Shown here: positions 1 to 64,000 of the stretch, in pieces
Numbering within the stretch: position 1 is the stretch's first letter
How the letters are laid out: each line of letters opens with the position of its first letter
Source of the DNA: an uncultured Anaeroplasmataceae bacterium
Lineage (GTDB): Bacteria > Bacillota_I > Bacilli_A > Acholeplasmatales > Anaeroplasmataceae
Length of the DNA: 64,000 nucleotides
Direction of reading: 5' to 3'
Assembly (NCBI GenBank): GCA_949840955.1
Contig: CATKXV010000003.1
Coordinates: 1-64,000, forward strand
Position numbers and translations under genes: made by a program
The notes under the pieces: generated by a model
Seen by the model: the letters and a program-made list of their open reading frames with translations, nothing else
What the model was told of the DNA's origin: nothing
Database searches by the model: none

Positions 1-14
1 TTTGTTTTTAACCA

Positions 15-50
15 TTTAAAAACGGCCTATTTTTTTAGACCGTTTTTTTT
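15..50. terminator. Rho-independent terminator, probably bidirectional
   Basis: An AACGG...CCGTT stem is flanked by A and T runs on both sides, so it can end transcripts from either direction. It lies just beyond the stop of the minus-strand exonuclease gene and near the window's left edge. Confidence 0.6.
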
Positions 51-160
51 GACATACTCTTCCTCTTATAGCTACATACTCTATTTCTTAAAGCTTTATT
101 TTTTATCACATACTTCAAAATTTAGAGTACCGCTATTTTTTATAGAGCTCCAAAAATCCT

Positions 161-1066
161 TTATTTATTCTTAATTGAAAAATTCGTTTTTATTTTAGTG
201 AAAAAATCTGTTATATGATTTACATCCATTTTAAAGGCATGAAATACCTTGTTGGTTACATATGAATCATCAAAGGCATCATGAGATTGTATCTCACCAT
301 TCTCATAATAAATTTGAAACAGCTTAAATAAGCCTGGTTCATTGGGTAATGAATAATAATTTTGAATCAATTTAGATAAATTTACAAAGCGCATTTTGTC
401 ACTTAAAGGCTTTACATTGTGAATTTTAAAGGATTCATTTAAAATGATACGATCATTCTTACCAAAGATAACAATGGTAGGATGATATTTTTGTAGCACC
501 AAGCTAAAATCACGATAAAAATCTAAATATTGTATAGATTTATTATGAAATTCTTTAGCCTCTAATTTTAAAAAATTCAGGGTTCTTTTACTTAAATCCA
601 TATGAACCTTAGGCTCAATATATTCAGAATATCTAGAAATTTCCTCACCTTGTCCATTAACCAAAACATATCCAACCTGAATTATTTCAGAAACATAGCC
701 TTTCCCTTTAAAGGTATAGGAGGGCATAGTCATTTCTAAATCTAAAAATAAAATATTGCCCAAGCCATTTAAAAATTCAGATAAAGAATTATCTAATTCT
801 AATCGATCATAGTATTGTACCTTTTTATTAAAGCTAAAACGAAAGATTTGATTGACATAGTTTACACAATAGGTAGCTACTCCATTTTTGATATAGACCT
901 GCTCCTCATCATAATCTAAATCAATGTATGTTCCTGGATATAAGTAGCGCTTAAATATATTGATTTGAACATTTTGGAAATATAGATAAAGGATTCTTTT
1001 ATAGGCTTTAACTGTAATCAAACGATTCTTAAGCCCAACCTTATCTATTCTACTTATGATTCGCAT
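161..1066 (-). CDS. DEDDh-type 3'-5' exonuclease domain protein
   Basis: A protein of about 301 aa with a C-terminal exonuclease fold of the DnaQ/ERI-like DEDDh superfamily. The first acidic motif is FLDLEMT (D109, E111), and a late SHDAFDDSY segment supplies the H-x4-D motif. The first 90 or so residues are beta-rich and unassigned. I prefer the ATG at 1066 over 1072 because the GAAGAAGG ribosome-binding site is then about 6 nt away; at 1072 it would abut the start. The 5' end overlaps the end of trmR, so the two are translationally coupled. The nuclease class is well supported, but the substrate (RNA or DNA) is not shown by sequence. It is the last gene of the alaS-ruvX-trmR group. Confidence 0.75.
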   Translation of the reverse strand: MRIISRIDKVGLKNRLITVKAYKRILYLYFQNVQINIFKRYLYPGTYIDLDYDEEQVYIKNGVATYCVNYVNQIFRFSFNKKVQYYDRLELDNSLSEFLNGLGNILFLDLEMTMPSYTFKGKGYVSEIIQVGYVLVNGQGEEISRYSEYIEPKVHMDLSKRTLNFLKLEAKEFHNKSIQYLDFYRDFSLVLQKYHPTIVIFGKNDRIILNESFKIHNVKPLSDKMRFVNLSKLIQNYYSLPNEPGLFKLFQIYYENGEIQSHDAFDDSYVTNKVFHAFKMDVNHITDFFTKIKTNFSIKNK

Positions 1067-1694
1067 ATTCATCCTTCTTCACGGAAACGGCTATGCCATC
1101 TCCTATTTCAAAAATTGTAGTATCATAGTTGTCATGATCTAAAAGAAATTTCCTATAGCTCAATAGCTTTCGAATCAGCCCCTTCACAGATCGAGATTGA
1201 TTTTCATATTCCTTTGGGTCAAGCAGACCATGAAAGGACATATTATCGGTAATGACAATCCCACGATTTGTTAATAGGGGCGTATAAATTTCAAAAAATT
1301 TTGTATATTGAGCCTTAGCTGCATCAATAAAGATTAGATCAAATTTTTTATTTTTTACAGAATCAAAAGCTTCTAAAGCATCCTGTTCAATCAAATGAAT
1401 CTGTGCTGCAAAGCCAGAGGCTTGTATATTTTTTTTGGCAAGACAAATCATATCCTGATTTCTTTCAATGGTATAAATCTGGCTGTTACATACTTGATGC
1501 ATTCGAATTGCTGAAAATCCTATAGCAGTTCCGATTTCTAGTATTTTGCTTGGCCTTTGGATTCGTATAATCTGCTCTAATAGAGCAAGCCCCTCATCTA
1601 CAATGATGGGAACATGTGCTTCATGGGCATAGGCTCTCATTTGTACCTCAAGAGCACTCCAATGAAAGTCTGTTGTATTATTCGTCGCATCCAT
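1050..1694 (-). CDS. trmR: TrmR/YrrM-type SAM-dependent O-methyltransferase (tRNA 5-hydroxyuridine)
   Basis: A 214-aa class I methyltransferase. The SAM motif KILEIGTAIGFSAIRM is followed by the acidic loop IYTIERN and FDLIFIDAAK, the metal-dependent O-methyltransferase pattern. In Bacillus the orthologue YrrM/TrmR methylates 5-hydroxyuridine at the tRNA wobble position and lies in the same place beside yrzB, ruvX and alaS, which supports the name. The frame stays open 30 codons upstream, but that stretch is antisense-like K/V/A-rich sequence overlapping the Cys-rich tail of the neighbouring gene. The ATG at 1692-1694 (MDATNN) starts the conserved domain and is chosen here. It overlaps the upstream gene by 17 bp. 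Confidence 0.82.
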   Translation of the reverse strand: MDATNNTTDFHWSALEVQMRAYAHEAHVPIIVDEGLALLEQIIRIQRPSKILEIGTAIGFSAIRMHQVCNSQIYTIERNQDMICLAKKNIQASGFAAQIHLIEQDALEAFDSVKNKKFDLIFIDAAKAQYTKFFEIYTPLLTNRGIVITDNMSFHGLLDPKEYENQSRSVKGLIRKLLSYRKFLLDHDNYDTTIFEIGDGIAVSVKKDEYANHK

Positions 1695-2007
1695 CACAAT
1701 CACAATCTTCTTGATTGCAGCCACTACAACCGCCACAATTTCCACTGCAATTTTCTTGATCCTGGCTATAATAGTCTTTGACAAGCTCTTCTAGCATTTC
1801 CCATTCCTCATCCGTTTCAATCCCTTGTAGGGAACCTTTTCCAGCGCCCTCCTCCGTATAGCTTGCTGCGGAAAGCTGCTCTTCTCCACGAGGCTGGAAA
1901 ATTACATAATCCTTATTGAATTCATCACTATGATACGTAAAAAGTATATCACATGTGATTTCCTTTCCATCATTTGTTGTTAATACTAATGTTCTATCAT
2001 CCATCAT
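1678..2007 (-). CDS. DUF1292 (YrzB-like) protein with Cys-rich tail
   Basis: A 109-aa protein. Residues 1-80 match the small acidic DUF1292 fold usually encoded between ruvX and yrrM in Firmicutes. The last 25 residues are unusual: repeated Cys in CSGNCGGCSGCNQ then CDCDGC, a candidate metal-binding appendix. An AGGAG ribosome-binding site lies 5 nt before the first ATG (8 nt before the second). Function is unknown; conserved company with ruvX and a tRNA methyltransferase suggests RNA- or translation-linked work, but that is inference. Confidence 0.8.
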   Translation of the reverse strand: MMDDRTLVLTTNDGKEITCDILFTYHSDEFNKDYVIFQPRGEEQLSAASYTEEGAGKGSLQGIETDEEWEMLEELVKDYYSQDQENCSGNCGGCSGCNQEDCDCDGCDE

Positions 2008-2015
2008 TTTTTCTC

Positions 2016-2435
2016 CTAAAATTTCATTTTGTCTAAATAATTCTGCAATATAATTACTGCCGCCATTTCATCCTTTTTCTTTTTTCGATTTTCTCTGCGG
2101 ACATTTCCAGCTATCATAGCCTTATCCACTAAAACCGTTGTGAGTCTCTCATCCTCTAGTATAACCCGAATTGAACCATTTGCTTCAAGGAGCCTTTTAA
2201 AATCATAAGAAATTTGAGCACGAATCCCTTGATCTCCATTCATATGCTTGGGTAATCCTAAAACCACTTGCTGAATTTGCTCCCTTTTGCATAGGTCTAT
2301 TATATAGTTTGCTGCTATAGAATAATGGTCCTCTGCAAAGCGATAGGTTTCTAAGGCTCTTGCTAAAAAGCCTAGCTCATCTGATATGGCTATCCCTAAG
2401 GTTTTACTACCTAAATCCAATCCTAAATATTTCAT
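2016..2435 (-). CDS. ruvX: RuvX/YqgF family RNase H-fold nuclease
   Basis: A 139-aa protein, normal length for the family. It starts MKYLGLDLGSKTLGIAISD, the RNase H-fold nucleotide and metal-binding strand with its first Asp. The conserved VVLGLPKHMNG and LEDERLTT segments follow. The family acts in maturation of the 5' end of 16S rRNA and has been described as a Holliday-junction resolvase candidate. Its ATG overlaps the alaS stop by 4 nt, so it is cotranslated with alaS, as in Bacillus. Confidence 0.93.
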   Translation of the reverse strand: MKYLGLDLGSKTLGIAISDELGFLARALETYRFAEDHYSIAANYIIDLCKREQIQQVVLGLPKHMNGDQGIRAQISYDFKRLLEANGSIRVILEDERLTTVLVDKAMIAGNVRRENRKKKKDEMAAVIILQNYLDKMKF

Positions 2436-5038
2436 AAGGAAAGTTCCTTTGCTTTAGCAATCGCCAAATCCACCTTAGAAATATCCTTACCTCCGGCTTG
2501 GGCAAGATCCTTCTTACCTCCGCCACCACCCTGACAAAGCTTAGCAGCCTCCTTAACGAGTAGACTTGCATCCTTTGATTTGGTTGCACAAACAAAGGTA
2601 ACCTTATCTATATCAAGGCTTGCTAAAAATACTACATCAAGATTCTTATTATTTCTCAAAGCACAAGCCATATCCTTTAACAAGGATGAATCCATAGCCT
2701 CAAGCTTACAGAATAACATATTTTGTTCAATTAGACTATCAAAACGATTTAAATCAGATAAGGTACTTTGGCTTTTCTTTGCTTGATATTCCTTTTCTAA
2801 TGTTTTTAATGCATTTTGTGCCTTACTCAGCTCTTCTCTCATAGCTAAAATATACCGATATCCTTTACTTTCTGGTTCAATAAAACTATACAGATAGCGT
2901 AAAGCAATTCCATCCTTAGAAGCCGTTTTTAATAGCTCATGAGCCTTATGTAATACAGCTTCAATTGAATTTTTGATATTTTCACAGGCTGCCTTTACAT
3001 AATCCATATAATTCTTTGAGGTTGCAGCAGTAATTCTAAAGATTCCACTTCCAATGGATTCAAAGGAATAGATTGCAAAGCCTTCGATATCCTGTGTATT
3101 TTCCACATGAGTTCCAGCACAAAATTCCTTTGAAACTCCCATGTCAACAACTCGAACCATTGCTCCATATTTTTCTCCAAACAAGGCCATTGCTCCTAAT
3201 TCCTTAGCCTCTTCAATCGGAAGAATTAAGGTATTTACCTTATGCCCTTCTACAATATACCGATTCACAGCATCCTCTATTTGTAGCAATTGTTCATCCG
3301 TTAAGGTAGTATAATTATTAAAATCAAAGCGGCAATAGCTTGCACTAACCTGGGAGCCCTGCTGATGAACATGTGCACCCAAAACCTTTTGTAAAGCAGC
3401 CTGTAATAAATGAGCACTAGAATGGTTTTTACGGGTAAGCATTCTGTTTTGCTTATCTACAACTGCACTAACCTCATCACCAACCGTAAATGGATTTTCC
3501 TTTACTATATGCAAATGCTGTCCATTAGGAAGCTTAACAACATCAAGGACCTCAATTTCATCAATTGTACCCTTATCGCATAGCTGACCTCCAGAAAAAG
3601 CATAGAAAGGTGTTTCATTTAATACCACCCCTTGTCCAAATACGGCAATGACTTTAGCCTTTTGGCTTGCTACATTATATCCTGTAAAGCTAGAAGACTC
3701 TTTAAAATTTAAAAGTTCTTCATTTTGCCCTGCCATAGAAGCCTCATCCTTACGAGCATTTCTTGCTCGATTCTTTTGTTCTTCTAAATAAAGCTTAAAG
3801 CCCTCTACATCTACATCCAAATTATGCTCCTTAGCGTATTCAATGGTAAGCTCTATAGGAAAGCCATAGGTATCATAAAGCGTAAAAGCATCCACTCCTG
3901 AAATTTCTTTATCTGTCTTATTGGCTATAGCTTCAAAGCGTTTTTCACCTGCGGCTAGGGTAGAAAGAAATTTTTCCTCCTCTGATGAAATGATTTCCTT
4001 TATAATGCTAGCCTTCTCATGTAAATAAGGATAGAACGGATCCATAATTTCAATAACCACATCAACTAAGGAAGCCATAAAAGGCTTTTCAATGCCAATA
4101 GACTTTGCATATTTTGAAGCTCTTCTTAAAACTCTTCTCAACACATAGCCTCTACCCTCATTTGACATTACAGCTCCATCAGCTATCGCAAAGGTTAAGG
4201 TTCGAACATGATCAGCGATTACACGAAAAGCTCTTTGGTTCTTATACTTCATCTTAGAAATTTCTTCTGTCTTTTGTATGATAGGATAGAATAAATCGGT
4301 ATCATAGTTTGTTGTTGCCCCCTGCATCACATTGCATAAGCGCTCTAATCCCCAACCAGTATCTATATTTTTAGAGGGCAATTCCTTATAGTCCTTGCGA
4401 TCCACACCCTCTTTAGAGCTATATTGAGAAAATACAATATTTCCAATTTCTATAAATCGGTCATTATCTATATCCTGTTCGATCAGCTCCTTGCCTCGCT
4501 TATCGAATTGCTCTCCACGATCAAAAAACATTTCCGTATCAGGTCCACAAGGTCCCTCTCCTATTTCCCAAAAATTTCCAGAAAGGGGGATTAAATGAGT
4601 TTCATCTATCCCATGGCTTATCCATTCCTGTTTTGCTTCACTATCCTCTGGATAATAGGTGATATATATTTTTTCTTTATCAAAGTCAAACCATTCCTTG
4701 CTAAATAAAAGCTCATAGGCATAGGCGATTGCTTCCTTTTTAAAATAATTTCCTATTGAAAAATTACCTAGCATTTCAAAGAAGGTATGATGATAACTAT
4801 CTCCTACATTTTCTATATCATTTGTACGAATGCACTTTTGAGCATTTGTAATTCTTGGATTTTCAGGAACCATAGTTCCATCAAAATATTTCTTTAAAGG
4901 TGTAACCCCTGCATTTGTCCATAATAATGTTGGATCATTGTGGGGAACAAGTGAGGCAGATGGCTCTATCTTGTGCCCCTTTGAGCTATAAAAATCTAGC
5001 CACATTTGTCTAATTTGGCTTGATGTTAACTTTTTCAT
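2432..5038 (-). CDS. alaS: Alanyl-tRNA synthetase
   Basis: An 868-aa protein of full family length. The N-terminal class II core carries ASLVPHNDPTLLWTNAGV and the recognition domain follows. The editing domain has the zinc-ligand motifs HSSAHLLQ and CAGTHVEN. A glycine-rich C-Ala end (CQGGGGGKKDLAQAGG) closes the protein. A GGAGG ribosome-binding site precedes the ATG. No T-box is visible upstream; a sigma-A-type promoter is. It is first gene of the alaS-ruvX-DUF1292-trmR operon. Confidence 0.97.
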   Translation of the reverse strand: MKKLTSSQIRQMWLDFYSSKGHKIEPSASLVPHNDPTLLWTNAGVTPLKKYFDGTMVPENPRITNAQKCIRTNDIENVGDSYHHTFFEMLGNFSIGNYFKKEAIAYAYELLFSKEWFDFDKEKIYITYYPEDSEAKQEWISHGIDETHLIPLSGNFWEIGEGPCGPDTEMFFDRGEQFDKRGKELIEQDIDNDRFIEIGNIVFSQYSSKEGVDRKDYKELPSKNIDTGWGLERLCNVMQGATTNYDTDLFYPIIQKTEEISKMKYKNQRAFRVIADHVRTLTFAIADGAVMSNEGRGYVLRRVLRRASKYAKSIGIEKPFMASLVDVVIEIMDPFYPYLHEKASIIKEIISSEEEKFLSTLAAGEKRFEAIANKTDKEISGVDAFTLYDTYGFPIELTIEYAKEHNLDVDVEGFKLYLEEQKNRARNARKDEASMAGQNEELLNFKESSSFTGYNVASQKAKVIAVFGQGVVLNETPFYAFSGGQLCDKGTIDEIEVLDVVKLPNGQHLHIVKENPFTVGDEVSAVVDKQNRMLTRKNHSSAHLLQAALQKVLGAHVHQQGSQVSASYCRFDFNNYTTLTDEQLLQIEDAVNRYIVEGHKVNTLILPIEEAKELGAMALFGEKYGAMVRVVDMGVSKEFCAGTHVENTQDIEGFAIYSFESIGSGIFRITAATSKNYMDYVKAACENIKNSIEAVLHKAHELLKTASKDGIALRYLYSFIEPESKGYRYILAMREELSKAQNALKTLEKEYQAKKSQSTLSDLNRFDSLIEQNMLFCKLEAMDSSLLKDMACALRNNKNLDVVFLASLDIDKVTFVCATKSKDASLLVKEAAKLCQGGGGGKKDLAQAGGKDISKVDLAIAKAKELSL

Positions 5039-5084
5039 AATGAATACCTCCAGTATAAAATTAAAAAAAACTTACGCGTATAAT

Positions 5085-5113
5085 ATTTTACCAAATTAAG
5101 CAGGTTTTATCAA
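5085..5113 (-). promoter_or_regulatory. Sigma-A-type promoter for alaS operon
   Basis: On the minus strand TTGATA and TAAAAT are separated by exactly 17 nt. They lie about 50 nt upstream of the alaS start. Confidence 0.65.
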
Positions 5114-5234
5114 GAAATAAACTTGCTTTCCATAAGAAACATCACATTTTTGATAAAAAAATACGAAAAAAATAGAAAAGTTCGATTTTTTAAAATTAAT
5201 TTAAAAAAGATGTATAATTAAGGAGGAATGGAGT

Positions 5235-5468
5235 GTGCTTATGAATCAGAAGGAATTTATTGAAATTATAAAAAGAAAAAGAATCAGCTTAATGCTGAGT
5301 CAAAAGGAAATTGCCAAAAGCATTCCTATCTCCAAAAGTGCCTATTGTAAAATTGAAAATCATTTACAAAGCCCAAGCTTTTTTGTTATACGAAGGCTGG
5401 CAGAACTTTTTGATTTTGATTTAAACAGAATCAAGGAGCCTACAAGAACAATCATTTATTTTGATTGA
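5235..5468 (+). CDS. Small XRE-family helix-turn-helix regulator
   Basis: A 77-aa protein that is almost wholly an HTH_3 domain: QKEIAKSIPISKSAYCKIEN holds the recognition helix, then FVIRRLAELFDFDLN. It probably binds DNA as a dimer; the target is unknown. GTG at 5235 sits 8 nt after AGGAGG. An alternative ATG at 5241 has its own GGAG 7 nt upstream and fits better if transcription starts from the TATAAT at 5213-5218. It is monocistronic and divergent from alaS. Confidence 0.8.
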   Translation: MLMNQKEFIEIIKRKRISLMLSQKEIAKSIPISKSAYCKIENHLQSPSFFVIRRLAELFDFDLNRIKEPTRTIIYFD

Positions 5469-5488
5469 AGTAGAATTTCTTCTACTCA

Positions 5489-5539
5489 ATAAAAATCGCT
5501 CACTCTAATCCTATAAGAAAAGAGGGAGCGTCTTTTTTA
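5489..5539. terminator. Bidirectional terminator between XRE gene and small ORF
   Basis: CGCTC-A-CTCT pairs with AGAG-G-GAGCG. A T run follows on the plus strand and an A run precedes, so it can serve the XRE gene and the opposing 37-aa gene. Confidence 0.7.
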
Positions 5540-5650
5540 TTCTATATTAATCTTTTTTAAAACTTGCTTCATCGGCTTTTTTACACAGCTACATTCACTT
5601 AGCATCATACCAACTAGCATACCTAAGCCGAGCATCATAATTTTTTTCAA
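5537..5650 (-). CDS. 37-aa hydrophobic small protein (putative)
   Basis: A short reading frame starting at TTG (5648-5650), 6 nt after GGGTGA. It encodes KK followed by a Gly/Met/Leu-rich stretch (IMMLGLGMLVGMML), then SECSCVKK and a basic tail. This looks like a single membrane-inserted segment with two Cys just after it. It ends inside the bidirectional terminator, which would also end its transcript. No family recognised. Evidence is the ribosome-binding site, the membrane-like composition and the terminator. Confidence 0.45.
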   Translation of the reverse strand: MKKIMMLGLGMLVGMMLSECSCVKKPMKQVLKKINIE

Positions 5651-5703
5651 TTCATTTCACCCATTTTTAGTTTCACCTGGAATAAGAAAACTATATTGGA
5701 AAT

Positions 5704-7980
5704 TTATTCCATAAAGGTATATGGACTAATACCATCCATATCATATTCTCCTAGCGTGTCAAAGGGAATGGAGCTATCTAGGATTTTTGTAACATTTACG
5801 CTCCCCTTTAATCCCTGAAGGAGATTGAATAGCCCTGTTTGTCGGATAGGCTCTATGGCTGTTACAGCCTCCTTAAAGGTTTGGATATCACCTAAAATAA
5901 TGAGCTTCTTTTTTGCTCGTGTAATAGCTGTATATATAATTTTTTTTCTAAGCATCATATGATAATTTGGCAAAATAGGTAAGATGACATTATCATATTC
6001 ACTTCCCTGGGATTTATGTATGGATATCGCATAAGCCAATCGTAAATTATCGATTTCCTTTACTGGATAATGAACCATTCTTCCATCAAAATCGATAAAG
6101 AGAACATCCTTTTCTTTGATCTTCTCTATTCCCTTTATGATTCCAATATCCCCGTTCATCACATCTAGCGTTGGATCATTTTTTAGCTGTAATACTTTAT
6201 CATTTGTTTTTAGAATTAAGGGCTCACGTACAATTTTTTCGGTAGAGGGATTGTACCGATGGGTTATAGCTTCATTAATTGAATCAATTCCTGCTACTCC
6301 TGCATACATTGGAATTAAAATTTGCATCCCATTGGATAAATCACTACCTGTAGCAAGATATGCATCTAGCATTTTAAATAACAGATCCTTAATTCCCTTG
6401 GCATCACAGGGATAAAAGTAAACCTCCTTTTTTTCACTAAAAATACGAAAATCAATCGTTCCTGAAAAAACCATATGGGAGAGCTTTACAATATTAGAAT
6501 CTCTGGCTTGGCGCATAATCTCAAATAATTTAACGGTCATAAATAAATCAGAGGCAATAATGTCATGAAATACATTTCCAGGTCCTACAGACGGAAGCTG
6601 ATTTTCATCTCCAACTAAGATTACCTTAGCCCCAACGGGAATGGCCTTAAATAAAGAAGCTGCTAAGGTAATATCAATCATGGATGCCTCATCTATAATA
6701 ACTAGGGAACAGGACAATGGGCTATCCTCAGAAAAGGTAAAGCCTCCTTCATAATTGTACCCTAGCGCCTTATGAATTGTTGTTGCCTTAAAACCTGTTA
6801 CTTCACTCATGCGCTTTGCTGCACGTCCTGTTGGAGCCATCATAATAACCTTAGCATCTAATTCATCTGAAGGAAAGGTAAAATGATTTAAAATAGCATA
6901 GCTTCTTAATATTCCATTAATTATGGTAGATTTTCCTGTTCCTGGTCCTCCAGTAATGACTGTCAGCTTATTGGATAGTGCTTTTTCTATGGCTTCCTGC
7001 TGCAAGTCTGTGTAGTGGATTGCAACATCCTTTTGAACATCCTTTATAGCCGTTTGAATTTTTTCCTTATCATATTCTTTTGAACTGTGCTTTTTTAATC
7101 GCTGTATAGCCTCTGCACATCTGATTTCACTTCTATAAAGAATTGGATCATAATATCGATCCTCATCCAATACAATTTTTTCATTTTGTACTAGCTTAGC
7201 TAGAGCCTCCTCTAGCTCCTTATGCGTTATCAAAGGATTATAGCCTAACAATGTATAGCTGGAATTGATGAGCTGCTTTAAGGTTAAAAAGGTATAGCCT
7301 TGCTGATAACAAACAGCATTAAGGGTATAACGGATTGCTTCCATCAAGCGTAAAGGATCATTTTCTTTAAAGCCAAGCTTTAATGCTAAGGCATCACTTT
7401 TTTTAAAGCCATAGCCTTCTACGTCATAGATTAGGGAATATGGATTTTCTTCTATACGGATTGCAGCATCTGTACCATAAACCTCATAAAGTCGATACAC
7501 CATCTTATTGGTCAGCCCATAGCTATAAAGCTGAATAACAACCTGCTCCTGAGCATAATTTTCCTTCAGTGTTGTAACAATTACCTTTTTCTTAGGCTCA
7601 CTCATTTGCTTTATATTATCTAAAACATCTGGATTTTCAAGAATTTTTGTAATGCAATCTGTTCCCAATTCCTCAACAATATATCTTGCCATTCTTTGAC
7701 CAATACCAAAGAACTTATCACTAGAAAGATAAGAAATGAGCCCTGCCTCGGAAAATGAATTTGTTCTTGTATAGGATTCCAATTTAAATTGCTTGCCAAA
7801 TCTTGAATGCTCCACATATTCACCAACAAATTCATATTCTAAGCCTTCCTCAAGCTCTATAAAGGAGCCAACAATAATTTGCTCCTTCTTATCCTTTGTG
7901 ATTATTTTTGCAACCTTGTATAAGGAATCATCACTTTTATAAATATAAGAATCTATTGATCCATAAATGATTTGACTCAT
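5704..7980 (-). CDS. recD2: RecD2-type ATP-dependent DNA helicase
   Basis: A 758-aa SF1B helicase. After an N-terminal OB-like region and helix-hairpin-helix segments (around residues 85-215) comes Walker A GGPGTGKST, then VIIDEASMIDI (motif II), LVGDENQLPSVGPGN (motif III), and late AYAISIHKSQGSEYDNV with TAITRAKKKLIILG (motifs V/VI). This is the YrrC/RecD-like enzyme of Firmicutes that lack RecBC, acting in repair and replication-fork processing. The start overlaps the mnmA stop by one base. Confidence 0.93.
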   Translation of the reverse strand: MSQIIYGSIDSYIYKSDDSLYKVAKIITKDKKEQIIVGSFIELEEGLEYEFVGEYVEHSRFGKQFKLESYTRTNSFSEAGLISYLSSDKFFGIGQRMARYIVEELGTDCITKILENPDVLDNIKQMSEPKKKVIVTTLKENYAQEQVVIQLYSYGLTNKMVYRLYEVYGTDAAIRIEENPYSLIYDVEGYGFKKSDALALKLGFKENDPLRLMEAIRYTLNAVCYQQGYTFLTLKQLINSSYTLLGYNPLITHKELEEALAKLVQNEKIVLDEDRYYDPILYRSEIRCAEAIQRLKKHSSKEYDKEKIQTAIKDVQKDVAIHYTDLQQEAIEKALSNKLTVITGGPGTGKSTIINGILRSYAILNHFTFPSDELDAKVIMMAPTGRAAKRMSEVTGFKATTIHKALGYNYEGGFTFSEDSPLSCSLVIIDEASMIDITLAASLFKAIPVGAKVILVGDENQLPSVGPGNVFHDIIASDLFMTVKLFEIMRQARDSNIVKLSHMVFSGTIDFRIFSEKKEVYFYPCDAKGIKDLLFKMLDAYLATGSDLSNGMQILIPMYAGVAGIDSINEAITHRYNPSTEKIVREPLILKTNDKVLQLKNDPTLDVMNGDIGIIKGIEKIKEKDVLFIDFDGRMVHYPVKEIDNLRLAYAISIHKSQGSEYDNVILPILPNYHMMLRKKIIYTAITRAKKKLIILGDIQTFKEAVTAIEPIRQTGLFNLLQGLKGSVNVTKILDSSIPFDTLGEYDMDGISPYTFME

Positions 7981-9110
7981 CAGTATTTTCTTCTTTCCTC
8001 ATTATAATATACGGTATCAATTAAAGCACCACCCATACATATTTCTCCATCATAGAAAACAACCGCCTGACCTGGAGTAACAGCTCGGCATAGTCCAGGA
8101 TAGCTAACCTTAATTGTGGTATCATCGATATACTCTATTTCAACAGGAATATCCTTTTGACGATAACGAAACTTAGCAGTATACGGATGATGCTCCTTTA
8201 AAGGATCTGTTATCCAATTATATTCCTTCGCAATACACCAATTGGACTCTAAATAAAGGCTATCATGTCCTTGACCTACAATCAGCTCATTTTTTATTAA
8301 ATCCTTCCCACAAACAAACCAGGCCTCAGATTCATAAGCATTTAATCCACCGATGCCTAAGCCTTTCCTTTGACCAATGGTATAATACATTAAGCCATCA
8401 TGTTTACCAATGATTTTTCCATCGGTTGTAACGATATTCCCTGGCTTTGCAGGTAAATAATTCTTTAAAAATTCCTTGAAATTCCGTTCTCCTATAAAGC
8501 ATATTCCTGTAGAATCCTTTTTTGTTGCCGTATATAGATTACTATCTAAAGCAATCTTTCTTACCTCTGGCTTGGTTAAATGTCCAATTGGAAAAATTGC
8601 TTTTCTAAGCTGAGCTTGAGTAAGCATGCATAAAAAATACGTTTGATCCTTGTTTTCATCTACCCCCCTTAAAAGATAGCTCTTCTCCTTTTCATGCCTT
8701 ACTCTAGCATAATGTCCCATGGCAATATATTCTGCTCCTAAGGAATCTGCCTTTTTTAAAAATGCATTAAATTTTATATACTTATTACACATTATATCTG
8801 GATTAGGGGTTCTCCCTTTTTTATATTCGTTTAAAAAATAGGTGAAAACAGTATCCCAGTATTCCTCTATAAAATCAATACGATGAAGAGGAACATTTAA
8901 CTCAGAGGCCACCTTTTCTGCATCCTGATAATCTAATTCCTGAGGACAAACCTCCTTCTTCAAATCAGGATTTCCCAAAATATCATGATTTGTTGCAGAA
9001 TCCCAGTTTCTCATAAACATAGCTTCTACATCATAGCCTTCGTCCTTTAATAATTTTAAAGCAACACTAGAATCGACACCACCAGAAAGACCTAAAATGA
9101 CCTTTTTCAT
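7980..9110 (-). CDS. mnmA: tRNA 2-thiouridine(34) synthase MnmA
   Basis: A 376-aa protein of standard length. The PP-loop GLSGGVDSS adenylates U34 of tRNA. The catalytic Cys pair is seen as [12 protein letters not shown] and STGICFIG. It forms the s2U34 modification of Glu, Gln and Lys tRNAs using sulfur relayed from a cysteine desulfurase. It lies directly upstream of recD2 with a one-base overlap, as in Bacillus (trmU-yrrB-yrrC), here without the yrrB tetratricopeptide gene. Confidence 0.96.
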
Positions 9111-9209
9111 ATTTTCACCACCTCTATATAGAAATATTTTAGCACAGAGTTACACAATAATCTAGAAAAGACTTTATTTTTTTTGTATAATAAGAGCTAG
9201 GTGATGAAT

Positions 9210-9986
9210 ATGCAAAATGAAAATGAACATACCTATGATAATGGATTTCATCCAAAAGAGGTTCATTTAAAGCCAAATTATAAATTTTATAATCAAAATA
9301 TTTTCTTCCGTTTTTTTGCTTGGCTAACGGTTGTATTAACAAGGCTATGGCTTATATTTCCTCGTTTCTTTATGGGAGTTAAAACCACAGGAAGAAAAAA
9401 TAAAAGAAAGGTTAAGGGAGCCATTATGGTCTCTAATCATATTCATCCCTTAGATGCCTTCTTTCTTGCTGCTTCTCTATATGGAAATAAGGTATACGTA
9501 ACTATGCTAGAAAGTAATTTAGGCTTTGGTTTTGTTTCAAGATATATGAGAATTGCTGCTGTACCTATTCCAACAGAGCGTAGGCAGATTAAAAGATTCA
9601 GTGAACAGACAGAGGCAGCATTAAAAAAAGGAAAGAATATCCTATTCTATCCTGAGGCAGCATTAATGCCATATTGTGATCATATAAGAAACTTTTTACC
9701 TGGTGCCTTTCACTATGCAGTAAGCTGTAATGCTCCAATCCTACCTTGCTGCTTCACATTTCATAAGCCAAAGGGGATACAAAAGATTTTTAGACGAAAA
9801 AAGCCTGTGGTTCATTGCCATTATCTAGAGCCCTACTTTATCACTCCTAAAGAGACAAGGAGAGAAACCCTAGAGACAACCACTCAAGAGGTACACGATA
9901 TCATCCATAAATTTTTTGTTGAGCATAGTGACTTTTATTATAAAGATGGTATAAAAATTAAGGATATGAACTCTATAAAAAAATAG
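9210..9986 (+). CDS. 1-acyl-sn-glycerol-3-phosphate acyltransferase-like protein (PlsC family)
   Basis: A protein of 258 aa. NHIHPLD is the H-x4-D acyltransferase motif, and FYPEAALMP is the EGT-like third block, here with EAA in place of EGT. A membrane-adjacent hydrophobic stretch (FFRFFAWLTVVLTRLWLIF) precedes the domain. It is expected to transfer an acyl chain to lysophosphatidate in phospholipid synthesis. ATG 9210 is favoured because AGGTG is about 6 nt upstream; GTG 9201 and ATG 9204 are alternatives. A TATAAT box is at 9186-9191. Confidence 0.82.
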   Translation: MQNENEHTYDNGFHPKEVHLKPNYKFYNQNIFFRFFAWLTVVLTRLWLIFPRFFMGVKTTGRKNKRKVKGAIMVSNHIHPLDAFFLAASLYGNKVYVTMLESNLGFGFVSRYMRIAAVPIPTERRQIKRFSEQTEAALKKGKNILFYPEAALMPYCDHIRNFLPGAFHYAVSCNAPILPCCFTFHKPKGIQKIFRRKKPVVHCHYLEPYFITPKETRRETLETTTQEVHDIIHKFFVEHSDFYYKDGIKIKDMNSIKK

Positions 9987-9998
9987 AGTTTTTATTTT
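9967..9998 (+). terminator. Terminator of the PlsC-family gene
   Basis: An ACTCTA/TAGAGT stem with an A-rich loop is followed by TTTTTATTTTT. The left arm overlaps the last codons of the gene. Confidence 0.6.
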
Positions 9999-10016
9999 TG
10001 TCTATTCCATCTTTTA

Positions 10017-10499
10017 TTATGAAAAAAGAAGCTCATAAATATCTAAATATGCATATGGAAATTGTCTTTCTCCTATTTTAGAAAATCCATATTTTTTATA
10101 TAAACGAACTGCCGCTTCATTACATGCATCAACTAAAATTCCAATTCCTCGCTTTTTCATTTTCCTTATCTCTTCTATCATGGAGTCTACTAAATATGAA
10201 GCAAAATGCCTCCCTTCATATTTTACCATAACTCTACCAAAGCTAAATAAATCCTCTTCGGAAAATGTTTGAGAAGGATAGTCTGAAATCGCAGGATAGA
10301 GGCTTGCATATCCTACGATTTCTTGGTCTTCTAAAATAATTCTTCCAAATCCATGCTCTATATCTTCCTTAATTAAATCATCTGTTGGATAATCCTCTAG
10401 CCAAATAGGTAAATTCTTTTGGATAATTCTTTGTTTTACCTCATTTTTCATTTGTATAATATATTCTAAATCTCTTATAGTAGCCGTTTTATAAATCAT
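10017..10499 (-). CDS. GNAT-family N-acetyltransferase
   Basis: A 160-aa single-domain GNAT protein. RVMVKYEGRHFASYLVDSM is the beta4-alpha3 acetyl-CoA region in a variant without the usual Q-x-x-G, and NEAAVRLYKKYGFSKIGE is the C-terminal signature. GGTGA lies 6 nt before the ATG, and a TATAAT box is at 10518-10523. Substrate unknown; it stands alone between convergent and divergent plus-strand genes. Confidence 0.82.
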   Translation of the reverse strand: MIYKTATIRDLEYIIQMKNEVKQRIIQKNLPIWLEDYPTDDLIKEDIEHGFGRIILEDQEIVGYASLYPAISDYPSQTFSEEDLFSFGRVMVKYEGRHFASYLVDSMIEEIRKMKKRGIGILVDACNEAAVRLYKKYGFSKIGERQFPYAYLDIYELLFS

Positions 10500-10642
10500 A
10501 TTGAATCACCATTACTTATTATACAGCTTTTGTCTAAAAAGAACAAATCCTTTTCTTTTTTGAAATAAAACCTAGTTTTTTAGAAAACTCATTTTCTTTA
10601 AAATCTAGTGGAAATATGCTATGATTAATTTAGGTGAAGCAT

Positions 10643-11566
10643 ATGGAAGAAATCAATTTGCAGTATCAAGATAAAAAGGCTGTTGCTAAAGGAGGTGCTT
10701 TAGGATTTTTTATAGGGCTAGCTGTAATCGTTCCTGGAATTAGTGGCTCTACTATAGCTATTATATTTAAATTATATGACAAGCTCTTATATGCTATGGG
10801 AAACATTTTCAAATCCTTTAAAGTTTGCTTCTTTTTTTTATTGCCTATAGGGATTGGAGGAATTATAGGCTTTACTTTAGGCTTTGTCGCAATACAAAAG
10901 CTAATCCATCTATTTCCTTTTGCCATAATGGCCTTTTTTGGTGGTTTAATGATTGGCGTTTTTCCTGCAATTTCCAGTGAAATAAAAAGAGAAAGGATAA
11001 CCTGTGCCAAAGTTTTTTTATTTCTTCTTGGATTTATCATTCCTATTCTCATTAGTATTTCTTCTATTTTTCTTCAGGGAGGAAACCAAACCTTAGAAGC
11101 CATAGAATTCTACCATTATATTTTATTTTTACTTTTAGGCTATATTATTGCTATAACACAAATCGTTCCAGGCTTAAGTGCCACTGCTGTATTAATGGCA
11201 TTTGGATATTTTAAGCCTCTCATTGATTCTGTTAGCCTATCCTATATTCAATCAAATTTACATATTCTTGGGATATATTTATGCTTAGGTATTGGATTTA
11301 TTATTGGTTTAATTACATTTTCCAGCTTCTTAACTTCACTTTTTAAAAAAAATAGAGTCTATTCCTTTTGTATGATTGTCGGTTTATCCTTAGGATCTAT
11401 TTTTACTATATTTTTCAATCCAGATATATATGAAATATATCAAGCTTGGATTTATGGTAATCTATCCTTTGGTTTAGACCTTAGCTTAGGCATTCTTCTA
11501 TTTATTATTGGAATTTTAATTTCTGCTAGTTTTTTAAAGTATGAAAAAAAGGAATTTAACTTATAA
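10643..11566 (+). CDS. DUF368 multi-pass membrane protein
   Basis: A protein of about 307 aa with roughly eight hydrophobic segments. The DUF368 hallmark appears near the N terminus (IVPGISGSTIAIIFKLYD) and is echoed in the second half as ITQIVPGLSATAVLMAFGYF, giving a pseudo-repeat typical of the family. Some DUF368 proteins have been described as undecaprenyl-phosphate (lipid carrier) translocases, so a cell-envelope lipid role is plausible by family only. ATG 10645 region is chosen with AGGTG 6 nt upstream; a GTG at 10634 is the less likely alternative. Confidence 0.88.
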   Translation: MEEINLQYQDKKAVAKGGALGFFIGLAVIVPGISGSTIAIIFKLYDKLLYAMGNIFKSFKVCFFFLLPIGIGGIIGFTLGFVAIQKLIHLFPFAIMAFFGGLMIGVFPAISSEIKRERITCAKVFLFLLGFIIPILISISSIFLQGGNQTLEAIEFYHYILFLLLGYIIAITQIVPGLSATAVLMAFGYFKPLIDSVSLSYIQSNLHILGIYLCLGIGFIIGLITFSSFLTSLFKKNRVYSFCMIVGLSLGSIFTIFFNPDIYEIYQAWIYGNLSFGLDLSLGILLFIIGILISASFLKYEKKEFNL

Positions 11567-11602
11567 ACTCAGGACTTTCTTTTGATTTCTTAAAAGTTGC
11601 AT

Positions 11603-11640
11603 AAAAAAAACCTCCGCTTATTGTATCCAATAAATGGGGG
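11603..11640 (-). terminator. Terminator of tRNA-Leu
   Basis: On the minus strand CC-CC and TTTATTG pair with CAATAA and GG-GG, and eight T residues follow. It lies 16 nt past the tRNA CCA end. Confidence 0.85.
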
Positions 11641-11655
11641 TAAGTTCATCAAATC

Positions 11656-11740
11656 TGGTGCGGGTAACAGGAATCGAACCTGCACTCCATGGGAACTAGA
11701 TTCTAAGTCTAGCGCGTCTGCCAGTTCCGCCATACCCGCA
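11656..11740 (-). tRNA. tRNA-Leu (anticodon UAG)
   Basis: An 85-nt class II tRNA with CCA encoded. The acceptor stem TGCGGGT pairs with ACCCGCA. The anticodon arm CTAGA-CTTAGAA-TCTAG gives UAG. A variable arm and the T-loop GGTTCGATTCC are present. It has its own promoter and terminator. Confidence 0.97.
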
Positions 11741-11762
11741 TATTTTTCTTAACGCAATATGT

Positions 11763-11792
11763 ATTATATACTAGAATATAAATTAAAGTCAA
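11763..11792 (-). promoter_or_regulatory. Promoter of tRNA-Leu
   Basis: On the minus strand TTGACT is followed after 18 nt by TATAAT, about 22 nt before the tRNA 5' end. Confidence 0.75.
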
Positions 11793-11835
11793 GAAAAATC
11801 GTAATTTTCCATTTAAAAAATTGTAAATGAATATT

Positions 11836-12324
11836 CTATAAAATCATTTCATAATCCATATAATTTCCAGCTAAGGGGGTTTCATCATTTTTTCTTTCCC
11901 TTATGAAATGAAATCCTACACTTTCATAATTCCGTTGTGCAGGAATAAAATTCGCACTTGTGGTCACAATAATCTTTTTCAAGTCACTATATTGGCTTTT
12001 GATTCTTTGAATGGCTTCCTTTAAAAGAATGTGTCCATATCCCTTTCCCTTATATTGGGTAAGGATACAATTGTGGCCAATTTCTATATAATTTGGTCGT
12101 TTTCTAGGATCCCACGAGATATGTCCAATAGGCACCCCATCTAAAACTAGAATAAATCCACATGAATTTGTGTATTTTAAATGATCAAAAAAATAGGTAT
12201 CATATTCCTGCCAATCTCTCTCCCAATATTTTTTACAATAGGTATTAAAAGAATAGGCATCAAGAAGCTGTTTATATAAAATTCCTCTTTCAAATTCTTT
12301 AAACTCTTTAAATTCTATTTTCAT
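11836..12324 (-). CDS. GNAT-family N-acetyltransferase
   Basis: A 162-aa GNAT protein. The acetyl-CoA motif is QYKGKGYGHILLKEAI (matching Q/R-x-x-G-x-G), with TTSANFIPAQRNYESVGF as the C-terminal strand-helix. AGGAG is present but about 12 nt upstream, so the start is less certain. It lies next to rsmH but with a gap; substrate unknown. Confidence 0.83.
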   Translation of the reverse strand: MKIEFKEFKEFERGILYKQLLDAYSFNTYCKKYWERDWQEYDTYFFDHLKYTNSCGFILVLDGVPIGHISWDPRKRPNYIEIGHNCILTQYKGKGYGHILLKEAIQRIKSQYSDLKKIIVTTSANFIPAQRNYESVGFHFIRERKNDETPLAGNYMDYEMIL

Positions 12325-12372
12325 TATGAGCCAGCTCTCCTTTCTATACCATCTGCAAGCTGAATAAGACCA

Positions 12373-13296
12373 CTATTTTTTTCTTAATACTCTCATTTTT
12401 GCACTATGAGAACGATTGTTGCTTGCTATTTCTTCCTCGTTTGGTAGCATTGGCTTTCTTGTTATAAGCTCAAACGGAGCCTCATCCTTGATCAGTATAG
12501 GTACCCCCTTTGGGACATATATAGTACTTTTTTCTCTAAATATTGTTTTACAAATTCGGTCCTCTAAGGAATGAAACGTAATGACTACTGCTCTACCATC
12601 TGATTTTAACAACCCTAAAGCAATGGACAAGCTATCCTCAAATACCCTTAGTTCATCATTCACTGCTATTCTTAAGGCCTGAAAGGTTTGTTTCGCTGGA
12701 TGGCCCTTTTTCTTCAACACCTTAGCTGGTAAAGCACTTTTAATAGCTTCAACTAGCTCTAATGTCGTTTCTATCGGTTTATCTTTCCTTATTTCCTCTA
12801 TCCTTTTTGCAATAGGCCTTGCAAAAGGCTCTTCCCCATAGCGATAAAGAATTTGAGCGATATCCTCAACCGAATATTGATTTACTATTGTATATGCAGA
12901 TAATTCCTGATGTTGATTCATTCTCATATCTAAAGGAGCATCAAGCCTATAAGAAAAACCTCTTTCTTGCATATCTAATTGGAACGAGGATACACCTAAA
13001 TCATAAAGTATTCCATCAATATGACTTACACCATAGGCAGCCAATTTTTCCTTCAATTCCACAAAGTTTGCTTGAATAAAGGTATAATTTTTCCCTACAG
13101 CATCTAATTTTTCTTTAGCTCTTATAAAAGCATAATCATCTTGATCAAAGCAATATAAATGTCCTGTAGTAAGCTTAGATAGAATGAGTGCACTATGTCC
13201 TCCACCACCTGTTGTAGCATCAACATAGATTCCATCTGGCTTTATATCCAGCATGTCTACAGCTTCTTTTAATAAAACCGTTGTATGATTGAACAT
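12373..13296 (-). CDS. rsmH: 16S rRNA (cytosine(1402)-N4)-methyltransferase RsmH
   Basis: A 307-aa protein of family length. It starts [16 protein letters not shown], and [10 protein letters not shown] is the SAM-binding motif. [14 protein letters not shown] and [10 protein letters not shown] are diagnostic of RsmH/MraW. It makes m4C1402 in the decoding centre. The frame is open 12 codons further upstream, but AGGAG 8 nt before 13296 fixes the start. In most Firmicutes rsmH heads the division/cell-wall cluster with mraZ and ftsL; here it stands apart from any such genes. Confidence 0.95.
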
Positions 13297-13397
13297 AGAG
13301 ATATCTCCTTTCATATCCGACATTGAATTCATTATAACATATTATCCAATCAATGTCATTGTATAAGTATAAAACTAATAAATAATTTCTCTAAATA

Positions 13398-13426
13398 GAA
13401 AATAGACACCCTTCGTGTCTATTTTC
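13398..13426. terminator. Terminator hairpin after rpmF
   Basis: A perfect 12-bp stem (GAAAATAGACAC/GTGTCTATTTTC) with a 5-nt loop lies between rpmF and the rsmH promoter region. T-rich ends on both strands make it usable in either direction; it probably ends the yceD-rpmF transcript. Confidence 0.75.
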
Positions 13427-13456
13427 TACTCATAATATTTACTTATTTCTTCAATA

Positions 13457-13651
13457 TTATTCTTCAGTCTTCTCAGCTTTAGGAGCAACAACTAACTTAC
13501 CCTTATAAAAACCACAGTTTGAGCAAACTCTATGAGATAGAGTTAATTCACCACAGTTTGGACAAGTAATCATTCCAGGAACCTTTAAAGCTTGATGAGA
13601 ACGTCTAATTGCCTTTTTCATCTTAGAAGTTCTACGAAAAGGTACTGCCAT
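13457..13651 (-). CDS. rpmF: Ribosomal protein bL32
   Basis: A 64-aa protein. [20 protein letters not shown] is the conserved basic start. Two CxxC motifs, CPNCG and CSNCG, mark this as the zinc-binding (non-paralogue) form of L32. A short charged tail follows KLV. It sits downstream of the DUF177 gene, a pairing conserved across bacteria. Confidence 0.97.
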
Positions 13652-13663
13652 ACATTACACCTC

Positions 13664-14119
13664 CTATAATAAATCCTTCAGTTTAGCAAAAGCTGGATTA
13701 ATTCCATCATCTTCATCCTCAAAAGAATCCTCCTCAAAGCTTACTCCATCTGCATATACCGTCATAGGCTTATGAATTAAGACATTGGTTAAAACAGCCT
13801 CCTTAGTATCTAAGGTTTGATCTGCAATAATAAAAGAATCCTCTATCGTATCATCTGTTGTAAAAATCTCTTCTGCCTCAGCTGAAATTGTATAAGGTAC
13901 ATCCTGTAAAGTAATTGCACATTGCATTACCAAATCCACCTTAAAGCGAAAGGAAATCCAATATGTATCCAAGCCTCGCTCATGTATCTCATATTCTACC
14001 AATACCTCAGATAAGCTTTTTATATCTTCAAAACCTGTGAGTTCCTCTGATAAATCTAAATTTTCTGTTATCTTATAAGGCATAGAAAGCTTATGCAATT
14101 GAGCTAAAGTTAAACGCAT
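13664..14119 (-). CDS. YceD family (DUF177) protein
   Basis: A 151-aa protein. The weak YceD pattern is visible: LVMQCAITLQDVPYTISAEAEEIF, where the single Cys matches the family's conserved C-x-R/L-T/C region, and a highly acidic stretch (FEEDSFEDEDDG) before a conserved NPAFAKLKDLL end. YceD proteins are cotranscribed with rpmF and linked to 23S rRNA and ribosome metabolism. An ideal promoter lies upstream. Confidence 0.85.
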   Translation of the reverse strand: MRLTLAQLHKLSMPYKITENLDLSEELTGFEDIKSLSEVLVEYEIHERGLDTYWISFRFKVDLVMQCAITLQDVPYTISAEAEEIFTTDDTIEDSFIIADQTLDTKEAVLTNVLIHKPMTVYADGVSFEEDSFEDEDDGINPAFAKLKDLL

Positions 14120-14141
14120 AAAATCACCTCAAGCATTCATA

Positions 14142-14170
14142 ATTATATAAATTTTAGGTAGAAAAGTCAA
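14142..14170 (-). promoter_or_regulatory. Promoter of yceD-rpmF
   Basis: TTGACT, a 17-nt spacer and TATAAT are seen on the minus strand, 22 nt upstream of the yceD ATG. Confidence 0.8.
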
Positions 14171-14198
14171 GAAATATTTGTATTTTACACATTTATTG

Positions 14199-14232
14199 AA
14201 AAAAAGGGCTTAAGCCTCTGAGGTTTAAGTCC
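14199..14232 (-). terminator. Terminator after LRR fragment
   Basis: On the minus strand GG-CTTAA-CCTC pairs with GAGG-TTAAG-CC and seven T residues follow. It lies just beyond the LRR fragment's stop. Confidence 0.8.
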
Positions 14233-14249
14233 TTCATTGAATCTCTTCT

Positions 14250-14657
14250 TTACCATTTTGTAATGGTATCATCTACATAATGCCAGTATTTTCCTACTTC
14301 TATTGGAGCCTCTTCACTATAAAAATATAAAACATTTTCAGTTAAGGTTCCATTTTCTGATCCCATAGAAATACTCATCCAATTTTCTTTTGTACCACGA
14401 TAAAATACTTGCTTTAAAGCCGTTGTATCTCTAAAAGCATTCCCTCGTATATTTACATTTTTGTTGAGGAATATGGTTTCTAAATTGGTACAATTAGAAA
14501 AGCAATAGGATGGAAAATTAGAGCAATCTGATAAATCAATTTCTTTCAAAGAGGTCATATTCTTAAATTCATAGGAAGAAAGCCCAGTTTTCAACCTCCA
14601 AATGAAAAACCCTTTAGCTTTTCTAGGATTTTCTCCAAGTCCAACTAAAGGATTCAC
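14250..14657 (-). pseudogene. Truncated BspA-type leucine-rich-repeat protein
   Basis: About 135 aa remain. Residues 25-110 are LRR_5-type repeats (FKNMTSLKEIDLSDCSNF, FSNCTNLETIFL, FRDTTALKQVFYRG). They end with the module common in BspA-like surface proteins, GKYWHYVDDTITKW. A normal member would have a signal peptide and many more repeats. Here the 5' end starts from an unconvincing GTG next to the preceding gene's stop, and there is no signal sequence. Most likely the 3' remnant of a larger secreted adhesin-like gene, still followed by its terminator. A short functional protein is less likely. Confidence 0.6.
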
Positions 14658-14661
14658 TTCA

Positions 14662-15075
14662 TTATGCCTTATTTTTCTTCATAGCAATATGCTCTATTCC
14701 TGCTTCCATAAATCTTTGACCATAGGCTATATATCCCAAGGCTTCATAAAAGCTCTGTGCATGAGCTTGAGCATGAATTTGAATTTCAACAGAATGCATA
14801 GGAATTTGTAATTCTGCATATTGCATAATTTTCTTCCCATAGCCCTGATTCCGATATTTCCTTTGAACACAAACTCTACCAATTCCAATGGGATTCGTTA
14901 AAGAAACTCTAGCATAAGCAATTAATTCCAGGCTTTGATAGATACAGCAATGAAGATATCTTCCCTCATCTGCTTCAATTTCCTCCTCAATTGGTACACC
15001 CTGCTCCTCTATAAATACTTTTGTTCGAAGCTCAATAATATCTCTTGTTATATCATTATAATTTCTATACTCCAT
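14662..15075 (-). CDS. GNAT acetyltransferase, ElaA-like
   Basis: A protein of about 137 aa. RTKVFIEEQGVPIEEEIEADE is the ElaA-type N terminus. RVCVQRKYRNQGYGKKIMQYA is the acetyl-CoA loop, and HAQAHAQSFYEALGYIAYG the C-terminal block. The ATG at 15075 has AAGGGGA about 6 nt upstream and slightly precedes the stop of the ABC-F gene, so translation is coupled. Substrate unknown. Confidence 0.85.
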   Translation of the reverse strand: MEYRNYNDITRDIIELRTKVFIEEQGVPIEEEIEADEGRYLHCCIYQSLELIAYARVSLTNPIGIGRVCVQRKYRNQGYGKKIMQYAELQIPMHSVEIQIHAQAHAQSFYEALGYIAYGQRFMEAGIEHIAMKKNKA

Positions 15076-15076
15076 A

Positions 15077-16621
15077 CTATTCCCCTTCAAATTTCAACTC
15101 TAAATCAACTAATCCATCATAAAATTCTGGTTCATGAGTTACTAATATGACACTTCCAGGAAATTCATTTATGCTGTCCCACAATTCTGACTTAGAATAA
15201 ATATCTAAATGATTTGTTGGTTCATCAAAAATCAAGACATTACTTTTTTTCATTGTCATAAGTGCAAGCCGAACCTTGGTTTGTTGTCCTCCAGACAAAT
15301 TTGCCATAGGCTGTAAGGAAAGTTCTCCTTTAATTCCAGCTGTCGCTAAAATACTTCTTAGCTCCCCATCTGTTTTCATGGGATAATATCTTCTCAAATA
15401 GCTAATCGGTGTTGTGATGGAATCATATTCCTCTTCCTGTGAAAAATAATTCAAATCAGCAGAGGGGCTCCATATATAATCTCCACCAAGCTTTGGCAAT
15501 ATTCCTAAAATACTTTTTAAAATCGTTGATTTTCCTATCCCATTATGTCCTAAAATAACAACCTTTTCATTATGCTTTAATAAAAAATCTATATTAGACA
15601 AAACAGGCTTTTGGTTATAGCCAACTGTAAGCTTTTGTAGCTTTAAAACCTCATCTCCCAAATCCTTAGAGTAGGGAAATCTCAAATGCATTGGCTCATG
15701 ATGAAGAGGCTTTTCTAAAACCTTAACTCGCTCTAGCATCTTTCTTCTAGATTTTGCTTGCTTCGAGGTTGTAGCTCGAACAATATTTTTTTGAATGAAT
15801 TCCTCTGTCTTTTTAATCCATTTCTTTTGATTTTCAAAGGCATTCTTATATTGTTCATCCCGGAGAGCCTTTTCCTTTACATACAAATCATATTTCATCT
15901 TATAACGAACCATTTCTTTATTAGATAAGCAATACACAATATCTCCTATGGCTCTTAAAAAATCCTCATCATGACTTATAACTACAAAGGCTTTATCAAA
16001 ATCCTGAAGATACTTAGCCAGCCATTCAATATGAGCTGTATCTAAAAAATTGGTTGGCTCATCCATTAGGAGTACATCGGGAGCCTCTAATAAAAGCTTA
16101 GCCAAATAGACCTTTGCTCGCTGTCCACCACTCAAATGGTTTAAAAGGGTATCCATACCATAGCTCGCAATCCCTAATCCATTGACAACATTTCCCAAGG
16201 TTGAACTCATTTGATAAAAATTCTTTTCCTCTAGCTCCTCTTGAATGCTTTGTGCCCTAGACAAATACTTATCATAGTCCTTTTCCTCACAGGTACAAAG
16301 AGCTTCATAATAAGAATTCATTTGCTTTTCTTTTTCTAATAGTGGAGCAAATACCTCTGTTAAATAATCATAAATAGAAATATCTTTTTTTACCTTAAGC
16401 TGTTGATCTAAATAGCCATAGGTTACATGATTTAACCAAACTATGCTTCCAGCATCGGGGATTAAATTTTTGGCAATTAGATTCATAAAAGTAGATTTCC
16501 CACAACCATTATCTCCAACCAATATGATATGCTCCTTGGGTTGAATACGGAAATTCACTTTATTATATAACCCTTTATCAGCATATTTGAACTCTAATCC
16601 TTCAACCTCTAACAATCCCAT
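15077..16621 (-). CDS. ABC-F family ATPase (ribosome-associated type)
   Basis: A protein of about 514 aa with two ABC domains and no membrane segments. Domain 1 has GDNGCGKS, LSGGQRAKVYLAKLL and LLMDEPTNFLD. A basic coiled linker (about residues 240-310, KKWIKKTEEFIQ and SRRKMLERVK) follows. Domain 2 has GHNGIGKS, LSGGQQTKVRLALM and LIFDEPTNHLD. The paired domains and linker are the ABC-F pattern of translation factors and ribosome-protection proteins; a resistance role cannot be told from sequence. AGGAGG 7 nt before ATG 16621 sets the start. Confidence 0.9.
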   Translation of the reverse strand: MGLLEVEGLEFKYADKGLYNKVNFRIQPKEHIILVGDNGCGKSTFMNLIAKNLIPDAGSIVWLNHVTYGYLDQQLKVKKDISIYDYLTEVFAPLLEKEKQMNSYYEALCTCEEKDYDKYLSRAQSIQEELEEKNFYQMSSTLGNVVNGLGIASYGMDTLLNHLSGGQRAKVYLAKLLLEAPDVLLMDEPTNFLDTAHIEWLAKYLQDFDKAFVVISHDEDFLRAIGDIVYCLSNKEMVRYKMKYDLYVKEKALRDEQYKNAFENQKKWIKKTEEFIQKNIVRATTSKQAKSRRKMLERVKVLEKPLHHEPMHLRFPYSKDLGDEVLKLQKLTVGYNQKPVLSNIDFLLKHNEKVVILGHNGIGKSTILKSILGILPKLGGDYIWSPSADLNYFSQEEEYDSITTPISYLRRYYPMKTDGELRSILATAGIKGELSLQPMANLSGGQQTKVRLALMTMKKSNVLIFDEPTNHLDIYSKSELWDSINEFPGSVILVTHEPEFYDGLVDLELKFEGE

Positions 16622-16674
16622 CAGCGCACCTCCTAACATAAGATAGGGTCTATGAAGCCATAGACCGAATCCAA

Positions 16675-18573
16675 TTATTTCTTTTCTTTGACATGGTTTT
16701 GAATGAGCTTTACAAAATCCTCAATCAAAACAGTAACTTGTTCTTGCTTTCCGTAAGGACGATAGGTTACTGTATTCGTATCCATTTCCTTATCTCCTAA
16801 TACAAGCGTATAAGGGATTTTCTTTGTTTGAGCCTCACGAATTTTATAGCCTAGCTTCTCATCTCTAAAATCATTTTCATAGCGAATGCCTGCTTCATTA
16901 AAGCATTCATTCAGCTTTTTACAAAATTCCTTATGCTTTTCTGATACAGGAATAAGCTTTACCTGAACTGGAGCTAGCCAAGTTGGGAACGCTCCTGCAT
17001 AGTTTTCAATAAGAATACCAATAAAGCGTTCTAAAGACCCAAAGCACGCTCTATGAATCATGATAGGTGTCTTTTTTGTTCCATCCTCCGCAATGTATGT
17101 ACAATTGAAGCGTCCTGGAAGCTGCATATCTAATTGTACAGTACCACATTGCCAAATACGATTCATAGAATCTCTTAGCTTGAAATCTAATTTAGGGCCA
17201 TAGAAAGCCCCATCTCCTGGATTGATTTTAAAGCTATGGCCTGTAGCTAGACAAGCAGCTTCTAGTGCCTTTTCTGCCTCATTCCATACCTCGATTTCAC
17301 CAATAAAATTTTCTTCTGGTCTAGTTGATAATTCAATGGAATAGTCTAAAGCAAAAATAGAATATACATAATCATATAAATCAAGAATTCGAGCAACCTC
17401 TTCACCAACTTGATCCTCTCTAAGCATAATATGGGCATCATCTTGAGTAAATCCACGAACTCTAAAAAGTCCCGTTAATGCTCCACTTGCCTCATAACGA
17501 TGTACATTCCCAAGCTCAGAATAACGTAAAGGCAATTCCTTATAGGAATGTAAATCATTTTTATAAACCAAAATTGCACCTGGACAATTCATTGGCTTAA
17601 TCGCAAAGGTTCCATCCTCAACTTCTATTGTAAACATATCCTCCTTGTAATGCTCCCAATGTCCTGAGGTTTCCCATAGCTCACGATTTAGCATAATCGG
17701 TGTATTTATGGTCTGATATCCTCTTTTTTTATGAAGGTCTAACCAGAAGTCCTCTAGGGTTCTTCTTAGCTGATAGCCCTTAGGAAGCCAAAAAGGAAGA
17801 CCTGGACCATATTCAGACAGCATAAACAAGTCTAACTCCTTACCCAGTTTTCGATGATCTCTTTTCTTTCGCTCCTCGAGGATATGGAGATGGGTCTCCA
17901 GTGCTTCTGGGTTAGCAAAGCAGGTACCATAAATACGAGTAAGCATTTCATTTTTAGAATCTCCACGCCAATAGGCACCAGAAACATTTAAAAGCTTAAA
18001 ATTCTTTAAAAGACCTGTAGAAATTACATGTGGGCCTCTACACACGTCTTTATAGTCTCCCTGTTCATAAATACCAACCTTTGTATCCTCAACTGCATCG
18101 ATGAGCTCACATTTAAATTTGTCAGAAGCAAATTGTTTCTTTGCCTCCTCCTTTGTCAATGTATAATGTGTTAAAGAAATATTTTCCTTAACGATCTTTT
18201 TCATTTCTGCCTCAATTTTTGGCAAATCCTCTAACGTAATCGGCTCACTCACCTTAAAATCATAATAGAAGCCTTCCTCTATTGCAGGACCAACTCCAAA
18301 GCATGTATCAGGATATAATCTATGCATTGCATGAGCAAGTAAATGCGCACAGGAATGATTTAAAACATCCATAGCTTCACTATCCTCTAATAAAATAAGC
18401 TCAAGCCTACAATCCTTTAATAAAGGTGTTTTTAAATCAACTAAAGCATCATCCACCTTAGCTACACAAGCCTTCTTAGCAAGACTTGGTGACAACTCCT
18501 TAGCCACCTCAATTACAAGCTTTCCTTCCTCAATCTCTTTAATACTTCCATCCTTTAAACTAACCTTCAACAT
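16675..18573 (-). CDS. thrS: Threonyl-tRNA synthetase
   Basis: A 632-aa protein of family length. The TGS domain is at 1-60. The editing domain carries SCAHLLAHAM and CRGPHV. The class II catalytic core has FAIKPMNCPG, FRVRGFTQDDAHI and HRACFGSLERFIG, and the anticodon-binding domain is at the end. It is downstream of a T-box leader and a GNAT gene, and so is expected to be induced by uncharged tRNA-Thr. Confidence 0.97.
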   Translation of the reverse strand: MLKVSLKDGSIKEIEEGKLVIEVAKELSPSLAKKACVAKVDDALVDLKTPLLKDCRLELILLEDSEAMDVLNHSCAHLLAHAMHRLYPDTCFGVGPAIEEGFYYDFKVSEPITLEDLPKIEAEMKKIVKENISLTHYTLTKEEAKKQFASDKFKCELIDAVEDTKVGIYEQGDYKDVCRGPHVISTGLLKNFKLLNVSGAYWRGDSKNEMLTRIYGTCFANPEALETHLHILEERKKRDHRKLGKELDLFMLSEYGPGLPFWLPKGYQLRRTLEDFWLDLHKKRGYQTINTPIMLNRELWETSGHWEHYKEDMFTIEVEDGTFAIKPMNCPGAILVYKNDLHSYKELPLRYSELGNVHRYEASGALTGLFRVRGFTQDDAHIMLREDQVGEEVARILDLYDYVYSIFALDYSIELSTRPEENFIGEIEVWNEAEKALEAACLATGHSFKINPGDGAFYGPKLDFKLRDSMNRIWQCGTVQLDMQLPGRFNCTYIAEDGTKKTPIMIHRACFGSLERFIGILIENYAGAFPTWLAPVQVKLIPVSEKHKEFCKKLNECFNEAGIRYENDFRDEKLGYKIREAQTKKIPYTLVLGDKEMDTNTVTYRPYGKQEQVTVLIEDFVKLIQNHVKEKK

Positions 18574-18590
18574 AATTTCATTCTCCTTGT

Positions 18591-19037
18591 TTATAAATAC
18601 TTTACCATATTCACTTCATGTATATCATCTTCATGAACTACATCAGTTTCAATAAAACCTATTTTTTCATAAATATGCTTCGCATGCTCATTTCCCCATA
18701 AATAGGTCGTTGTAATTTCTTTTGCGTTAAATCTAGACTTCATATATTCAATCAATTTCCTTAAGGCCTCTGTTCCATAGCCTTTATTTTGATAGCTTTT
18801 ATCCATAGCAAAGTCCCATAAAAAATAACCATTCTTTGAATATTTTCTTAGCATAACAAATCCGATAACCTTTGAATCCAAATAAAGGTCATAGGCAAGG
18901 ATATCCTGCTTTCCTATCATCCCTTGAATCGTCGAAATGCTAGAAATTTGTGCTTTGTCACATGGATTTAATTCAATACAAATCCCTCTAGATTCTTTCA
19001 TTTTAATATTAACTGCTGTCTGGCCCGGAAATATCAC
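18591..19037 (-). CDS. GNAT acetyltransferase placed between the T-box and thrS
   Basis: A protein of up to 148 aa. DKSYQNKGYGTEALRKLIEYM is the acetyl-CoA motif, and GNEHAKHIYEKIGF the C-terminal signature. The start is uncertain. GTG 19037 begins right after the leader terminator and has no spaced ribosome-binding site, while ATG 19001 (MKESRG) fits the domain but also lacks one. It is transcribed through the thrS T-box and so should respond to threonine starvation. The acetyl acceptor is unknown. Confidence 0.8.
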   Translation of the reverse strand: MIFPGQTAVNIKMKESRGICIELNPCDKAQISSISTIQGMIGKQDILAYDLYLDSKVIGFVMLRKYSKNGYFLWDFAMDKSYQNKGYGTEALRKLIEYMKSRFNAKEITTTYLWGNEHAKHIYEKIGFIETDVVHEDDIHEVNMVKYL

Positions 19038-19042
19038 CCTCT

Positions 19043-19306
19043 AACAATAAAAAAATCGTCCTAACCAAAGGACGAATTTACTCGCGGTACCACCTTATTT
19101 TTAGAATTTCTTCTAACACCTCATGAATTCTTAACGCGAATTATACGAAATGGCATTTCCTCCATTCATCTTTAAAGGTAGTAATAGAAATAGGCTTTAT
19201 GGATACTTCCACCAAATGTATCCTCTCTTGGATAAAACTTCTACTTTATCATATCCTTTATTCAACGATTTGTTATTATTATATATCAAAACATCATAAA
19301 AAACAA
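19043..19306 (-). promoter_or_regulatory. T-box leader (thrS), with promoter and terminator
   Basis: On the minus strand a promoter (TTGTTT, 17 nt, TATAAT; 19278-19306) precedes a leader of about 230 nt. It contains GGTGGTACCGCG (19083-19094), the T-box/antiterminator bulge that pairs with the NCCA end of uncharged tRNA. The stem CGTCCT/AGGACG with seven T residues (19049-19074) is the terminator. A Stem I-like region runs through CTATTACTACC, where ACT or ACC is a plausible threonine specifier; I could not fold it to decide. Confidence 0.92.
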
Positions 19307-19312
19307 GACTTA

Positions 19313-20182
19313 TTATCTTTTATAATTTGCGTTATCTAGCTCAACAGGCTTTACAAGTCCCTCAAGCCTAGATTTAATTCGTAGTGCCTTTAAGGTTTCT
19401 GAGGAGGCCTTGGAAGTAGCCAAATGATCTGTAAGCTCTTCTGAGGTTGGATCTAGATTAGAGGAAATAAATATAGGCTTTTCTTCCATAAGCCGATAGT
19501 TTAGGACTGGACCTAAAACCTCATCTCTTAGCCATGGCGTCATATTTTCACTACCTAAATCATCTAGTAATAAAACATCTACACTTTTTAAATAATTGAT
19601 TAGCTCCTCTAATCGAGATGAGCCTATGGCATTTTTTAATTCTACAACTAAATCTGGAAAATAGATAATTAGAGATTCTATTCCATTTCTAGCAAGCTCG
19701 TTTGCAATACAGCCTAAAATATAGGTTTTCCCTGTAGCAAAGCTGCCATAAATATATAATCCCTTTGTAAAGGTCTTTTCCTTTAGATTTTGCATAAAAT
19801 GAAGAATATATTCATAAATTTTTTTGCGATTGGGGGTAGTAACATCAAAATTCTTCAAATCAGCCTGCAAAATACTTTTCGGAACAAACAAAGTTTTAAT
19901 TTTTCTATTTTCATTTTCCTGACGATTCAATTCCTTCTTATATTTACAAGGAACAAGAACGAAGGTATTATCCTCAGGCTTTAGCATATAGCCTGGATTC
20001 GTATTTTTACAGGAAGATAGTCCTTGACATTTCATACAGTTTTTTTGTTCATCTCGATATAAAGAAAAATCATTTGCATTCCATGAATTAATTTCATAGC
20101 CTTCTAAAAGAGGATCTCCTTTTAATTCTTCAACAAAGCTTACTACATCCTTTGGATTGGCTTTTATATCCACTTTTCTCAT
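19313..20182 (-). CDS. dnaI: Primosomal helicase loader DnaI
   Basis: A 289-aa AAA+ ATPase. The N-terminal zinc-binding region has Cys at about 49, 52, 58 and 79. Walker A is GSFATGKT (146-153) and Walker B LLLDDLG, with an arginine-finger-like end. It loads the replicative helicase with DnaB and DnaD. It overlaps the stop of dnaB by 4 bp and precedes the thrS region, as in Bacillus. Confidence 0.92.
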   Translation of the reverse strand: MRKVDIKANPKDVVSFVEELKGDPLLEGYEINSWNANDFSLYRDEQKNCMKCQGLSSCKNTNPGYMLKPEDNTFVLVPCKYKKELNRQENENRKIKTLFVPKSILQADLKNFDVTTPNRKKIYEYILHFMQNLKEKTFTKGLYIYGSFATGKTYILGCIANELARNGIESLIIYFPDLVVELKNAIGSSRLEELINYLKSVDVLLLDDLGSENMTPWLRDEVLGPVLNYRLMEEKPIFISSNLDPTSEELTDHLATSKASSETLKALRIKSRLEGLVKPVELDNANYKR

Positions 20183-21351
20183 AGAGAATCAAACCCTCCC
20201 GTTTTATATTTTGTATTACTTGGTTTTTTCTTAGTCTCTGGAGTTTCAAAGGTGGTTGAGTATTGGATCGCATCCCTGGTTGTAAATATATTACGCTCTA
20301 TCCATGTTTCACTCATTTTTTTAAAATAAGCAAGAGCTGGAAGCTCACCACTCTTCTCCTTTAATACCTTTATAATCATACAATTCAGAACACCTCTTGG
20401 TAAATCTATCGTTGCGTAAATTTCCTCAATACTATTTAAATATTTTGGTGGAAAATTCGGCATCATATTCGATAGAATTTCCGCAGGAGAGGCTTCGTCT
20501 AAATAAGAAATCAAATCGGCATTTTCAATAGAATCCTCTTTTGTTATAAGCTTAGGTGCATCCATATGATGTAGGTAGCTATATAGGATATTCGCCTTTT
20601 TCTTTAGCAAACGATAATCAAAAAAACCAGATCGATTGATAGATTCATTAAATAGACTAGACATTTGTAATTCATCAAAAGCATAAACAAAAGCAATATT
20701 TAGAATCTGATCCTGAAATTGCTTTGTTATCCCCATTTCTAACAAATCCAAATTGATTTCCTTTTGGAACTGTTCAAAATCAAAATTTTTATTTTTTAAT
20801 TTGATATTTGCGATTGGTTTTCTTCCTAAAATATACTGGAATTTTGAAAAGCCAACATCCTCATTTAAAACTGAAGTATAAACTTCCTCAAAGCCCTTTG
20901 TAATATTCTTATATTGACTTTTGTCTATTTTTTCAATTTTAAAATGCTGATAAACCTTGTCTGCCAATTCTTTACCAATTTTAGATTGCAAATAAAGCCC
21001 TAAGGTAGCATCCTTGATAAAGTTTTTAGGAGAAAGTGGCGGACAAATAACATAGATTAGTGCCTCTACTCCCTCATAGGTTGAAAGAAGCCCAATCCCC
21101 TCTAGCTGATATCTTGCCTTAAGAAATTTTTTTTCAGTCAAACTAAATAAATCAAAAATCTCTTGATGTAGGTAGGCTTCACTTTTTAAATTATTCCTTT
21201 CTAAAAGAGCTTGAAAGGAAAAATAAAGCATTATAGCCTCACTTCCTATGAGTGGCGCATATAATAAGGATAATGTAGAAACATCATCACTAGATAAGCT
21301 AAAGCTAGAATATATATTTAGTTTTTTAGGTGCTAATGCTTCCATATCCAT
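20179..21351 (-). CDS. dnaB: Replication initiation protein DnaB (DnaB/DnaD family)
   Basis: A 390-aa protein with an N-terminal winged-helix-like region (FSLTEKKFLKARYQLEGIGLL) and a C-terminal DnaD-like helical domain. LPRGVLNCMIIKVLKEKSG and the following helix match the family's conserved ssDNA-binding part. It works at initiation and restart with DnaI. Gene order coaE-hypothetical-dnaB-dnaI mirrors Bacilli, but without nrdR. Confidence 0.87.
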   Translation of the reverse strand: MDMEALAPKKLNIYSSFSLSSDDVSTLSLLYAPLIGSEAIMLYFSFQALLERNNLKSEAYLHQEIFDLFSLTEKKFLKARYQLEGIGLLSTYEGVEALIYVICPPLSPKNFIKDATLGLYLQSKIGKELADKVYQHFKIEKIDKSQYKNITKGFEEVYTSVLNEDVGFSKFQYILGRKPIANIKLKNKNFDFEQFQKEINLDLLEMGITKQFQDQILNIAFVYAFDELQMSSLFNESINRSGFFDYRLLKKKANILYSYLHHMDAPKLITKEDSIENADLISYLDEASPAEILSNMMPNFPPKYLNSIEEIYATIDLPRGVLNCMIIKVLKEKSGELPALAYFKKMSETWIERNIFTTRDAIQYSTTFETPETKKKPSNTKYKTGGFDSL

Positions 21352-21356
21352 TCTCC

Positions 21357-21707
21357 TTATTTATGTAAACTTAATCCCTTGAGCTCAAAGCTCTTTTCTA
21401 TTTCCTGATAGATGGTTTGAATAAAGCCATAGGCCTTTTTCTTATTTCCAAAAAGATATTCTGCACTGATATAAAAATCAATGGAGGTTTCTACTGGAGT
21501 TTGTTCAATAATTTTTGCTTGAATTGCCATATGAGGCTGTTCTGCAAAAATCTCAAGATAATTGTCATCAATGGATATGACACGCACTCTTAGCCTTTCT
21601 AAAATATCTAGATAACAATTCTTAAGCTTTTCATAAGAGGTTTTATAATAGTGTGTCTGTAAAAGTTCTTCTACTGCATGTTCACTTGTTTCAATAATTT
21701 TTGCCAT
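21357..21707 (-). CDS. Hypothetical protein between coaE and dnaB
   Basis: A 116-aa soluble alpha/beta protein. No family recognised and no catalytic motif seen. The middle (RVRVISIDDNYLEIFAEQPH, KIIEQTPVETSIDFYISAEY) predicts a small antiparallel sheet flanked by helices. It is packed 4 bp from coaE and 5 bp from dnaB, inside a replication/repair operon, so a linked housekeeping role is possible but unproven. Confidence 0.7.
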   Translation of the reverse strand: MAKIIETSEHAVEELLQTHYYKTSYEKLKNCYLDILERLRVRVISIDDNYLEIFAEQPHMAIQAKIIEQTPVETSIDFYISAEYLFGNKKKAYGFIQTIYQEIEKSFELKGLSLHK

Positions 21708-21711
21708 AATT

Positions 21712-22302
21712 TCATTCTCCTTTGATTTGTTCTATAAATTTTATAACCTTTTGTTTTGTTTGTTGAAAATCTTCATCTGATTCTATTACATAATCTGATA
21801 ATTTTCTTTTTTCTTCTAAAGACATTTGTGAAGAAATCTTTTGTACTGCATAGGCTTTAGAAATTCTATCTCTTGACATTAATCGCTGAATTTGAATTTC
21901 TTTTGGAGCATATACACATACTATTGTATCACATAAATAGGAAAGTTTAGCTTCAAAAAGTAACGGAATATCTAAAAAAATAAGATTTTCTTCCATTTTG
22001 CTTATTCTTTTTTGAATTTCTTCTACAATTTTTGGGTGTGTAATTTGATTTAATTTAGCTCTAGCATCCTCATTTTCAAAAATAAGTCTCCCTAATTTCT
22101 TACGATCAATTTCTAAATTTGGCAGTAAATATTCATTACCAAATACTTCTACAATGGCCTTATATATTGGCATATCCCTTTGACTAAGCTCCTTAGATAT
22201 TTGATCTGAATCAATTACAGGATATCCTAACTCTAGAATAAAGCTAGAAACTGTAGATTTACCACTGGCAATTCCACCAGTGATTCCAACAATTTTTTTC
22301 AT
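21712..22302 (-). CDS. coaE: Dephospho-CoA kinase
   Basis: A 196-aa P-loop kinase. It starts VGITGGIASGKST (Walker A), followed by PVIDSDQISKEL and ENLIFLDIPLLFEA, typical of CoaE. It catalyses the last step of coenzyme A synthesis. It overlaps mutM by 4 bp. Confidence 0.96.
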   Translation of the reverse strand: MKKIVGITGGIASGKSTVSSFILELGYPVIDSDQISKELSQRDMPIYKAIVEVFGNEYLLPNLEIDRKKLGRLIFENEDARAKLNQITHPKIVEEIQKRISKMEENLIFLDIPLLFEAKLSYLCDTIVCVYAPKEIQIQRLMSRDRISKAYAVQKISSQMSLEEKRKLSDYVIESDEDFQQTKQKVIKFIEQIKGE

Positions 22303-23114
22303 GATTCTCTTTGACAGTTCTTACAATAATAACTGCTTCTACCTCCAATTTTAATAATCGTTAGGGCTTGCTGACACTGTAGACAGCAGGATTTGGTATG
22401 AACTGCTAAATACTTTTGGTATTCTCCTTTCACGCCTAAAGAGGAGGTATAGGATCGAATTGTAGTTCCCTTTTGATGAATTGCATTCGTAAGAATATGA
22501 TTTGCAGCAACCAAAATCGACTGAAGCTCTTCTTTTTTTATTTGCTTAGCAATTCGTAAGGGCGATATTTTAGCTTCATATAAAACCTCATCTGCATAGA
22601 TATTTCCGAGTCCTGAAATAAAGCTTTGGTCTAATAATACAGTCTTTATTGGAAGACTTTTTTTCTTTAGCTTTTCATATAAAGTATCTACATCTATGGT
22701 ACTGTCATTGGCTTCTGGTCCAAGTAAAGAAAGAGGGGGTGTTTGAAAAAGCATTTCTTTTGCCTTATAGGTCATTCTCCCAAACTTTCTTACATCCTGA
22801 TAAATTAATCTATATCCATTATCCAAATAAAAGATAACATGCTGATGCTTTACTATTTCATAGTCCTTATCCACATAAAAGTATTTTCCTTCCATACGCA
22901 AATGCGATAAAAAAGCACCCTCATCTAATATGAATATTAGATATTTTGCATAGCGATCTACACTTACTATTTTATGATGAACTACTTTTGATATAAAGTC
23001 CTCCATATCATCTATAATAGAAGGATAAAAGCATTCAATACGAGTTATGGTTAAACCACTTAGATTTTGATTTAACGTTTGTCTTACAACCTCAACCTCT
23101 GGTAGCTCTGGCAT
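22299..23114 (-). CDS. mutM: Formamidopyrimidine-DNA glycosylase
   Basis: A 271-aa protein. It begins MPELPEVEVV, the catalytic N-terminal Pro2/Glu3. The H2TH region holds QSFISGLGNIYADEVL. A C-terminal zinc finger has C-x2-C (CLQCQ) and C-x2-C (CKNC). It removes 8-oxoguanine. It lies downstream of polA, as in Bacillus. Confidence 0.97.
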   Translation of the reverse strand: MPELPEVEVVRQTLNQNLSGLTITRIECFYPSIIDDMEDFISKVVHHKIVSVDRYAKYLIFILDEGAFLSHLRMEGKYFYVDKDYEIVKHQHVIFYLDNGYRLIYQDVRKFGRMTYKAKEMLFQTPPLSLLGPEANDSTIDVDTLYEKLKKKSLPIKTVLLDQSFISGLGNIYADEVLYEAKISPLRIAKQIKKEELQSILVAANHILTNAIHQKGTTIRSYTSSLGVKGEYQKYLAVHTKSCCLQCQQALTIIKIGGRSSYYCKNCQRES

Positions 23115-23116
23115 AA

Positions 23117-23629
23117 TTAAAACCGATTATGATGGAGTAAATCATCACTCCATTTTCCCTTATCATAAAATACATTTTCTTCTTTTGGATACCCTAAGGC
23201 TACTAAAGCAAAGGTAAAGGATGGATGCATTACCTTTAATATCTCATTGCAGGAGTTTATTCGGTCCTCTAATGGATAAATCCCGATATAACAGCTACCA
23301 ATCCCTCGTTCTGTAGCCTCAATTAATATGTTTTCAACAGCACAGGATAAATCCTGAAGCTGCATATGTGGAGTGCTTAAAGCCTCGGGATTGCTTCCTA
23401 TAACAGCAATTGCTGTATTACAGTTGGATAATACTTTAGCTCCAGGAGAAACAGAGGATAATTCATCGATAATTTTTTTATCATCAAGAACAATATACGC
23501 TCTTCCCTTTTGGTTTCGTGCTGAAGGTGCAGCCTCTGCGGCCTTACAAAGCTCAACTAAGGCTTCATAAGAAATTTTTTTAGTCAAATCAAATTCTCTT
23601 ACACTTCTACGCATAAATACACTATTCAT
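23117..23629 (-). CDS. Nitroreductase-family FMN oxidoreductase
   Basis: A 170-aa short nitroreductase. RRSVREFDLTKKISYEALVELCKAAEAAPSARNQ is split here into its two recognised blocks, the N-terminal RRSVR and the APSARNQ flavin-contact segment. GIGSCYIGIYPLEDR and VALGYPKEE are the C-terminal blocks. Likely an NAD(P)H-dependent reductase; the physiological substrate is unknown. The ATG overlaps the polA stop by one base (TAATG), so it is part of the polA operon. Confidence 0.88.
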   Translation of the reverse strand: MNSVFMRRSVREFDLTKKISYEALVELCKAAEAAPSARNQKGRAYIVLDDKKIIDELSSVSPGAKVLSNCNTAIAVIGSNPEALSTPHMQLQDLSCAVENILIEATERGIGSCYIGIYPLEDRINSCNEILKVMHPSFTFALVALGYPKEENVFYDKGKWSDDLLHHNRF

Positions 23630-26259
23630 TATTTCACCTCATACCAATTTTTACCAAAGGAATCTCCAACAACTAAAGGTACATCTAGATTCATTGCGGT
23701 TTGCATATTTCTTCTAACAAGCTCTACCATAATGTCCTCTTCTCCCTTTGCAACCTCAAATACGAGCTCATCATGGACTTGAACCAGCATTTTACTTAAA
23801 AGATGCCGTTGCTCAATTTCCTGGTCCACCTTGATCATTGCAATTTTAATGATATCAGCCGCCGTTCCTTGGATTGGGGCGTTCATAGCCATTCGCTTTC
23901 CAAATTCTCTTTGCATAAATATTTTAGAATTAATTTCTGGAATCATCCGAATCCTGTTCTTTAATGTTCGAACAAATCCTGTTTTACTACAAAAATCAAT
24001 GGTTTCATCCATAAAGGTTTTGATTTCAGGATATACCTCAAAGTACCGTTTAATGAAGGTGGAGGCTTCAACATTGGTAATCCCTAAATCCGTGGCTAGT
24101 CCGTAAGCAGAAATCCCATAAACGATTCCAAAATTCACAGCCTTTGCCCTTCTTCGGTCTTCCTTTGTTATTTCCTCTTTATCAAATACCTCCTTGGCTG
24201 TTTTTGAGTGAATATCCTCATTGGCTATAAATGCTTCCTTCAATTTTTTCACCTTAGCCATATGGGCTAAAACACGTAATTCAATTTGTGAGTAATCCGC
24301 AGAATATAAAATATTCTCTGGGTTTGAAGGAACGAACATCTTACGAATCAAATGCCCCTCCTCTGTACGAATAGGAATGTTTTGTAAATTCGGCTCAACG
24401 CTGGATAATCTTCCTGTTGTTGTCAATGCCTGCTGGAAGATCGTATGAACCTTTTGATCTGGATGAATCTGTTCACTTAGTCCTATAATATAAGTAGAGT
24501 ATAATTTTGTTTTTGCTCTATATTCAATTATACAATCCACAATCGGATGATAATTTCGAACATGCTGTAATATTTCTATATCGGTAGAATAGCTTGTTGC
24601 TTTTTTCTTGGGGTAAGGGATTCCAAGCTTATCAAATAAAATGATTCCCAATTGCTTAGGGCTGGCAATATTAAATACCTCACCACTATACTGATAAATC
24701 GTATGGGTTAATTCCTCAATATCTGCCTCTAAAAAGCTTTTTTGTCTTTCCAATTCATTTAAATCAACCTGAATTCCTTCGATTTCCATTTTGGCAAGAA
24801 CTCGGGAAAGAGGAATTTCTATTTCAGTTAAAAGATGATACTGCTCTTTTTCCTTGAGCTTTGCTATACATTCATTCTTTAAAAAATAAACACAATTTAC
24901 TTTTTTGGCAATATGCTGATATAGCAACTCCTTATCTGGGATTGCTTTTTTAGCCCCTTTTCCATAGACTTGCTCATCATATAAAACATCCATATAATCA
25001 AAATGATCACTGACTACTTTAAACTCTTCTTTTCCTAAGGATGGATTCAAAATATAGCTTGCCAGCAATAAATCAAATTCAATACCATTCAAATCAAAGC
25101 CTAATCTTTTTAATAAAACGTAGGCTCTTTTATAATCATAGATTGATTTATGATTTTCTTCTGCCAAATACAATTGAAGGTCAATGCTTCTATATAGCAT
25201 TTCCTGCTCGATAATAAATGTACCTAAGGTATTCTTTATTCCGATAGCTAATAAAGGACTTCGATGATAATTGTAATCAAATGTCTCAAAAATAAAGGAG
25301 GAATAGGGTAATAGAATTTCCTTAAATCGAATTTCATCCTTAACAAGCTCATATTCTGTTTTTTTGGTATCCTTAGAAAGCTCTCCACTGCCATAGGAAA
25401 CATCCTTTAATAAGGATTTAAACTCTAATTCTTGATAAAAGGATATTAGCTTATCCCGATCATAGGGCTTTTTATATGTATCCTCTAGGCTGACTTCAAT
25501 AGGAAAGTCTCGATGAATCGTTGCCATTTTCCTACAGAGTAAGGCCTGTTCTGCATAGGTTTGAATCTTTTGCCCATCTGCCCCTTTAATTTCATGAGAT
25601 GATGAAATGATTTTATCTAAGGATTCATATTGCTGAAGATATTTAACCGCCTTTTTTTCTCCTATTCCTGGTATACCAGGCAAGTTATCACTTTTATCGC
25701 CCATCATTGCCTTTAAATCAATAAATTGATTGTATGGAATTTGATATCGCTCATAAAAGAATTCTGGAGTATAATCCTCTAAATCTGTCATTCCTTTTTT
25801 TGTTAGATGCACTGTTGTATGAGGACTGATAAGCTGTAATAAATCCTTATCAGAAGAGTAAACATCCACATGAAAGCCTGCATCCTCAGCTTTTTTAGCC
25901 ATAGTACCTATGATATCATCTGCCTCATACATACTTTGCTCATATTGCTTTATACGCATAATATCCAAATATTGCTTAATGTAAGCTATCTGCATTCTAA
26001 ATTCATCTGGCATAGGAGGTCGTCCTGCCTTATACTCCTTCATCCATTCATGACGAATTGTTTTTTTACCAGCATCAAAAGCAACTAGGATTGCATCATA
26101 ATCACTTGCTAGTAGATGATTCATCATACGAATAAAGGCATAGATTGCATTTGTGTATAAGCCTTTAGAGTTTTGTGTTAGATTGCCAACAGCTGCCATG
26201 CCATAATAGGCTCTATACATTAAGGAATTTCCATCCACTAAAATCATTCGTTTCATCAT
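23629..26259 (-). CDS. polA: DNA polymerase I
   Basis: An 876-aa protein with three parts. The 5'-3' exonuclease (1-290) has LVDGNSLMYRAYYG, YEADDIIGT and IPGIGEKKA. The 3'-5' exonuclease-like domain lacks the D-x-E of the first motif (FIFETFDYN), so proofreading is probably absent, as in other Firmicutes. The polymerase has SADYSQIELRVLAH, RRAKAVNFGIVYG and VQVHDELVFE. GAGGAAG precedes the first ATG. It heads the polA-nitroreductase-mutM-coaE operon. Confidence 0.97.
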   Translation of the reverse strand: MMKRMILVDGNSLMYRAYYGMAAVGNLTQNSKGLYTNAIYAFIRMMNHLLASDYDAILVAFDAGKKTIRHEWMKEYKAGRPPMPDEFRMQIAYIKQYLDIMRIKQYEQSMYEADDIIGTMAKKAEDAGFHVDVYSSDKDLLQLISPHTTVHLTKKGMTDLEDYTPEFFYERYQIPYNQFIDLKAMMGDKSDNLPGIPGIGEKKAVKYLQQYESLDKIISSSHEIKGADGQKIQTYAEQALLCRKMATIHRDFPIEVSLEDTYKKPYDRDKLISFYQELEFKSLLKDVSYGSGELSKDTKKTEYELVKDEIRFKEILLPYSSFIFETFDYNYHRSPLLAIGIKNTLGTFIIEQEMLYRSIDLQLYLAEENHKSIYDYKRAYVLLKRLGFDLNGIEFDLLLASYILNPSLGKEEFKVVSDHFDYMDVLYDEQVYGKGAKKAIPDKELLYQHIAKKVNCVYFLKNECIAKLKEKEQYHLLTEIEIPLSRVLAKMEIEGIQVDLNELERQKSFLEADIEELTHTIYQYSGEVFNIASPKQLGIILFDKLGIPYPKKKATSYSTDIEILQHVRNYHPIVDCIIEYRAKTKLYSTYIIGLSEQIHPDQKVHTIFQQALTTTGRLSSVEPNLQNIPIRTEEGHLIRKMFVPSNPENILYSADYSQIELRVLAHMAKVKKLKEAFIANEDIHSKTAKEVFDKEEITKEDRRRAKAVNFGIVYGISAYGLATDLGITNVEASTFIKRYFEVYPEIKTFMDETIDFCSKTGFVRTLKNRIRMIPEINSKIFMQREFGKRMAMNAPIQGTAADIIKIAMIKVDQEIEQRHLLSKMLVQVHDELVFEVAKGEEDIMVELVRRNMQTAMNLDVPLVVGDSFGKNWYEVK

Positions 26260-26312
26260 ATCACTTCCTCATTCTTAAATATTATTATAACAAAATATGA
26301 AACAAAATAAAA

Positions 26313-26357
26313 CAAAAAACACCGAACTATAAAAAGTTTTTTAAAGTTCAGTGCTTT
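26313..26357 (-). terminator. Terminator of the M60-like gene
   Basis: CACTGAAC pairs with GTTCGGTG on the minus strand (one mismatch), followed by six T residues. It lies 66 nt beyond the stop. Confidence 0.7.
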
Positions 26358-26422
26358 TATTCTCCCTCTATTCCATAAAAATTTAAGGAATCTGTAGGGT
26401 TTTGCTTAGATTTTATTTTGAA

Positions 26423-29400
26423 TTAATCCCAATATACTAATGAATCAATATTAGCATTTCCAATACATTGAATCGTAACTTTATGCTTCCCAGAAGAAAG
26501 TTCAGAGGATATATAGCTCATCATTATACCTGTATCCTCCTTTAATGCGATACTATCTATTTTATTTCCATCAATATATACCTCAAAATCTCTATCTAGA
26601 GTACTAGAGGATAAAATACCAAATCGTGTTCCCTCAAATTCATATTGAATTGTAGAATTTTTCTTTCCTACATATACATGTCCAAAGGAAGATAAAACAG
26701 ATTTTGCTTCCCATTTTCCTTTTAAGGAAACGGAATCAGAATCAAGTAGGATATGATGTCCATTATTGATTTCAAATAAATTAGCAAATTGTATTTCACT
26801 TAATATAATATAGCTCAAGGTAGATTTCGTAATGGTTAATCTATAATATCTAAAGGTAGCCTTTTCAAAATCAACAATTACTGAGGTGTTAGTCCTTTTT
26901 ACATCCTCAAAATTACCAACCTCAAACCAAGTTTCATTATCTAGGCTTCCCTCTAATTTAAAGCTAGAAGGACAATGATAATCTCCATTAGGTCGATATT
27001 GAGTAAACATCGTCATTTGGTTTGCTGTAATTTCTTTTCCTAAATCAACGATAAGAACCAATGGCTTTTGTACAGAGGCCTTATAGTTGGTATGGATATA
27101 GGTATTGAGATTTCCATCGACTAAATTTTCTATTTTATGATCATTCTTATTCCATGGAGAATAGTTTGCAGAAGTTACTATTGTTGCAGGATCCTTATAA
27201 TAGGCATTATCCTTGTAATCATAGGTATATTCTCTTTTATAGAAATAATCAGATTCAAATTTAGAGGTATTAAATTCATAGGATTCTCTATACGCTGAAG
27301 CATAGCTTACCTCAACATATTCTGGGATAGTTCCTATTTCATTTCCATCAGCATCTAGAATAGGGGCTTCTGGAGTGAATTTTCCCCAACCTACACCTAT
27401 AAATCCAAACTTACCTGTATTTCGAGTAATTAATACTGCCTTAAAGTATACCCATGTATCAGCATCAAGCTCATAATCCTTATATGTTCCCTCCGTCTTT
27501 GGGAAATCAGCGCTTGAAGTATTCGTTTGGATATACTTAGCTGCTAGCTCATATGTTTTCCCTTTATCTAAGGATACATATAGAGCACAATCATATCGTC
27601 CTCTTAGGGCAATTCTATACTTTCCAGCTTCGTCACTATATAGCTTACCTTTAACTTCAACGATCTCATTGTCTGACATTTGGCTTGCTTCAGTATACCA
27701 TACCTCTGCATTACCATTTTGAACAACCTTACCATTTAATTTAGGATTTAAATTATCTCCTTCTACCTTATTTGTATAATTGGCATAATTGGCTTCAAAT
27801 GCATCCGTAGCACTAGAATACATTTTATCAGCACTATAGGTGTATGTCGTTCTTTCCAGGGTTGTTTTATTCATTTCATGAGATTGCTCTAATTCTAAGG
27901 CTAATTTAACATCCTCAACAGTAAATGCACTATCATCCTTTGTGATTTCTAAGGTAACATAAAATTTTCCAGAACGTAATTCATCATTTGGTGTAAATTT
28001 ATAAATGTTATTTCCTTCATCTGTAATAGTTCCATTTTCAGGTTGAGTTACATTCTTAATTTTATAGCTAAAGCCATCTGGAATAACAATGCTTCCTCCC
28101 TGATAAATATTATTTTCAAAGGTGGTTTTATTTAAATCAATGGAATACTCTTCTCCATAAGGAATAACATATGGCTGCATGGTATCAAATTCAATTTCTT
28201 CTTCATCATACATATAGGTTTTTCCTGTTTGGTAAGTCGAAACTACAGGGACAAACATAGGGTATTGATTTGATTTTGCTGTATTTAAAACATTTTCTGA
28301 TACTTCATAGCCAATTAAGTCCTTATAGAAATAGGTCATATCATAATGGGTAGCATTCATGGTAGCTAGGAACCATTTATCAACGGATTGTCCCCCTGAG
28401 GTTTGGGCAGAACGAATAAAGGCATCCTGTCCAAAATTATGAAGCATATTTGCATAAATCGCTAAGCCTTGTTTTCCATTACTATATCTGTTTTCCGTTA
28501 TTTCACGTAAAGCCCAGGAGGCATTTGTATAGGCATTCCAGCCTCCTAATCCTTCACTAACCGTTCCAATTTTACGTCCTGAGGATATTCTAGTAAATAA
28601 GCTATAGGAAACGAGATTCAGTGAGTTATTTGTAACCTCTCCACCATTTCCTACACCAAAGCCTTGGAAATTGTGATTATACTCATGCATATTCCCCCAA
28701 GCTCCTCCATTAACAAACGCCTTATAATTTAATGACCCTGACATCCAGCCTGTAGGACAGTTAACAGAATGCTGTCCAGGGAATGCTACTGCTGCTCCTG
28801 CGGCAACAAATGGATCATATAGGAATACAATTCCTTGCTTACGAACCTTGGTTGATACTAAGGAAATTTTTTCCCATAATATAGCTGCATCATATAAATC
28901 ATCATAGCTAAAAGGCTTTGCATAGGTGTTAGGACCAGAATGTAATACTCCATTTTCCCAAACCTCTAAATCAAAATAAGGGGCTGTTGATTTTGCATTT
29001 TCCTCAAATTCCTCTGGTGTGGTATAGCCTAATATAAAATGAGAATACCGAACCGCACCAGAAATTGTAACACTAAATTCTACACTTTCATTATGAATAT
29101 AAACTGGTCCTCCTAAGAAGGAGCCTACATAGGCTGTATATACACCCTTTTCTTCATCAAGGGTTGCGGTGTCCTTAGTAACAACCATTGTATTTAAAAT
29201 ATGAGGCATACGATTCAAAACATTTTTATCTGCCCATATATTGTTTGCTTTTCTATTATATAGCGCTTGTCCAATATGAACGATAATTCCAGCAGTAGCC
29301 TCCATATCCTCTTGGGATATTTCAATTTTAATTACTTCTCCCGCAGGAGCATATACACCTGTCACACTATAGCTATCATAGCCTCTAGGCATCAAGGTCA

Positions 29401-30280
29401 CACGCTTAATAATTCCTGGCTCATCATCAGAAACATCACCTAAATATAATCCCTCAGATGCAGTATGCTTATATAAATATCTTTGATTTCCCTCGGCATC
29501 TAAAACAGGCTTATCATTTAGATATAAATTTCCGTCCTCGTCCATACGGTTATAGCCACCGCCTCCTGCATTTCTTGTGTCCTTAGAGGTTAAGTAGTTA
29601 GATTCTCCTATAATCACATTTCTTAAGCTCTTCTTTTCAGCAGAGGTTCCTATAGCAGCTTTTAATGTAGAGCCATATTTTGGATATCCAATCGTTGATC
29701 TACCTTCATTTTTTGTGTCTCTTGGTTGCTTTCTTTTAACTGTACCAAGGATATCTGTTTCATATCCAACCTTTGTAGCTGTTTTATAAGGATTGGAATA
29801 TTCTTCACTAGGAGTAGAACAAGATTTTACAGAAAGTATAATTGTAATAACCAATCCAATGATAATGATAAAGCCTACAGCTGTAAGGATAGATATAAGC
29901 TTAGTACGCTTGGAATTTCCCTCTTTCGTTGGCTTATCCTTATCTGGAGCTTTTTCCTTTTTAGAGGTAGCTTCCTTCTTTGGAGTGGTCTTTTTCTCCT
30001 CTACCACTTTCTTGGGCTCTTCTTTGGATTTTGAAGGCTCTGTAGCAGCTTTCACTGTAGCCTTTTCCACTTGCTTTTCCTCTGTACTCTTTGGCTTTGA
30101 GGAAGCCGTTTTTGAAGAAGCTCCAGTGGAAGCCTTTGGCGTAGCTTGAGCCTTAGCAGCTGGTTTAGAAGCTGTTGATTCTTTAGAGGCTGTTGTAGCT
30201 TTTGTACTCTTCTTTGTAGTTGTTGATGTACTTTTGGCAGTCTGTGATTTTTCCACAGAGGCTGACTTTTTTTCTGGCAT
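26423..30280 (-). CDS. Membrane-anchored M60/enhancin-like metallopeptidase with PA14-like and F5/8C domains
   Basis: A 1285-aa protein. Residues 1-125 are Lys/Thr/Ala/Ser-rich, disordered and presumably cytoplasmic. One membrane segment (about 128-150) then sends the rest outside. The zinc motif is HEYNH (532-536) with Glu548 eleven residues later, matching the M60 rule HExxH-x(8-28)-E. Downstream are Ig-like stretches, a PA14-like region (around 870-990), a discoidin F5/8C domain (around 1040-1175, IVDLGKEITANQMTMF) and a final jelly-roll. Characterised M60 enzymes cut mucin-type glycoproteins, so host-glycoprotein degradation is likely by family. Monocistronic, with its own terminator. Confidence 0.83.
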   Translation of the reverse strand: MPEKKSASVEKSQTAKSTSTTTKKSTKATTASKESTASKPAAKAQATPKASTGASSKTASSKPKSTEEKQVEKATVKAATEPSKSKEEPKKVVEEKKTTPKKEATSKKEKAPDKDKPTKEGNSKRTKLISILTAVGFIIIIGLVITIILSVKSCSTPSEEYSNPYKTATKVGYETDILGTVKRKQPRDTKNEGRSTIGYPKYGSTLKAAIGTSAEKKSLRNVIIGESNYLTSKDTRNAGGGGYNRMDEDGNLYLNDKPVLDAEGNQRYLYKHTASEGLYLGDVSDDEPGIIKRVTLMPRGYDSYSVTGVYAPAGEVIKIEISQEDMEATAGIIVHIGQALYNRKANNIWADKNVLNRMPHILNTMVVTKDTATLDEEKGVYTAYVGSFLGGPVYIHNESVEFSVTISGAVRYSHFILGYTTPEEFEENAKSTAPYFDLEVWENGVLHSGPNTYAKPFSYDDLYDAAILWEKISLVSTKVRKQGIVFLYDPFVAAGAAVAFPGQHSVNCPTGWMSGSLNYKAFVNGGAWGNMHEYNHNFQGFGVGNGGEVTNNSLNLVSYSLFTRISSGRKIGTVSEGLGGWNAYTNASWALREITENRYSNGKQGLAIYANMLHNFGQDAFIRSAQTSGGQSVDKWFLATMNATHYDMTYFYKDLIGYEVSENVLNTAKSNQYPMFVPVVSTYQTGKTYMYDEEEIEFDTMQPYVIPYGEEYSIDLNKTTFENNIYQGGSIVIPDGFSYKIKNVTQPENGTITDEGNNIYKFTPNDELRSGKFYVTLEITKDDSAFTVEDVKLALELEQSHEMNKTTLERTTYTYSADKMYSSATDAFEANYANYTNKVEGDNLNPKLNGKVVQNGNAEVWYTEASQMSDNEIVEVKGKLYSDEAGKYRIALRGRYDCALYVSLDKGKTYELAAKYIQTNTSSADFPKTEGTYKDYELDADTWVYFKAVLITRNTGKFGFIGVGWGKFTPEAPILDADGNEIGTIPEYVEVSYASAYRESYEFNTSKFESDYFYKREYTYDYKDNAYYKDPATIVTSANYSPWNKNDHKIENLVDGNLNTYIHTNYKASVQKPLVLIVDLGKEITANQMTMFTQYRPNGDYHCPSSFKLEGSLDNETWFEVGNFEDVKRTNTSVIVDFEKATFRYYRLTITKSTLSYIILSEIQFANLFEINNGHHILLDSDSVSLKGKWEAKSVLSSFGHVYVGKKNSTIQYEFEGTRFGILSSSTLDRDFEVYIDGNKIDSIALKEDTGIMMSYISSELSSGKHKVTIQCIGNANIDSLVYWD

Positions 30281-30364
30281 AATGCATCTTCCTTCCTTTT
30301 TATATTTTAAAACTTAAATCAATATATCTCTTTTATCTACAATATTTTATCTATTTTACAAAGA

Positions 30365-30403
30365 AAAAGCAAGAGATTTCTTTGTAAAATATAATTCTTG
30401 CTT
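30365..30403 (-). terminator. Terminator of adhE-yhbY
   Basis: AAGCAAGA/TCTTGCTT followed by TTTTC on the minus strand. A second, overlapping stem (TTTACAAAGAAA/TTTCTTTGTAAA, 30355-30388) can compete with it. Confidence 0.6.
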
Positions 30404-30414
30404 TTCTAATATCC

Positions 30415-30717
30415 TTATTTTTTCATAGGTAAAATGATTGGATTTTTAGCATCCTCTGAATGCTTATATAATACAATGATATGACCTATGCTTTGTACCA
30501 ATTCAATCTCAACTTCACTAAGAAATTGCTCTATTTCATTTAATGTGACGCTGGAATTATTTAAAATGGTAACCTTCATTAATTCATGTTTCTTTAAATA
30601 GTTTAATAAATCATTTTGCAGATTTTTGCTTAAGCCTTCCTTACCGATTTGAAAACAAGCCTTCAAAGGATGAGCTAGCCCTTTTAAATAGGCCTTTTGT
30701 TTAGGAGATAACACCAT
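30415..30717 (-). CDS. yhbY: YhbY-family CRM-domain RNA-binding protein
   Basis: About 100 aa, entirely a CRM domain. LSPKQKAYLKGLAHPLKACFQ is the start, with the GKEGLSKNLQ loop in place of the GxxG motif and IGHIIVLYKHS at the end. The family binds pre-50S particles. ATG 30717 follows AAAGGA by 8 nt and overlaps the end of adhE, so it is translated from the adhE mRNA, an unusual partner for this gene. Confidence 0.87.
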   Translation of the reverse strand: MVLSPKQKAYLKGLAHPLKACFQIGKEGLSKNLQNDLLNYLKKHELMKVTILNNSSVTLNEIEQFLSEVEIELVQSIGHIIVLYKHSEDAKNPIILPMKK

Positions 30718-30718
30718 C

Positions 30719-33343
30719 CTAGTTTTCCTTTGCAAAAAATTCTTCTGTATAATAAGCTTCCTTTAAGATCTGTTGCATATCTTCTACCATTGGAACTCTA
30801 GGGTTGGCAGGTGAGCATTGATCCTCATAAGCAAGATAAGATAATTTTTCTAAAGAAGCTAAGTAGGTTGCCTCATCTAACCCCTGGCTCTTGAAGTTCA
30901 TTTTTATTCCACACTTCATACCCAATTCGCCACAGGCTTTCGCATAAGACTCCACACCCTCCTCAACAGTTGATGCAGGTAATCCTAAAATTCTTGCAAG
31001 CTCAGCATATTTTTCATCGGCCTTATAATAATTATATTTAGGCCAAGTGGATAATTTTTGAGGCTTAGTTCCATTGTATCGAACTGTAAATGGTAAAAGA
31101 ATTGCGTTAGCACGACCATGAGGAACATGGAATTCAGCACCAATTTTATGCGCCATAGAATGGTTCATACCTAAGAAGGCGTTGGCAAAGGCCATACCTG
31201 CAAGCGCAGATGCATTGTGCATTTTTTCTCTAGCCTCTGGGTCGTTGGCACCATTCTTATAAGCACGCTCTAAATAAGTAAATACCATTTTAATTGCTTG
31301 AATGGCAAGACCATCAGTAAAATCTGAGGCTAAGGTTGAAACAAAGGCTTCTGTAGCATGAGTTAAAACATCCATACCTGTATCCGCCGTAATTGCTTTT
31401 GGTAAGCTCATAGTTAATGCTGGGTCTATAATAGCTACTGTAGGGGTTAAAGAATAATCCGTTAATGGATACTTCTTATGCTCTACCTTATCCGTAATAA
31501 CTGCAAATGGTGTTACTTCTGAGCCTGTTCCAGAGGTTGTAGGAATACAAACCAAATTTGCCTTTTTACCTAATTCTGGATACTGGAATGCACGTTTACG
31601 AATATCCATAAATTTTTGTTTCAAGTCATTAAAATTAACTTCTGGATGCTCATAGAATAGCCACATTCCCTTGGCAGCGTCCATTGCAGAGCCTCCACCT
31701 AAGGCAATGATGGTATCTGGTTCAAAGGACCGCATCAATTGTACACCCTTTAATACTGTTTGAATGGATGGATCTGGTTCTACATCGCAGAATAATTGAT
31801 GCTGAACCTCAGGACTTCTAAGCTTTAATTGATCCGTTACACGATTTACATATCCTAAATCTACCATAGAACGGTCTGTAACAATGATAACCTTGCTCAT
31901 TTCCTTCATTTGGTGTAAATATTCAATTGAATTTCTTTCAAAATAGATTTTAGCAGGAACCTTAAACCATTGCATATTGTTTCTTCTTTGACCTACCTTC
32001 TTAACATTTAATAGATTGATTGCACTAACATTTCCCGCAACAGAGTTATGTCCATAAGAACCACAGCCTAGGGTTAATGATGGAATAAAAGAGTTATAAA
32101 CATTTCCTATTCCTCCAAAAGTAGATGGAGAATTGGCTATAATACGAATTGCTGGAATAATGTCTCCAAAACGCTTTGTTAAGGCTTCATCAGCTGTATG
32201 AATTGCTGCTGAATGTCCTAAACCATTAAATTCAACCATTTGCTTAGAAAGCTCAATACCTTCTTCTGTAGATTTTGATTTTAAAACTGCTAATACAGGA
32301 GATAATTTTTCTCTTGTTAAAGGCTCATCAACTCCTACACTCTTACATGAAACACATAAAATTACCGTATTAGATGGAACTTCAAAGCCTGTTTCATGTG
32401 CGATATAGGAAGCACTTTTACCAACAATTGCTGGATTTAGCTTTGCTAGTGGCTTATCCTCTTCCTTCTCCACTCCAAACATATACTTTTCAAGCTTCTT
32501 TTTTTCAGAAGGACTTACAAAATATACGCCAAAGGATTTAAATTCTGCTACGGCCTCATCATAAATTTCCTTATCGATAATCACAGCCTGCTCAGAAGCA
32601 CAAATCATACCATTATCAAAGGATTTAGACATTACAATATCATTAACAGCTTGACGGATATTACAAGTTTTTTCCATATAGGCTGGAACATTTCCTGCAC
32701 CTACACCTAAAGCTGGTTTACCACAGGAGTATGCTGCCTTTACCATTGCATTACCACCAGTTGCTAGAATCGTTGCAACCGTAGGATGGTTCATTAAGGC
32801 ACTTGTTGCATCCATGCTTGGATGTTCTATCCATTGAATACAATATTCAGGAGCTCCTGCTTCTATCGCTGCATCATAAACAACCTTAGCTGCTGCAACA
32901 GAGCATTGCTGAGCACTTGGATGAAACGCAAAAATAATTGGGTTTCTTGTCTTTAAACAAATCAATGCTTTAAAAATTGCTGTTGAGGTCGGATTGGTTA
33001 CCGGTGTTATTCCGGCAACAACACCAACAGGCTCTGCTAACTCTGTTATTCCTGTAACTGGATCCTCATTAATAACCCCAACGGTTTTGGTTCGTTTCAT
33101 ATTATGTGTTACATATTCACATGCAAAAAGATTTTTTGTTGCTTTATCCTCAAATACACCACGCTTCGTTTCTTCTATAGCAAGCTTAGCTAGAGTACCA
33201 TGCTTATCTAAGGCTGCAACAGAGCATTTCGCAACAATATAGTCAATTTGTTCTTGTGTGTAGGATGCATATGCATCTAATGCCTTTTGAGCATTTTCAC
33301 ACAATAAATTAACCTCATCTTGAAAAGTTTTATTTTCTTCCAT
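30719..33343 (-). CDS. adhE: Bifunctional acetaldehyde-CoA/alcohol dehydrogenase AdhE
   Basis: About 874 aa. The N-terminal ALDH half has TNPTSTAIFKALI and the active-site Cys in NGMICASEQ. The C-terminal iron alcohol dehydrogenase half has ALGGGSAMDAAKG, HATEAFVS and the metal-binding HSMAHKIGAEFHVPHG. It converts acetyl-CoA to ethanol to recycle NADH in fermentation. GGAGGA before ATG 33343 sets the start over an upstream in-frame codon. A TATAAT box and an imperfect AAACGTTT palindrome (cre-like) lie upstream. Confidence 0.96.
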   Translation of the reverse strand: MEENKTFQDEVNLLCENAQKALDAYASYTQEQIDYIVAKCSVAALDKHGTLAKLAIEETKRGVFEDKATKNLFACEYVTHNMKRTKTVGVINEDPVTGITELAEPVGVVAGITPVTNPTSTAIFKALICLKTRNPIIFAFHPSAQQCSVAAAKVVYDAAIEAGAPEYCIQWIEHPSMDATSALMNHPTVATILATGGNAMVKAAYSCGKPALGVGAGNVPAYMEKTCNIRQAVNDIVMSKSFDNGMICASEQAVIIDKEIYDEAVAEFKSFGVYFVSPSEKKKLEKYMFGVEKEEDKPLAKLNPAIVGKSASYIAHETGFEVPSNTVILCVSCKSVGVDEPLTREKLSPVLAVLKSKSTEEGIELSKQMVEFNGLGHSAAIHTADEALTKRFGDIIPAIRIIANSPSTFGGIGNVYNSFIPSLTLGCGSYGHNSVAGNVSAINLLNVKKVGQRRNNMQWFKVPAKIYFERNSIEYLHQMKEMSKVIIVTDRSMVDLGYVNRVTDQLKLRSPEVQHQLFCDVEPDPSIQTVLKGVQLMRSFEPDTIIALGGGSAMDAAKGMWLFYEHPEVNFNDLKQKFMDIRKRAFQYPELGKKANLVCIPTTSGTGSEVTPFAVITDKVEHKKYPLTDYSLTPTVAIIDPALTMSLPKAITADTGMDVLTHATEAFVSTLASDFTDGLAIQAIKMVFTYLERAYKNGANDPEAREKMHNASALAGMAFANAFLGMNHSMAHKIGAEFHVPHGRANAILLPFTVRYNGTKPQKLSTWPKYNYYKADEKYAELARILGLPASTVEEGVESYAKACGELGMKCGIKMNFKSQGLDEATYLASLEKLSYLAYEDQCSPANPRVPMVEDMQQILKEAYYTEEFFAKEN

Positions 33344-33477
33344 AAAGTCCTCCATAATTTTAAATAGTTATGTTTTTCTACATTTAATATTATACATAAA
33401 AAAATGAAGGTTGATACAAGTAAACGTTTTACAATTTTTCAAATTAAAAATGGTTGCGTTTTCATAAAAAACAAAAG

Positions 33478-33505
33478 TAAAACCTATCCATATAGGATAG
33501 GAATT
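33478..33505 (-). terminator. Terminator of rubrerythrin gene
   Basis: CCTATCC and GGATAGG with a 5-nt loop, followed on the minus strand by TTTTACTTTT and on the plus strand by AATTTTTT. Confidence 0.65.
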
Positions 33506-33507
33506 TT

Positions 33508-34044
33508 TTAGAAATTATTAGCAGATATCTCAAAATAGCTTTGAGGATGATCACAAACAGGACAAATTGTAGGAGCAACTTCACTTACAGCAATGTGTCC
33601 ACAATTACGACATTTCCAAACATGTAATCCTGTCTTTTTGGCAAATACCTCATCATGAACAAGATTTTCTAATAGCTTTAAATATCGTTCCTCATGATGC
33701 TTTTCTATAGCTGCAACTCCCCTAAATTTTGCAGCAATGTCATGAAATCCTTCTTCGTCTGCAACCTTTGCAAACTCATCATACATGCTCGTCCATTCCT
33801 CATGCTCTCCTGCTGCTGCTGCCTTTAAATTCTCTTCTGTATTATGAATACCGCCTAAAAGCTTAAACCATATTTTAGCATGTTCTTTTTCATTATCTGC
33901 TGTTTCTAAAAAGATAGCAGCGATTTGTTCATACCCATCTTTCTTAGCCTTTGACGCAAAATAAGTATACTTATTTCTTGCCTGACTTTCTCCTGCAAAA
34001 GCAAATAGAAGATTAGCTTCTGTTTTAGATCCCTTTAATTCCAT
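33508..34044 (-). CDS. Rubrerythrin
   Basis: A 178-aa protein of classic two-domain form. The four-helix diiron domain has [21 protein letters not shown] and EKHHEERY. The C-terminal rubredoxin-like domain has CRNCG and CPVCD. It reduces hydrogen peroxide in anaerobes. It has its own promoter and terminator, and is the last core gene before the island. Confidence 0.95.
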
Positions 34045-34071
34045 ATTTATCTCTTTCCTTTCTTTTCTCTA

Positions 34072-34100
34072 ATTATATCATTAAAATAAATCTCATTCAA
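34072..34100 (-). promoter_or_regulatory. Promoter of rubrerythrin gene
   Basis: TTGAAT, a 17-nt spacer and TATAAT on the minus strand, 28 nt before the ATG. Confidence 0.75.
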
Positions 34101-34394
34101 TATTTCATTTGAAGATATGTATCTCTATTTTTATTTAATTTACTATTGGGTACAAGTCTTTGTAGATATATATTTTTGTCTACCTATAAATAAACCAATA
34201 AAGAAAACATTTTTCTAGGTATATCTACCCTTCTTGTTAGTTCTAGTCTTTTAAGTTGGTCTGCCTAACTCTTTGACGTAGTTGCCAAAAGTACATTATA
34301 AATTTTCAACAAGAGTTTAAATGGCATAAAAATCACAAAATCAATTAACAAATTAACCCTATAAAATTGAAATTTTCCCTATGTCTAAGCCCCT

Positions 34395-34436
34395 ACGTAA
34401 ACGTAAGGATTAAGACAAGTACTCACTTATATTGAC
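34395..34436 (-). repeat. Possible degenerate rlmCD-end copy (E)
   Basis: On the plus strand TAAGGAT followed by TACTC spaced as in copy B at 35295. Similarity is shorter and the reading frame is not kept, so this is the weakest of the proposed attachment-site copies. The surrounding 34101-34537 holds no gene that I can recognise. Confidence 0.3.
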
Positions 34437-34537
34437 TAATTTCTATAAATTCTTTAATATACTTTTACAAATTAAGTTTAAATATAGTGTCTCAAATAAA
34501 CTAAATTCGCCACAAATTTTCAATCGAATTAGATACA

Positions 34538-34760
34538 TTAATTTAGTTTAATCCAACATTTCCCCTTTAAAAACACCTTAATTGATTCTAGATCTGTATC
34601 TTCGTAATAATTTATAAGATGTTTTTTATATTCTCTTATATGCTCTACAGGTATTACTACTATACCTAATCCATTTCTTATTAAATAATGATTGCTTATA
34701 GATAGAATCGACTAGATTTCTTCTTGCGATTGCTACACATAATTCAAATTTATTTTCGTA
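34538..34760 (-). pseudogene. Fic-family protein remnant
   Basis: Two pieces of a Fic protein in different frames. The upper part reads FELCVAIARRNLVDSIYKQS, like the N-terminal region of gut Firmicutes Fic proteins. The lower part reads LIRNGLGIVVIPVEHIREYK and then LINYYEDTDLESIKVFLKGK, like the C terminus. The whole HPFxDGNGR catalytic core between them is gone and a stop (34712-34714) separates the frames. This is a deletion derivative. Confidence 0.55.
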
Positions 34761-34791
34761 CTATAAAAAACTAACTTACTTCAACCACCAT

Positions 34792-35250
34792 TTATTTAAG
34801 GTATTCACCAAGAATCCTGAAAGCTTCTTTTTTATCAACAAGTGCAATAAAACCTATTATTGCTTCAAATGAAGTTGCATAGTCCTTCTTATTCATTTCC
34901 TGAAGATCAGTATTTGTAGCAAATAGCTTTCCTTCAAGTAATTTTTTGCCAATACTATTTAAATGCTGATTTGTGACTATTTCCTTCTTATCAGTTAATT
35001 CCTTTCGAGTACTATTCTTTTTAAATTCTTTTAGCATTACAAAAGATCCACAAATCGAATCCCCTACAGTTGCTAAAGCTCTATGATCACCTATTTTATG
35101 CTCATTTACATCATTATATTCTTTTGCAAATTGAGACATCGTTAACGATTGTACAGCTAATCCCTCAAATACAGTTGGCACATTAATTGATAGTAACTTA
35201 TAAAAGTTCAAAGCCTTATTCTTTAATTCTTCAAAAGGAAAGATTGTCAT
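34792..35250 (-). CDS. Single-domain RNase III-fold protein (Mini-III-like, altered active site)
   Basis: A protein of about 152 aa. HRALATVGDSICGSFVMLKE aligns with the RNase III signature, with KEIVTNQHLNSIGKKL next and DYATSFEAIIGFIAL matching the second acidic motif. The GD aspartate and the FEA glutamate are kept. The glutamate of LEFLGD is Ala here (LATVGD) and the Asp of the second motif is Thr. There is no dsRNA-binding domain. It may bind or weakly cut dsRNA. ATG 35250 is chosen because GGTGA is 6 nt upstream. Confidence 0.6.
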   Translation of the reverse strand: MTIFPFEELKNKALNFYKLLSINVPTVFEGLAVQSLTMSQFAKEYNDVNEHKIGDHRALATVGDSICGSFVMLKEFKKNSTRKELTDKKEIVTNQHLNSIGKKLLEGKLFATNTDLQEMNKKDYATSFEAIIGFIALVDKKEAFRILGEYLK

Positions 35251-35294
35251 TCTATTCACCAACTTTTTAACTTGAAATTTATAATATATCTGTT

Positions 35295-35360
35295 TTATTT
35301 CGTTTCATCTCTTAAGGATAACTGGCATATACTCTCAACATATCCTACCTGCATTTGGAA
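35295..35360 (-). repeat. rlmCD 3'-end copy B (attachment-site relic)
   Basis: Minus-strand reading gives YVESICQLSLRDETK then stop. Ten residues (CQLSLRDETK) are identical to the intact rlmCD end at 54720-54750, and the DNA matches at most positions. It lies directly upstream of the RNase III-fold gene. Confidence 0.75.
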
Positions 35361-35459
35361 TAGAAATGCATACTAAAATAAGAAAGTTATCTACAAAAAA
35401 TAAAGGGTATTTGTTGCCCAATCCCCTTTAAATATCTTAGGAGGCAAATTATATACTAA

Positions 35460-36374
35460 TTATTTTTTTACCTTTCCTAAATTTTCTCTTAATTTTATAT
35501 ATGAATAGTCATATATCCAATAATCTCTATTATAACCATAGTTTTTTAATTCTTCTTTTCTTGCAGATGTATTACACCTAACTAAATCATCAATAATGAG
35601 GCGATTACCACTATTATCGCTGATATTAAAATTTGGTTCTTTAAATTCATTTTCATCAATTTGATAATTATAATCATATAAATTATCAATTATAGAGTAA
35701 GATGAAATGTAGTTGCGTTCCAAGAAAAAATATTTAAGATATGTATTTAACAACACACAATCATCTAAAATATTCTGAGTTTCCTCTCTAGTGTTAACAC
35801 CGAAGATAATAACCTCTATTTTAAAATCATTTGTTTGATACCAGGCATTATTAACTTGCTTAATACTGATTTCATAATCAGACAGCATTTCTCGTATAAA
35901 ATCTAATAAAGCAACATCCTTTACTCCATTTAATTTTATATGAATAGTACCAATCCAATATTTGTTTTCTTGGCATTCTTTAAAAAATGCTAAAGCATCA
36001 GAATGATCAAAAAAATTAATACTATCATCCTCTTCATCTTCTTCATCAGATGCCAGTTTAATTTCATAATGATTCTGAACCTTAACAATCTCAAAGTCCT
36101 TTTCATTTGCAATAAAGCATGGAAATTTATTTGCTTTCTCATCATTTGTTTTGATATGACAGCAAATTAAATTTGATTCGGAATTTTTTCCGCCTTGTGT
36201 TTGAGGAAGAATATGATCAAGATTCCATCCATATTTACTATTTCTGTTTCCATAAGAGCCTTTATCCATTTCTCTTCCAGCAAAATCTTTAACCTTGGTT
36301 GCTTTGCCATAACGCTTATTCCAAAGCATCATTGCAGTTTCACGATTAATATTCATAATTGCATTTGTTTTCAT
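35460..36374 (-). CDS. HNH endonuclease family protein
   Basis: A 304-aa protein. The N-terminal 90 residues carry the HNH core: WNLDHILPQTQGGKNSESNL with the DH pair, the N of ESNL, and CHIKTNDEKANKFP as third element. The GNRNSKYGW segment before it replaces the usual CxxC knuckle. The remaining 200 residues are unassigned, acidic then mixed, perhaps a specificity domain. It is alone between copies B and C of the rlmCD end, with a structured 5' leader. Restriction or defence nuclease is likely; the target is unknown. Confidence 0.75.
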   Translation of the reverse strand: MKTNAIMNINRETAMMLWNKRYGKATKVKDFAGREMDKGSYGNRNSKYGWNLDHILPQTQGGKNSESNLICCHIKTNDEKANKFPCFIANEKDFEIVKVQNHYEIKLASDEEDEEDDSINFFDHSDALAFFKECQENKYWIGTIHIKLNGVKDVALLDFIREMLSDYEISIKQVNNAWYQTNDFKIEVIIFGVNTREETQNILDDCVLLNTYLKYFFLERNYISSYSIIDNLYDYNYQIDENEFKEPNFNISDNSGNRLIIDDLVRCNTSARKEELKNYGYNRDYWIYDYSYIKLRENLGKVKK

Positions 36375-36441
36375 AAATTATTTACCTAAATAATTTATAT
36401 AATAAACCTCCTATATTATTCTGTAGTTCATATAAATGCAT

Positions 36442-36537
36442 TGATTAATCGCTAGGGCAACCTAGTACTGAAGCCTCAAAGGGCAATCCTCATACAGTAT
36501 TTACAGAAGATTCATTAATCACCTATATTTCTATAGG
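36442..36537 (-). ncRNA. Structured leader upstream of HNH gene (putative)
   Basis: Hairpin CCTATA-GAAA-TATAGG on the minus strand (36522-36537) is followed at once by an 8-bp closing stem TGATTAAT/ATTAATCA (36514-36521 with 36442-36449). That stem encloses two small hairpins with related GGxUUGCCC/GGUUGCCC sequences, one a perfect CTAGG/CCTAG stem. An AGGAGG lies about 35 nt after it, before the HNH start. I do not recognise a known RNA class. The rest of 36375-36771 is AT-rich with the terminator and copy C. Confidence 0.35.
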
Positions 36538-36655
36538 GGGGTAGATTTATTGAACCATATATATTTTAACATTTATTTCATAAAATAGCAAGAAAAGTTC
36601 TATACTTATTTATTCTATAAATAATAATATTATACTTTACACTTATACAAATATA

Positions 36656-36692
36656 AAAAGACTAACCCATTTGAATGAATTAGTCTAATTTG
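36656..36692 (-). terminator. Terminator after copy C
   Basis: AGACTAA/TTAGTCT stem with T-rich tail on the minus strand, just past the stop of rlmCD-end copy C. The two other well-defined copies (A, D) also have a terminator at this place. Confidence 0.7.
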
Positions 36693-36701
36693 TAAGTAGA
36701 G

Positions 36702-36761
36702 TTATTTCGTTTCAGTCCTCAAGACAAGGGAGCAAATGCTCTCAACGAGATACTGAAATAC
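36702..36761 (-). repeat. rlmCD 3'-end copy C
   Basis: Minus-strand reading gives FQYLVESICSLVLRTETK then stop. Compare copy B (YVESICQLSLRDETK) and the intact end (TESVCQLSLRDETK). It sits 10 nt beyond the stop of the helical protein at 36772. Confidence 0.7.
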
Positions 36762-36771
36762 CCACAGTAAA

Positions 36772-38151
36772 TCATATCTTGTTTGCTTTATCAAATAACC
36801 ATAAAGCTATTTGAACTTGCAAATACAATTTCCATTCGTTTGTATAATAATTAAATTTAAAACAATTTTGAAATGCTGGTTCTAAAATTTTCAATTGAAG
36901 TCTTGGCCATTCATAATAATGTATTTTATATTTTTGGTCTAACTCTCTAGTGACTTCCATCAAGGACTCTATATCCATTTTCTGCTTAATTCCATCGTCC
37001 AAAATACTAAACATTTTCTCCATCTTGTTAGTATTAATTTTAGTCTTAGCATCAATAAATTGGCATTTATTATCTTTCTCTACTTCCATAGAATGGGCTG
37101 GATAAAGGAGACCAATTTTTTCTAGTTGATAATGATATCCTGATGGACTTTGTAAATCTGAAAATAATTCTAAATTAATTTCATCATCCTCAAAAATTAA
37201 ATCTTGTAATCGCTGATGAATCTCTTTAATTTCTTCTTTCACTGCATTTTGATAATCTTCTAAATGAGCTTGTAAATATGGTTCCTCATATTTTGTTTTA
37301 AAAATGGCTATCCATTCTTTGACAACATAATATTTATCATCGCCACATCTTTCCATTACTGCTTTTTGCAGTTCAAATAAATAATCAATATAATCCACAA
37401 ATTCTTCAGGAGTCTTTATATACTTGCTTCTTAAATTTTCTATTTTTTCTTTAAAATATCTTTCTGCAGCAAGCCTTATTTGTTTAAGAAAACTATATCT
37501 CTTTTCAATGTAATGAAAAATCTCATAAGTTTTTAAGTAAATAGTTTTAGTATAAGTACTTAAAATTTTCTCATCATTATCTTCATATTTATAAACTCTA
37601 GCATAGAAATCAGCACCATTGCTTTGCTTGTCAAATAATAAAGGATTCCCTTTACCTAAAAAACCGACATAAGGACACCATTCTGGATTGGATCCTTGAT
37701 ATATCCCATGTGAATTAGAATTTAGAGGATGAACAGAACATAAAGATCTAATATACTTAAAATACTCTTCATCGTTTCCATCTCCTGACTCTCCTGAATT
37801 GTGGAATGATGATACATCATTTTTTGTTTCATATTTAACATTAAATATTTTTCCTATTTGGGTAATACAATCTATAAGAGTTTGTCCATGAGTCAATAAA
37901 TTGCAAAGTTCAAAAATTCCTTCTTTTGTTTGTTCAATATTTAAAGAATTGCAATACTGAACTAAATCATCTATACGATCTAATGCCGCACAAATGCATA
38001 GGTATGAATCAGTCACAATCTGTTGTGTTGTTTTATCTGTTTTCTTTTTCGGCATTATAGTATTATGGCTTATTTTCAAAGTGAAATTGATATATTTATT
38101 TATTATTTTTCTTAACTTATCGTTTAAATCTTTATTCAAGTTTATTTTCAT
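36772..38151 (-). CDS. Helical protein with HEPN-like R-x5-H motif
   Basis: A protein of about 459 aa, nearly all helix with charged and aromatic residues. EYFKYIRSLCSVHPLNSNSH carries R-x5-H, followed by EWCPYVGF, a pattern I associate with large HEPN-type helical proteins of Firmicutes. No other catalytic motif is seen. The ATG at 38151 has AAAGGTG 6 nt upstream and overlaps the stop of the upstream gene (TAATG), so the two are a coupled pair. Function unknown; RNase-type toxin or defence effector is inference from the motif and the island. Confidence 0.6.
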   Translation of the reverse strand: MKINLNKDLNDKLRKIINKYINFTLKISHNTIMPKKKTDKTTQQIVTDSYLCICAALDRIDDLVQYCNSLNIEQTKEGIFELCNLLTHGQTLIDCITQIGKIFNVKYETKNDVSSFHNSGESGDGNDEEYFKYIRSLCSVHPLNSNSHGIYQGSNPEWCPYVGFLGKGNPLLFDKQSNGADFYARVYKYEDNDEKILSTYTKTIYLKTYEIFHYIEKRYSFLKQIRLAAERYFKEKIENLRSKYIKTPEEFVDYIDYLFELQKAVMERCGDDKYYVVKEWIAIFKTKYEEPYLQAHLEDYQNAVKEEIKEIHQRLQDLIFEDDEINLELFSDLQSPSGYHYQLEKIGLLYPAHSMEVEKDNKCQFIDAKTKINTNKMEKMFSILDDGIKQKMDIESLMEVTRELDQKYKIHYYEWPRLQLKILEPAFQNCFKFNYYTNEWKLYLQVQIALWLFDKANKI

Positions 38152-39116
38152 TATTTGCACCTTTCATTTACTTTTTGCTTTTCTTCGATAACTTGGTTAG
38201 TGCCACTATTGACTTGGTGCAATAAGTTTTCTAACCATTCATTTATTTCCTTATAAAGTTCATACTGGCATTGCTTATAATCTTTTTCTAAGACTGGTAA
38301 ATTCTTATTTATAAATTTTTTAAATACATCAAAAATTTTGTTCTTATTTTTCTGGATTTTCGATTCATCTCCGTGTTCAACATCATGATCCGTATATAAT
38401 CTTAATTGTTTTATATCATAAAGAGCTGGGTATTTATCAAAAGGAATATATTTTTCACTTCGATGTTTATTTCCACCAAAGCCCTCATAAAAAAGCATAT
38501 AACAGGAATTAATAATTGTCAAAAAATTTTCTTTTGTATTAGCAATCATCCCTACAATATTTCCCACATTTACATAATCATTTGAGGTTTGTTTAATTAT
38601 TTCTGAATCAATGAACTTAATCTTAGATAATTTGTCTGTAATAGAAAGTGACAGTTTATTAATTTTAACTGGGAGTGCTTTTTCAAATGCCTCATCAACA
38701 TCTATCTCTTTTGTTCTAACAATATAACCTGTGTCTCTTGCAATTACTCCATATAGATTAAGTCTTAAATAAACATCTATTTCATAAGATTTTCTATAAC
38801 CAGCAAGAGATAATATGGTTTGACTAATTATATCATTGACATAATATAACCACTGTATTTTAATTGGATTAGTTTCAATAGACAAATTAATAGATTCTAT
38901 TTGTTTATTTATTTTTTCTATTAAAGGCTTCAATGCATTTTCCATAATGTAAACTGAAGGAATGTTAAAAGAATTTAAATAATAAGCAAATTGATTTATA
39001 TATCCCCATGTCGGAATATTAGGAAGTTGATATTGCTTTAAAGTGTTAGAAAAATTCTCTAATGCAGTTATATATGGTATAACACCATTGTGTTTTGATA
39101 AAATGTCATTACTCAT
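38151..39116 (-). CDS. Helical protein with R-x4-H motif, partner of downstream gene
   Basis: A 321-aa protein of mostly helix. Near residue 240 it reads YDIKQLRLYTDHDVEHG, an R-x4-H motif with an acidic residue before the His, as in HEPN RNases. It ends with a long lysine-rich helix and EWLENLLHQ. It starts after a terminator that closes the dGTPase transcript, so it has its own promoter, and is coupled to the 459-aa gene by a one-base overlap. No named family assigned. Confidence 0.55.
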   Translation of the reverse strand: MSNDILSKHNGVIPYITALENFSNTLKQYQLPNIPTWGYINQFAYYLNSFNIPSVYIMENALKPLIEKINKQIESINLSIETNPIKIQWLYYVNDIISQTILSLAGYRKSYEIDVYLRLNLYGVIARDTGYIVRTKEIDVDEAFEKALPVKINKLSLSITDKLSKIKFIDSEIIKQTSNDYVNVGNIVGMIANTKENFLTIINSCYMLFYEGFGGNKHRSEKYIPFDKYPALYDIKQLRLYTDHDVEHGDESKIQKNKNKIFDVFKKFINKNLPVLEKDYKQCQYELYKEINEWLENLLHQVNSGTNQVIEEKQKVNERCK

Positions 39117-39162
39117 TTCTATATTCCTCCTTTTTCTTCATTTTATCATACCACAAAAACAG

Positions 39163-39190
39163 AAAAAACCGAAGTGAATTTCGGCTTTTT
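39163..39190 (-). terminator. Terminator downstream of dGTPase gene
   Basis: CCGAA/TTCGG with a 6-nt loop; A run on one side and T run on the other, functional on the minus strand. Confidence 0.7.
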
Positions 39191-39274
39191 AATACATATT
39201 ACAATTTTTTATAATTCTTTTATCACTCAATAATGTGACAAAGTATAGCTATTTTCACAAATGATAAATAGTAA

Positions 39275-39847
39275 TTAAATAGAATGCTTTATATTGTAAT
39301 CAAAATACTTATATCCATCAAACTTATTAATAGTTCTTTCAACATAAGTATCTGTCATGCGGGCAATACCTTCCAAGATTATTTGCTTGATAATAGATTT
39401 GAGTGCTGGATCCATGTTGCCAGACTGATATTCTTCGTTAATTTTATCCATTGTTATTTCTCCAAGCATGCTACTACCTGATTCCTTAACTCTATTAATG
39501 ATTAAACGTTTACTATTACTATCTATCCTTCTAATATCTTCATTATAAATATAATAAAGAAGTTCAATATTCTTTTGACCTTCAATATTAGACATAGTTA
39601 TCACTTGATCGTTAATCATAAAACGATTATGTCTCTTAAAAATATTAATTGCGTTATCCAAAATATTAGGAAATGAAATAATCGGTTTATACTTTTTATA
39701 TCTATAATGAGGATGAAAAATTTTGTACTCCTGAGTTTCATAGTTTTGCCCAGAATTTGTTTTTTTGTATTTCACAAACATTGTGTCAAAAGAAATCTCT
39801 TTATTTTTCACCAAATCAGTTACATATGTAATTAAATCCTCAATCAA
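39275..39847 (-). CDS. C-terminal part of frameshifted dGTPase
   Basis: A reading frame of 190 aa. KPIISFPNILDNAINIFKRH and GIARMTDTYVERTINKF match the C-terminal helical part of dGTP triphosphohydrolases. The only start is a TTG overlapping the stop of the preceding frame. Upstream in this frame the sequence KTSEELIEDL joins smoothly to the end of the first part. The break is at a run of six A residues on the coding strand (39859-39864), where seven would restore one protein of about 590 aa. It may be dead, phase variable, or rescued by slippage. Confidence 0.6.
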   Translation of the reverse strand: MIEDLITYVTDLVKNKEISFDTMFVKYKKTNSGQNYETQEYKIFHPHYRYKKYKPIISFPNILDNAINIFKRHNRFMINDQVITMSNIEGQKNIELLYYIYNEDIRRIDSNSKRLIINRVKESGSSMLGEITMDKINEEYQSGNMDPALKSIIKQIILEGIARMTDTYVERTINKFDGYKYFDYNIKHSI

Positions 39848-41046
39848 TTCTTCAGAAGTTTTTTGGAAATCCTATATTGATATACAATCCGATTCGAAAA
39901 ATTAGAAGAGTCTGGAGAACTTGAGCATTCCAAAATCTTCCTTATATTTTTAACAATGACATCACAATAATTTGCGGTTGAACCTAAAAATTGTGACGTC
40001 TTTTCTCCATCATAATTACAAATATCATAGTTACTAATTTGAAGGTTAATCTTACTTTTGGTTTTATATTTTATATTTATTCTTTTGTTTATTTTTCTTT
40101 TGACATCTCTATTGTGACCTCTACTTGTGTTTTCTTTTGTGGTCAAAGTAATATCCTTTTTAATTTCGTTTAAACACTTCTTGTATCCTTCTAAATCTTC
40201 ACACAATTCTTCAAAAGCATTAGTATATTTTGCAGCATAATTAGATTTGTAATATAGTCTAATTGCATCATCAAAATCTGAAATGCGTTGAGAAATTTCA
40301 TCAGCAATGGCAACTATTTGCCCTTCTAATGATAAGGCAGCAGGGTAATTCAAGTAATTATCAATAAACGAATTTAATTTCATTAATTCAGTATTTTCAC
40401 AATACAACCCTTTGTACTTTACTACAAAATCGTTAATGAACTTTTGAAAATCCTCATTTTTAAGTAAAGGATGATTGCTAAAATAGACATATAGATTATA
40501 AGGATCATTTTTAACATCTGTTTTAGCTTGTTTAGGGTAAGCGTTTGTGTGTTTAATTACGCCATCAAATAATCTCCAATCATAATTGGGATAATTGAAA
40601 CCAAATCTTTCAACATTTTCATTCACATTGTTGCTTTCATTTGTTTTTATAATTCTAGGGTCTAAAAGAATTTTTGCAGAATGTATATTATGCTTAAAAT
40701 ATAAGCAATCATTTATTAGAAGATCATTGATTTTTTCCTCACCAATATGCCCAAATGGTGTATGTCCAATATCATGGGCATAAGCAATAGCTTTTACTAA
40801 ATTTGAATCCAAATAAATCTCTTTTTTTTCTAAAACAGGAGCTAATTTTTCTACAATTCTTTCTGCTATTGAAGCTACTTCCATTGTATGTGTTAACCTT
40901 GTCCTAAAATGTTCACTAATCCTTGTATTAAACATTTGAGTTTTATCTTGTAGCCTCCTTATTTCTTTAGAAAAAGAAATTTCAGTTAACATTTTTAAAT
41001 TATCTGGTTTTACGCCCTCTAAACATATTTCATTTTTTTGTTCCAT
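39844..41046 (-). CDS. dGTPase-like HD-domain triphosphohydrolase, N-terminal part
   Basis: A frame of 400 aa. RTRLTHTMEVASIAERI gives the first His (H53), AYAHDIGHTPFGHIGE the HD pair (H91, D92) plus H95 and H100, and AIADEISQRISDFDDA the last Asp. This is the bacterial dGTPase pattern, which cleaves dGTP to deoxyguanosine and triphosphate. Such enzymes can protect against phage by depleting nucleotides. The frame ends early at an A6 run, the rest being in the next frame. GGGGAG and a TATAAT box (41064-41069) precede it. Confidence 0.75.
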   Translation of the reverse strand: MEQKNEICLEGVKPDNLKMLTEISFSKEIRRLQDKTQMFNTRISEHFRTRLTHTMEVASIAERIVEKLAPVLEKKEIYLDSNLVKAIAYAHDIGHTPFGHIGEEKINDLLINDCLYFKHNIHSAKILLDPRIIKTNESNNVNENVERFGFNYPNYDWRLFDGVIKHTNAYPKQAKTDVKNDPYNLYVYFSNHPLLKNEDFQKFINDFVVKYKGLYCENTELMKLNSFIDNYLNYPAALSLEGQIVAIADEISQRISDFDDAIRLYYKSNYAAKYTNAFEELCEDLEGYKKCLNEIKKDITLTTKENTSRGHNRDVKRKINKRINIKYKTKSKINLQISNYDICNYDGEKTSQFLGSTANYCDVIVKNIRKILECSSSPDSSNFSNRIVYQYRISKKLLKN

Positions 41047-41140
41047 ATTATTATCTCCCCTCTATTATAAGAAATTTTTATTAAAATATAGTCCGGTTTC
41101 TAAAGAATAAAAATCTTTTTTTTACTCATACTAAAATTGG

Positions 41141-41196
41141 GTGGTTCCCTAAATCGAACCAGGCATAATTGCAATATATTATGCCTTTTATTTTTT
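41141..41196 (+). ncRNA. Small RNA A1 of array
   Basis: Starts about 7 nt after TAAAAT (41132-41137). Begins with the GGTTC/GAACC hairpin (loop CCTAAATC), then the terminator AGGCATAAT/ATTATGCCT with TTTTATTTTTT. Predicted length about 55 nt, with no room for a protein. The -35 region is poor. Confidence 0.5.
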
Positions 41197-41218
41197 AATT
41201 GTTTTTTTTATTTTTTTA

Positions 41219-41247
41219 TTGACAATGCCTATATATTTTGTTAAAAT
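41219..41247 (+). promoter_or_regulatory. Consensus promoter of small RNA B1
   Basis: TTGACA, exactly 17 nt, TAAAAT. An identical copy is at 41432-41460 for B2. Confidence 0.85.
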
Positions 41248-41253
41248 AATTAT

Positions 41254-41316
41254 GCGTTGTTCCCTAAATCGAACTAAAAATTATTCGAATCAATTTATAT
41301 GATTCGTATTTTTTTT
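41254..41316 (+). ncRNA. Small RNA B1 of array
   Basis: Predicted start 7 nt after the -10 box. It carries the core GTTCCCTAAATCGAAC (41259-41274), then the terminator CGAATCA/TGATTCG followed by eight T residues. About 63 nt. Confidence 0.65.
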
Positions 41317-41353
41317 ATTCTAAATTTGATTATTACTGCATATATAATATCGT

Positions 41354-41409
41354 GTGGTTCCCTAAATCGAACCATGCATAATTGCAATATATTATGTCTT
41401 TTACTTTTT
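41354..41409 (+). ncRNA. Small RNA A2 of array
   Basis: TATAAT at 41343-41348, then the core hairpin and a terminator stem with two substitutions relative to A1 that weaken it. About 55 nt. Confidence 0.55.
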
Positions 41410-41431
41410 AATTGTTTTTTTTATTTTTTTA

Positions 41432-41460
41432 TTGACAATGCCTATATATTTTGTTAAAAT
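41432..41460 (+). promoter_or_regulatory. Consensus promoter of small RNA B2
   Basis: TTGACA, 17 nt, TAAAAT, 213 bp after the B1 promoter and identical to it. Confidence 0.85.
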
Positions 41461-41466
41461 AATTAT

Positions 41467-41529
41467 GCGTTGTTCCCTAAATCGAACTAAAAATTATTCG
41501 AATCAATTTATATGATTCGTATTTTTTTT
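41467..41529 (+). ncRNA. Small RNA B2 of array
   Basis: Same sequence as B1 over its whole predicted length, 213 bp downstream. Confidence 0.65.
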
Positions 41530-41566
41530 ATTCTAAATTTGATTATTACTGCATATATAATATCGT

Positions 41567-41622
41567 GTGGTTCCCTAAATCGAACCAGGCATAATTGCAA
41601 TATATTATGCCTTTTATTTTTT
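41567..41622 (+). ncRNA. Small RNA A3 of array
   Basis: TATAAT at 41556-41561, then core hairpin and the same perfect terminator stem as A1. Last unit of the array. Confidence 0.55.
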
Positions 41623-41678
41623 AATAAAAATACATTGATATTTTATATCATTTGTAAATATTTGTCAATTAATTTACA

Positions 41679-41940
41679 TCAATAAAATTGCTGAATTTCT
41701 TTTAATGAACTGACTGACGAATACTGACTATCTTTGGAGACTCGAAAAGTTTTTTCTTTCTAACAATGAAAATAGTACTTATCTATTGTTACATCTGTTT
41801 CATAATCTTCTTTATATTTTGCAGAAATCAAAAGAATTGCTTGACTTATTTGAACTCTATTCAATTCACTTCTTCAATCGTATTAACTTTGGAATAATGT
41901 CCGATAGGGCTGCTATTTTTCTATTATTTAATTCTAACAT
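41679..41940 (-). pseudogene. Degenerate short gene beside the RNA array
   Basis: Minus-strand fragments MLELNNRKIAALSDIIPKLI, then in another frame LNRVQISQAILLISAKYKED, then after a stop KEKTFRVSKDSQYSSVSSLK. One frameshift and one stop break what may have been an 85-aa protein. Not recognised. Confidence 0.35.
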
Positions 41941-41970
41941 CTTTACACTTCTAATCTTATTTATCTAAAT

Positions 41971-42453
41971 TTAACTATAACTACTATTTTTTTTATAAGC
42001 TAATGCTATATCTGTACCGCTTTTGATTCGTTCTATGTCATGTAAAATCTTTTGGTCAACTTCACCATAATCATCAAATTGAGTGTGATATCCTGTTATA
42101 TTCATTGACTTTCTATAATGTTTTTTTTCACTAAATAATTGAGATTGATAAGGTACATATTTTCCATTTCGTGCATACCTTACTCCATCTTTTTGACGAT
42201 TATATCTAAATGTCCAATATATATTCAAAGCATAATGAATAGAAATTCGATCATATCTCACCTCTAAGCAACCAATGCAATAATCTCAATACTGCTTTTT
42301 ATTATTATAAAAATCTCGATATGTTTCTTCTATTGTTTGAATAGGCGTTCTATCACAATACTTTTCTAAAAATTTCTTTTTATGCTGTTCTATCTTTTTC
42401 ATAAATTCACTTTCAGACCAACTATAAATTGGCATTTCAAATAATTTAATCAT
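41971..42453 (-). pseudogene. Unknown gene interrupted by an in-frame TGA
   Basis: ATG 42453 opens a frame (MIKLFEMPIYSWSESEF) that meets TGA at 42286-42288. It then continues without shift for about 105 codons (DYCIGCLEVRYDRISIHYAL and beyond) to the end at 41971. The joined product would be 160 aa, rich in aromatic and basic residues, with no family recognised. The stop replaces a position where Trp would fit. As core genes use TGA as stop, this is more likely a nonsense mutation than recoding. Confidence 0.5.
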
Positions 42454-42479
42454 CTTTTTCAACTTCTTTCATAAATATA

Positions 42480-43190
42480 TTATTTATATGGTAAAACATA
42501 CACAACATCATCTTCTGTTAAAGTATGACTTGGAATTCCACCATATTTAAAAAGCTTTTCTCCTTTTAGCATTTCTAACAAATAATAAATATACACATCT
42601 TCTGATTTATATCGATTATAAGGATTATTAAATTGATAGAAATTGATTTTATCAACATTTACATAAAGTTGATAAATATAAGCGGTAGTAAAATTTTTAT
42701 ATTCAAAATCAAATGGTATCTTATTTAATATTTCAGGTTGAATGAATACACCTTCATAATTCCTAACAAAATCGCTATCAAAAATAACAGACACATTCAC
42801 AAAATTATCATATTTCATATCAGAACGAATGATTGTACTTACATTTTTTCCTTCTAAATAAAAATCTCTAAAATTTTCCCAATATCCTCTTTGCTTCAAA
42901 TAATCACTTAGGAAATTATCAGTCAAAATAACTTCTCGAGTGGTATAAAGTATAGGACAAATATCCTTATGCCTTCCAATGTGATATGTACAAATGAATT
43001 CTATATCCTTCTTTCTAAATAATGAAACAAAACTTAACTGCTTTTCTTTTTCTTTAATTTTCACATACTTCCTCATAACACTTTTATATTCATTTTGAAA
43101 AAAATATTCAATATTATTAATTGCATACCTTAGAAAATCATCATAAAGATTCAATAGTTCGACATCACTTTTTAATGTTTGAGTTTTCAT
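42480..43190 (-). CDS. Hypothetical protein of the island
   Basis: About 236 aa, soluble, alpha/beta. No family recognised. Notable stretches are DIEFICTYHIGRHKDICPIL, TREVILTDNFLSDYLKQRGYW and DDVVYVLPYK at the end. Aromatic-rich (many Tyr/Phe). ATG 43190 is taken because GGGAGGGG is 9 nt upstream; the ATG at 43199 abuts that site. It stands between two broken genes and follows the riboswitch region on the same strand. Confidence 0.55.
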   Translation of the reverse strand: MKTQTLKSDVELLNLYDDFLRYAINNIEYFFQNEYKSVMRKYVKIKEKEKQLSFVSLFRKKDIEFICTYHIGRHKDICPILYTTREVILTDNFLSDYLKQRGYWENFRDFYLEGKNVSTIIRSDMKYDNFVNVSVIFDSDFVRNYEGVFIQPEILNKIPFDFEYKNFTTAYIYQLYVNVDKINFYQFNNPYNRYKSEDVYIYYLLEMLKGEKLFKYGGIPSHTLTEDDVVYVLPYK

Positions 43191-43454
43191 AGTTGTCATC
43201 CCCTCCCTTAAATTTCAATCACTAGAAGATGTAATATTGAAAATAACATAAGCTATCATTTTCTATGAGATTATTCTATCATAAAAATCCATGATACTTC
43301 AAGACAAAAACGCAAAATCGATAAAAATTCGTGTTTTTAAGCCGCTGCATATATGCATAACATTGTCTGTAAAACCCTCTTAAAATGGCTAAAAACAGCT
43401 AAATATTCAACGTTAATCAAAAAAATGTGATTTTTTTAACATATTTATTTAACA

Positions 43455-43662
43455 TCAGCGATTGTTAAAGTATTTTTCCAACTTTTCTAGAACAATTTGT
43501 AAGGAAACAATATTATCAATTTCTATTTTTAAATATCCTTCGTTATCTTTTTTAACAAAGACCTGAGTTTGATTCTCTAGAAAATAAATTCTAAGTTCAG
43601 CATTATATTTTTTAGAAAAGATTGCTAGTGCCTCCTTTTCTTTCCTTTGTCAGCTGTTGCAT
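43455..43662 (-). pseudogene. Small gene downstream of riboswitch, one-base frameshift
   Basis: A strong AAGGAGGTG precedes ATG 43662 (MQQLTKERK). That frame stops after 16 codons, but the next frame continues as EALAIFSKKYNAELRIYF, then VFVKKDNEGYLKIEIDNIV, to a stop at 43455. Removing one A from the A4 run at 43636-43639 gives a single protein of 68 aa. Not recognised. It is the first gene after the SAM-clan leader and thus its apparent target. The remaining 43200-43454 holds no gene that I can see. Confidence 0.5.
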
Positions 43663-43701
43663 TGCTTTCACCTCCTTACAGAAATTCAATAAAGAGAGAA
43701 T

Positions 43702-43870
43702 AAAAAAACTCCCATCGTTATGATAGGAGAAAATCACTGCCTAACTATATCCCATCATACAAGCATTAGCACCTTGTCCTATTTGGATAGGTTGCTGACG
43801 GCTCCGAGCTTGTCTCTAACCGTTCTCTTTATAGTAATTTCATTATACACTGTTCTTTATTTACTTGCAA
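43702..43870 (-). promoter_or_regulatory. SAM-clan riboswitch-like leader with promoter and terminator
   Basis: Promoter TTGCAA, 17 nt, TATAAT (43842-43870) overlaps the stop of the restriction gene. The leader holds AAGAGAA, an ACGG/CCGU stem enclosing GAGACAAGCTC, then CAGCAACC (43790-43797), a CCTAT/ATAGG hairpin, and AAGGTGCTAA (43766-43775). CAGCAACC and AAGGTGCTAA, in this order and spacing, are signature segments of S-box/SAM-I and SAM-I/IV aptamers. A terminator hairpin with seven T residues (43702-43729) follows. The usual GGCCCGATGAA kink-turn is replaced, so it is a variant. Confidence 0.6.
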
Positions 43871-46800
43871 TCATTTTTTCAATATAATCAATCTCTTCTT
43901 TTGATAATTCAAAATAATTATATAACTCATTATCTTCCCATCTTCTACCTAAATCTAGTAATGGAACATAGGAATATGTGTCTTGTGTCATATTTTTATT
44001 CTTACGTATTCCTATCATAAACCTACAAAACTTAGTTTTTAAATATTCCATTAAGTTAGCTGCTTGTTGAGGATTGTCAAATGGACCGATAGCTAAGAAA
44101 GTTTCTGTACTAACTTGATTTATATTTCCAAATTCAGGATTTCCAATAATTTTAGCTGGAATTGGATTTCCGATTTGTCCAGCTGCACCATCAGCTTTTG
44201 AAACAAAAACCTTATACTTTGATATTAACTCTAGATTTTTACTTACAAAACTTAAATTTTTAAGACCTACAATTTCTCGTTTTCCATCCATTCTTCTAAG
44301 GATTGAATAGGTCTTATCTTCAGTAATTAAGTTATCATCAACATCATATATTCCAAATGGGTTTCTTGGAAAAACAATTTCAGATAAGTATTTAACTTTT
44401 TTAGCAAAGACTTTATTAAGTATTGATAATTGGACTGTGTCTCTAATAACAATATCCACATTATCGTTGTCTTTAAGATATCGTTCTGTTGAAATAATAT
44501 CTCCATTTGATTGATGCAACACATAATTACACTTGCCTTCGTTATTCTTATCATACAAGAAATAACAAACACCACCTTCAATGCTAGCATTATAAAAGCA
44601 CTCTGATGCATTCATATAATCATGCAATATTCTAATATTTTTATTTTCTATCATAAACTTTCTAAAATCATCTAATCCTTTACCTCCAGAGAACCATCTA
44701 GAAGGCATAATCATAGAAACATAATCTGGCTTAATATTTATTGATGACAATACAAATAAATTATAGATAGGAATTGAACTTGATCCATTTCCTCCATCCA
44801 TTAGTTGATAAGGTGGATTCCCGACTATTGCATTAAATTTCATTGGACTATTACCTCCTAAATTCCAAAAGGCTGGATTCAATATTTTTTGAATAAATTG
44901 TGTTTGTTTATTTCTCAATTGCATAATCAAATCATCAAAGGAATGCATTTTAACTTTGCCACTTCTATAGCCTAGCAATGTTCTTCTAGTAATAGACTTT
45001 GCCATTGGGGTCTTACATACAACAAAAATAGAATTAGAAATCACGTGATCCCAAATAGATAGTTTCTCTTTAAAGGATAATTCTTTTTTCTCTGATGAAT
45101 CACGTTTGTAACGATATAAACTGTATGCTACATAAAGTGGATAGAGTCCTGTTTTAGAATTAATCTCCAATATTTTTGATTCAAGATTGAACAAGACTGA
45201 CTCTGTTTGTTTCCCTAGATTAATAAGTCTTGGTTGCTCAAGTTCATTAATAAAATTTTCATCAAAAAATGAATATCCACCTAAAGTATTTCCTAGATGC
45301 ATATTAACAACACGCCATGGTGTTAATACTGTTTCCTTATCTGGATTTTTAAATGTGGAAAATAATTTTGCTATCTTAACTATTCTCTCGGTTGGTTCTA
45401 GTTCATCTGCTGTCTTAGATATATACCTAATTCTTCTACTACAAGAAATGAACATATCTTTATCATAATACTTAGTAAATTTCTTAAAAACTTCCTTTGT
45501 TACATCTTTAGGCATAAATTCTTCCCAAGATAAGTCATCTACTAAGTCAACAAAGTTATCAATAGTGATTTCGGTATCAATATCTCCATCCATTCCATAA
45601 ACCAATAATGGCATTCTAATTGAAATTGCTCTTAAGATAGAGATAGCCTTTTGTCTGTTTTCATTTTGCTCTTTTTTCTTTTTTAGAAGTTTTTTTTCTT
45701 CATCTGTCAATTCTTTCTTTGGCTTTATAGAGGCTTTTTCTACTTTTTCATATTCTTCAGCAGTAAAGCCTTCTTTGTTGATTTCTATGTCTGTGATTTT
45801 CCCAGATGCTTTTGATGCACCTACTACTTTCTTTAGCTTCTCAAATTCTTCAAGTGCAACATTATCTAGTTTAAGTAATTCATCGTTATATAATCGAGCA
45901 TCATCAAAGCCATTTTTAACAACTCTTTCAGCATAGGCTTTTTTTAATTCTTGAAGCAACATTCCTACCTTAAATTCTTTCATGCCTGTTCCTTCAATAG
46001 AAATCACAGGGCAGAAATTTAAGAACAAGGCTAATTGCTTTTCTGCGATTGGATTCTTTGATTTTGTTCTAGCAGATAATTGAACAGACTCAGCAATCAT
46101 TTTTAAAGTTCTATCAGGAGCAAAATCAAACACATAGCAATTCTCTTTTATTTTTCCATTAATATTTGCAGGGGTTTGAACTCTGAATATTGTTTGTAAA
46201 TATTGTGATGCTGCTGTTGAATAAGAGCCTGCTAGCATCAATACGGCTGTCCATTCAGGGACAGAAACACCTGTTGTTAATCTACCACATGATAAAGTGA
46301 TGGTATAGGTGTTTTCTGGATGTTTTGTCATTGCATCTTTTACTGCTTGCAATGCATCGCTTGTATTAATCTCTTCATCGCCATCTCCTGCAACATTTAC
46401 AATGTTAAAATTAGAAAAAATGTGATGTTTCTTTAAGATTGTACTTAATGCCTTAGCTTCTTTGACTCCAGGAACAATCCACAAGGTGTGTCTGAAAAAG
46501 TCTCTATATTCATTATTCGCAAATGGATAATTTGTTAAATTTGATTCTTTACATATCAAATCTAGAAAACTTAAAATGGCTTCTTGGTAAACAAATTCTC
46601 CAACTTTTTTATTTAGAGGAATAGCTTTACCATCTTTTTGAATATCTCCTGTCCAAGTTCTAAAAAATTCCTTGAAATTAAATGCTTTGTCTTCTATATC
46701 CATAAAGCCTGTGATATATTTTTCAAGATGATAAGTGAAGATATTCATTCTTGGTAATTCCTCATATGGATTTGAGTCTCCAAAATGATTTAAATACCAA

Positions 46801-47873
46801 TCCTGTTTAGCTTCTTGTTCCATAATATAATCCCATGTATAAATACTGGCTTCTTCAAAATCAGTTAATAGGTTAAAAGGAGTTCCAGATAATTCTAAGA
46901 CTTTAGGCTGATGATTATTTTTGTTATTAATTAATTCTTCAATAACTGCTTTGCCCAAACTGGTTTGTGTTCCTTCATGTGCTTCATCAATAACAATAAA
47001 GTCCCAAGCAATATCAAAGATTACATTATTTTTATCAAATTTGCCACCCACAGCAGCAGAGCTCCTAAGATCTTGAATTGAAGCAAAATAAACAAATGGA
47101 TTATTTGAACTTGCTAATTTGTTTATTGATGATTCTCCATAAGTTTTAGAACCAAATTTATACTCTGCTTTGTCGCAAAATATTTTATTAAAGTCATCAT
47201 ACCACCCATCACTTACAACAGGCCGATGAGTGATAATAATAGTTGCTTTAAAACCCATTTCTTTTGCAACTTGAAGTGCGGATAAAGTTTTTCCAAACCT
47301 CATTTTCGCATTCCAAAGCATTATATTAGAATCTTTAAATCTTTTAATTGTTTTCTTAATTGCTTCTGTTTGTTCTGGCCTAAATATAATAGGATTCTTA
47401 TTAGCAGTTATTTCTTTTCCATCTAAAGATTTCTTTTCATTTTTCACACATTGGATTGCTCGTTTAGCTGTTTCTAAATCTACTAAAAACCATTCATTTT
47501 GTTTTCTATTAGTATCAAAATATTTTATTTTGATATTTGAACGTTTTAAAACATCATGAACATGGTGATCTCTAAAAGCAACAACTTGTCCTTTTTTCTT
47601 ACTTGTAGAATCATTCACTTGATAAACTGCAATTTCAGTATGTAATAATTCATAAGCTATTCCTGCTGTTGAAGTGTATTCATCAATTCTCTTTCTAGCA
47701 CAATAATTCAATTTATGACTATTTGGAGATAGTTCTGTAAAGGATTTTGAAGTATGAATAGTTGCATCCCCTATTTTTAATGCTCCTTTATGAGTTGTAT
47801 CATTTATTCTAAAGATGTATATTAATTTGTAATCAAATGTATTATTAAACTTTTTTATGTTATTACTACTCAT
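43857..47873 (-). CDS. Restriction enzyme: GIY-YIG-like nuclease, SF2 helicase and DNA methylase C-terminal half
   Basis: 1338 aa. Residues 15-130 resemble a T5orf172/GIY-YIG nuclease (LIYIFRIN, ALKIGD, CARKRIDEY, EWFLVD). Residues 165-600 are an SF2 translocase with AKMRFGKTLSA (Walker A), VIDEAHEG, ELSGTPFN and QYLQTIFRVQTP. A long charged helix follows. Residues about 1010-1330 hold methylase motif IV VGNPPYQL (NPPY 1019-1022) and a likely target-recognition region. I find no SAM-binding motif I here; it is in the adjacent 315-aa protein 4 bp upstream. It looks like a single-chain type I/ISP-like enzyme with the methylase split in two. Confidence 0.8.
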   Translation of the reverse strand: MSSNNIKKFNNTFDYKLIYIFRINDTTHKGALKIGDATIHTSKSFTELSPNSHKLNYCARKRIDEYTSTAGIAYELLHTEIAVYQVNDSTSKKKGQVVAFRDHHVHDVLKRSNIKIKYFDTNRKQNEWFLVDLETAKRAIQCVKNEKKSLDGKEITANKNPIIFRPEQTEAIKKTIKRFKDSNIMLWNAKMRFGKTLSALQVAKEMGFKATIIITHRPVVSDGWYDDFNKIFCDKAEYKFGSKTYGESSINKLASSNNPFVYFASIQDLRSSAAVGGKFDKNNVIFDIAWDFIVIDEAHEGTQTSLGKAVIEELINNKNNHQPKVLELSGTPFNLLTDFEEASIYTWDYIMEQEAKQDWYLNHFGDSNPYEELPRMNIFTYHLEKYITGFMDIEDKAFNFKEFFRTWTGDIQKDGKAIPLNKKVGEFVYQEAILSFLDLICKESNLTNYPFANNEYRDFFRHTLWIVPGVKEAKALSTILKKHHIFSNFNIVNVAGDGDEEINTSDALQAVKDAMTKHPENTYTITLSCGRLTTGVSVPEWTAVLMLAGSYSTAASQYLQTIFRVQTPANINGKIKENCYVFDFAPDRTLKMIAESVQLSARTKSKNPIAEKQLALFLNFCPVISIEGTGMKEFKVGMLLQELKKAYAERVVKNGFDDARLYNDELLKLDNVALEEFEKLKKVVGASKASGKITDIEINKEGFTAEEYEKVEKASIKPKKELTDEEKKLLKKKKEQNENRQKAISILRAISIRMPLLVYGMDGDIDTEITIDNFVDLVDDLSWEEFMPKDVTKEVFKKFTKYYDKDMFISCSRRIRYISKTADELEPTERIVKIAKLFSTFKNPDKETVLTPWRVVNMHLGNTLGGYSFFDENFINELEQPRLINLGKQTESVLFNLESKILEINSKTGLYPLYVAYSLYRYKRDSSEKKELSFKEKLSIWDHVISNSIFVVCKTPMAKSITRRTLLGYRSGKVKMHSFDDLIMQLRNKQTQFIQKILNPAFWNLGGNSPMKFNAIVGNPPYQLMDGGNGSSSIPIYNLFVLSSINIKPDYVSMIMPSRWFSGGKGLDDFRKFMIENKNIRILHDYMNASECFYNASIEGGVCYFLYDKNNEGKCNYVLHQSNGDIISTERYLKDNDNVDIVIRDTVQLSILNKVFAKKVKYLSEIVFPRNPFGIYDVDDNLITEDKTYSILRRMDGKREIVGLKNLSFVSKNLELISKYKVFVSKADGAAGQIGNPIPAKIIGNPEFGNINQVSTETFLAIGPFDNPQQAANLMEYLKTKFCRFMIGIRKNKNMTQDTYSYVPLLDLGRRWEDNELYNYFELSKEEIDYIEKMIASK

Positions 47874-47877
47874 ACAA

Positions 47878-48825
47878 CTACCTCCGAATCAAATCCACAA
47901 ATCTGGTCTTCTTGTTCTTTTCCCAGTCCATTACCAAGCAATAAGTACCATTATGTAGCCGTATGTCATCTTTTTGGCAACCAAGACATCCTGATCCCGT
48001 AATAGATTCTTCTCCAAATAAATTAGCTTGTGTTTGTTTTTTCAATTTACAACTATTTGGGATTACCATTCTTAATCCATCCATTTGCCAAATATTCCAA
48101 CTGATTATAGTTGCGATTTCTTTCATCTTTTCCTTTGAAGGTAATTCATTAAATCTTTCCTTGTAATAATCTATAAATGTAAAGAATAAGTTTTGTCTTG
48201 CCAAAAAAACATTATCCCCTTGATAATCGTATCCATAAATATTTTGGTAGCTCAATATAACACTTCTATACCATTCCTCATCAGAAGTTGCATTTTCACT
48301 TACCACTCTTAATTTTCTATCTAAAAGCCCAATTCGTTCTTTTATATCTATTGCTTGTCCAGTAACAGTATCATATCTACAAACAAGATAAGGTGCTTCC
48401 CCACATGTGATTTCTAGCCTAGTATCTTTGATATAACTTTCCCATGTCTTATCATTTTTAAAAAGGACTTCTGGGGTACTAGACCATTCATTGTTTGTTT
48501 CAATATTAAAAGCATTTGGATACTGAAACCACTCCTCATCAATTAAGTTGTTTTGACGATTACATATCCAAGATGGGGTGAAAACCTCTGCTGCATCCTT
48601 ACTTCTTTTTTGTTGTTCTTTTCTCGTTTTTTGACTTCTAGGTTTTATAATAAAAGAGTTTTTACCCATGATGTTATCGGAAGTGATATAATCATCGAAA
48701 TATAATCCCTTGATTTCATAATTATCTGAACACCATTTTATGTTCTTATTAGATGTCCTATCCATTAGGAGAATAGATAATATTTCATTATTTTCTTTTA
48801 GAAAACTATTCTCATCGTATGTCAT
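47878..48825 (-). CDS. Methylase N-terminal subunit of the split restriction-modification system
   Basis: About 315 aa. KDAAEVFTPSWICN resembles the gamma-class motif X region (E-x-F/Y-T-P). LEITCGEAPYLVCRYD is a motif I-like SAM site, and GYDYQGDNVFLARQNLFFTF resembles motifs II/III. It lacks the NPPY catalytic motif, which is in the following gene. A late CLGC pair may bind metal. ATG 48825 has AAGGAGG upstream, though 11 nt away; an in-frame GTG at 48855 lies inside the inverted repeat. First gene of the restriction operon. Confidence 0.75.
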   Translation of the reverse strand: MTYDENSFLKENNEILSILLMDRTSNKNIKWCSDNYEIKGLYFDDYITSDNIMGKNSFIIKPRSQKTRKEQQKRSKDAAEVFTPSWICNRQNNLIDEEWFQYPNAFNIETNNEWSSTPEVLFKNDKTWESYIKDTRLEITCGEAPYLVCRYDTVTGQAIDIKERIGLLDRKLRVVSENATSDEEWYRSVILSYQNIYGYDYQGDNVFLARQNLFFTFIDYYKERFNELPSKEKMKEIATIISWNIWQMDGLRMVIPNSCKLKKQTQANLFGEESITGSGCLGCQKDDIRLHNGTYCLVMDWEKNKKTRFVDLIRR

Positions 48826-48844
48826 ATTATCTACGGCCTCCTTT

Positions 48845-48998
48845 AAAAAGACCACCTATTAAAATAATAGATGAACTTTTTTAAAGGAAAATATCAGTTA
48901 TCTCAGGTAAAACATTGTAAATCAGCGTAAAAAATGCTAAAATTAGACCATAAATTATTAAATTTGACCCCGAATTATTTTAATAGGTGGTCTTTTTT
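48845..48998. repeat. 24-bp perfect inverted repeat enclosing 106 bp with a promoter
   Basis: Arm 48845-48868 is the exact reverse complement of 48975-48998. The arms contain GACCACCTATTAAAATAAT. The 106-bp interior carries an outward-facing plus-strand promoter. Position: directly between the restriction operon and a tyrosine recombinase gene. This is the layout of an invertible promoter. Confidence 0.85.
48915..48943 (+). promoter_or_regulatory. Promoter inside the inverted repeat, facing away from restriction genes
   Basis: TTGTAA, 17 nt, TAAAAT with an extended -10 TG one base before. In this orientation it points towards the recombinase's 3' end. A minus-strand alternative (TTTAGC, 16 nt, TACAAT) overlaps it but is weaker. 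Confidence 0.6.
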
Positions 48999-49002
48999 AT
49001 TG

Positions 49003-49031
49003 TTGAAAAATGCCATCTGTTTTATAGATGG
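49003..49031 (-). terminator. Terminator of the recombinase gene
   Basis: GCCATCT/AGATGGC stem, followed on the minus strand by ATTTTTC. It can also work on the plus strand. Confidence 0.65.
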
Positions 49032-49039
49032 CAAGTTTT

Positions 49040-49953
49040 TCATAAGATTTGAACTATTTTATTCATTTCTTGTATCTTATATTCTAGGAGGGAATGAGCA
49101 TATCTATTGAGAGTAATTGCTACATTGGTATGTCCTAGAATCTCAGATAATGTATTGATATCCATACCTAGTTCTAAGGCTCTAGTAGCAAAGGTGTGTC
49201 TAAGTGCATGGAAGTTATAGTGTTTGATTTTACATTTGTTTAATACTGATTCAAATGTCCTTTGATAACTTCTTGTTTCAACCATGGTTTTTGTTCTAGT
49301 ATGAATGATATATTCACATGATGAGTTTTTCTTATAAATAGATAATAGGTTGATGATCTTATCTGGCAAGGGAATAACTCTATTTGATTTCTTAGTTTTT
49401 AGAGATTCTACTATAAAAACTTTCTTTTTATCTTCTCTAAGTGTATAGGAAGTTTTTTTAATATAGAGATATTTTTTATTAAAGTCTATATCATCCCAAG
49501 TTAATGCTAGTAGTTCTCCTAGTCTTATCCCAGTATAGAGACAAATAATCAACCCTAGATAATTATGCTTACTGCTCTTCAAGCAATATTCCTCTACTAT
49601 CTTTTATTCTTCTCTAGTTAATGCATTGACTTCCTTTTCTTTGGATGCTGGGAGTTTGATAGTTGTAGTTGGATTTTTAGAAATATACTCTAAGTTTAAA
49701 GCTAGATTAAAGGCTTGTTTTAATATAGATACAAAACTATAAACTGTATTAGAAGCTAAAGGTTTATGTGTGATAAGATTACCTCTTTTTAGCTTTTCAA
49801 TTACATAATCCTGTAATATAGTAGGAGTTATATCTTGAATATCATATTCTCCTAGTATTGGATTAATATGTAAAGATATAATATCCTGATACTTATTAAA
49901 ACTCCTTATTTTTAGAGTGAGTTTGGCATACTTATTTAGCCATATTTTTTCAT
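49040..49953 (-). pseudogene. Tyrosine recombinase/integrase, broken by a frameshift and a stop
   Basis: Catalytic domain: YTGIRLGELLALTW (first Arg), FHALRHTFATRALE (H-x-x-R), ILGHTNVAITLNRYAH (His and Tyr). The N-terminal SAM-like domain (VYSFVSILKQAFNLALNLEY) is in frame, but TAA at 49604-49606 cuts the protein between LTREE and KIVEEYC. At the start, ATG 49951-49953 with AGGAG upstream runs into a stop because the A run at 49945-49950 has six rather than seven residues. About 305 aa if repaired, without an arm-binding domain. Inactive unless the 180-aa C-terminal piece is expressed. Confidence 0.85.
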
Positions 49954-50062
49954 TTGATACTCCTTTTTATTGATTTATTGTATCACAATTTGATACCCTC
50001 ACCCTACTGAACAATTTCTTATATAAACGTACCTATTAATAATTATAAAAGTTTAACCAAAT

Positions 50063-50100
50063 AAAAAAGAGTCGTTAATAAACTTTCATCTACTAACGAC
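50063..50100 (-). terminator. Terminator after copy D
   Basis: GTCGTTA/TAACGAC stem, then TCTTTTTT on the minus strand. Stem and loop resemble the terminator at 54605-54649 downstream of the intact rlmCD. The rest of 49970-50459 is AT-rich, without a gene. Confidence 0.7.
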
Positions 50101-50136
50101 AACATATACTAACTATTTATTTTTTACTGGAGCACT

Positions 50137-50184
50137 TTAAATGTGGGTTAATTGAACAACACTCTCGACATATTCTACCCAATT
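50137..50184 (-). repeat. rlmCD 3'-end copy D
   Basis: Minus-strand reading gives WVEYVESVVQLTHI then stop, a typical rRNA uracil methyltransferase end. The DNA at 50161-50179 matches copy B nearly base for base over the part that encodes YVES. Confidence 0.65.
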
Positions 50185-50459
50185 TTACTAATATATTTCC
50201 TAAAAATAAAACTTATCTTTTTGAATTTTAAACCAATTATATTTTTTAAATTTTATGCAAATGTACAAGCAAGCCTTTATAATTATAGTGTATATTTTTT
50301 CATAATTTGGCATTTAACGATTATGTTTTCCCTCTCTCAACACCTATACTAATTAATTAAAATATAAATTCACCATTTTTTAATTCTTCATTTACTTTCT
50401 AATTGTTGGTCCCTTTAATAATATAAAAAGTAACCACAAAGTTTTTACATTAATGCAGA

Positions 50460-50951
50460 TTAGTAGATATTAAGATTTCCAATTTTTTGCAATAGAAAAT
50501 CTGCAAATGAAATTAGAGACAAAGCATTTTCTTCTGTATCAGCCCACTCATCCTCATGAGCCCTTGGATTTCTTATACCAGTCATGCATCCTGCAAAAAT
50601 TTGCATAAAGCCTTTTTGTTCATCTAACTCTGATTTTGTATTTAAATCATTCAGTTTGATTATTGGGTTCTTTTCAGAAAAAACATAGGTCATAAGATCC
50701 GCTCCATCTCTACTTTTTTCATTTGAAATTTTTTTGATAGTATTGTTTACACATTTGTAAGCCATTTCTACAGCTTGTGCATAATGGCCATCTAAAAACA
50801 ATTTTCGTGAAGCATTCCTTAATTTTTCATTTTTAATTCTTATGTCATAAAGTTCATCAAAAGTCACTATTATCTTAGGGATTGGCTTCTTATAATGGCG
50901 TAACTCTGAATCTAGTTTTTTGATTATTAAAAACAATTCTTTGTAATCCAT
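50460..50951 (-). CDS. Hypoth_Ymh (TIGR02391) family protein
   Basis: 163 aa. The family pattern is clear: LFLDGHYAQAVEMAYKCVNN, then SRDGADLMTYVFSEKNPIIK, and GFMQIFAGCMTGIRNPRAHE near the end. The RNPRAH segment resembles the R-N/x-x-H motif of HEPN-related helical proteins. Biochemical role unknown; members are frequent in defence-rich islands. It is 2 bp after the DUF5343 gene, so the two are cotranslated. Confidence 0.82.
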   Translation of the reverse strand: MDYKELFLIIKKLDSELRHYKKPIPKIIVTFDELYDIRIKNEKLRNASRKLFLDGHYAQAVEMAYKCVNNTIKKISNEKSRDGADLMTYVFSEKNPIIKLNDLNTKSELDEQKGFMQIFAGCMTGIRNPRAHEDEWADTEENALSLISFADFLLQKIGNLNIY

Positions 50952-50953
50952 AA

Positions 50954-51631
50954 TTAGTCCTTATATAAATACTTTGACATACTTTCAAAAATGTGATCTA
51001 TCTGTTCAGCATCTGCATCTGGAGAAATATGAATTTGTAAATCAATATGAATTGACATATTCTTTTTATTTTTTTCAATAGTAGGTGATGTTAATTCTCC
51101 TGCATTTTCTTGAGATGTAGCTTGATTATGTTGAGTAATCGATCCGTTGCTCTCTTGTTTTTTGGGACTTGCTTTTTTACTTTTTTTATTTTGAGTACCT
51201 GTCTCACCAATTTTTCCAGATTTAAGTAAAGTGAAAAATGCTGCCAACTTCCTAGTTTGTGCAGAACCCGCTTTAGTTTTTGACATAAAATAATTTGCTA
51301 CTTTTATTTTATCTACTTCTTGATCTGGAAAAAGATCAAGCAATTCAGATGGATAAACATCTTTTAGAATTTTACTACAAACCCCGTTGTATTTATCGTC
51401 TAATCTAAAATCATATAATAAATCAGTCGGCTTGCCTTCTCCATCAATAAAATTGATTTGCCTAAGTGGAACCAAAATATTATTTCGAGCTGAACTTTTA
51501 CTTTGCATACCTAAAAGTGTTTGAATAAAGACATCCGTTATTTCTGCAGGAATAGTTTTTTTAAATTGATTTCTTAAAGTCCACCACGCCTTTTCAGAGA
51601 TACAAGGATAAGAAAATTTTTCTTCACTCAT
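50954..51631 (-). CDS. DUF5343 family protein
   Basis: About 225 aa. The first 145 residues match DUF5343: FSYPCISEKAWWTLRNQFKK, IPAEITDVFIQTLLGMQSKS, then IDGEGKPTDLLYDFRLDDKY and a late YPSELLDLFP. The C-terminal 80 residues are Lys/Ser/Gln-rich then a short amphipathic strand and helix. Function unknown. ATG 51631 with AAAGGAG 8 nt before it replaces an upstream TTG-like start. Middle gene of a three-gene operon. Confidence 0.8.
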   Translation of the reverse strand: MSEEKFSYPCISEKAWWTLRNQFKKTIPAEITDVFIQTLLGMQSKSSARNNILVPLRQINFIDGEGKPTDLLYDFRLDDKYNGVCSKILKDVYPSELLDLFPDQEVDKIKVANYFMSKTKAGSAQTRKLAAFFTLLKSGKIGETGTQNKKSKKASPKKQESNGSITQHNQATSQENAGELTSPTIEKNKKNMSIHIDLQIHISPDADAEQIDHIFESMSKYLYKD

Positions 51632-51724
51632 AATTAAAACTCCTTTCATTTTTTTGAATTATAATAATTATAATATTTCCATCAAATTCTTGTTAAATAA
51701 TAGCATCATAAATGATAAATCAAG

Positions 51725-52486
51725 CTATTCAAAGTCTGAATCCTTCAATTTGAACTTACGCTTCAGTAAAATATCAAACAAGTCTTTTAATGCAATCAAA
51801 TCATCTTTAGTAGCTTCTCTTGGAATAGTAATTTTTGCTAATCTTCCACTTTCAGTTTCATATTCCTGCTCAATAAATAAATTTAGAACATTGTCCAAAT
51901 TTTTTTTTGTAGTTGGCATATCATTAATAGAAGGAATTTCTATATTACTATTAGTCTCCCCCTTAACATCTTCTTGAATGCTTGAATCTTCCATATCAAC
52001 CACTTTGCATTCAAGAGAATATATTAAAATGCCATTCTTAACTATTCCAACAAATTCAATAGTATCAATAAAAGCTTTTGCGGCAACATCCTTAGAAGTT
52101 TTAATAATATCATAGTCATTAAATAAGAGATTAGCCAAAACATTTGTATCCAATAACTGCTTTCCATTAAACCTATCGATTAGTTCTTTATATAATTGCG
52201 GATTATACACAACTTCATTTAGTATTTTGGCTTTAGAATCAACACTAACAGGATAAAGATAACTCTTAGCAATCTTTGTAAGTTCAATTTTCTGACCATC
52301 TGCTTCAATTAGTCCAAACTGTTTTGAAGATGACACCTTTGCTTTAAAAGAGTTGGCAGAGGTTGTTACACTATATAATTCTGCCATTTGTTTATAACCA
52401 ACAGGACCATTAAATTTTTCAATTTTTTCGATAAAATCAATGCACTCAGCAAGAGATGCTCCAGGGTATTTTCTACTTTTTTGCAT
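51725..52486 (-). CDS. Winged-helix DUF5343-like protein, first gene of trio
   Basis: 253 aa. MQKSRKYPGASLAECIDFIE opens a winged-helix region (GYKQMAELYSVTTSANSFKA, LIEADGQKIELTKIAKSYLY) distantly like the DUF5343 protein downstream. A second similar segment may follow (LLFNDYDIIKTSKDVAAKAF). Acidic linker, then a C-terminal regulatory-looking sheet and helices. AAAGGAG and an ideal promoter precede it. With the two next genes it forms a compact operon that could be a defence module; the activity is not known. Confidence 0.65.
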   Translation of the reverse strand: MQKSRKYPGASLAECIDFIEKIEKFNGPVGYKQMAELYSVTTSANSFKAKVSSSKQFGLIEADGQKIELTKIAKSYLYPVSVDSKAKILNEVVYNPQLYKELIDRFNGKQLLDTNVLANLLFNDYDIIKTSKDVAAKAFIDTIEFVGIVKNGILIYSLECKVVDMEDSSIQEDVKGETNSNIEIPSINDMPTTKKNLDNVLNLFIEQEYETESGRLAKITIPREATKDDLIALKDLFDILLKRKFKLKDSDFE

Positions 52487-52510
52487 ATCAACAACTCCTT
52501 TCTTGATTTC

Positions 52511-52538
52511 ATTATATCACATTTTCTATTTTATTCAA
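52511..52538 (-). promoter_or_regulatory. Promoter of wHTH-DUF5343-Ymh operon
   Basis: TTGAAT, 16 nt, TATAAT on the minus strand, about 25 nt before the ATG. Confidence 0.7.
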
Positions 52539-52579
52539 GTGTTTTTTTGTTTTTTTGTTTTTGATTTTAGTTTTTTTGT

Positions 52580-53243
52580 TTATAGTTCTTGCTTTTTGTT
52601 TGTGCTGCAGAAAACAGAAACTGCAATTGCCGTTTTTGACAGGCTGCTAAAGCCCAAATCAAAATGAGGTTGGATTTTACATTCTTTAATAAATTCATAG
52701 CTGTGGCTAACAAACCACATACTATATTGGCCATCCTATTTTGGTGTTAAATCTAAACCAAAATCAACCTTATGTATAGAGGTGATACTAAACTGTCTGG
52801 CTGGATCTAGCTCATAACCATATTGAGGCATCATCTAAGCCATCCGTAAAGCCTTAAAAGCTATACTTCCAAAGTTTTTTTGATTAACATAACCTATAAT
52901 AGGTGTTAATTTGATGGCTTCATCATCAAATAGTAATAAAGTGTTACTACAATGAATCACCATTATATGCTTGCAGATATCAATGAAGGATTATTAGTTC
53001 CTATAAGTAATCTATAAAAAGATAAATTTTAAATGCCATATACTTTTGATGCAAGCAATTTATATTTAGATATTCTTAATATTCTTTCCTTCATCTCAAT
53101 TAAAAAACTTTGCTTGATTCGGCCCCCAAACATTTTTTTCAATGCTTGGCTTTCTTCTCTTTTTAAATTTTCAGCGAAAGACTGCATTTCTTTCATTTGT
53201 TGCTAAAAATCTAATGGTATTGTTGGCAAATCATTTCTCATAC
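52580..53243 (-). pseudogene. Decayed coding region, two or more gene remnants
   Basis: No intact frame. Nearest the RNase III gene, RNDLPTIPLDF-stop-QQMKEMQSFAENLKREESQA resembles a type I specificity-subunit C terminus, but weakly. Further on, PQYGYELDPARQFSITSIHK then VDFGLDLTPK-stop-DGQYSMWFVSHSYEF and HFDLGFSSLSKTAIAV form a broken second frame, not recognised. Confidence 0.45.
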
Positions 53244-53244
53244 G

Positions 53245-54336
53245 CTAGTCCCCCCCCTCAATCTCTAGTACTTGTTTGAGAACACACCACGCAGCCAGGC
53301 GTTTAGCTCCTCGCTTTGAATAATCTCTTCCCCACCAACATATTCTCTTTTGATAATTTATTGAGCAATAACATTTCCATGCAGGATAACCTTGCTCATC
53401 ATAACTTTCTTCAAATCTATAATTAGGCATATCAAAGTATCCTTTTTGTGCAAGTTCCTGTAATTGATTAACTGCCAATTTTTCACAAGGATTATCTATT
53501 TCATCCTTAATCGTAAAAAGCAAGTTATTTGATTTTAAATATTCATAAGCAAGTTTGGCAGCCAACATTCTTGCTTCACTTTTAGAATTTGCATGGCCTA
53601 CAAATGGTTCTCCATTATCAATAAGTAATTCACAAGTAATATTACCAGAACCTAATTCCATTCGGTTTCTTTTATTAGCAATGCTTAAATTATTAATCAA
53701 TCTCTCCCATATATAAAGATTATTTTCTATATACAGATATTTTGGAAGTGTTTTGTATTGTTTTTGCACCCACTGTTGAATTAAATCAACATAGTTATCT
53801 TGCTCATTAAAATCATTCTGCAAATAATGCTGTGAATTTAACATTATTTCAACAACAGTTTCTATTATTATTAAACTCCAACCACAATCTAAAGCAACAG
53901 CTCCAATAATTGCTTCAAACAAATCTTCTTTTACAGATGGCTCATCTTGAGCATTTTTATTGATATCTCCATTGCCCATAATAAGATATTGATTTAAACC
54001 TAGTATATCAATTCGATGTGCAAGCATCTTCTTTTCAACCAATTTCTTCTTTAGGTTGGTAAATTCACCCTCAGTATAATCTGTAATGAACTCATTTTCA
54101 TCCTCATAGGAATCGTATTCATCTTCATCTTCTGCATACCAACCATAATTATCCATAAGGATTTTCACTACTGCTAGATCTAGGGCTTTATCACCAATGA
54201 ATTCTAGTACTTCGTTGTTTTCTCCACCATTTTCTTCGGAATATGATTTTCTTACAAAGGCTTGTTGTAAAAGGTCCTTATTATGAAATTCATACCCAAT
54301 CACATTTTCAATTTCTTCTAAATCGTTTCTGTTCAT
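53245..54336 (-). CDS. RNase III with two dsRNA-binding-like domains, island-borne
   Basis: About 363 aa. The nuclease domain keeps the full signature NNEVLEFIGDKALDLAVV (both Glu and the Asp) and the second acidic site KEDLFEAIIGAVALD, so catalysis is expected. An acidic insertion (EDEDEYDSYEDENEF) lies between helices. Two dsRBD-like segments follow: NSKSEARMLAAKLAYEYL (about 260-280) and YSKRGAKRLAAWCVLKQVLE at the end. Housekeeping RNase III is about 230 aa with one dsRBD. ATG 54336 is chosen for AAGG upstream and the domain start. A run of eight G ends the gene. Confidence 0.82.
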   Translation of the reverse strand: MNRNDLEEIENVIGYEFHNKDLLQQAFVRKSYSEENGGENNEVLEFIGDKALDLAVVKILMDNYGWYAEDEDEYDSYEDENEFITDYTEGEFTNLKKKLVEKKMLAHRIDILGLNQYLIMGNGDINKNAQDEPSVKEDLFEAIIGAVALDCGWSLIIIETVVEIMLNSQHYLQNDFNEQDNYVDLIQQWVQKQYKTLPKYLYIENNLYIWERLINNLSIANKRNRMELGSGNITCELLIDNGEPFVGHANSKSEARMLAAKLAYEYLKSNNLLFTIKDEIDNPCEKLAVNQLQELAQKGYFDMPNYRFEESYDEQGYPAWKCYCSINYQKRICWWGRDYSKRGAKRLAAWCVLKQVLEIEGGD

Positions 54337-54604
54337 ATAATTAAACCTTCTCTTTCTATAATTTGAAGGCAAACAAAAAGTCTAACATAATTTACACTAC
54401 TCCCATTAGAAAATAGTTTTCTTTTATTGTTAGACCTAATTGATTAAATTATATTACATAAATCATTCTTATTTATTAAATCCCACTTGCATAAGCTAAA
54501 ATAAATATCTTCTATTTTATGTTGCATATTTAAACAATTAGTATTTTGTATGCCTCCTTATTTAGATAATATCAAAAATGAAAAATATTGTCAATAAATT
54601 TTAT

Positions 54605-54649
54605 AAAAAATGTCGCTAAATAGAAGTTTCATCTAATAGCGACATTTTT
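54605..54649 (-). terminator. Terminator downstream of rlmCD
   Basis: AAATGTCGCTA/TAGCGACATTT stem with T-rich tail on the minus strand, 55 nt after the rlmCD stop. 54373-54604 holds an inverted pair GTCTAACA/TGTTAGAC and a possible 27-aa frame, nothing firm. Confidence 0.75.
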
Positions 54650-54704
54650 ATATAATAAATATATCAATTACTTTTTTGAGTTTAATTATTATTCATAATA
54701 ATTA

Positions 54705-56075
54705 TCACTTAGGGATATATTTTGTCTCATCTCTCAATGATAACTGACATACACTTTCTGTTAAAGCGGTTTGAGGGAACATATCTAAGGGAGTTATAGA
54801 ATTAAACTGATAAATTTTACTTAGCTTTTCTAAATCCTTTGCTAAAGTTGCAGGATTACAAGAAACATATACCATTCTCCTTATTTTAGCATGAAGTAAA
54901 GCCTGAATAAAGGTATCCTCTAATCCTGTTCTAGGAGGATCAACTACTACAACATCAAAGGATTCTTCCTCTAACAATTTAGGTAAAAGCTGTGCTGCAT
55001 CCCCTTGATAAAATTTTGCATTTTTAATCTTATTTATCTCAGCATTTTCTTTTGCAGCAAGAACTGCATCCTTATTGTATTCAATACCAACTACCTCTTT
55101 AGCCATATGGGCTAAATATAAGCCAATGGCTCCTACACCACTATAGGCATCTAACACCCTTTCTTTAAAGGAAAGCTTGCAGGCCTTTAAAACAATATCC
55201 ATCATCTGCTTTGCTTGCTTCGTATTTAATTGAAAAAAGGTATTGGGATAAATGCGATACGAAATATTTCCTAATTTTTCTACAATGTAGGGATTCCCTT
55301 CTAAAAGCGTAGGCTCAGTACCAAAAAAGCCAATATCCTTTTTAGAATCATTCAAGGATTCATAAACCCCTACCACCCCATCAATTTGGATGACCTTTCT
55401 CGCAAGCTCCTTAATTTTATTGCTTTTCTCTCCTATGATAAGACAAACTAATGCTTCATTTTTTTCATTTACACGAGTAATTAAATATCTTAATATACCT
55501 CTACCATACTTAGCAATATATCCAGAAATTCCTAATTCCTCTGCATAGGTTAAAATCATAGTATTTATTTCATTGATTCTTTTCTTTTGCACAAGACAAG
55601 AATCAATGGGAACAATGGAATTGGAATTTGGCTTTAGCATACAAACATGAAGCTTTCCATCGACGTTTTTCACAGAAAGTTGACTACGATTTCTATAGTG
55701 AAATATATCTTCAGAGGGTACAGTTTTACGGATTTCAAAGGATTTAGGATTCAAACTTGTATATCTATTTATAGCCTCTATGATGGATTCTCTTTTGAAT
55801 TCAAGCATTTTCTCGTAGCTGATATGACTAACATTACAGCCACCACATTCATAATAATATGGACAGCTAGGAGAAATTCTATCCTTTATATAATGCTTGA
55901 TTTCTAAAGATTTTGCGAAGGCCATTTTTCCATTGGTTTTTGTAACCTCTACATTATGACCTTCCCCTGGAATGGCATTTTCAACAAATACAGCCATACG
56001 ATTATAAAAGCCAATCCCCTCCCCATTAATACCCAATCGTTTAATATCTAATATAAAATTATCCTTTTCTTTCAC
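54705..56075 (-). CDS. rlmCD: 23S rRNA (uracil-C5)-methyltransferase RlmCD/RumA type
   Basis: 456 aa. An N-terminal TRAM domain, then the iron-sulfur ligand set beginning CPYYYECGGC with a further Cys at DSCLVQKK. SAM fold: RVLDAYSGVGAIGLYLA, FDVVVVDPPRTG, YVSCNPATLAKDL with catalytic Cys. It makes m5U in 23S rRNA. The C terminus MFPQTALTESVCQLSLRDET carries KYIPK extra, consistent with an end replaced by insertion. Its 5' end overlaps the GH43 gene by 17 bp. Host gene of the island attachment site. Confidence 0.93.
   Translation of the reverse strand: MKEKDNFILDIKRLGINGEGIGFYNRMAVFVENAIPGEGHNVEVTKTNGKMAFAKSLEIKHYIKDRISPSCPYYYECGGCNVSHISYEKMLEFKRESIIEAINRYTSLNPKSFEIRKTVPSEDIFHYRNRSQLSVKNVDGKLHVCMLKPNSNSIVPIDSCLVQKKRINEINTMILTYAEELGISGYIAKYGRGILRYLITRVNEKNEALVCLIIGEKSNKIKELARKVIQIDGVVGVYESLNDSKKDIGFFGTEPTLLEGNPYIVEKLGNISYRIYPNTFFQLNTKQAKQMMDIVLKACKLSFKERVLDAYSGVGAIGLYLAHMAKEVVGIEYNKDAVLAAKENAEINKIKNAKFYQGDAAQLLPKLLEEESFDVVVVDPPRTGLEDTFIQALLHAKIRRMVYVSCNPATLAKDLEKLSKIYQFNSITPLDMFPQTALTESVCQLSLRDETKYIPK
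54708..54760 (-). repeat. rlmCD 3'-end copy A (inside the intact gene)
   Basis: The segment encoding TESVCQLSLRDETK matches copy B at 35295 in sequence and in the plus-strand run ATAACTG-CATA. It marks the rlmCD-side junction of the island. Confidence 0.7.
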
Positions 56076-57558
56076 TTTTTTTCACAGCCTTTACTTTATA
56101 ATACTTGAAACGAGCATAGCCAGAGGATGTATGATTGGATCGAGCATATATCCCCGTCTTTCCACCAATCCAGCGTCCTGGAGTAGCCGTATAGATTTCT
56201 TTAAAAATTGTCTTGTTAAAACCCAGCTGATATTTGTCTGGATAGGTAAATTTCATAACAAATTCAATCTCTTTATTTTGATATAAACAATCAAATAAAG
56301 CTACATCCTCCTTTTGATTGAAGGCTCCTGAACGAATTTGAAGATGATTTTGCCCTGAGATTCTTCTTATGCATATATATTTATAAAAGCTCCCCATATA
56401 GCATAAGCCTACCTCATCCCCATCTTCTTCTAGCCTTAATTCACATAGAGCTGTAATTTTAAAGGAAGGGTAAGAAAGCTTAGTTAAAAACAAATTTGGA
56501 GTAAGGTTCAGTGCACTATAGGCCATATTATGATGATAGTAACAGGAGAGTACTAATCCTCTAGATAATGTATACCAGCCCGGTTGCTTATTGGCTGGAG
56601 TTTGCCATATAAGACTCAGTCTATTTGATTGAAATAAATCAGAGGTTTCTAATTTAAAATTGGATTCTTTATTCACAAGATATTCATGCTTTGTAACAGG
56701 AGACCCTGCCAAAAGCTCATCAGGTGCATAGCCACAGATTGGCCAATCATTTACCCATTTCACTGGTTCTAAATGAACAATCCTTCCATAGCAATCCAAA
56801 TCCTGAAAATGGACAAAAGCCCACGCATCCCTTTTAAGCTCAATTAGAGCTCCCTGATGTGGTCCATTAATTTTTGTATCATTTTGCATTAAAACGATTT
56901 TAGCCTCATAGGGTCCATAGATATTTTTGCTTCTAAGACATACCTGCCAGCCTGTTTTCACACTACCAGCAGGAGCCATAATGTAAATCCAGCCATTTCG
57001 CATATTAAACTTAGGTCCTTCAATGGTAGGATTCATATTATGCCCATCATAAATGATCGTATAGGTTTCGGATATCTTTTCCTTTAAATCGGAAGAAACC
57101 TCATAAAGACCTAAGCAGGAATTGAAGCCTATCCTACTTTTAGCAAAGCCTACAACCATATAGCATTTATCCTTAATCCAGATTGGACAGGGATCCTCTA
57201 AGCCTTTCCCTTCAATTAGGCACCAGGGCTTTGTCCAATCCCCTTGGTCAATATTTGTACAGGAGCTTATATAGATTCCTTCATCTGGAAATGGGATAGA
57301 TACATAGTATTTCCCTTTATGAAAACGTAGGGAAGGTGCCCAAGCACCCTCCCCATGAAATACATCCTTAAACCGAGGAAAAGGTAGTTCTTCAAAAACA
57401 TAATGAATCAATTTCCAATCCACAAGATTTTTACTCTTTAATACCGGAATACCTGGTGTATGATTAAAGCTAGAGGCAACCATATAAAAATTATCATTTT
57501 TTCGAATAACATCGGGATCTGAAAAATCCTGAAATATTATTGGATTCGTATAATCCAT
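56059..57558 (-). CDS. Glycoside hydrolase family 43 (xylosidase/arabinofuranosidase type)
   Basis: 499 aa, no signal peptide, so intracellular. The five-blade propeller carries the catalytic set: FSDPDVI (D14 base), EDPCPIW (D122) and TIEGPKF (E180 acid). From about 310 a beta-sandwich domain follows (PGWYTLSRGLVLS, GDEVGLCYMGSFY), as in GH43 enzymes with the GH43_C2 module. It likely releases xylose or arabinose from short oligosaccharides brought in by transport. The gene sits between rseP and rlmCD, outside any sugar operon. Confidence 0.88.
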   Translation of the reverse strand: MDYTNPIIFQDFSDPDVIRKNDNFYMVASSFNHTPGIPVLKSKNLVDWKLIHYVFEELPFPRFKDVFHGEGAWAPSLRFHKGKYYVSIPFPDEGIYISSCTNIDQGDWTKPWCLIEGKGLEDPCPIWIKDKCYMVVGFAKSRIGFNSCLGLYEVSSDLKEKISETYTIIYDGHNMNPTIEGPKFNMRNGWIYIMAPAGSVKTGWQVCLRSKNIYGPYEAKIVLMQNDTKINGPHQGALIELKRDAWAFVHFQDLDCYGRIVHLEPVKWVNDWPICGYAPDELLAGSPVTKHEYLVNKESNFKLETSDLFQSNRLSLIWQTPANKQPGWYTLSRGLVLSCYYHHNMAYSALNLTPNLFLTKLSYPSFKITALCELRLEEDGDEVGLCYMGSFYKYICIRRISGQNHLQIRSGAFNQKEDVALFDCLYQNKEIEFVMKFTYPDKYQLGFNKTIFKEIYTATPGRWIGGKTGIYARSNHTSSGYARFKYYKVKAVKKSERKG

Positions 57559-57564
57559 ATGCTC

Positions 57565-59274
57565 CTACCCCTTTCGTATCATTCTTAAGATATCATTATA
57601 CGTTACATATACAAAAAGAATCATCAGCAAGATAAAAAATACATTATTGATTATATTTTCCACCTTTTTACTTGGCTTCTTTCTTGTTACTAGCTCATAG
57701 CCTAAGAATACAATTCTTCCACCATCTAAGGCAGGGATAGGAAGTAAATTCATCACCCCAATATTTACAGACAGCATAGCAGTAAAGGCTAATAAGGATA
57801 AAAAGCCTGAGCCTATAAACGTCTTTATCAAATCAAAAATACCAACAAAGCTAGATAAATCACTTACACCAACCTGTCTTATTCCACCACTACTAGGGAA
57901 TAGCAATAATCCTAAGGTTCTAAAGATCAACGTAAAATCATCCCAAAAATCTACAAAGGCATTTCCTATACATCTAAAGAAGTCAAACTTCATAACAGGG
58001 GACATACCTATCTTAATTTGAATCTTTTCAATTCTTTGATTGCTTAAAACATCATCCCCTAAGGTTTGCATTGGTGCTTTTTCACACTCTTCTATAGAAA
58101 CAATTCCTTTTTTCTTATAGGAATAATATTCAAAATAGACATTGGCAATATTAACATCCTTAAATAGGGATATCAGCTGATCCCAGGATTCAATATCAAC
58201 AATGGTTCCTTCTGTAATACTTTTATCTGAGTTGACTACATCTATTCTAACCTTGGTAAGAATATCTCCTGAGGCTATTTCATATTCTCCTCGTTTTCCT
58301 TCATCTAAATAACGAATTCCAATAGCTCCTAGACGAACTCCATGGGTGACTTCCTTTGGAAATTCTTCCTTTTTAACCTGCATATTAGAAATACCTAAGG
58401 AAACGATATAGGTATAGCATTCTATGCTTAGAGCCTCTGTTTTTCCATTTCGAATGATTTCAAAATCAGCTGTTGTTTTGTTGTTTTCCAAAAGTTTGTC
58501 TAATTCATTAGATAAGTCATTCCAGCTTTTGATTTCAGCTCCATTAATTTTTTTAACCTCATCACCAGGCAATAAGAGCGTTGAGCCATCCTCTGCTATC
58601 AAGCTTGAATTGGTAGTTGAAATTGCGCCTATAATATTAGAATCGTAATTCGGAACCCCCGTCGCAAAGCTTACAATCAAATATAAAAATATGGCTAGAA
58701 TAAAATTCATAAAAGGTCCTGCAACAAGAGTTAAAAATCTCTGTAGGATTGTTTTTGATTCAAAGCTTCGATCATAAGGTGTAATCTGAAGTTTATTATC
58801 CTTTTTCAAAACGTAAAATGCATCGGGTAAAACCTCATAATATTGATTTTGAAAGCCATCATTTATAGTAATATAGAGTGGATTGCCATCCTTTCCGTAT
58901 AAATCAAGATCAATAACCTCACCACGAACATAGGCATCCATATCCTCTTCTGTGATAATTTCACTGACTTTTCCATCTAATATATTTAAACCAATTTGTT
59001 CCCCAACCTTAACGAGCTCACTGGTAATTTCTTCTCCTGCCATAGATACATATCCACCAATGGGAATTGCTCTTATACAAAAGGTCGTTTCTCCAAATTT
59101 CTTTTTATAGATGGCAGGTCCCATTCCAATGGAAAATTCATGGCATAGGATGCCTGCCTTTCTAGCAAAAAAGAAATGCCCTCCCTCATGTATAATAATG
59201 ATAATACCTAAAATGAGAATAAAGGCTATAATACTGACAATTACTAAAGGTACTCCTGTAAGTGCTAAAATCAT
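57565..59274 (-). CDS. rseP: Site-2 intramembrane protease RseP/RasP family
   Basis: 569 aa, longer than the usual 420-450. First membrane helix with zinc motif HEGGHFFFARK. PDZ-like regions follow (LLLPGDEVKKINGAEIKSW and SGDILTKVRIDVVNS). The late motif NLLPIPALDGGRIVFLG supplies the third ligand. Extra length is in two acidic insertions, one after the first helix (about 75-175). It cleaves membrane anti-sigma factors or signal peptide remnants. It overlaps dxr by 4 bp in the conserved order. Confidence 0.92.
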   Translation of the reverse strand: MILALTGVPLVIVSIIAFILILGIIIIIHEGGHFFFARKAGILCHEFSIGMGPAIYKKKFGETTFCIRAIPIGGYVSMAGEEITSELVKVGEQIGLNILDGKVSEIITEEDMDAYVRGEVIDLDLYGKDGNPLYITINDGFQNQYYEVLPDAFYVLKKDNKLQITPYDRSFESKTILQRFLTLVAGPFMNFILAIFLYLIVSFATGVPNYDSNIIGAISTTNSSLIAEDGSTLLLPGDEVKKINGAEIKSWNDLSNELDKLLENNKTTADFEIIRNGKTEALSIECYTYIVSLGISNMQVKKEEFPKEVTHGVRLGAIGIRYLDEGKRGEYEIASGDILTKVRIDVVNSDKSITEGTIVDIESWDQLISLFKDVNIANVYFEYYSYKKKGIVSIEECEKAPMQTLGDDVLSNQRIEKIQIKIGMSPVMKFDFFRCIGNAFVDFWDDFTLIFRTLGLLLFPSSGGIRQVGVSDLSSFVGIFDLIKTFIGSGFLSLLAFTAMLSVNIGVMNLLPIPALDGGRIVFLGYELVTRKKPSKKVENIINNVFFILLMILFVYVTYNDILRMIRKG

Positions 59275-60422
59275 AATATCTCTCCATATTCTTTTATTAT
59301 TTTTGCAAAAACACTCTTCCCTACGGAAATGCGCTCCTCTAAAGAGGGCGTATAGCTTCTTTCATAGACTTCACTACATATCTCTTCATATATAATCTGC
59401 TCAATTTTTAAAAAGGGGATTCTTCCCTGTAAAAACAAATGAACAGCAGCTTCATTTGAAGCATTTAATACAGCTAAATATAAGCCACCCTTTTTCGCTG
59501 CTAAAAAAGCATAGGATAAGCAAGGATACCGCTCCATAGATAGGTCATCAAAATGAAGAGTACAAGCTTTAAAAGATACATGCTTTACAGCCAAGGCTCT
59601 ATGCTGTGGATAAGCTAAGGCATAAGATATCGGAATACGCATATCGGATACTCCGAGCTGCGCTTTAATCGATCCATCCTTAAATTCTACACAGGAATGA
59701 ACCATACTTTCGGGGTGATATATGGCCTCTATATTCTCGTAAGGAATATCAAATAAATAATGTGCCTCAATCACCTCAAAGCCCTTATTCATCATTGTAG
59801 CTGAATCAATCGTTATCTTTGGTCCCATACTCCAATTGGGATGCCTTAATGCATCCTCCACTGTGACACCATTTAATTCCTCCCTAGTGAAATTCCTAAA
59901 GGAACCACCACTAGCGGTAATATAAAGCTTTTCAATTTCCCTATCGCTTTCTCTACGTAAGCATTGCAAAATAGCTGAATGCTCCGAATCAATAGGTAGT
60001 AATGTAACCTTATACTTCCTCACATATTCCTTAATTATATCTCCTGCAACCACCAAGGTTTCCTTATTGGCTAAAGCAATGTTCTTCCCATTTCGAATAG
60101 CTTCCACAGTAGGCATAAGCCCAGCTACTCCAACTAAAGCATTCACAAGCCATTCATTTTCATATCTTTGATACCGTGCAATTTCAAGTAAGCCCTCATC
60201 CCCATATACCACTTTAGGAGCATAGGATATAGAAAAGATATGCTCCTCTTTACGGAAGCATACAATTTCTGGTTTATATTTCTCAATTATTTTTTTTGAA
60301 AGGATTAAATCCGATCCAACACTTAGCCCAATCACCTTATACTCCTCGGGATATTGGTCGATCACATCTAAAGTTTGTGTCCCAATAGAACCACAAGCCC
60401 CTAATATATATATATACTTCAT
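59271..60422 (-). CDS. dxr: 1-deoxy-D-xylulose 5-phosphate reductoisomerase
   Basis: About 383 aa. NADPH site GACGSIGTQTLDV, LANKETLVVAG, the metal-binding IDSEHSAILQCL, the SGGSF loop, and HPNWSMGPKITIDSATMMNKG. It catalyses the first committed step of the MEP isoprenoid pathway. ATG 60422 overlaps the cdsA stop as ATGA; an ATG two codons upstream is less likely. Confidence 0.97.
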   Translation of the reverse strand: MKYIYILGACGSIGTQTLDVIDQYPEEYKVIGLSVGSDLILSKKIIEKYKPEIVCFRKEEHIFSISYAPKVVYGDEGLLEIARYQRYENEWLVNALVGVAGLMPTVEAIRNGKNIALANKETLVVAGDIIKEYVRKYKVTLLPIDSEHSAILQCLRRESDREIEKLYITASGGSFRNFTREELNGVTVEDALRHPNWSMGPKITIDSATMMNKGFEVIEAHYLFDIPYENIEAIYHPESMVHSCVEFKDGSIKAQLGVSDMRIPISYALAYPQHRALAVKHVSFKACTLHFDDLSMERYPCLSYAFLAAKKGGLYLAVLNASNEAAVHLFLQGRIPFLKIEQIIYEEICSEVYERSYTPSLEERISVGKSVFAKIIKEYGEIL

Positions 60423-61381
60423 AGGCATGCACCAAATACCATAAAATCAGGTAAATCAAACAAAATTCGTATGATGGTAAGTAAGCATACAAAAACAATG
60501 CTTGCAAAAAGAGCTGAATCAAAGCGATCTAGAATACCACCATGTCCTGGAAAAACCTGCGAAAAATCCTTTATTCCATACGTTCTTTTAAATTTTGAAC
60601 AGATTAAATCTCCAATTTGACTAGCCACAGAGATTAAAACCGTTAAAATAATAATAAAAAGAACTAAAACTGCTGTTGGCATTCTATCTACATCAAATAC
60701 ACCATCAAAAAAGCGAATAGGGGTAGCTCCTACAATAAAATAATGACCAAATTTATCATAAAAGCCTGCAAATAATCCACCAACAATCGCCGCTACTAGA
60801 GTTCCACCAATGGCTCCCTCCCAAGTTTTTTTAGGGGAAATTTTAGGACACATTTTATGCTTTCCAAAATTCAAACCAAAGACTAAAGCAAAAATATCAG
60901 TAAAGGTTGAAATGAGTATCATATATATTATAAATCGTAATCCACTAAATAATAAAATCGTAATCGAAGAAAAGCCTAAGGATATATATAAAATAATCAT
61001 AAAGCATCTTCCTACATCCGCAGCATCAAAATCATCGACGAAAACCTGACATGCAAACACCATCGCACATACTAAGGTAAAGGTGGTAAGCATACTTAAT
61101 TTAAAATCCATTTTTGCCATAATTTGGTAAATGAGTGAGGTTTTACACGCTGGATCTTCATTTACAATTCCTAAGTAAATTAATAGAGTTGATATGACAA
61201 TGATGATTTTAACACCCATTTTCATAGGCTTCGTCTTTTCAACCATATGAATCATTTCAACTGTTGCTACTATACAAAAAAATGTTATGACAAATTGTAA
61301 CAATGGAAATAACGCATCCACAAGAAGTAGGGGAATTAAAATAATTCCTAAAACGATTCCCGTTATAATTCGTTTCTTCAT
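60419..61381 (-). CDS. cdsA: Phosphatidate cytidylyltransferase
   Basis: 320 aa with about eight membrane helices. The family signature is seen as SKFKRTYGIKDFSQVFPGHG followed by GILDRFDS. KTWEGAIGG is also conserved. It makes CDP-diacylglycerol for phospholipid synthesis. It precedes dxr, and is separated from frr by a terminator. Confidence 0.95.
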   Translation of the reverse strand: MKKRIITGIVLGIILIPLLLVDALFPLLQFVITFFCIVATVEMIHMVEKTKPMKMGVKIIIVISTLLIYLGIVNEDPACKTSLIYQIMAKMDFKLSMLTTFTLVCAMVFACQVFVDDFDAADVGRCFMIILYISLGFSSITILLFSGLRFIIYMILISTFTDIFALVFGLNFGKHKMCPKISPKKTWEGAIGGTLVAAIVGGLFAGFYDKFGHYFIVGATPIRFFDGVFDVDRMPTAVLVLFIIILTVLISVASQIGDLICSKFKRTYGIKDFSQVFPGHGGILDRFDSALFASIVFVCLLTIIRILFDLPDFMVFGACL

Positions 61382-61461
61382 ATCTTAGCCTCTCTTTCTA
61401 TAGTCTTAAATCTTATTCTTTATTATACCACCGAAAAATGGAAAAAGAAAGAACAATGAAT

Positions 61462-61487
61462 AAAAAGCCTAAGCAAATGCTTAAGCT
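61462..61487 (-). terminator. Terminator after frr
   Basis: AGC-TAAGCA/TGCTTA-GCT hairpin followed by TTTTTATT on the minus strand. Its left arm overlaps the frr stop codon. Confidence 0.75.
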
Positions 61488-62037
61488 AAATAGACATTAC
61501 ATCCTTATTCTTCTTTTCAGCAATTTCTGCAATACTTTCAATCTTTTGATCTGTCAATTTTTGAATATCCTCTAAGGCACCCTTTTCGTCATCCTCAGGT
61601 AAATCTAGCTTCTTTACCTCATCATTTGAATCTCTTCTAATATTTCTGACATTGACCTTAGCCTGTTCTTCCATTTTGCCAACAACTTTTGTCAGCTCAC
61701 GTCTACGTTCTTCTGTCATTTTAGGCAAAATCAAACGTATCCCATTGCTATCATTTTGTGGTGTTAGTCCTAATGAGGAGGCTTGAATTGCTTTTTCAAT
61801 CTCCTTACACATAGATTTATCAAAAGGCTTGATATAAAGCTGATTTGCCTCTGGAACTGTAATTGAGGAAATTTGTTTTAAAGGAGTCATAACTCCATAA
61901 TATTCAATTGCAATTGAGTCTAATAAAGAGGCATTGGCACGTCCTGTTCTTACAGTAGACAATTCTCTTTCAAAGGAAGCTAAAGCTTTATCCATTCTAT
62001 CCTCCGCTTCCAATAATATCATTTCTAATTCTTCCAT
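61486..62037 (-). CDS. frr: Ribosome recycling factor
   Basis: 183 aa, standard length. STVRTGRANASLLDSIAIEY and LRLxP-like RLILPKMTEERRRELTKVV are the family core. It splits post-termination ribosomes together with EF-G. 8 bp after pyrH, in the conserved translation cluster. Confidence 0.97.
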   Translation of the reverse strand: MEELEMILLEAEDRMDKALASFERELSTVRTGRANASLLDSIAIEYYGVMTPLKQISSITVPEANQLYIKPFDKSMCKEIEKAIQASSLGLTPQNDSNGIRLILPKMTEERRRELTKVVGKMEEQAKVNVRNIRRDSNDEVKKLDLPEDDEKGALEDIQKLTDQKIESIAEIAEKKNKDVMSI

Positions 62038-62045
62038 TTTTTCAC

Positions 62046-62756
62046 CTACTTCACCTTTACAAAAGTTCCTATTTTTTCGCCCTTGACTGCTCGAACAATA
62101 TTTCCTTCTGTATTCATATTAAATACGATAATGTTGAGTCCATTATCCTTACATAAGGATGCAGCTGTAGCATCCATTACCTTTAAATCCTTAGATAAAA
62201 TCTCAGCAAAGGTTAATTCACTATAAAGCTTTGCCTCTGGATTTATTCGAGGATCAGAATCATATACACCTTCTGTTTTATTCTTAGCCATAAGAACAAT
62301 TTCAGCATCGATTTCTGTAGCTCTTAAAACACAAGCAGTATCTGTAGAAAAGTAAGGTGATCCAATACCACCAACAAAAATACAAACACGCCCTTTTTCC
62401 AAATGACGAACTGCTCTTCTTCTAATATATGGCTCTGTGATTTCATTGATGGTAAGAGCAGACAAAACTCTTGTTGGAACGCCCAATTGCTCTAAAGCAT
62501 CCTGTACTGCAAGACCATTCATGATTGTAGCAAGCATTCCCATATAATCTGCCTGTGCACGCTCCATACCCAACTCAGAGGCTGTTTTTCCTCTCCATAT
62601 GTTTCCGCCACCAACAACAATGCCTATTTCAACTCCAAGATCATGAGCATCCTTTATTTGCTTAGCAATGGATCGAACAGTGACAGAATCAATACCAAAG
62701 CTAGTTTCACCTTTAATTGCTTCTCCACTCATTTTCAATAAAACGCGCTTGTACAT
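62046..62756 (-). CDS. pyrH: UMP kinase
   Basis: About 236 aa. [16 protein letters not shown] start, [13 protein letters not shown], and [19 protein letters not shown] are the amino-acid kinase motifs. It phosphorylates UMP to UDP. The start at 62756 is set by AAGGAGG 8 nt upstream. Confidence 0.97.
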
Positions 62757-62820
62757 ATTCTTTTCCTCCTTATTTATATACAAAAATAAGGAAAGGCCAG
62801 TAGCCTCCCCTTAAACATAA

Positions 62821-63726
62821 TTACTTGAAAGCTGCTGACTGTGCTGCAACCTCAGCGGCAAAATCATTTACTTGTTTTTCAATACCTTCACCAACCTCAA
62901 GACGTGTAAAGAACACAACCTGAGATTTAGCACCCTTAACATATGCATCAACTGTTTGATCAGGGTTCTTAACAAAAGCTTGAGATAATAAGCAAATCTC
63001 CTTTAAATTTTTATCAAGACGTCCTGGGACAATACGCTCAGCAATAATATTTTCAGGCTTTGGTTTAGCAGCAGAAGCATTTTCATTTAATGCTGCAGCT
63101 AAAATAATTTCTCTTTCCTTTTCAATCACATCAGCTGGAATATCTTCACTAGAAATATATTTTGGATTGAGTGCAGCAACATGCATAGCAATATCCTTAG
63201 CCACTACATCATCATTTCCAGTAAGAATTGTAATGGTTACAATTCTACCCTTCATATGCTTATAAGCACCAAATACCTCATCACTCTTCTTTTCAATAAC
63301 GCTAACACGACGTAAGGTAATCTTTTCTCCAATAACTCCAGATGCCTCTAAAATCACTGTATTTAAATCCTTGCCATCTACAGAAACAGCTAAAGCCTCT
63401 TCTGTGTTCGTAGCATTAGAATTAGCAATAATTTCGCCAACCTTATCTAAAAGATTTAAAAATTTTTCATTTTGAGCAACAAAATCTGTTTGAGAGTTTA
63501 ATTCAAATACAACACATTTATTTCCAGAAATACGATAAGAGCATAGGCCCTCTGCTGCAACAGCACTTTCCTTCTTTACTGCCTTTGCAATACCCTTTTC
63601 ACGAAGCCATGTAACAGCTTCTTCCATATTTCCGTTTGTAGCATCCAATGCTTTTTTACAATCTAGCATTCCTGCAGATGTTTTCTCACGTAATTCTTTT
63701 ACCATTTGTGCAGTAATATTTGCCAT
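62821..63726 (-). CDS. tsf: Elongation factor Ts
   Basis: 301 aa. The N-terminal UBA-like MVKELREKTSAGMLDCKKAL and FELNSQTDFVAQNEKF, which contact EF-Tu, are intact. It recharges EF-Tu with GTP. 17 bp downstream of rpsB. Confidence 0.98.
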   Translation of the reverse strand: MANITAQMVKELREKTSAGMLDCKKALDATNGNMEEAVTWLREKGIAKAVKKESAVAAEGLCSYRISGNKCVVFELNSQTDFVAQNEKFLNLLDKVGEIIANSNATNTEEALAVSVDGKDLNTVILEASGVIGEKITLRRVSVIEKKSDEVFGAYKHMKGRIVTITILTGNDDVVAKDIAMHVAALNPKYISSEDIPADVIEKEREIILAAALNENASAAKPKPENIIAERIVPGRLDKNLKEICLLSQAFVKNPDQTVDAYVKGAKSQVVFFTRLEVGEGIEKQVNDFAAEVAAQSAAFK

Positions 63727-63743
63727 AAAATGTTCCTCCTGTA

Positions 63744-64000
63744 TTATTCAGCTGGTGCTTCTTCTACCTTAGCAGGTTTCTTAGCAACAGGCTTTTTTGC
63801 CTTAGGTGTATCCTTAGTAGCATGCTTATCCTTAGTGATTTCCTCACTTAAATTAACCTCTTCAGGCTCAGTAAACTTTTCTACCTCTCCACCATTAGCC
63901 TCGATGACAGCATTTGCCATAACCCATGTAACAAGCTTAACTGCACGAATTGCATCATCATTTGCTGGAATAACATAGTCCACATCATCAGGATCACAGT
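63744..64000 (-). CDS. rpsB: Ribosomal protein uS2, C-terminal part (runs off the window)
   Basis: Only the last 85 or so codons are present. [17 protein letters not shown] is the conserved S2 C-terminal region. A Lys/Ala/Pro/Glu-rich tail of about 50 residues extends past the normal end. The gene starts beyond position 64000. Confidence 0.95.

Follow-up and report, generated by a model that had tools for sequence, protein, structure and literature searches.

The window, the 64,000-nucleotide stretch analysed here, holds the rlmCD gene of a gut mollicute and, between its 3' end and the conserved chromosome that restarts at about 34077, ahead of rubrerythrin (blastn to sister species), an island of about 20 kb (Table 1). 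The target gene belongs to the rumA family (TIGR00479, 363.6 bits against a cut-off of 183.55), and its intact C-terminus reads TESVCQLSLRDETKYIPK. Its live tail matches the tail of a paralogue on contig C14 at 87.5% over 88 nt, while the whole proteins are just 31% identical. Three isolated ends lie on the same strand within the island, namely VEYVESVVQLTHI at 50137, LVESICSLVLRTETK at 36702 and YVESICQLSLRDETK at 35295, each closed by a stop; judged by their sequences, these copies are old 3' ends of rlmCD.

Table 1. Features of the rlmCD gene end and the adjoining island (window positions)
Feature	Position	Strand	Evidence or remark
rlmCD/rumA-type 23S rRNA (uracil-5-)methyltransferase, target gene	54705..56075	-	TIGR00479 rumA, PF05958
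Live tail: Glu codon (54758) onward, stop and downstream arm	54664..54758	-	C14 paralogue match
Segment E1 (4.6 kb), between live tail and copy 50137	50167..54757	-	Pfam, PADLOC
E1 cargo: RNase III	53245-54372		
E1 cargo: gene debris	about 52600-53200		
E1 cargo, further: 253-aa ORF, DUF5343 protein, Ymh/HEPN-like protein			
Displaced rlmCD tail, copy ending 50137, with terminator	50072..50166	-	G001, G010 live ends
Segment E2 (13.4 kb)	36744..50165	-	
E2 cargo: tyrosine-integrase remnant	49040-49950	-	Orientation as 50137 tail
E2 cargo: type II MTase	47878-48855		
E2 cargo: IIG-type restriction enzyme	43857-47873		
E2 cargo: hairpin-repeat array	41132-41625		
E2 cargo: dGTPase	39844-41046		
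E2 cargo: ORFs	36772-39847		
Left arm of E2	36744..36813	-	G005 match
Displaced rlmCD tail, copy ending 36702, with terminator	36629..36743	-	G003, G004 live ends
Segment E3 (1.4 kb)	35337..36742	-	One HNH-domain gene and upstream structured RNA
E3 structured RNA, upstream of HNH gene	36428-36553		RF03112, 90.5 bits (cut-off 87.7)
E3 HNH-domain gene	35460-36374		HNH_4, 27.3 bits (cut-off 22)
Displaced rlmCD tail, copy ending 35295, oldest detectable	35295..35336	-	G000 second paralogue, G009
Remnant E4, unbounded	34078..35294	-	RNase III-like ORF and Fic-like scrap
E4 RNase III-like ORF	34792-35262		PF00636, 25.8 bits (below cut-off 27)

Two of the displaced tails are live gene ends in sister species, terminator included. 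The 36702 copy matches the live rlmCD end of G003 (93.5% over 92 nt, E = 1e-35) and that of the second paralogue of G004 (95.7% over 92 nt). Similarly, the 50137 copy matches the live rlmCD end of G001 (82% over 95 nt, E = 2e-20) and G010 (85% over 78 nt), and has a premature stop where these relatives continue ...HIESASVKNK and ...NIESASAKNK. The 35295 copy resembles the second paralogue of the window genome, G000 (89.7% over 39 nt), and a displaced tail in G009 (88.1% over 42 nt), and a mechanical repeat search joined the 35295, 36702 and 54717 copies into one 45-nt family at 71-76%. The first-pass annotation had listed three displaced ends and a doubtful fourth, and the three stand. When the other known tails were used as queries in local alignment, with 60 dinucleotide shuffles per copy as the null, the 36702, 50137 and 35295 copies scored 165, 107 and 65 against null maxima of 40, 35 and 32, and for none of the three did any of the 60 shuffles score as high. 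A chance origin of the VES-like ends, from random peptide sequence or a common C-terminal motif, fits the candidate near 34400, which was rejected at chance level (best score 33, null mean 30.5, 14/60 shuffles equally good), but for the three copies chance is refuted by the shuffles and by the E-values to live ends given above, and its probability is negligible.

The terminators noted in the first-pass annotation after the copies that it had lettered A, C and D, letters whose assignment to particular copies is uncertain, were recovered in part: the scan placed one at 50100-50071, after the 50137 copy, and one at 36686-36659, after the 36702 copy; a third, 3' of the intact rlmCD at about 54644-54605, is clear by eye and absent from the scan list. 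The scan listed none 3' of the 35295 copy. This oldest copy, short and devoid of a terminator, is a weak point for a serial model. A search for the displaced-end pattern in 437,122 bases downstream of rlmCD-family genes returned 14 same-strand and 1 opposite-strand matches; three of the 14 are the window's own and one (G004) is an intact paralogue end, the others being pattern matches only.

One live and three displaced ends bound three segments and leave one unbounded remnant, so that the five segments first proposed are reduced in number, and the proposal that cargo differs between tails holds. The Fic-like scrap of the remnant was assigned by eye. The left arm of E2 (36813-36739) is 85% identical over 75 nt to a sequence of G005, where it adjoins another displaced tail, VESVVSLSK. 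No relaxase or rolling-circle Rep was recognised in the window segments.

Repeated insertion had been staked beforehand on variation at the rlmCD end in related genomes, and this variation was found: counted from its stop, rlmCD lies 129 nt away from adhE in G008, but 1.6 kb away in G004, 21 kb in the window and 32 kb in G003. When the 20-kb island was compared with the fetched parts of the sister islands (blastn, E <= 1e-5), similarity was limited to the displaced ends, one adjoining arm and one weak 159-nt patch (42010-42168, 70% to G006). At the ends it reached 80-96% and ran through the terminator for two copies, above chance beyond the VES codons, as the first-pass annotation had anticipated. 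The onset of homology is abrupt at one Glu codon. Over 21 gene-displaced pairs, selected by tail similarity, mean identity rises from 0.30-0.44 in the three preceding codons to 0.94 at the Glu codon itself.

Tails are also common to different paralogues. Among 27 gene ends of three paralogues (G002, whose contig ends within the gene, was omitted), 90 nt of body were compared with the tail. Bodies were at least 70% alike in 86/109 same-paralogue pairs and in 3/242 different-paralogue pairs, and the corresponding counts for tails were 20/109 and 23/242. The latter two fractions indicate that tails retain some paralogue clustering, an observation that counts against the model. Within single genomes, the first and second paralogues share tails in G000 and in G006. 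Such sharing would be expected if homologous recombination or gene conversion among rlmCD paralogues swapped the tails, the displaced copies being partial duplications. However, mean identity jumps at one codon, the displaced copies start at that Glu codon, and the intervening cargo differs from segment to segment, all of which makes gene conversion highly improbable.

The sample comprises one genome per species, and a single one for the window species, so it holds no pair of strains with and without a single segment. It was considered that one composite island came as a block with three internal rlmCD-like tails and that no serial insertion took place here; composite accretions are able to transfer as a unit, according to the consulted part of PMC5704250. 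Block arrival appears quite unlikely, as two of the internal tails match live sister ends, as expected of former gene ends, and the E2 left arm adjoins a different tail in G005.

The cleanest test of serial site-specific insertion is provided by a cassette at the rlmCD end of G029 and G020, which belong to two genera and whose RlmCD proteins are 49% identical. The two copies of this 2.2-kb cassette share 98.1% of 2227 nt without a gap, end at the same codon, at GTCGAA, and carry no recognisable recombinase, and the tails past the boundary are unrelated. A near-identical cassette in two genera in front of different displaced tails also argues against gene conversion as the main process. The insert is larger in G020 (2912 nt, against 2292 nt in G029), which fits a group II intron found in G020 alone by an Rfam scan of the two loci. 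The first 72 nt of the cassette, comprising tail and terminator, are 89% identical and the remainder 98%, so that tails may also change separately from cargo.

Large serine recombinases (LSRs) are encoded by the islands of G009 and G003 and by contig C19 of the window genome, outside the window, where the LSR lies 1.5 kb from a displaced paralogue-type tail. PF00239, PF07508 and PF13408 were all confirmed in the C19 and G009 LSRs, and the G003 LSR was recognised by PF07508 and homology. One left arm is common to the LSR-bearing segment of G009 and to the LSR-less segment that follows it, and also borders a G006 segment with a 107-residue LSR piece 92% identical to the G009 LSR; the latter ends at 9320 of locus L032, and the far-side tail lies at 11403. 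IMEs have an integrase of their own and a relaxase or rolling-circle Rep for mobilisation; a Rep_trans protein was identified beside the LSR within the G009 element and, through homology, on C19. No end overlap was found that would join C14 to C19; the C14 end is a repeat with further copies where the window contig begins and in two other places. Scanning viral_contigs with the LSR returned no relative. An LSR with 38% identity over 80% of the query is encoded by a Streptococcus suis prophage that has a name ending in _rum, but it is outranked by unannotated fecal phage records (41-44%), by Javan prophages (40%) and by Enterococcus plasmids (53%), and the prophage name is thus a lead only.

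By BLAST, an rlmCD-type tail is present at 3/7 LSR loci of the C19 clade, the other 4/7 being tail-less, at 2/12 other LSR loci and at 0/15 tyrosine-integrase loci, a link between LSRs and tails that is partly circular, two of the three tail-positive C19-clade loci having been fetched as rlmCD neighbours. The pattern alone added one C19-clade locus with a convincing tail (L120), and it also occurs without rlmCD-like context at 2 more of the loci with other LSRs and at 4 with tyrosine integrases. Against the model, the window island itself yielded neither an LSR nor a fragment of one, so that its catalyst is inferred, most likely as an LSR like those of the two sister islands and C19.

An accretion driven by a tyrosine integrase like the remnant in E2, the kind of enzyme behind most accretions described so far for gene 3' ends, is unlikely. 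This remnant lies about 120 nt past the 50137 tail in matching orientation, and in the available part of PMC5357655 intact streptococcal IMEs in accretion are described with tyrosine integrases, though some decayed ones have serine integrases. However, the close relatives of the integrase (81-89%) at four other sites in the genus have no BLAST match to the Glu-onward rlmCD tail, one of them (L146) having just 44 nt of terminator in common with a third-paralogue end, and the tyrosine-integrase loci are devoid of tails by BLAST, as noted above. Moreover, PF00589 was found in none of the fetched, partly incomplete rlmCD-adhE stretches of 9 other genomes of the genus, and those of G003 and G009 carry LSRs instead. 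The window integrase may be cargo, since it adjoins a restriction system and a 24-nt inverted repeat.

Serial site-specific insertion is well supported by the live ends in sister species, the sharp Glu boundary, the tails shared among paralogues and the cassette common to two genera. Repeated insertion at one gene end, as proposed by the first-pass annotation, thus draws support from the variation in rlmCD-adhE spacing, from blastn and from the 98% cassette, and the island is very probably an accretion array formed at the rlmCD 3' end. In the proposed mechanism, a putative circular mobile element or cassette would recombine with the last rlmCD codons, the crossover falling in or beside the Glu codon, about 10-17 residues before the end. 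The body of rlmCD would be kept, the newcomer would give an in-frame C-terminus, a stop and usually a terminator, and the old tail would end up at the distal end of the inserted DNA, past the left arm that came with it. Insertion would rebuild the site and leave it reusable. Since each insertion would displace the previous tail downstream, the row of tails would record the order in which cassettes arrived: the remnant beyond 35295, then E3 (HNH), E2 (restriction/dGTPase) and E1 (RNase III/DUF5343). The LSR would act on recombinase-less segments in trans, or would have acted before their recombinase decayed.

A broader reading, which we hold tentatively at somewhat less than even chances, is that the Acholeplasmatales have an LSR-based, integron-like system capturing recombinase-less cassettes in trans at rlmCD-family 3' ends. 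Its cassettes may consist of one to four genes (e.g., HNH, AAA ATPase, DUF3990 or RNase III-like), and their attachment site may include a working C-terminal piece of the methyltransferase. The gene end may thus be both a landing site and a changeable part of the protein, swapped across species, genera and paralogues. In integrons, which are marked by an IntI tyrosine recombinase and attC cassette sites, successive small gene cassettes without a recombinase enter one site. The rlmCD array is similar in that a single site receives successive small cassettes lacking a recombinase gene, but here the site is the end of a coding gene, rewritten at each step, and no integron integrase was noticed beside it. 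SCC elements use rlmH of staphylococci and a ccrAB or ccrC recombinase. They have in common with the present islands LSRs, a target at the 3' end of a gene for a 23S rRNA methyltransferase, composite islands built as stacks, and recombinase-less cassettes. In contrast, the target here is rlmCD rather than rlmH, the swapped tail is about 10-17 codons long and varies between elements, and the C19 LSR falls outside the ccr recombinases, scoring 218.4 bits with the CcrB model and 192.7 bits with the CcrC model (cut-off 900 for each).

Closer precedents are known from streptococci, in which rumA is the target of ICEs and IMEs that encode one serine integrase each, with PF00239, PF07508 and usually PF13408; the integrase gene itself contains their att site, and 3' parts are exchanged with a frame change (PMC4701971, PMC5357655, as far as the accessible parts go). 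The elements described here likewise have a rumA/RlmD/RlmCD target and an altered methyltransferase C-terminus; an LSR of the Resolvase-Recombinase-zinc-ribbon type is present in the G009 element, was recognised in G003 by PF07508 and homology, and was not found in the window segments. Unlike in these excerpts, the far-side tail lies ~2.1 kb from the end of the LSR ORF in G009 and 1.5 kb from it on C19, the live tails are in frame, and a newcomer brings an in-frame replacement tail rather than a reciprocal, frame-changing exchange. The same parts of the two accounts make no mention of serial stacks at rumA. CIMEs are recombinase-less, keep both att sites and stack by successive insertion (Pavlovic 2004; Bellanger 2011; both via the consulted part of PMC5704250), where they are described as decay products of ICEs or IMEs. 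Recombinase-less segments between two att sites of like specificity at a gene end are represented here by E1, E3, the second G009 segment and the G029/G020 cassette. They resemble CIMEs and accretion products, as depicted there, in having both att sites beside one gene end, but they are intact-looking segments of 1.4-4 kb, one of them common to two genera. A further trait of CIMEs is mobilisation in cis when a related element comes in. Among the matches listed from the open-access literature, none concerned arrays like these in Anaeroplasma or at rlmCD. Accretion is already known, as is the use of rumA by serine integrases, and what is new here is the combination of in-frame swapped tails with small recombinase-less cassettes.

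If an LSR does move recombinase-less cassettes in trans, cargo genes could be found mechanically between rlmCD-type tails, and the LSRs with their sites might serve as new integration tools. With the order of displaced tails as a record of insertions, the arrival order of defence-type cargo would become readable and could be checked against sister species. For the host, the array would mean that an rRNA-modifying enzyme has its last residues repeatedly replaced by mobile DNA and shared among paralogues, and therefore that gene trees of its C-terminus and of its body would disagree.

The window is part of contig C3, in a 2.1-Mb genome assembled into 34 contigs. A repeat of >= 50 nt, found at three contig ends and one inner position, is possibly an insertion sequence that interrupts the assembly. 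Five MAGs labelled Anaeroplasma, Anaeroplasmataceae or uncultured Mollicutes have counterparts of the window rlmCD gene at 77-85% identity, which makes the host an Anaeroplasma-like mollicute. On the 3' side of the window rlmCD, unrelated genes extend over about 20 kb before rubrerythrin and adhE. Displaced copies of the rlmCD tail, i.e., of the 3' end from the Glu codon of the VES motif on, mark off segments of 4.6, 13.4 and 1.4 kb (E1 to E3) and one unbounded remnant.

Features of the island and of compared loci (G-, C- and L-numbers denote genomes, contigs and fetched loci; positions are in the window unless a locus or contig is named)
Feature	Position	Strand	Remarks
rlmCD	54705-56075	minus	rumA family
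Live tail	54758		start aligned at VES Glu codon
Displaced tails	50166, 36743, 35336		starts aligned at VES Glu codon
E1			RNase III with dsRNA-binding domain; DUF5343; Ymh protein matching Aga_HEPN and PD-Lambda-3_B models
E2			type II methylase; IIG-type enzyme; dGTPase-like protein, score under NCBIfam cut-offs
E3			HNH
LSR, G009 island			649 aa; with Rep_trans protein
LSR, G003 island			661 aa; 53% identical to G009 LSR
LSR, own genome	contig C19		651 aa; 50-57% identical; with Rep homologue
RNase III-like genes	34792-35262; 53245-54372; G009 L032 14844-15323; G033 C32 (L119) 12495-13763
RF03112 RNA	36428-36553	minus	90.5 bits
E3 HNH gene	35460-36374	minus
RF03112 RNA, G015	L158 ~1501-1629
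HNH protein, G015	L158 1677-2651		43% identical to E3 HNH
Hairpin array	41132-41625		five repeat units
Patch alike in G006	42010-42168		159 nt; 70% (blastn)
Inverted repeat	48845-48868 / 48974-48997		24 nt, perfect; arms 105 nt apart
Repeat of >= 50 nt	5-55; C14 1-51; C5 137177-137226; C2 284138-284188
Group II intron, G020	L065 1606-1900		RF02001, RF01998
Locus with second LSR type, G003	C38 (L118) 9013 and 12523		open frame 603 aa; ~30% identical
Recurring terminator	L146 2947-2990		98% over 44 nt

Among the isolated same-strand gene ends listed in the first-pass annotation, three are real and the fourth, near 34400, is unsupported. That the copies derive from rlmCD is borne out, as all three match live or displaced rlmCD-type ends elsewhere. 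The copy ending at 36702 is 93.5% identical over 92 nt to the live rlmCD end of genome G003 and 95.7% over 92 nt to that of the second paralogue of G004, stop codon and terminator included in both. The 50137 copy matches live ends of G001 (82% over 95 nt) and G010 (85% over 78 nt), while the 35295 copy resembles both a displaced G009 tail (88% over 42 nt) and, in the window genome, the live second-paralogue end (90% over 39 nt). The displaced ends, then, once terminated rlmCD. When the region was compared with fetched sister stretches (blastn, E <= 1e-5), matches between rlmCD and rubrerythrin were confined to the four ends, the arm adjoining the 36702 copy and one short patch. At the protein level, the G006 island holds relatives of the E2 restriction genes (30-37%; 42% for a small ORF at 41971), and this kind of cargo is therefore not unique. 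A family-wide pattern scan 3' of rlmCD-type genes gave 14 same-strand matches, one of them the end of an intact paralogue, versus one opposite-strand match in 437 kb.

The boundary of the exchanged tail is sharp. In 21 gene-displaced pairs, mean per-codon identity rises from 0.00-0.49 across the 15 codons preceding Glu to 0.94 at Glu itself; these pairs were picked for similar tails, which inflates the right side and leaves the position of the step free. In 21 paralogue pairs the step falls at the same codon (0.41 to 0.89), less cleanly because the paralogue bodies are homologous. The preceding codon is GTT or GTC in all ten displaced ends listed and ACN in six of nine first-paralogue genes, which argues that the arm is insert-derived while the gene retains its own codon. 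An insert-derived arm ending just before Glu places the putative crossover in or beside that codon.

Related genomes do differ downstream of rlmCD. adhE is present in 11 of 11 genus genomes searched, and its match lies 129 nt (G008), 1.6 kb (G004), about 21 kb (window) and about 32 kb (G003) from the rlmCD stop; the interval is interrupted by contig breaks in G001, G005, G006, G009 and G010, and no rlmCD was found in G002 and G007 at the search threshold used. Displaced ends number at least three in G009 (two following rlmCD and one on the adhE side), two in G003 (one degraded) and one each in G005 and G006.

The genus has three rlmCD-family paralogues, and tails move between them. First- and second-paralogue tails are 0.93 alike between G003 and G004, 0.87 within G006 and 0.84 within the window genome (G000), while 90 nt of body in these pairs are only 0.60-0.68 alike; another tail type is common to second and third paralogues. 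Over 351 pairs, tails at least 70% alike make up 20/109 within-group and 23/242 between-group pairs, versus 86/109 and 3/242 for bodies, so that paralogue group predicts tails far more weakly than bodies. In a separate case (G039 contig C46, locus L046), the rlmCD body is matched up to residue 432 and the frame continues, giving an ORF of roughly 700 aa that may be a fusion close to the tail-swap point.

Genomes G029 and G020 belong to different genera, with RlmCD proteins 49% identical, and share an insert at the rlmCD site, with 98.1% identity along 2227 ungapped nt. The shared stretch stops 8 nt after the displaced Glu codon begins (GTCGAA), and the displaced tails beyond are unrelated (VESVTTLTLKK versus VETVCALSLSTDRTFFKDKM). 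The cassette's first 72 nt are only 89% alike, which counts against the simplicity of this picture. Of the cassette's three ORFs, one encodes a DUF3990 protein; neither Pfam on the first 120 residues per ORF nor tblastn with large serine recombinases (LSRs) revealed a recombinase. In G037 the start of the cassette lies behind rlmCD and runs to the contig end; G041, G082 and G086 hold related partial sequences, for which no tie to rlmCD was established. A group II intron immediately follows the rlmCD terminator of G020.

Candidate recombinases are the three LSRs of the table. That of C19 has a displaced paralogue-type tail 1.5 kb away and is present in 6 of 55 family genomes (E <= 1e-100). SCC and integrons offer comparison systems; the C19 protein is similar to staphylococcal SCC CcrB/CcrC, with a score below cut-off, and 38% identical to the LSR of a _rum-named prophage of Streptococcus suis, other records ranking higher. 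About 190 nt beyond its rlmCD, G006 has a 107-residue LSR piece that is 92% identical to the G009 LSR. One left arm, ACTAGGATAAGGG(A/G)(C/T)TTACAGTT, recurs with few changes in the G006 segment and in segments one and two of G009; the second G009 segment carries no LSR despite the shared arm, the best hint of possible action in trans. The window tyrosine integrase has 81-89% relatives at four other loci, where no rlmCD tails were found. The LSR-tail link is suggestive, not proven. A second, distant LSR type in G003 is accompanied by two displaced third-paralogue-type tails as well as by a Rep and a UvrD-like gene. The G008 third-paralogue terminator recurs right behind a G006 tyrosine integrase, the coding tail being absent there. 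The inverted repeat, flanked by the tyrosine-integrase remnant on one side and the type II methylase on the other, is possibly a DNA-inversion or mobile-element boundary.

Together with PLD/helicase-like, Dam-like and TIR-like ORFs recognised by eye in the G003 island, the cargo looks like predicted defence-island content. RNase III-like genes lie at or near element ends in the window and G009, and one adjoins an LSR in G033; their role may be in defence or on rRNA. RF03112 (Staphylococcus-1 RNA), found in 3 of 55 family genomes (E <= 0.001), lies directly upstream of the HNH gene in E3 and again in G015, there behind a RecA-like gene; in G030 the RNA match is below cut-off, with no HNH match within a 1.9-kb stretch. 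The RNA-HNH pair looks like a bipartite unit. Directly upstream of the dGTPase gene, the array with hairpin GGTTCGATTTAGGGAACC has spacing alternating between 115 and 98 nt (213-nt period) and terminator-like A/T stems, and no Rfam match at gathering score.

LSR elements inserting at rumA, accretion as a process and Listeria prophages between rlmCD and fosX are described in earlier work (PMC4701971, PMC5357655, PMC5704250, PMC8386393). Relative to these accounts, the small recombinase-less segments at the rlmCD site appear to be new, as do in-frame replacement tails circulating among species and paralogues.

Follow-up and report, generated by a model that had tools for sequence, protein, structure and literature searches.

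An array of five predicted small RNA units of two types beside an HD-domain dGTPase gene

Introduction

Small RNAs encoded in several sibling copies are well known (PMC6794450, PMC12101431, PMC5880928, PMC4211561). The LhrC1-5 RNAs of Listeria exist as five short copies, of which several are clustered and one is located elsewhere in the genome; each has a loop containing C and a terminator hairpin. They are 111-114 nt long, pair with Shine-Dalgarno sequences through three CU-rich UCCC sites, and are controlled by LisRK. The csRNAs, PrrF1/2, OmrA/B and AbcR1/2 are also duplicated sRNA genes, in which a constrained part is common to the copies and the rest differs. They usually form two tandem copies, give longer RNAs than those described here and are conserved across genera, and PrrF shows read-through across the first terminator.

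A second group of systems places a regulatory RNA beside an enzyme. In type III toxin-antitoxins the RNA repeats lie directly upstream of the toxin on the same strand, separated from it by a terminator; the RNA inhibits the toxin protein by binding it, and the pairing of the two is kept across relatives. In AvcID, an RNA holds the nucleotide-depleting enzyme AvcD (a dCTP deaminase), and loss of the RNA frees AvcD; transcription shut-off also triggers dGTPase defence, whose toxin-antitoxin status is stated to be unclear (PMC10511110). A dGTPase can need restraint, as in Clover (PMC12265719), where CloA is restrained by a nucleotidyltransferase and a nucleotide signal; no RNA has been reported in Clover.

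Here we describe an array of short repeated units in a 64,000-nt stretch of DNA, called the window below, from a genome that its relatives suggest belongs to the Bacilli. With five related short units of two types in one genome, where two such units are enough to speak of tandem or multicopy sibling sRNAs, its layout is a variant of this known arrangement and no new class. The first-pass annotation of the window knew of no described class with this layout, a statement that LhrC1-5, the csRNAs, PrrF and OmrA/B contradict. The array resembles LhrC in its copy number, loop and terminators, but its predicted RNAs are 58-61 nt long and have one loop, with no Shine-Dalgarno signal and no Rfam match. 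Compared with the csRNAs, PrrF, Omr and AbcR, it has five copies, very short ones, found in one genome only. It shares with type III systems and AvcID a repeated, here predicted, RNA beside an enzyme, but array and enzyme gene are divergent, the repeats have individual terminators (weakened in A2), the enzyme is a dGTPase, and an RNA-like unit occurs at three of nine subfamily loci. The enzyme next to the array is distantly related to the anti-phage dGTPases and to Clover (CloA/CloB), and no nucleotidyltransferase was recognised near the array. The array could therefore work like LhrC or like type III toxin-antitoxins, and we assign it to neither: to LhrC because of the missing model match and Shine-Dalgarno signal, to type III because of the gene order and the limited conservation.

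Structure of the array

The 16-mer GTTCCCTAAATCGAAC is present in five exact copies within 41144-41585, all on the + strand, which start at 41144, 41259, 41357, 41472 and 41570. The copies and their spacing of 115, 98, 115 and 98 bp, noted in the first-pass annotation, were reproduced by direct search against shuffled sequences: with up to three mismatches allowed, 0.37 occurrences are expected by chance in the window, and none of the shuffles reached six. The array as a whole is as follows.

41132..41625, + strand: whole array, 2.3 copies of a 213-bp unit in the order A1-B1-A2-B2-A3

It turned out that the 213-bp repeat (97% identity, by Tandem Repeats Finder and direct comparison) carries the alternating order, so the array has two independent unit types, A and B, rather than five; the five copies are real, but the five-unit description counts a duplication. 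Six base differences separate repeat 1 from repeat 2: three fall at the left edge, and the others are located within the A2 terminator or next to it. The B parts and all cores are identical between the two repeats. A single unequal exchange between two A units flanking one B is a plausible history.

The comparison of A with B is more informative. The core is identical, whereas 14 of 30 upstream and 22 of 46 downstream positions match, where composition alone gives about 34%, and outside the 16 nt the two types can hardly be aligned. In 3000 shuffles the longest word common to A and B was 15 nt (mean 7.7), against 16 for the core. This indicates that the GTTCCCTAAATCGAAC core is constrained between A and B. 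The stem sequence is unchanged in both types, which fits an RNA hairpin and a DNA site alike.

Promoters, terminators and predicted RNAs

We summarized the putative transcription signals along the array; all of the following lie on the + strand.

41132-41137: promoter side of A1, with only a -10-like TAAAAT
41139..41196: predicted RNA A1 (core 41144-41159, terminator stem 41161-41186)
41219..41247: B1 promoter, TTGACA-17-TAAAAT with extended -10
41254..41314: predicted RNA B1 (core 41259-41274, terminator stem 41286-41306)
41319..41348: A2 weak promoter-like site, TCTAAA-18-TATAAT (9/12)
41352..41409: predicted RNA A2 (core 41357-41372, terminator stem 41374-41399)
41432..41460: B2 promoter, TTGACA-17-TAAAAT with extended -10
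41467..41527: predicted RNA B2 (core 41472-41487, terminator stem 41499-41519)
41532..41561: A3 weak promoter-like site, TCTAAA-18-TATAAT (9/12)
41565..41622: predicted RNA A3 (core 41570-41585, terminator stem 41587-41612)

Promoters matching at least 11 of 12 positions number three, against 0.13 expected on both strands together; two belong to B1 and B2, one being a copy of the other, and the third, at 41668-41640, is directed along the minus strand. Looser promoter-like sites show no excess over chance. A promoter for every unit, as first proposed, is thus seen in B1 and B2, while A2 and A3 reach only 9/12 and A1 has a bare -10-like box. Eight terminator-like sites were detected against 0.1 expected, of which the four on the + strand have true T-tracts, while those reported for the minus strand correspond to these same stems and have poor tails. 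The claim of a strong terminator in each unit has to be relaxed for A2, where two changes in the stem weaken the terminator (41374-41399), which the detection missed. Folding agrees with the short RNAs that had been predicted, with the core as a 5' hairpin: the predicted products of 58-61 nt fold into a 5' hairpin with the loop CCUAAAUC, followed by the terminator stem, with z-scores of -1.9 (B), -3.6 (A2) and -3.2 (A1). As far as sequence can tell, there is good support for a promoter-hairpin-terminator layout in the B units and, for the most part, in the A units.

Small ORFs of 24-57 aa also lie inside the array. We considered them as toxin peptides and set them aside, by judgement and without a formal test, as a by-product of the T-rich sequence.

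Direct repeats at regular distances, in an island that has an integrase-type ORF, could also be replication iterons, or partition sites, for an initiator or a ParB-like protein. We regard this as very improbable: the spacing is long and alternating with promoters and terminators in between, the island lies between chromosomal genes, and the neighbouring proteins tested included no recognisable initiator or Par protein.

The dGTPase operon

On its right side the array is bordered by degraded frames and on its left by a divergent dGTPase gene that reads leftward, which agrees with the earlier placement between a dGTPase gene and broken genes. The features on the minus strand are the following.

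41640..41668, minus strand: promoter TTGACA-17-TAAAAT, directed through the array toward the dGTPase
39844..41046, minus strand: HD-domain dGTPase, related to anti-phage dGTPases, the proposed target
39275..39847, minus strand: 190-aa ORF overlapping the dGTPase end, with a weak C-terminal dGTPase-like motif (MTDxY)
36772-39116, minus strand: ORFs of 462 and 321 aa behind the dGTPase

The dGTPase matches the PADLOC dGTPase profile (1e-44) and TIGR01353 (1.6e-40), the scores being below the NCBIfam curated cut-offs. The motif in the 190-aa ORF is short and C-terminal (E 0.03-0.08), and the dGTPase may be split into two ORFs (39275-41046). The 462-aa and 321-aa ORFs had no match in Pfam, NCBIfam, PHROGs or PADLOC; their predicted structures have a confidence of about 40 and are unusable. 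A relative of the 321-aa protein, 25% identical, occurs in one other genome (L032). Scans of the collection that used only the dGTPase or only the 321-aa protein gave no match.

No site in the interval from the array to the dGTPase start scores above 8/12 as a promoter, while the far side of the array has one of 11/12. The only strong promoter of the dGTPase operon lies beyond the array, and if transcription starts from this promoter at 41668-41640, the dGTPase leader (about 590 nt, 41633-41047) would be complementary to each of the five + strand RNAs.

Relatives of the dGTPase locus

Profile searches gave eight other members of this dGTPase subfamily, membership being defined by full-length or strong profile matches. 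In G327, TTGACA-16-TATACT is followed by two identical GTTCTTAGCTGAAC hairpins 55 nt apart ahead of the dGTPase, both of the GTTC-N6-GAAC type, and the second is an intrinsic terminator just before the dGTPase start (L093 4868-4950, G327:C73). This double motif was absent from the viral contigs searched. In G232, TATAAT is followed by a hairpin-terminator of about 55 nt that ends a few bases before the dGTPase ATG (L143 4160-4230, G232:C18); this terminator could instead belong to the upstream gene. The G232 dGTPase also lies in two overlapping frames. G195 has only a different, large and unrelated hairpin upstream of the dGTPase, and inspection by eye found no such unit upstream of the gene in G017, G377, G530, G656 and G665.

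Thus an RNA-like unit is seen at three of the nine subfamily loci (the window, G327 and G232). GTTC/GAAC arms are common to two of these three (the window and G327), with loops of 8 and 6. Since five relatives are without any unit, the link between array and dGTPase that the relatives provide is suggestive and amounts to no rule across the subfamily. The layout of type III systems, with RNA, terminator and enzyme on one strand, is seen in G327 and possibly in G232.

These arms can also be read as DNA. A repressor bound to GTTC-N8-GAAC downstream of the -10 might control both the divergent dGTPase promoter and the short transcripts. The core is indeed a short inverted repeat with 16 of 16 bases unchanged between A and B, it is located just downstream of the -10 boxes, and the arms recur ahead of the G327 dGTPase. 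However, the central 8 bases are non-palindromic, the arm spacing changes from 8 in the window to 6 in G327, an operator has no need of the terminator that follows each site, the second G327 copy is itself a terminator stem, and no repressor gene was recognised nearby. We consider such operators unlikely.

Candidate targets of the loop

The first-pass annotation suggested that the loops pair with Shine-Dalgarno sequences, which our searches did not bear out. For the 51 start regions of the window examined, predicted binding by the core is no stronger than by shuffled versions of it. Beyond the window, the genome scan covered GATTTAGGG sites, and none of the 23 located outside the array lies just upstream of a start. 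One of them, 24 nt inside the frame of a 230-aa gene (C7:17022), offers a 12-nt complementary stretch. The same place had been picked up as a sixth near-copy of the core and was rejected, being at about chance level inside a coding frame.

These results bear on the reading in which the RNAs are trans-acting siblings, in the manner of LhrC or the csRNAs, which act on mRNAs elsewhere with no special link to the dGTPase, the copies adding dose. Its anatomy is that of multi-copy sibling sRNAs, and the unpaired loop is invariant, as expected of a seed; the complementarity at C7:17022 would supply a target. The lack of pairing excess at the window starts, the 23 sites without a fitting position and the near-chance level of that sole candidate count against it, and we hold it to be possible but rather unlikely.

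Distribution of the array

No further copy of the GTTCCCTAAATCGAAC array is present in its own genome, and no relative was found among the other genomes of the 392-genome phylum sample, in the genome collection (two-copy pattern search), or in plasmids and phages. Exact 16-mer, two-copy and BLAST searches covered plasmids, phages, viral contigs and genome contigs without yielding a relative of the array. The viral contigs contain a single exact 16-mer match, in unrelated GC-rich sequence. Viral CCCTAAATCG repeats were also examined and found to be unrelated to the array, several of them resembling coding repeats. Besides, contigs L021, L023 and L027 have repeats of about 33 bp with CTATTCCCTAAATCGGGAATAG, which are possibly coding and unrelated as far as seen. 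A DNA search of 60 relatives returned only short AT-rich matches, which were judged to be noise. In Rfam no family reached the gathering score, and a relaxed search gave weak chance matches far below the gathering scores. Because the array has no homologue, there is no covariation to draw on, and two independent units are too small a number for a covariance model.

The array might be a remnant, either decayed or neutral: a limited tandem expansion within an island of broken genes, whether transcribed or not, with no present function. The degraded flanking frames, the possible split of the dGTPase, the damaged terminator of one A unit and the lack of a homologue in any collection searched would all suit this. 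Yet A and B are near background outside the core, and the core is intact with a terminator kept in each type, which neutral decay fails to explain; we find a remnant doubtful.

Possible restraint of the dGTPase

Our preferred reading is that the array consists of tandemly duplicated small RNA genes which most likely restrain the adjacent dGTPase, a tentative proposal that we rate at somewhat under an even chance. RNA polymerase would start mainly at the strong B promoters and less at the weak A sites, and transcription would stop at the intrinsic terminator just after the 16-nt core. The products would be RNAs of about 58-61 nt with the 5' hairpin GUUC-CCUAAAUC-GAAC, and possibly longer B-A read-through RNAs. 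They might pair with the dGTPase mRNA leader, antisense to the array if made from the 41668 promoter, or they might bind the dGTPase enzyme, as RNA antitoxins do. Loss of the RNAs on transcription shut-off would then release the dGTPase, a step borrowed from AvcID and from the transcription-shut-off trigger of dGTPase defence (PMC10511110).

In favour of restraint, G327 and G232 have a promoter-hairpin-terminator unit directly upstream of the dGTPase. Against it, the array RNAs are oriented away from the dGTPase, in contrast to those of type III systems, the promoters of the A units are weak, and five of the eight other subfamily members are without the unit. The RNA antitoxin idea of the first-pass annotation survives in this form, with some support from the two relatives and weakened by the divergent orientation in the window.

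In a more specific version, the array would act as a short-lived RNA brake made up of several units, which holds back an anti-phage dGTPase until phage-induced shut-off removes the RNAs and frees the enzyme; in G327 and G232 the brake would take the form of a single transcript. We offer this version as speculative and improbable as a whole. No description of an RNA-restrained dGTPase defence was found in the literature. The RNA array beside the dGTPase, together with the units of the two relatives, makes the toxin-antitoxin question directly testable, and an RNA brake on a neighbouring enzyme, if true, would bear on how such enzymes stay quiet. Even if the dGTPase link fails, the array would probably stand as an unusually compact multi-copy sRNA locus without known homologue.

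Other features of the island

The island is flanked by chromosomal genes and also holds an HNH ORF, a methyltransferase, an integrase-type ORF and other defence-like ORFs. A Staphylococcus-1 RNA (Rfam RF03112; 36428-36553, minus strand; 90.5 bits, above the gathering score) sits between the 462-aa ORF and the HNH-type ORF (35460-36374). Toward each end of the island there is an RNase III-type ORF, at 34792-35262 and 53245-54372 on the minus strand, one of the two being a weak match. A 24-nt perfect inverted repeat with 105 nt between its arms (48845-48997) adjoins the start of the methyltransferase ORF, near the integrase-type ORF.
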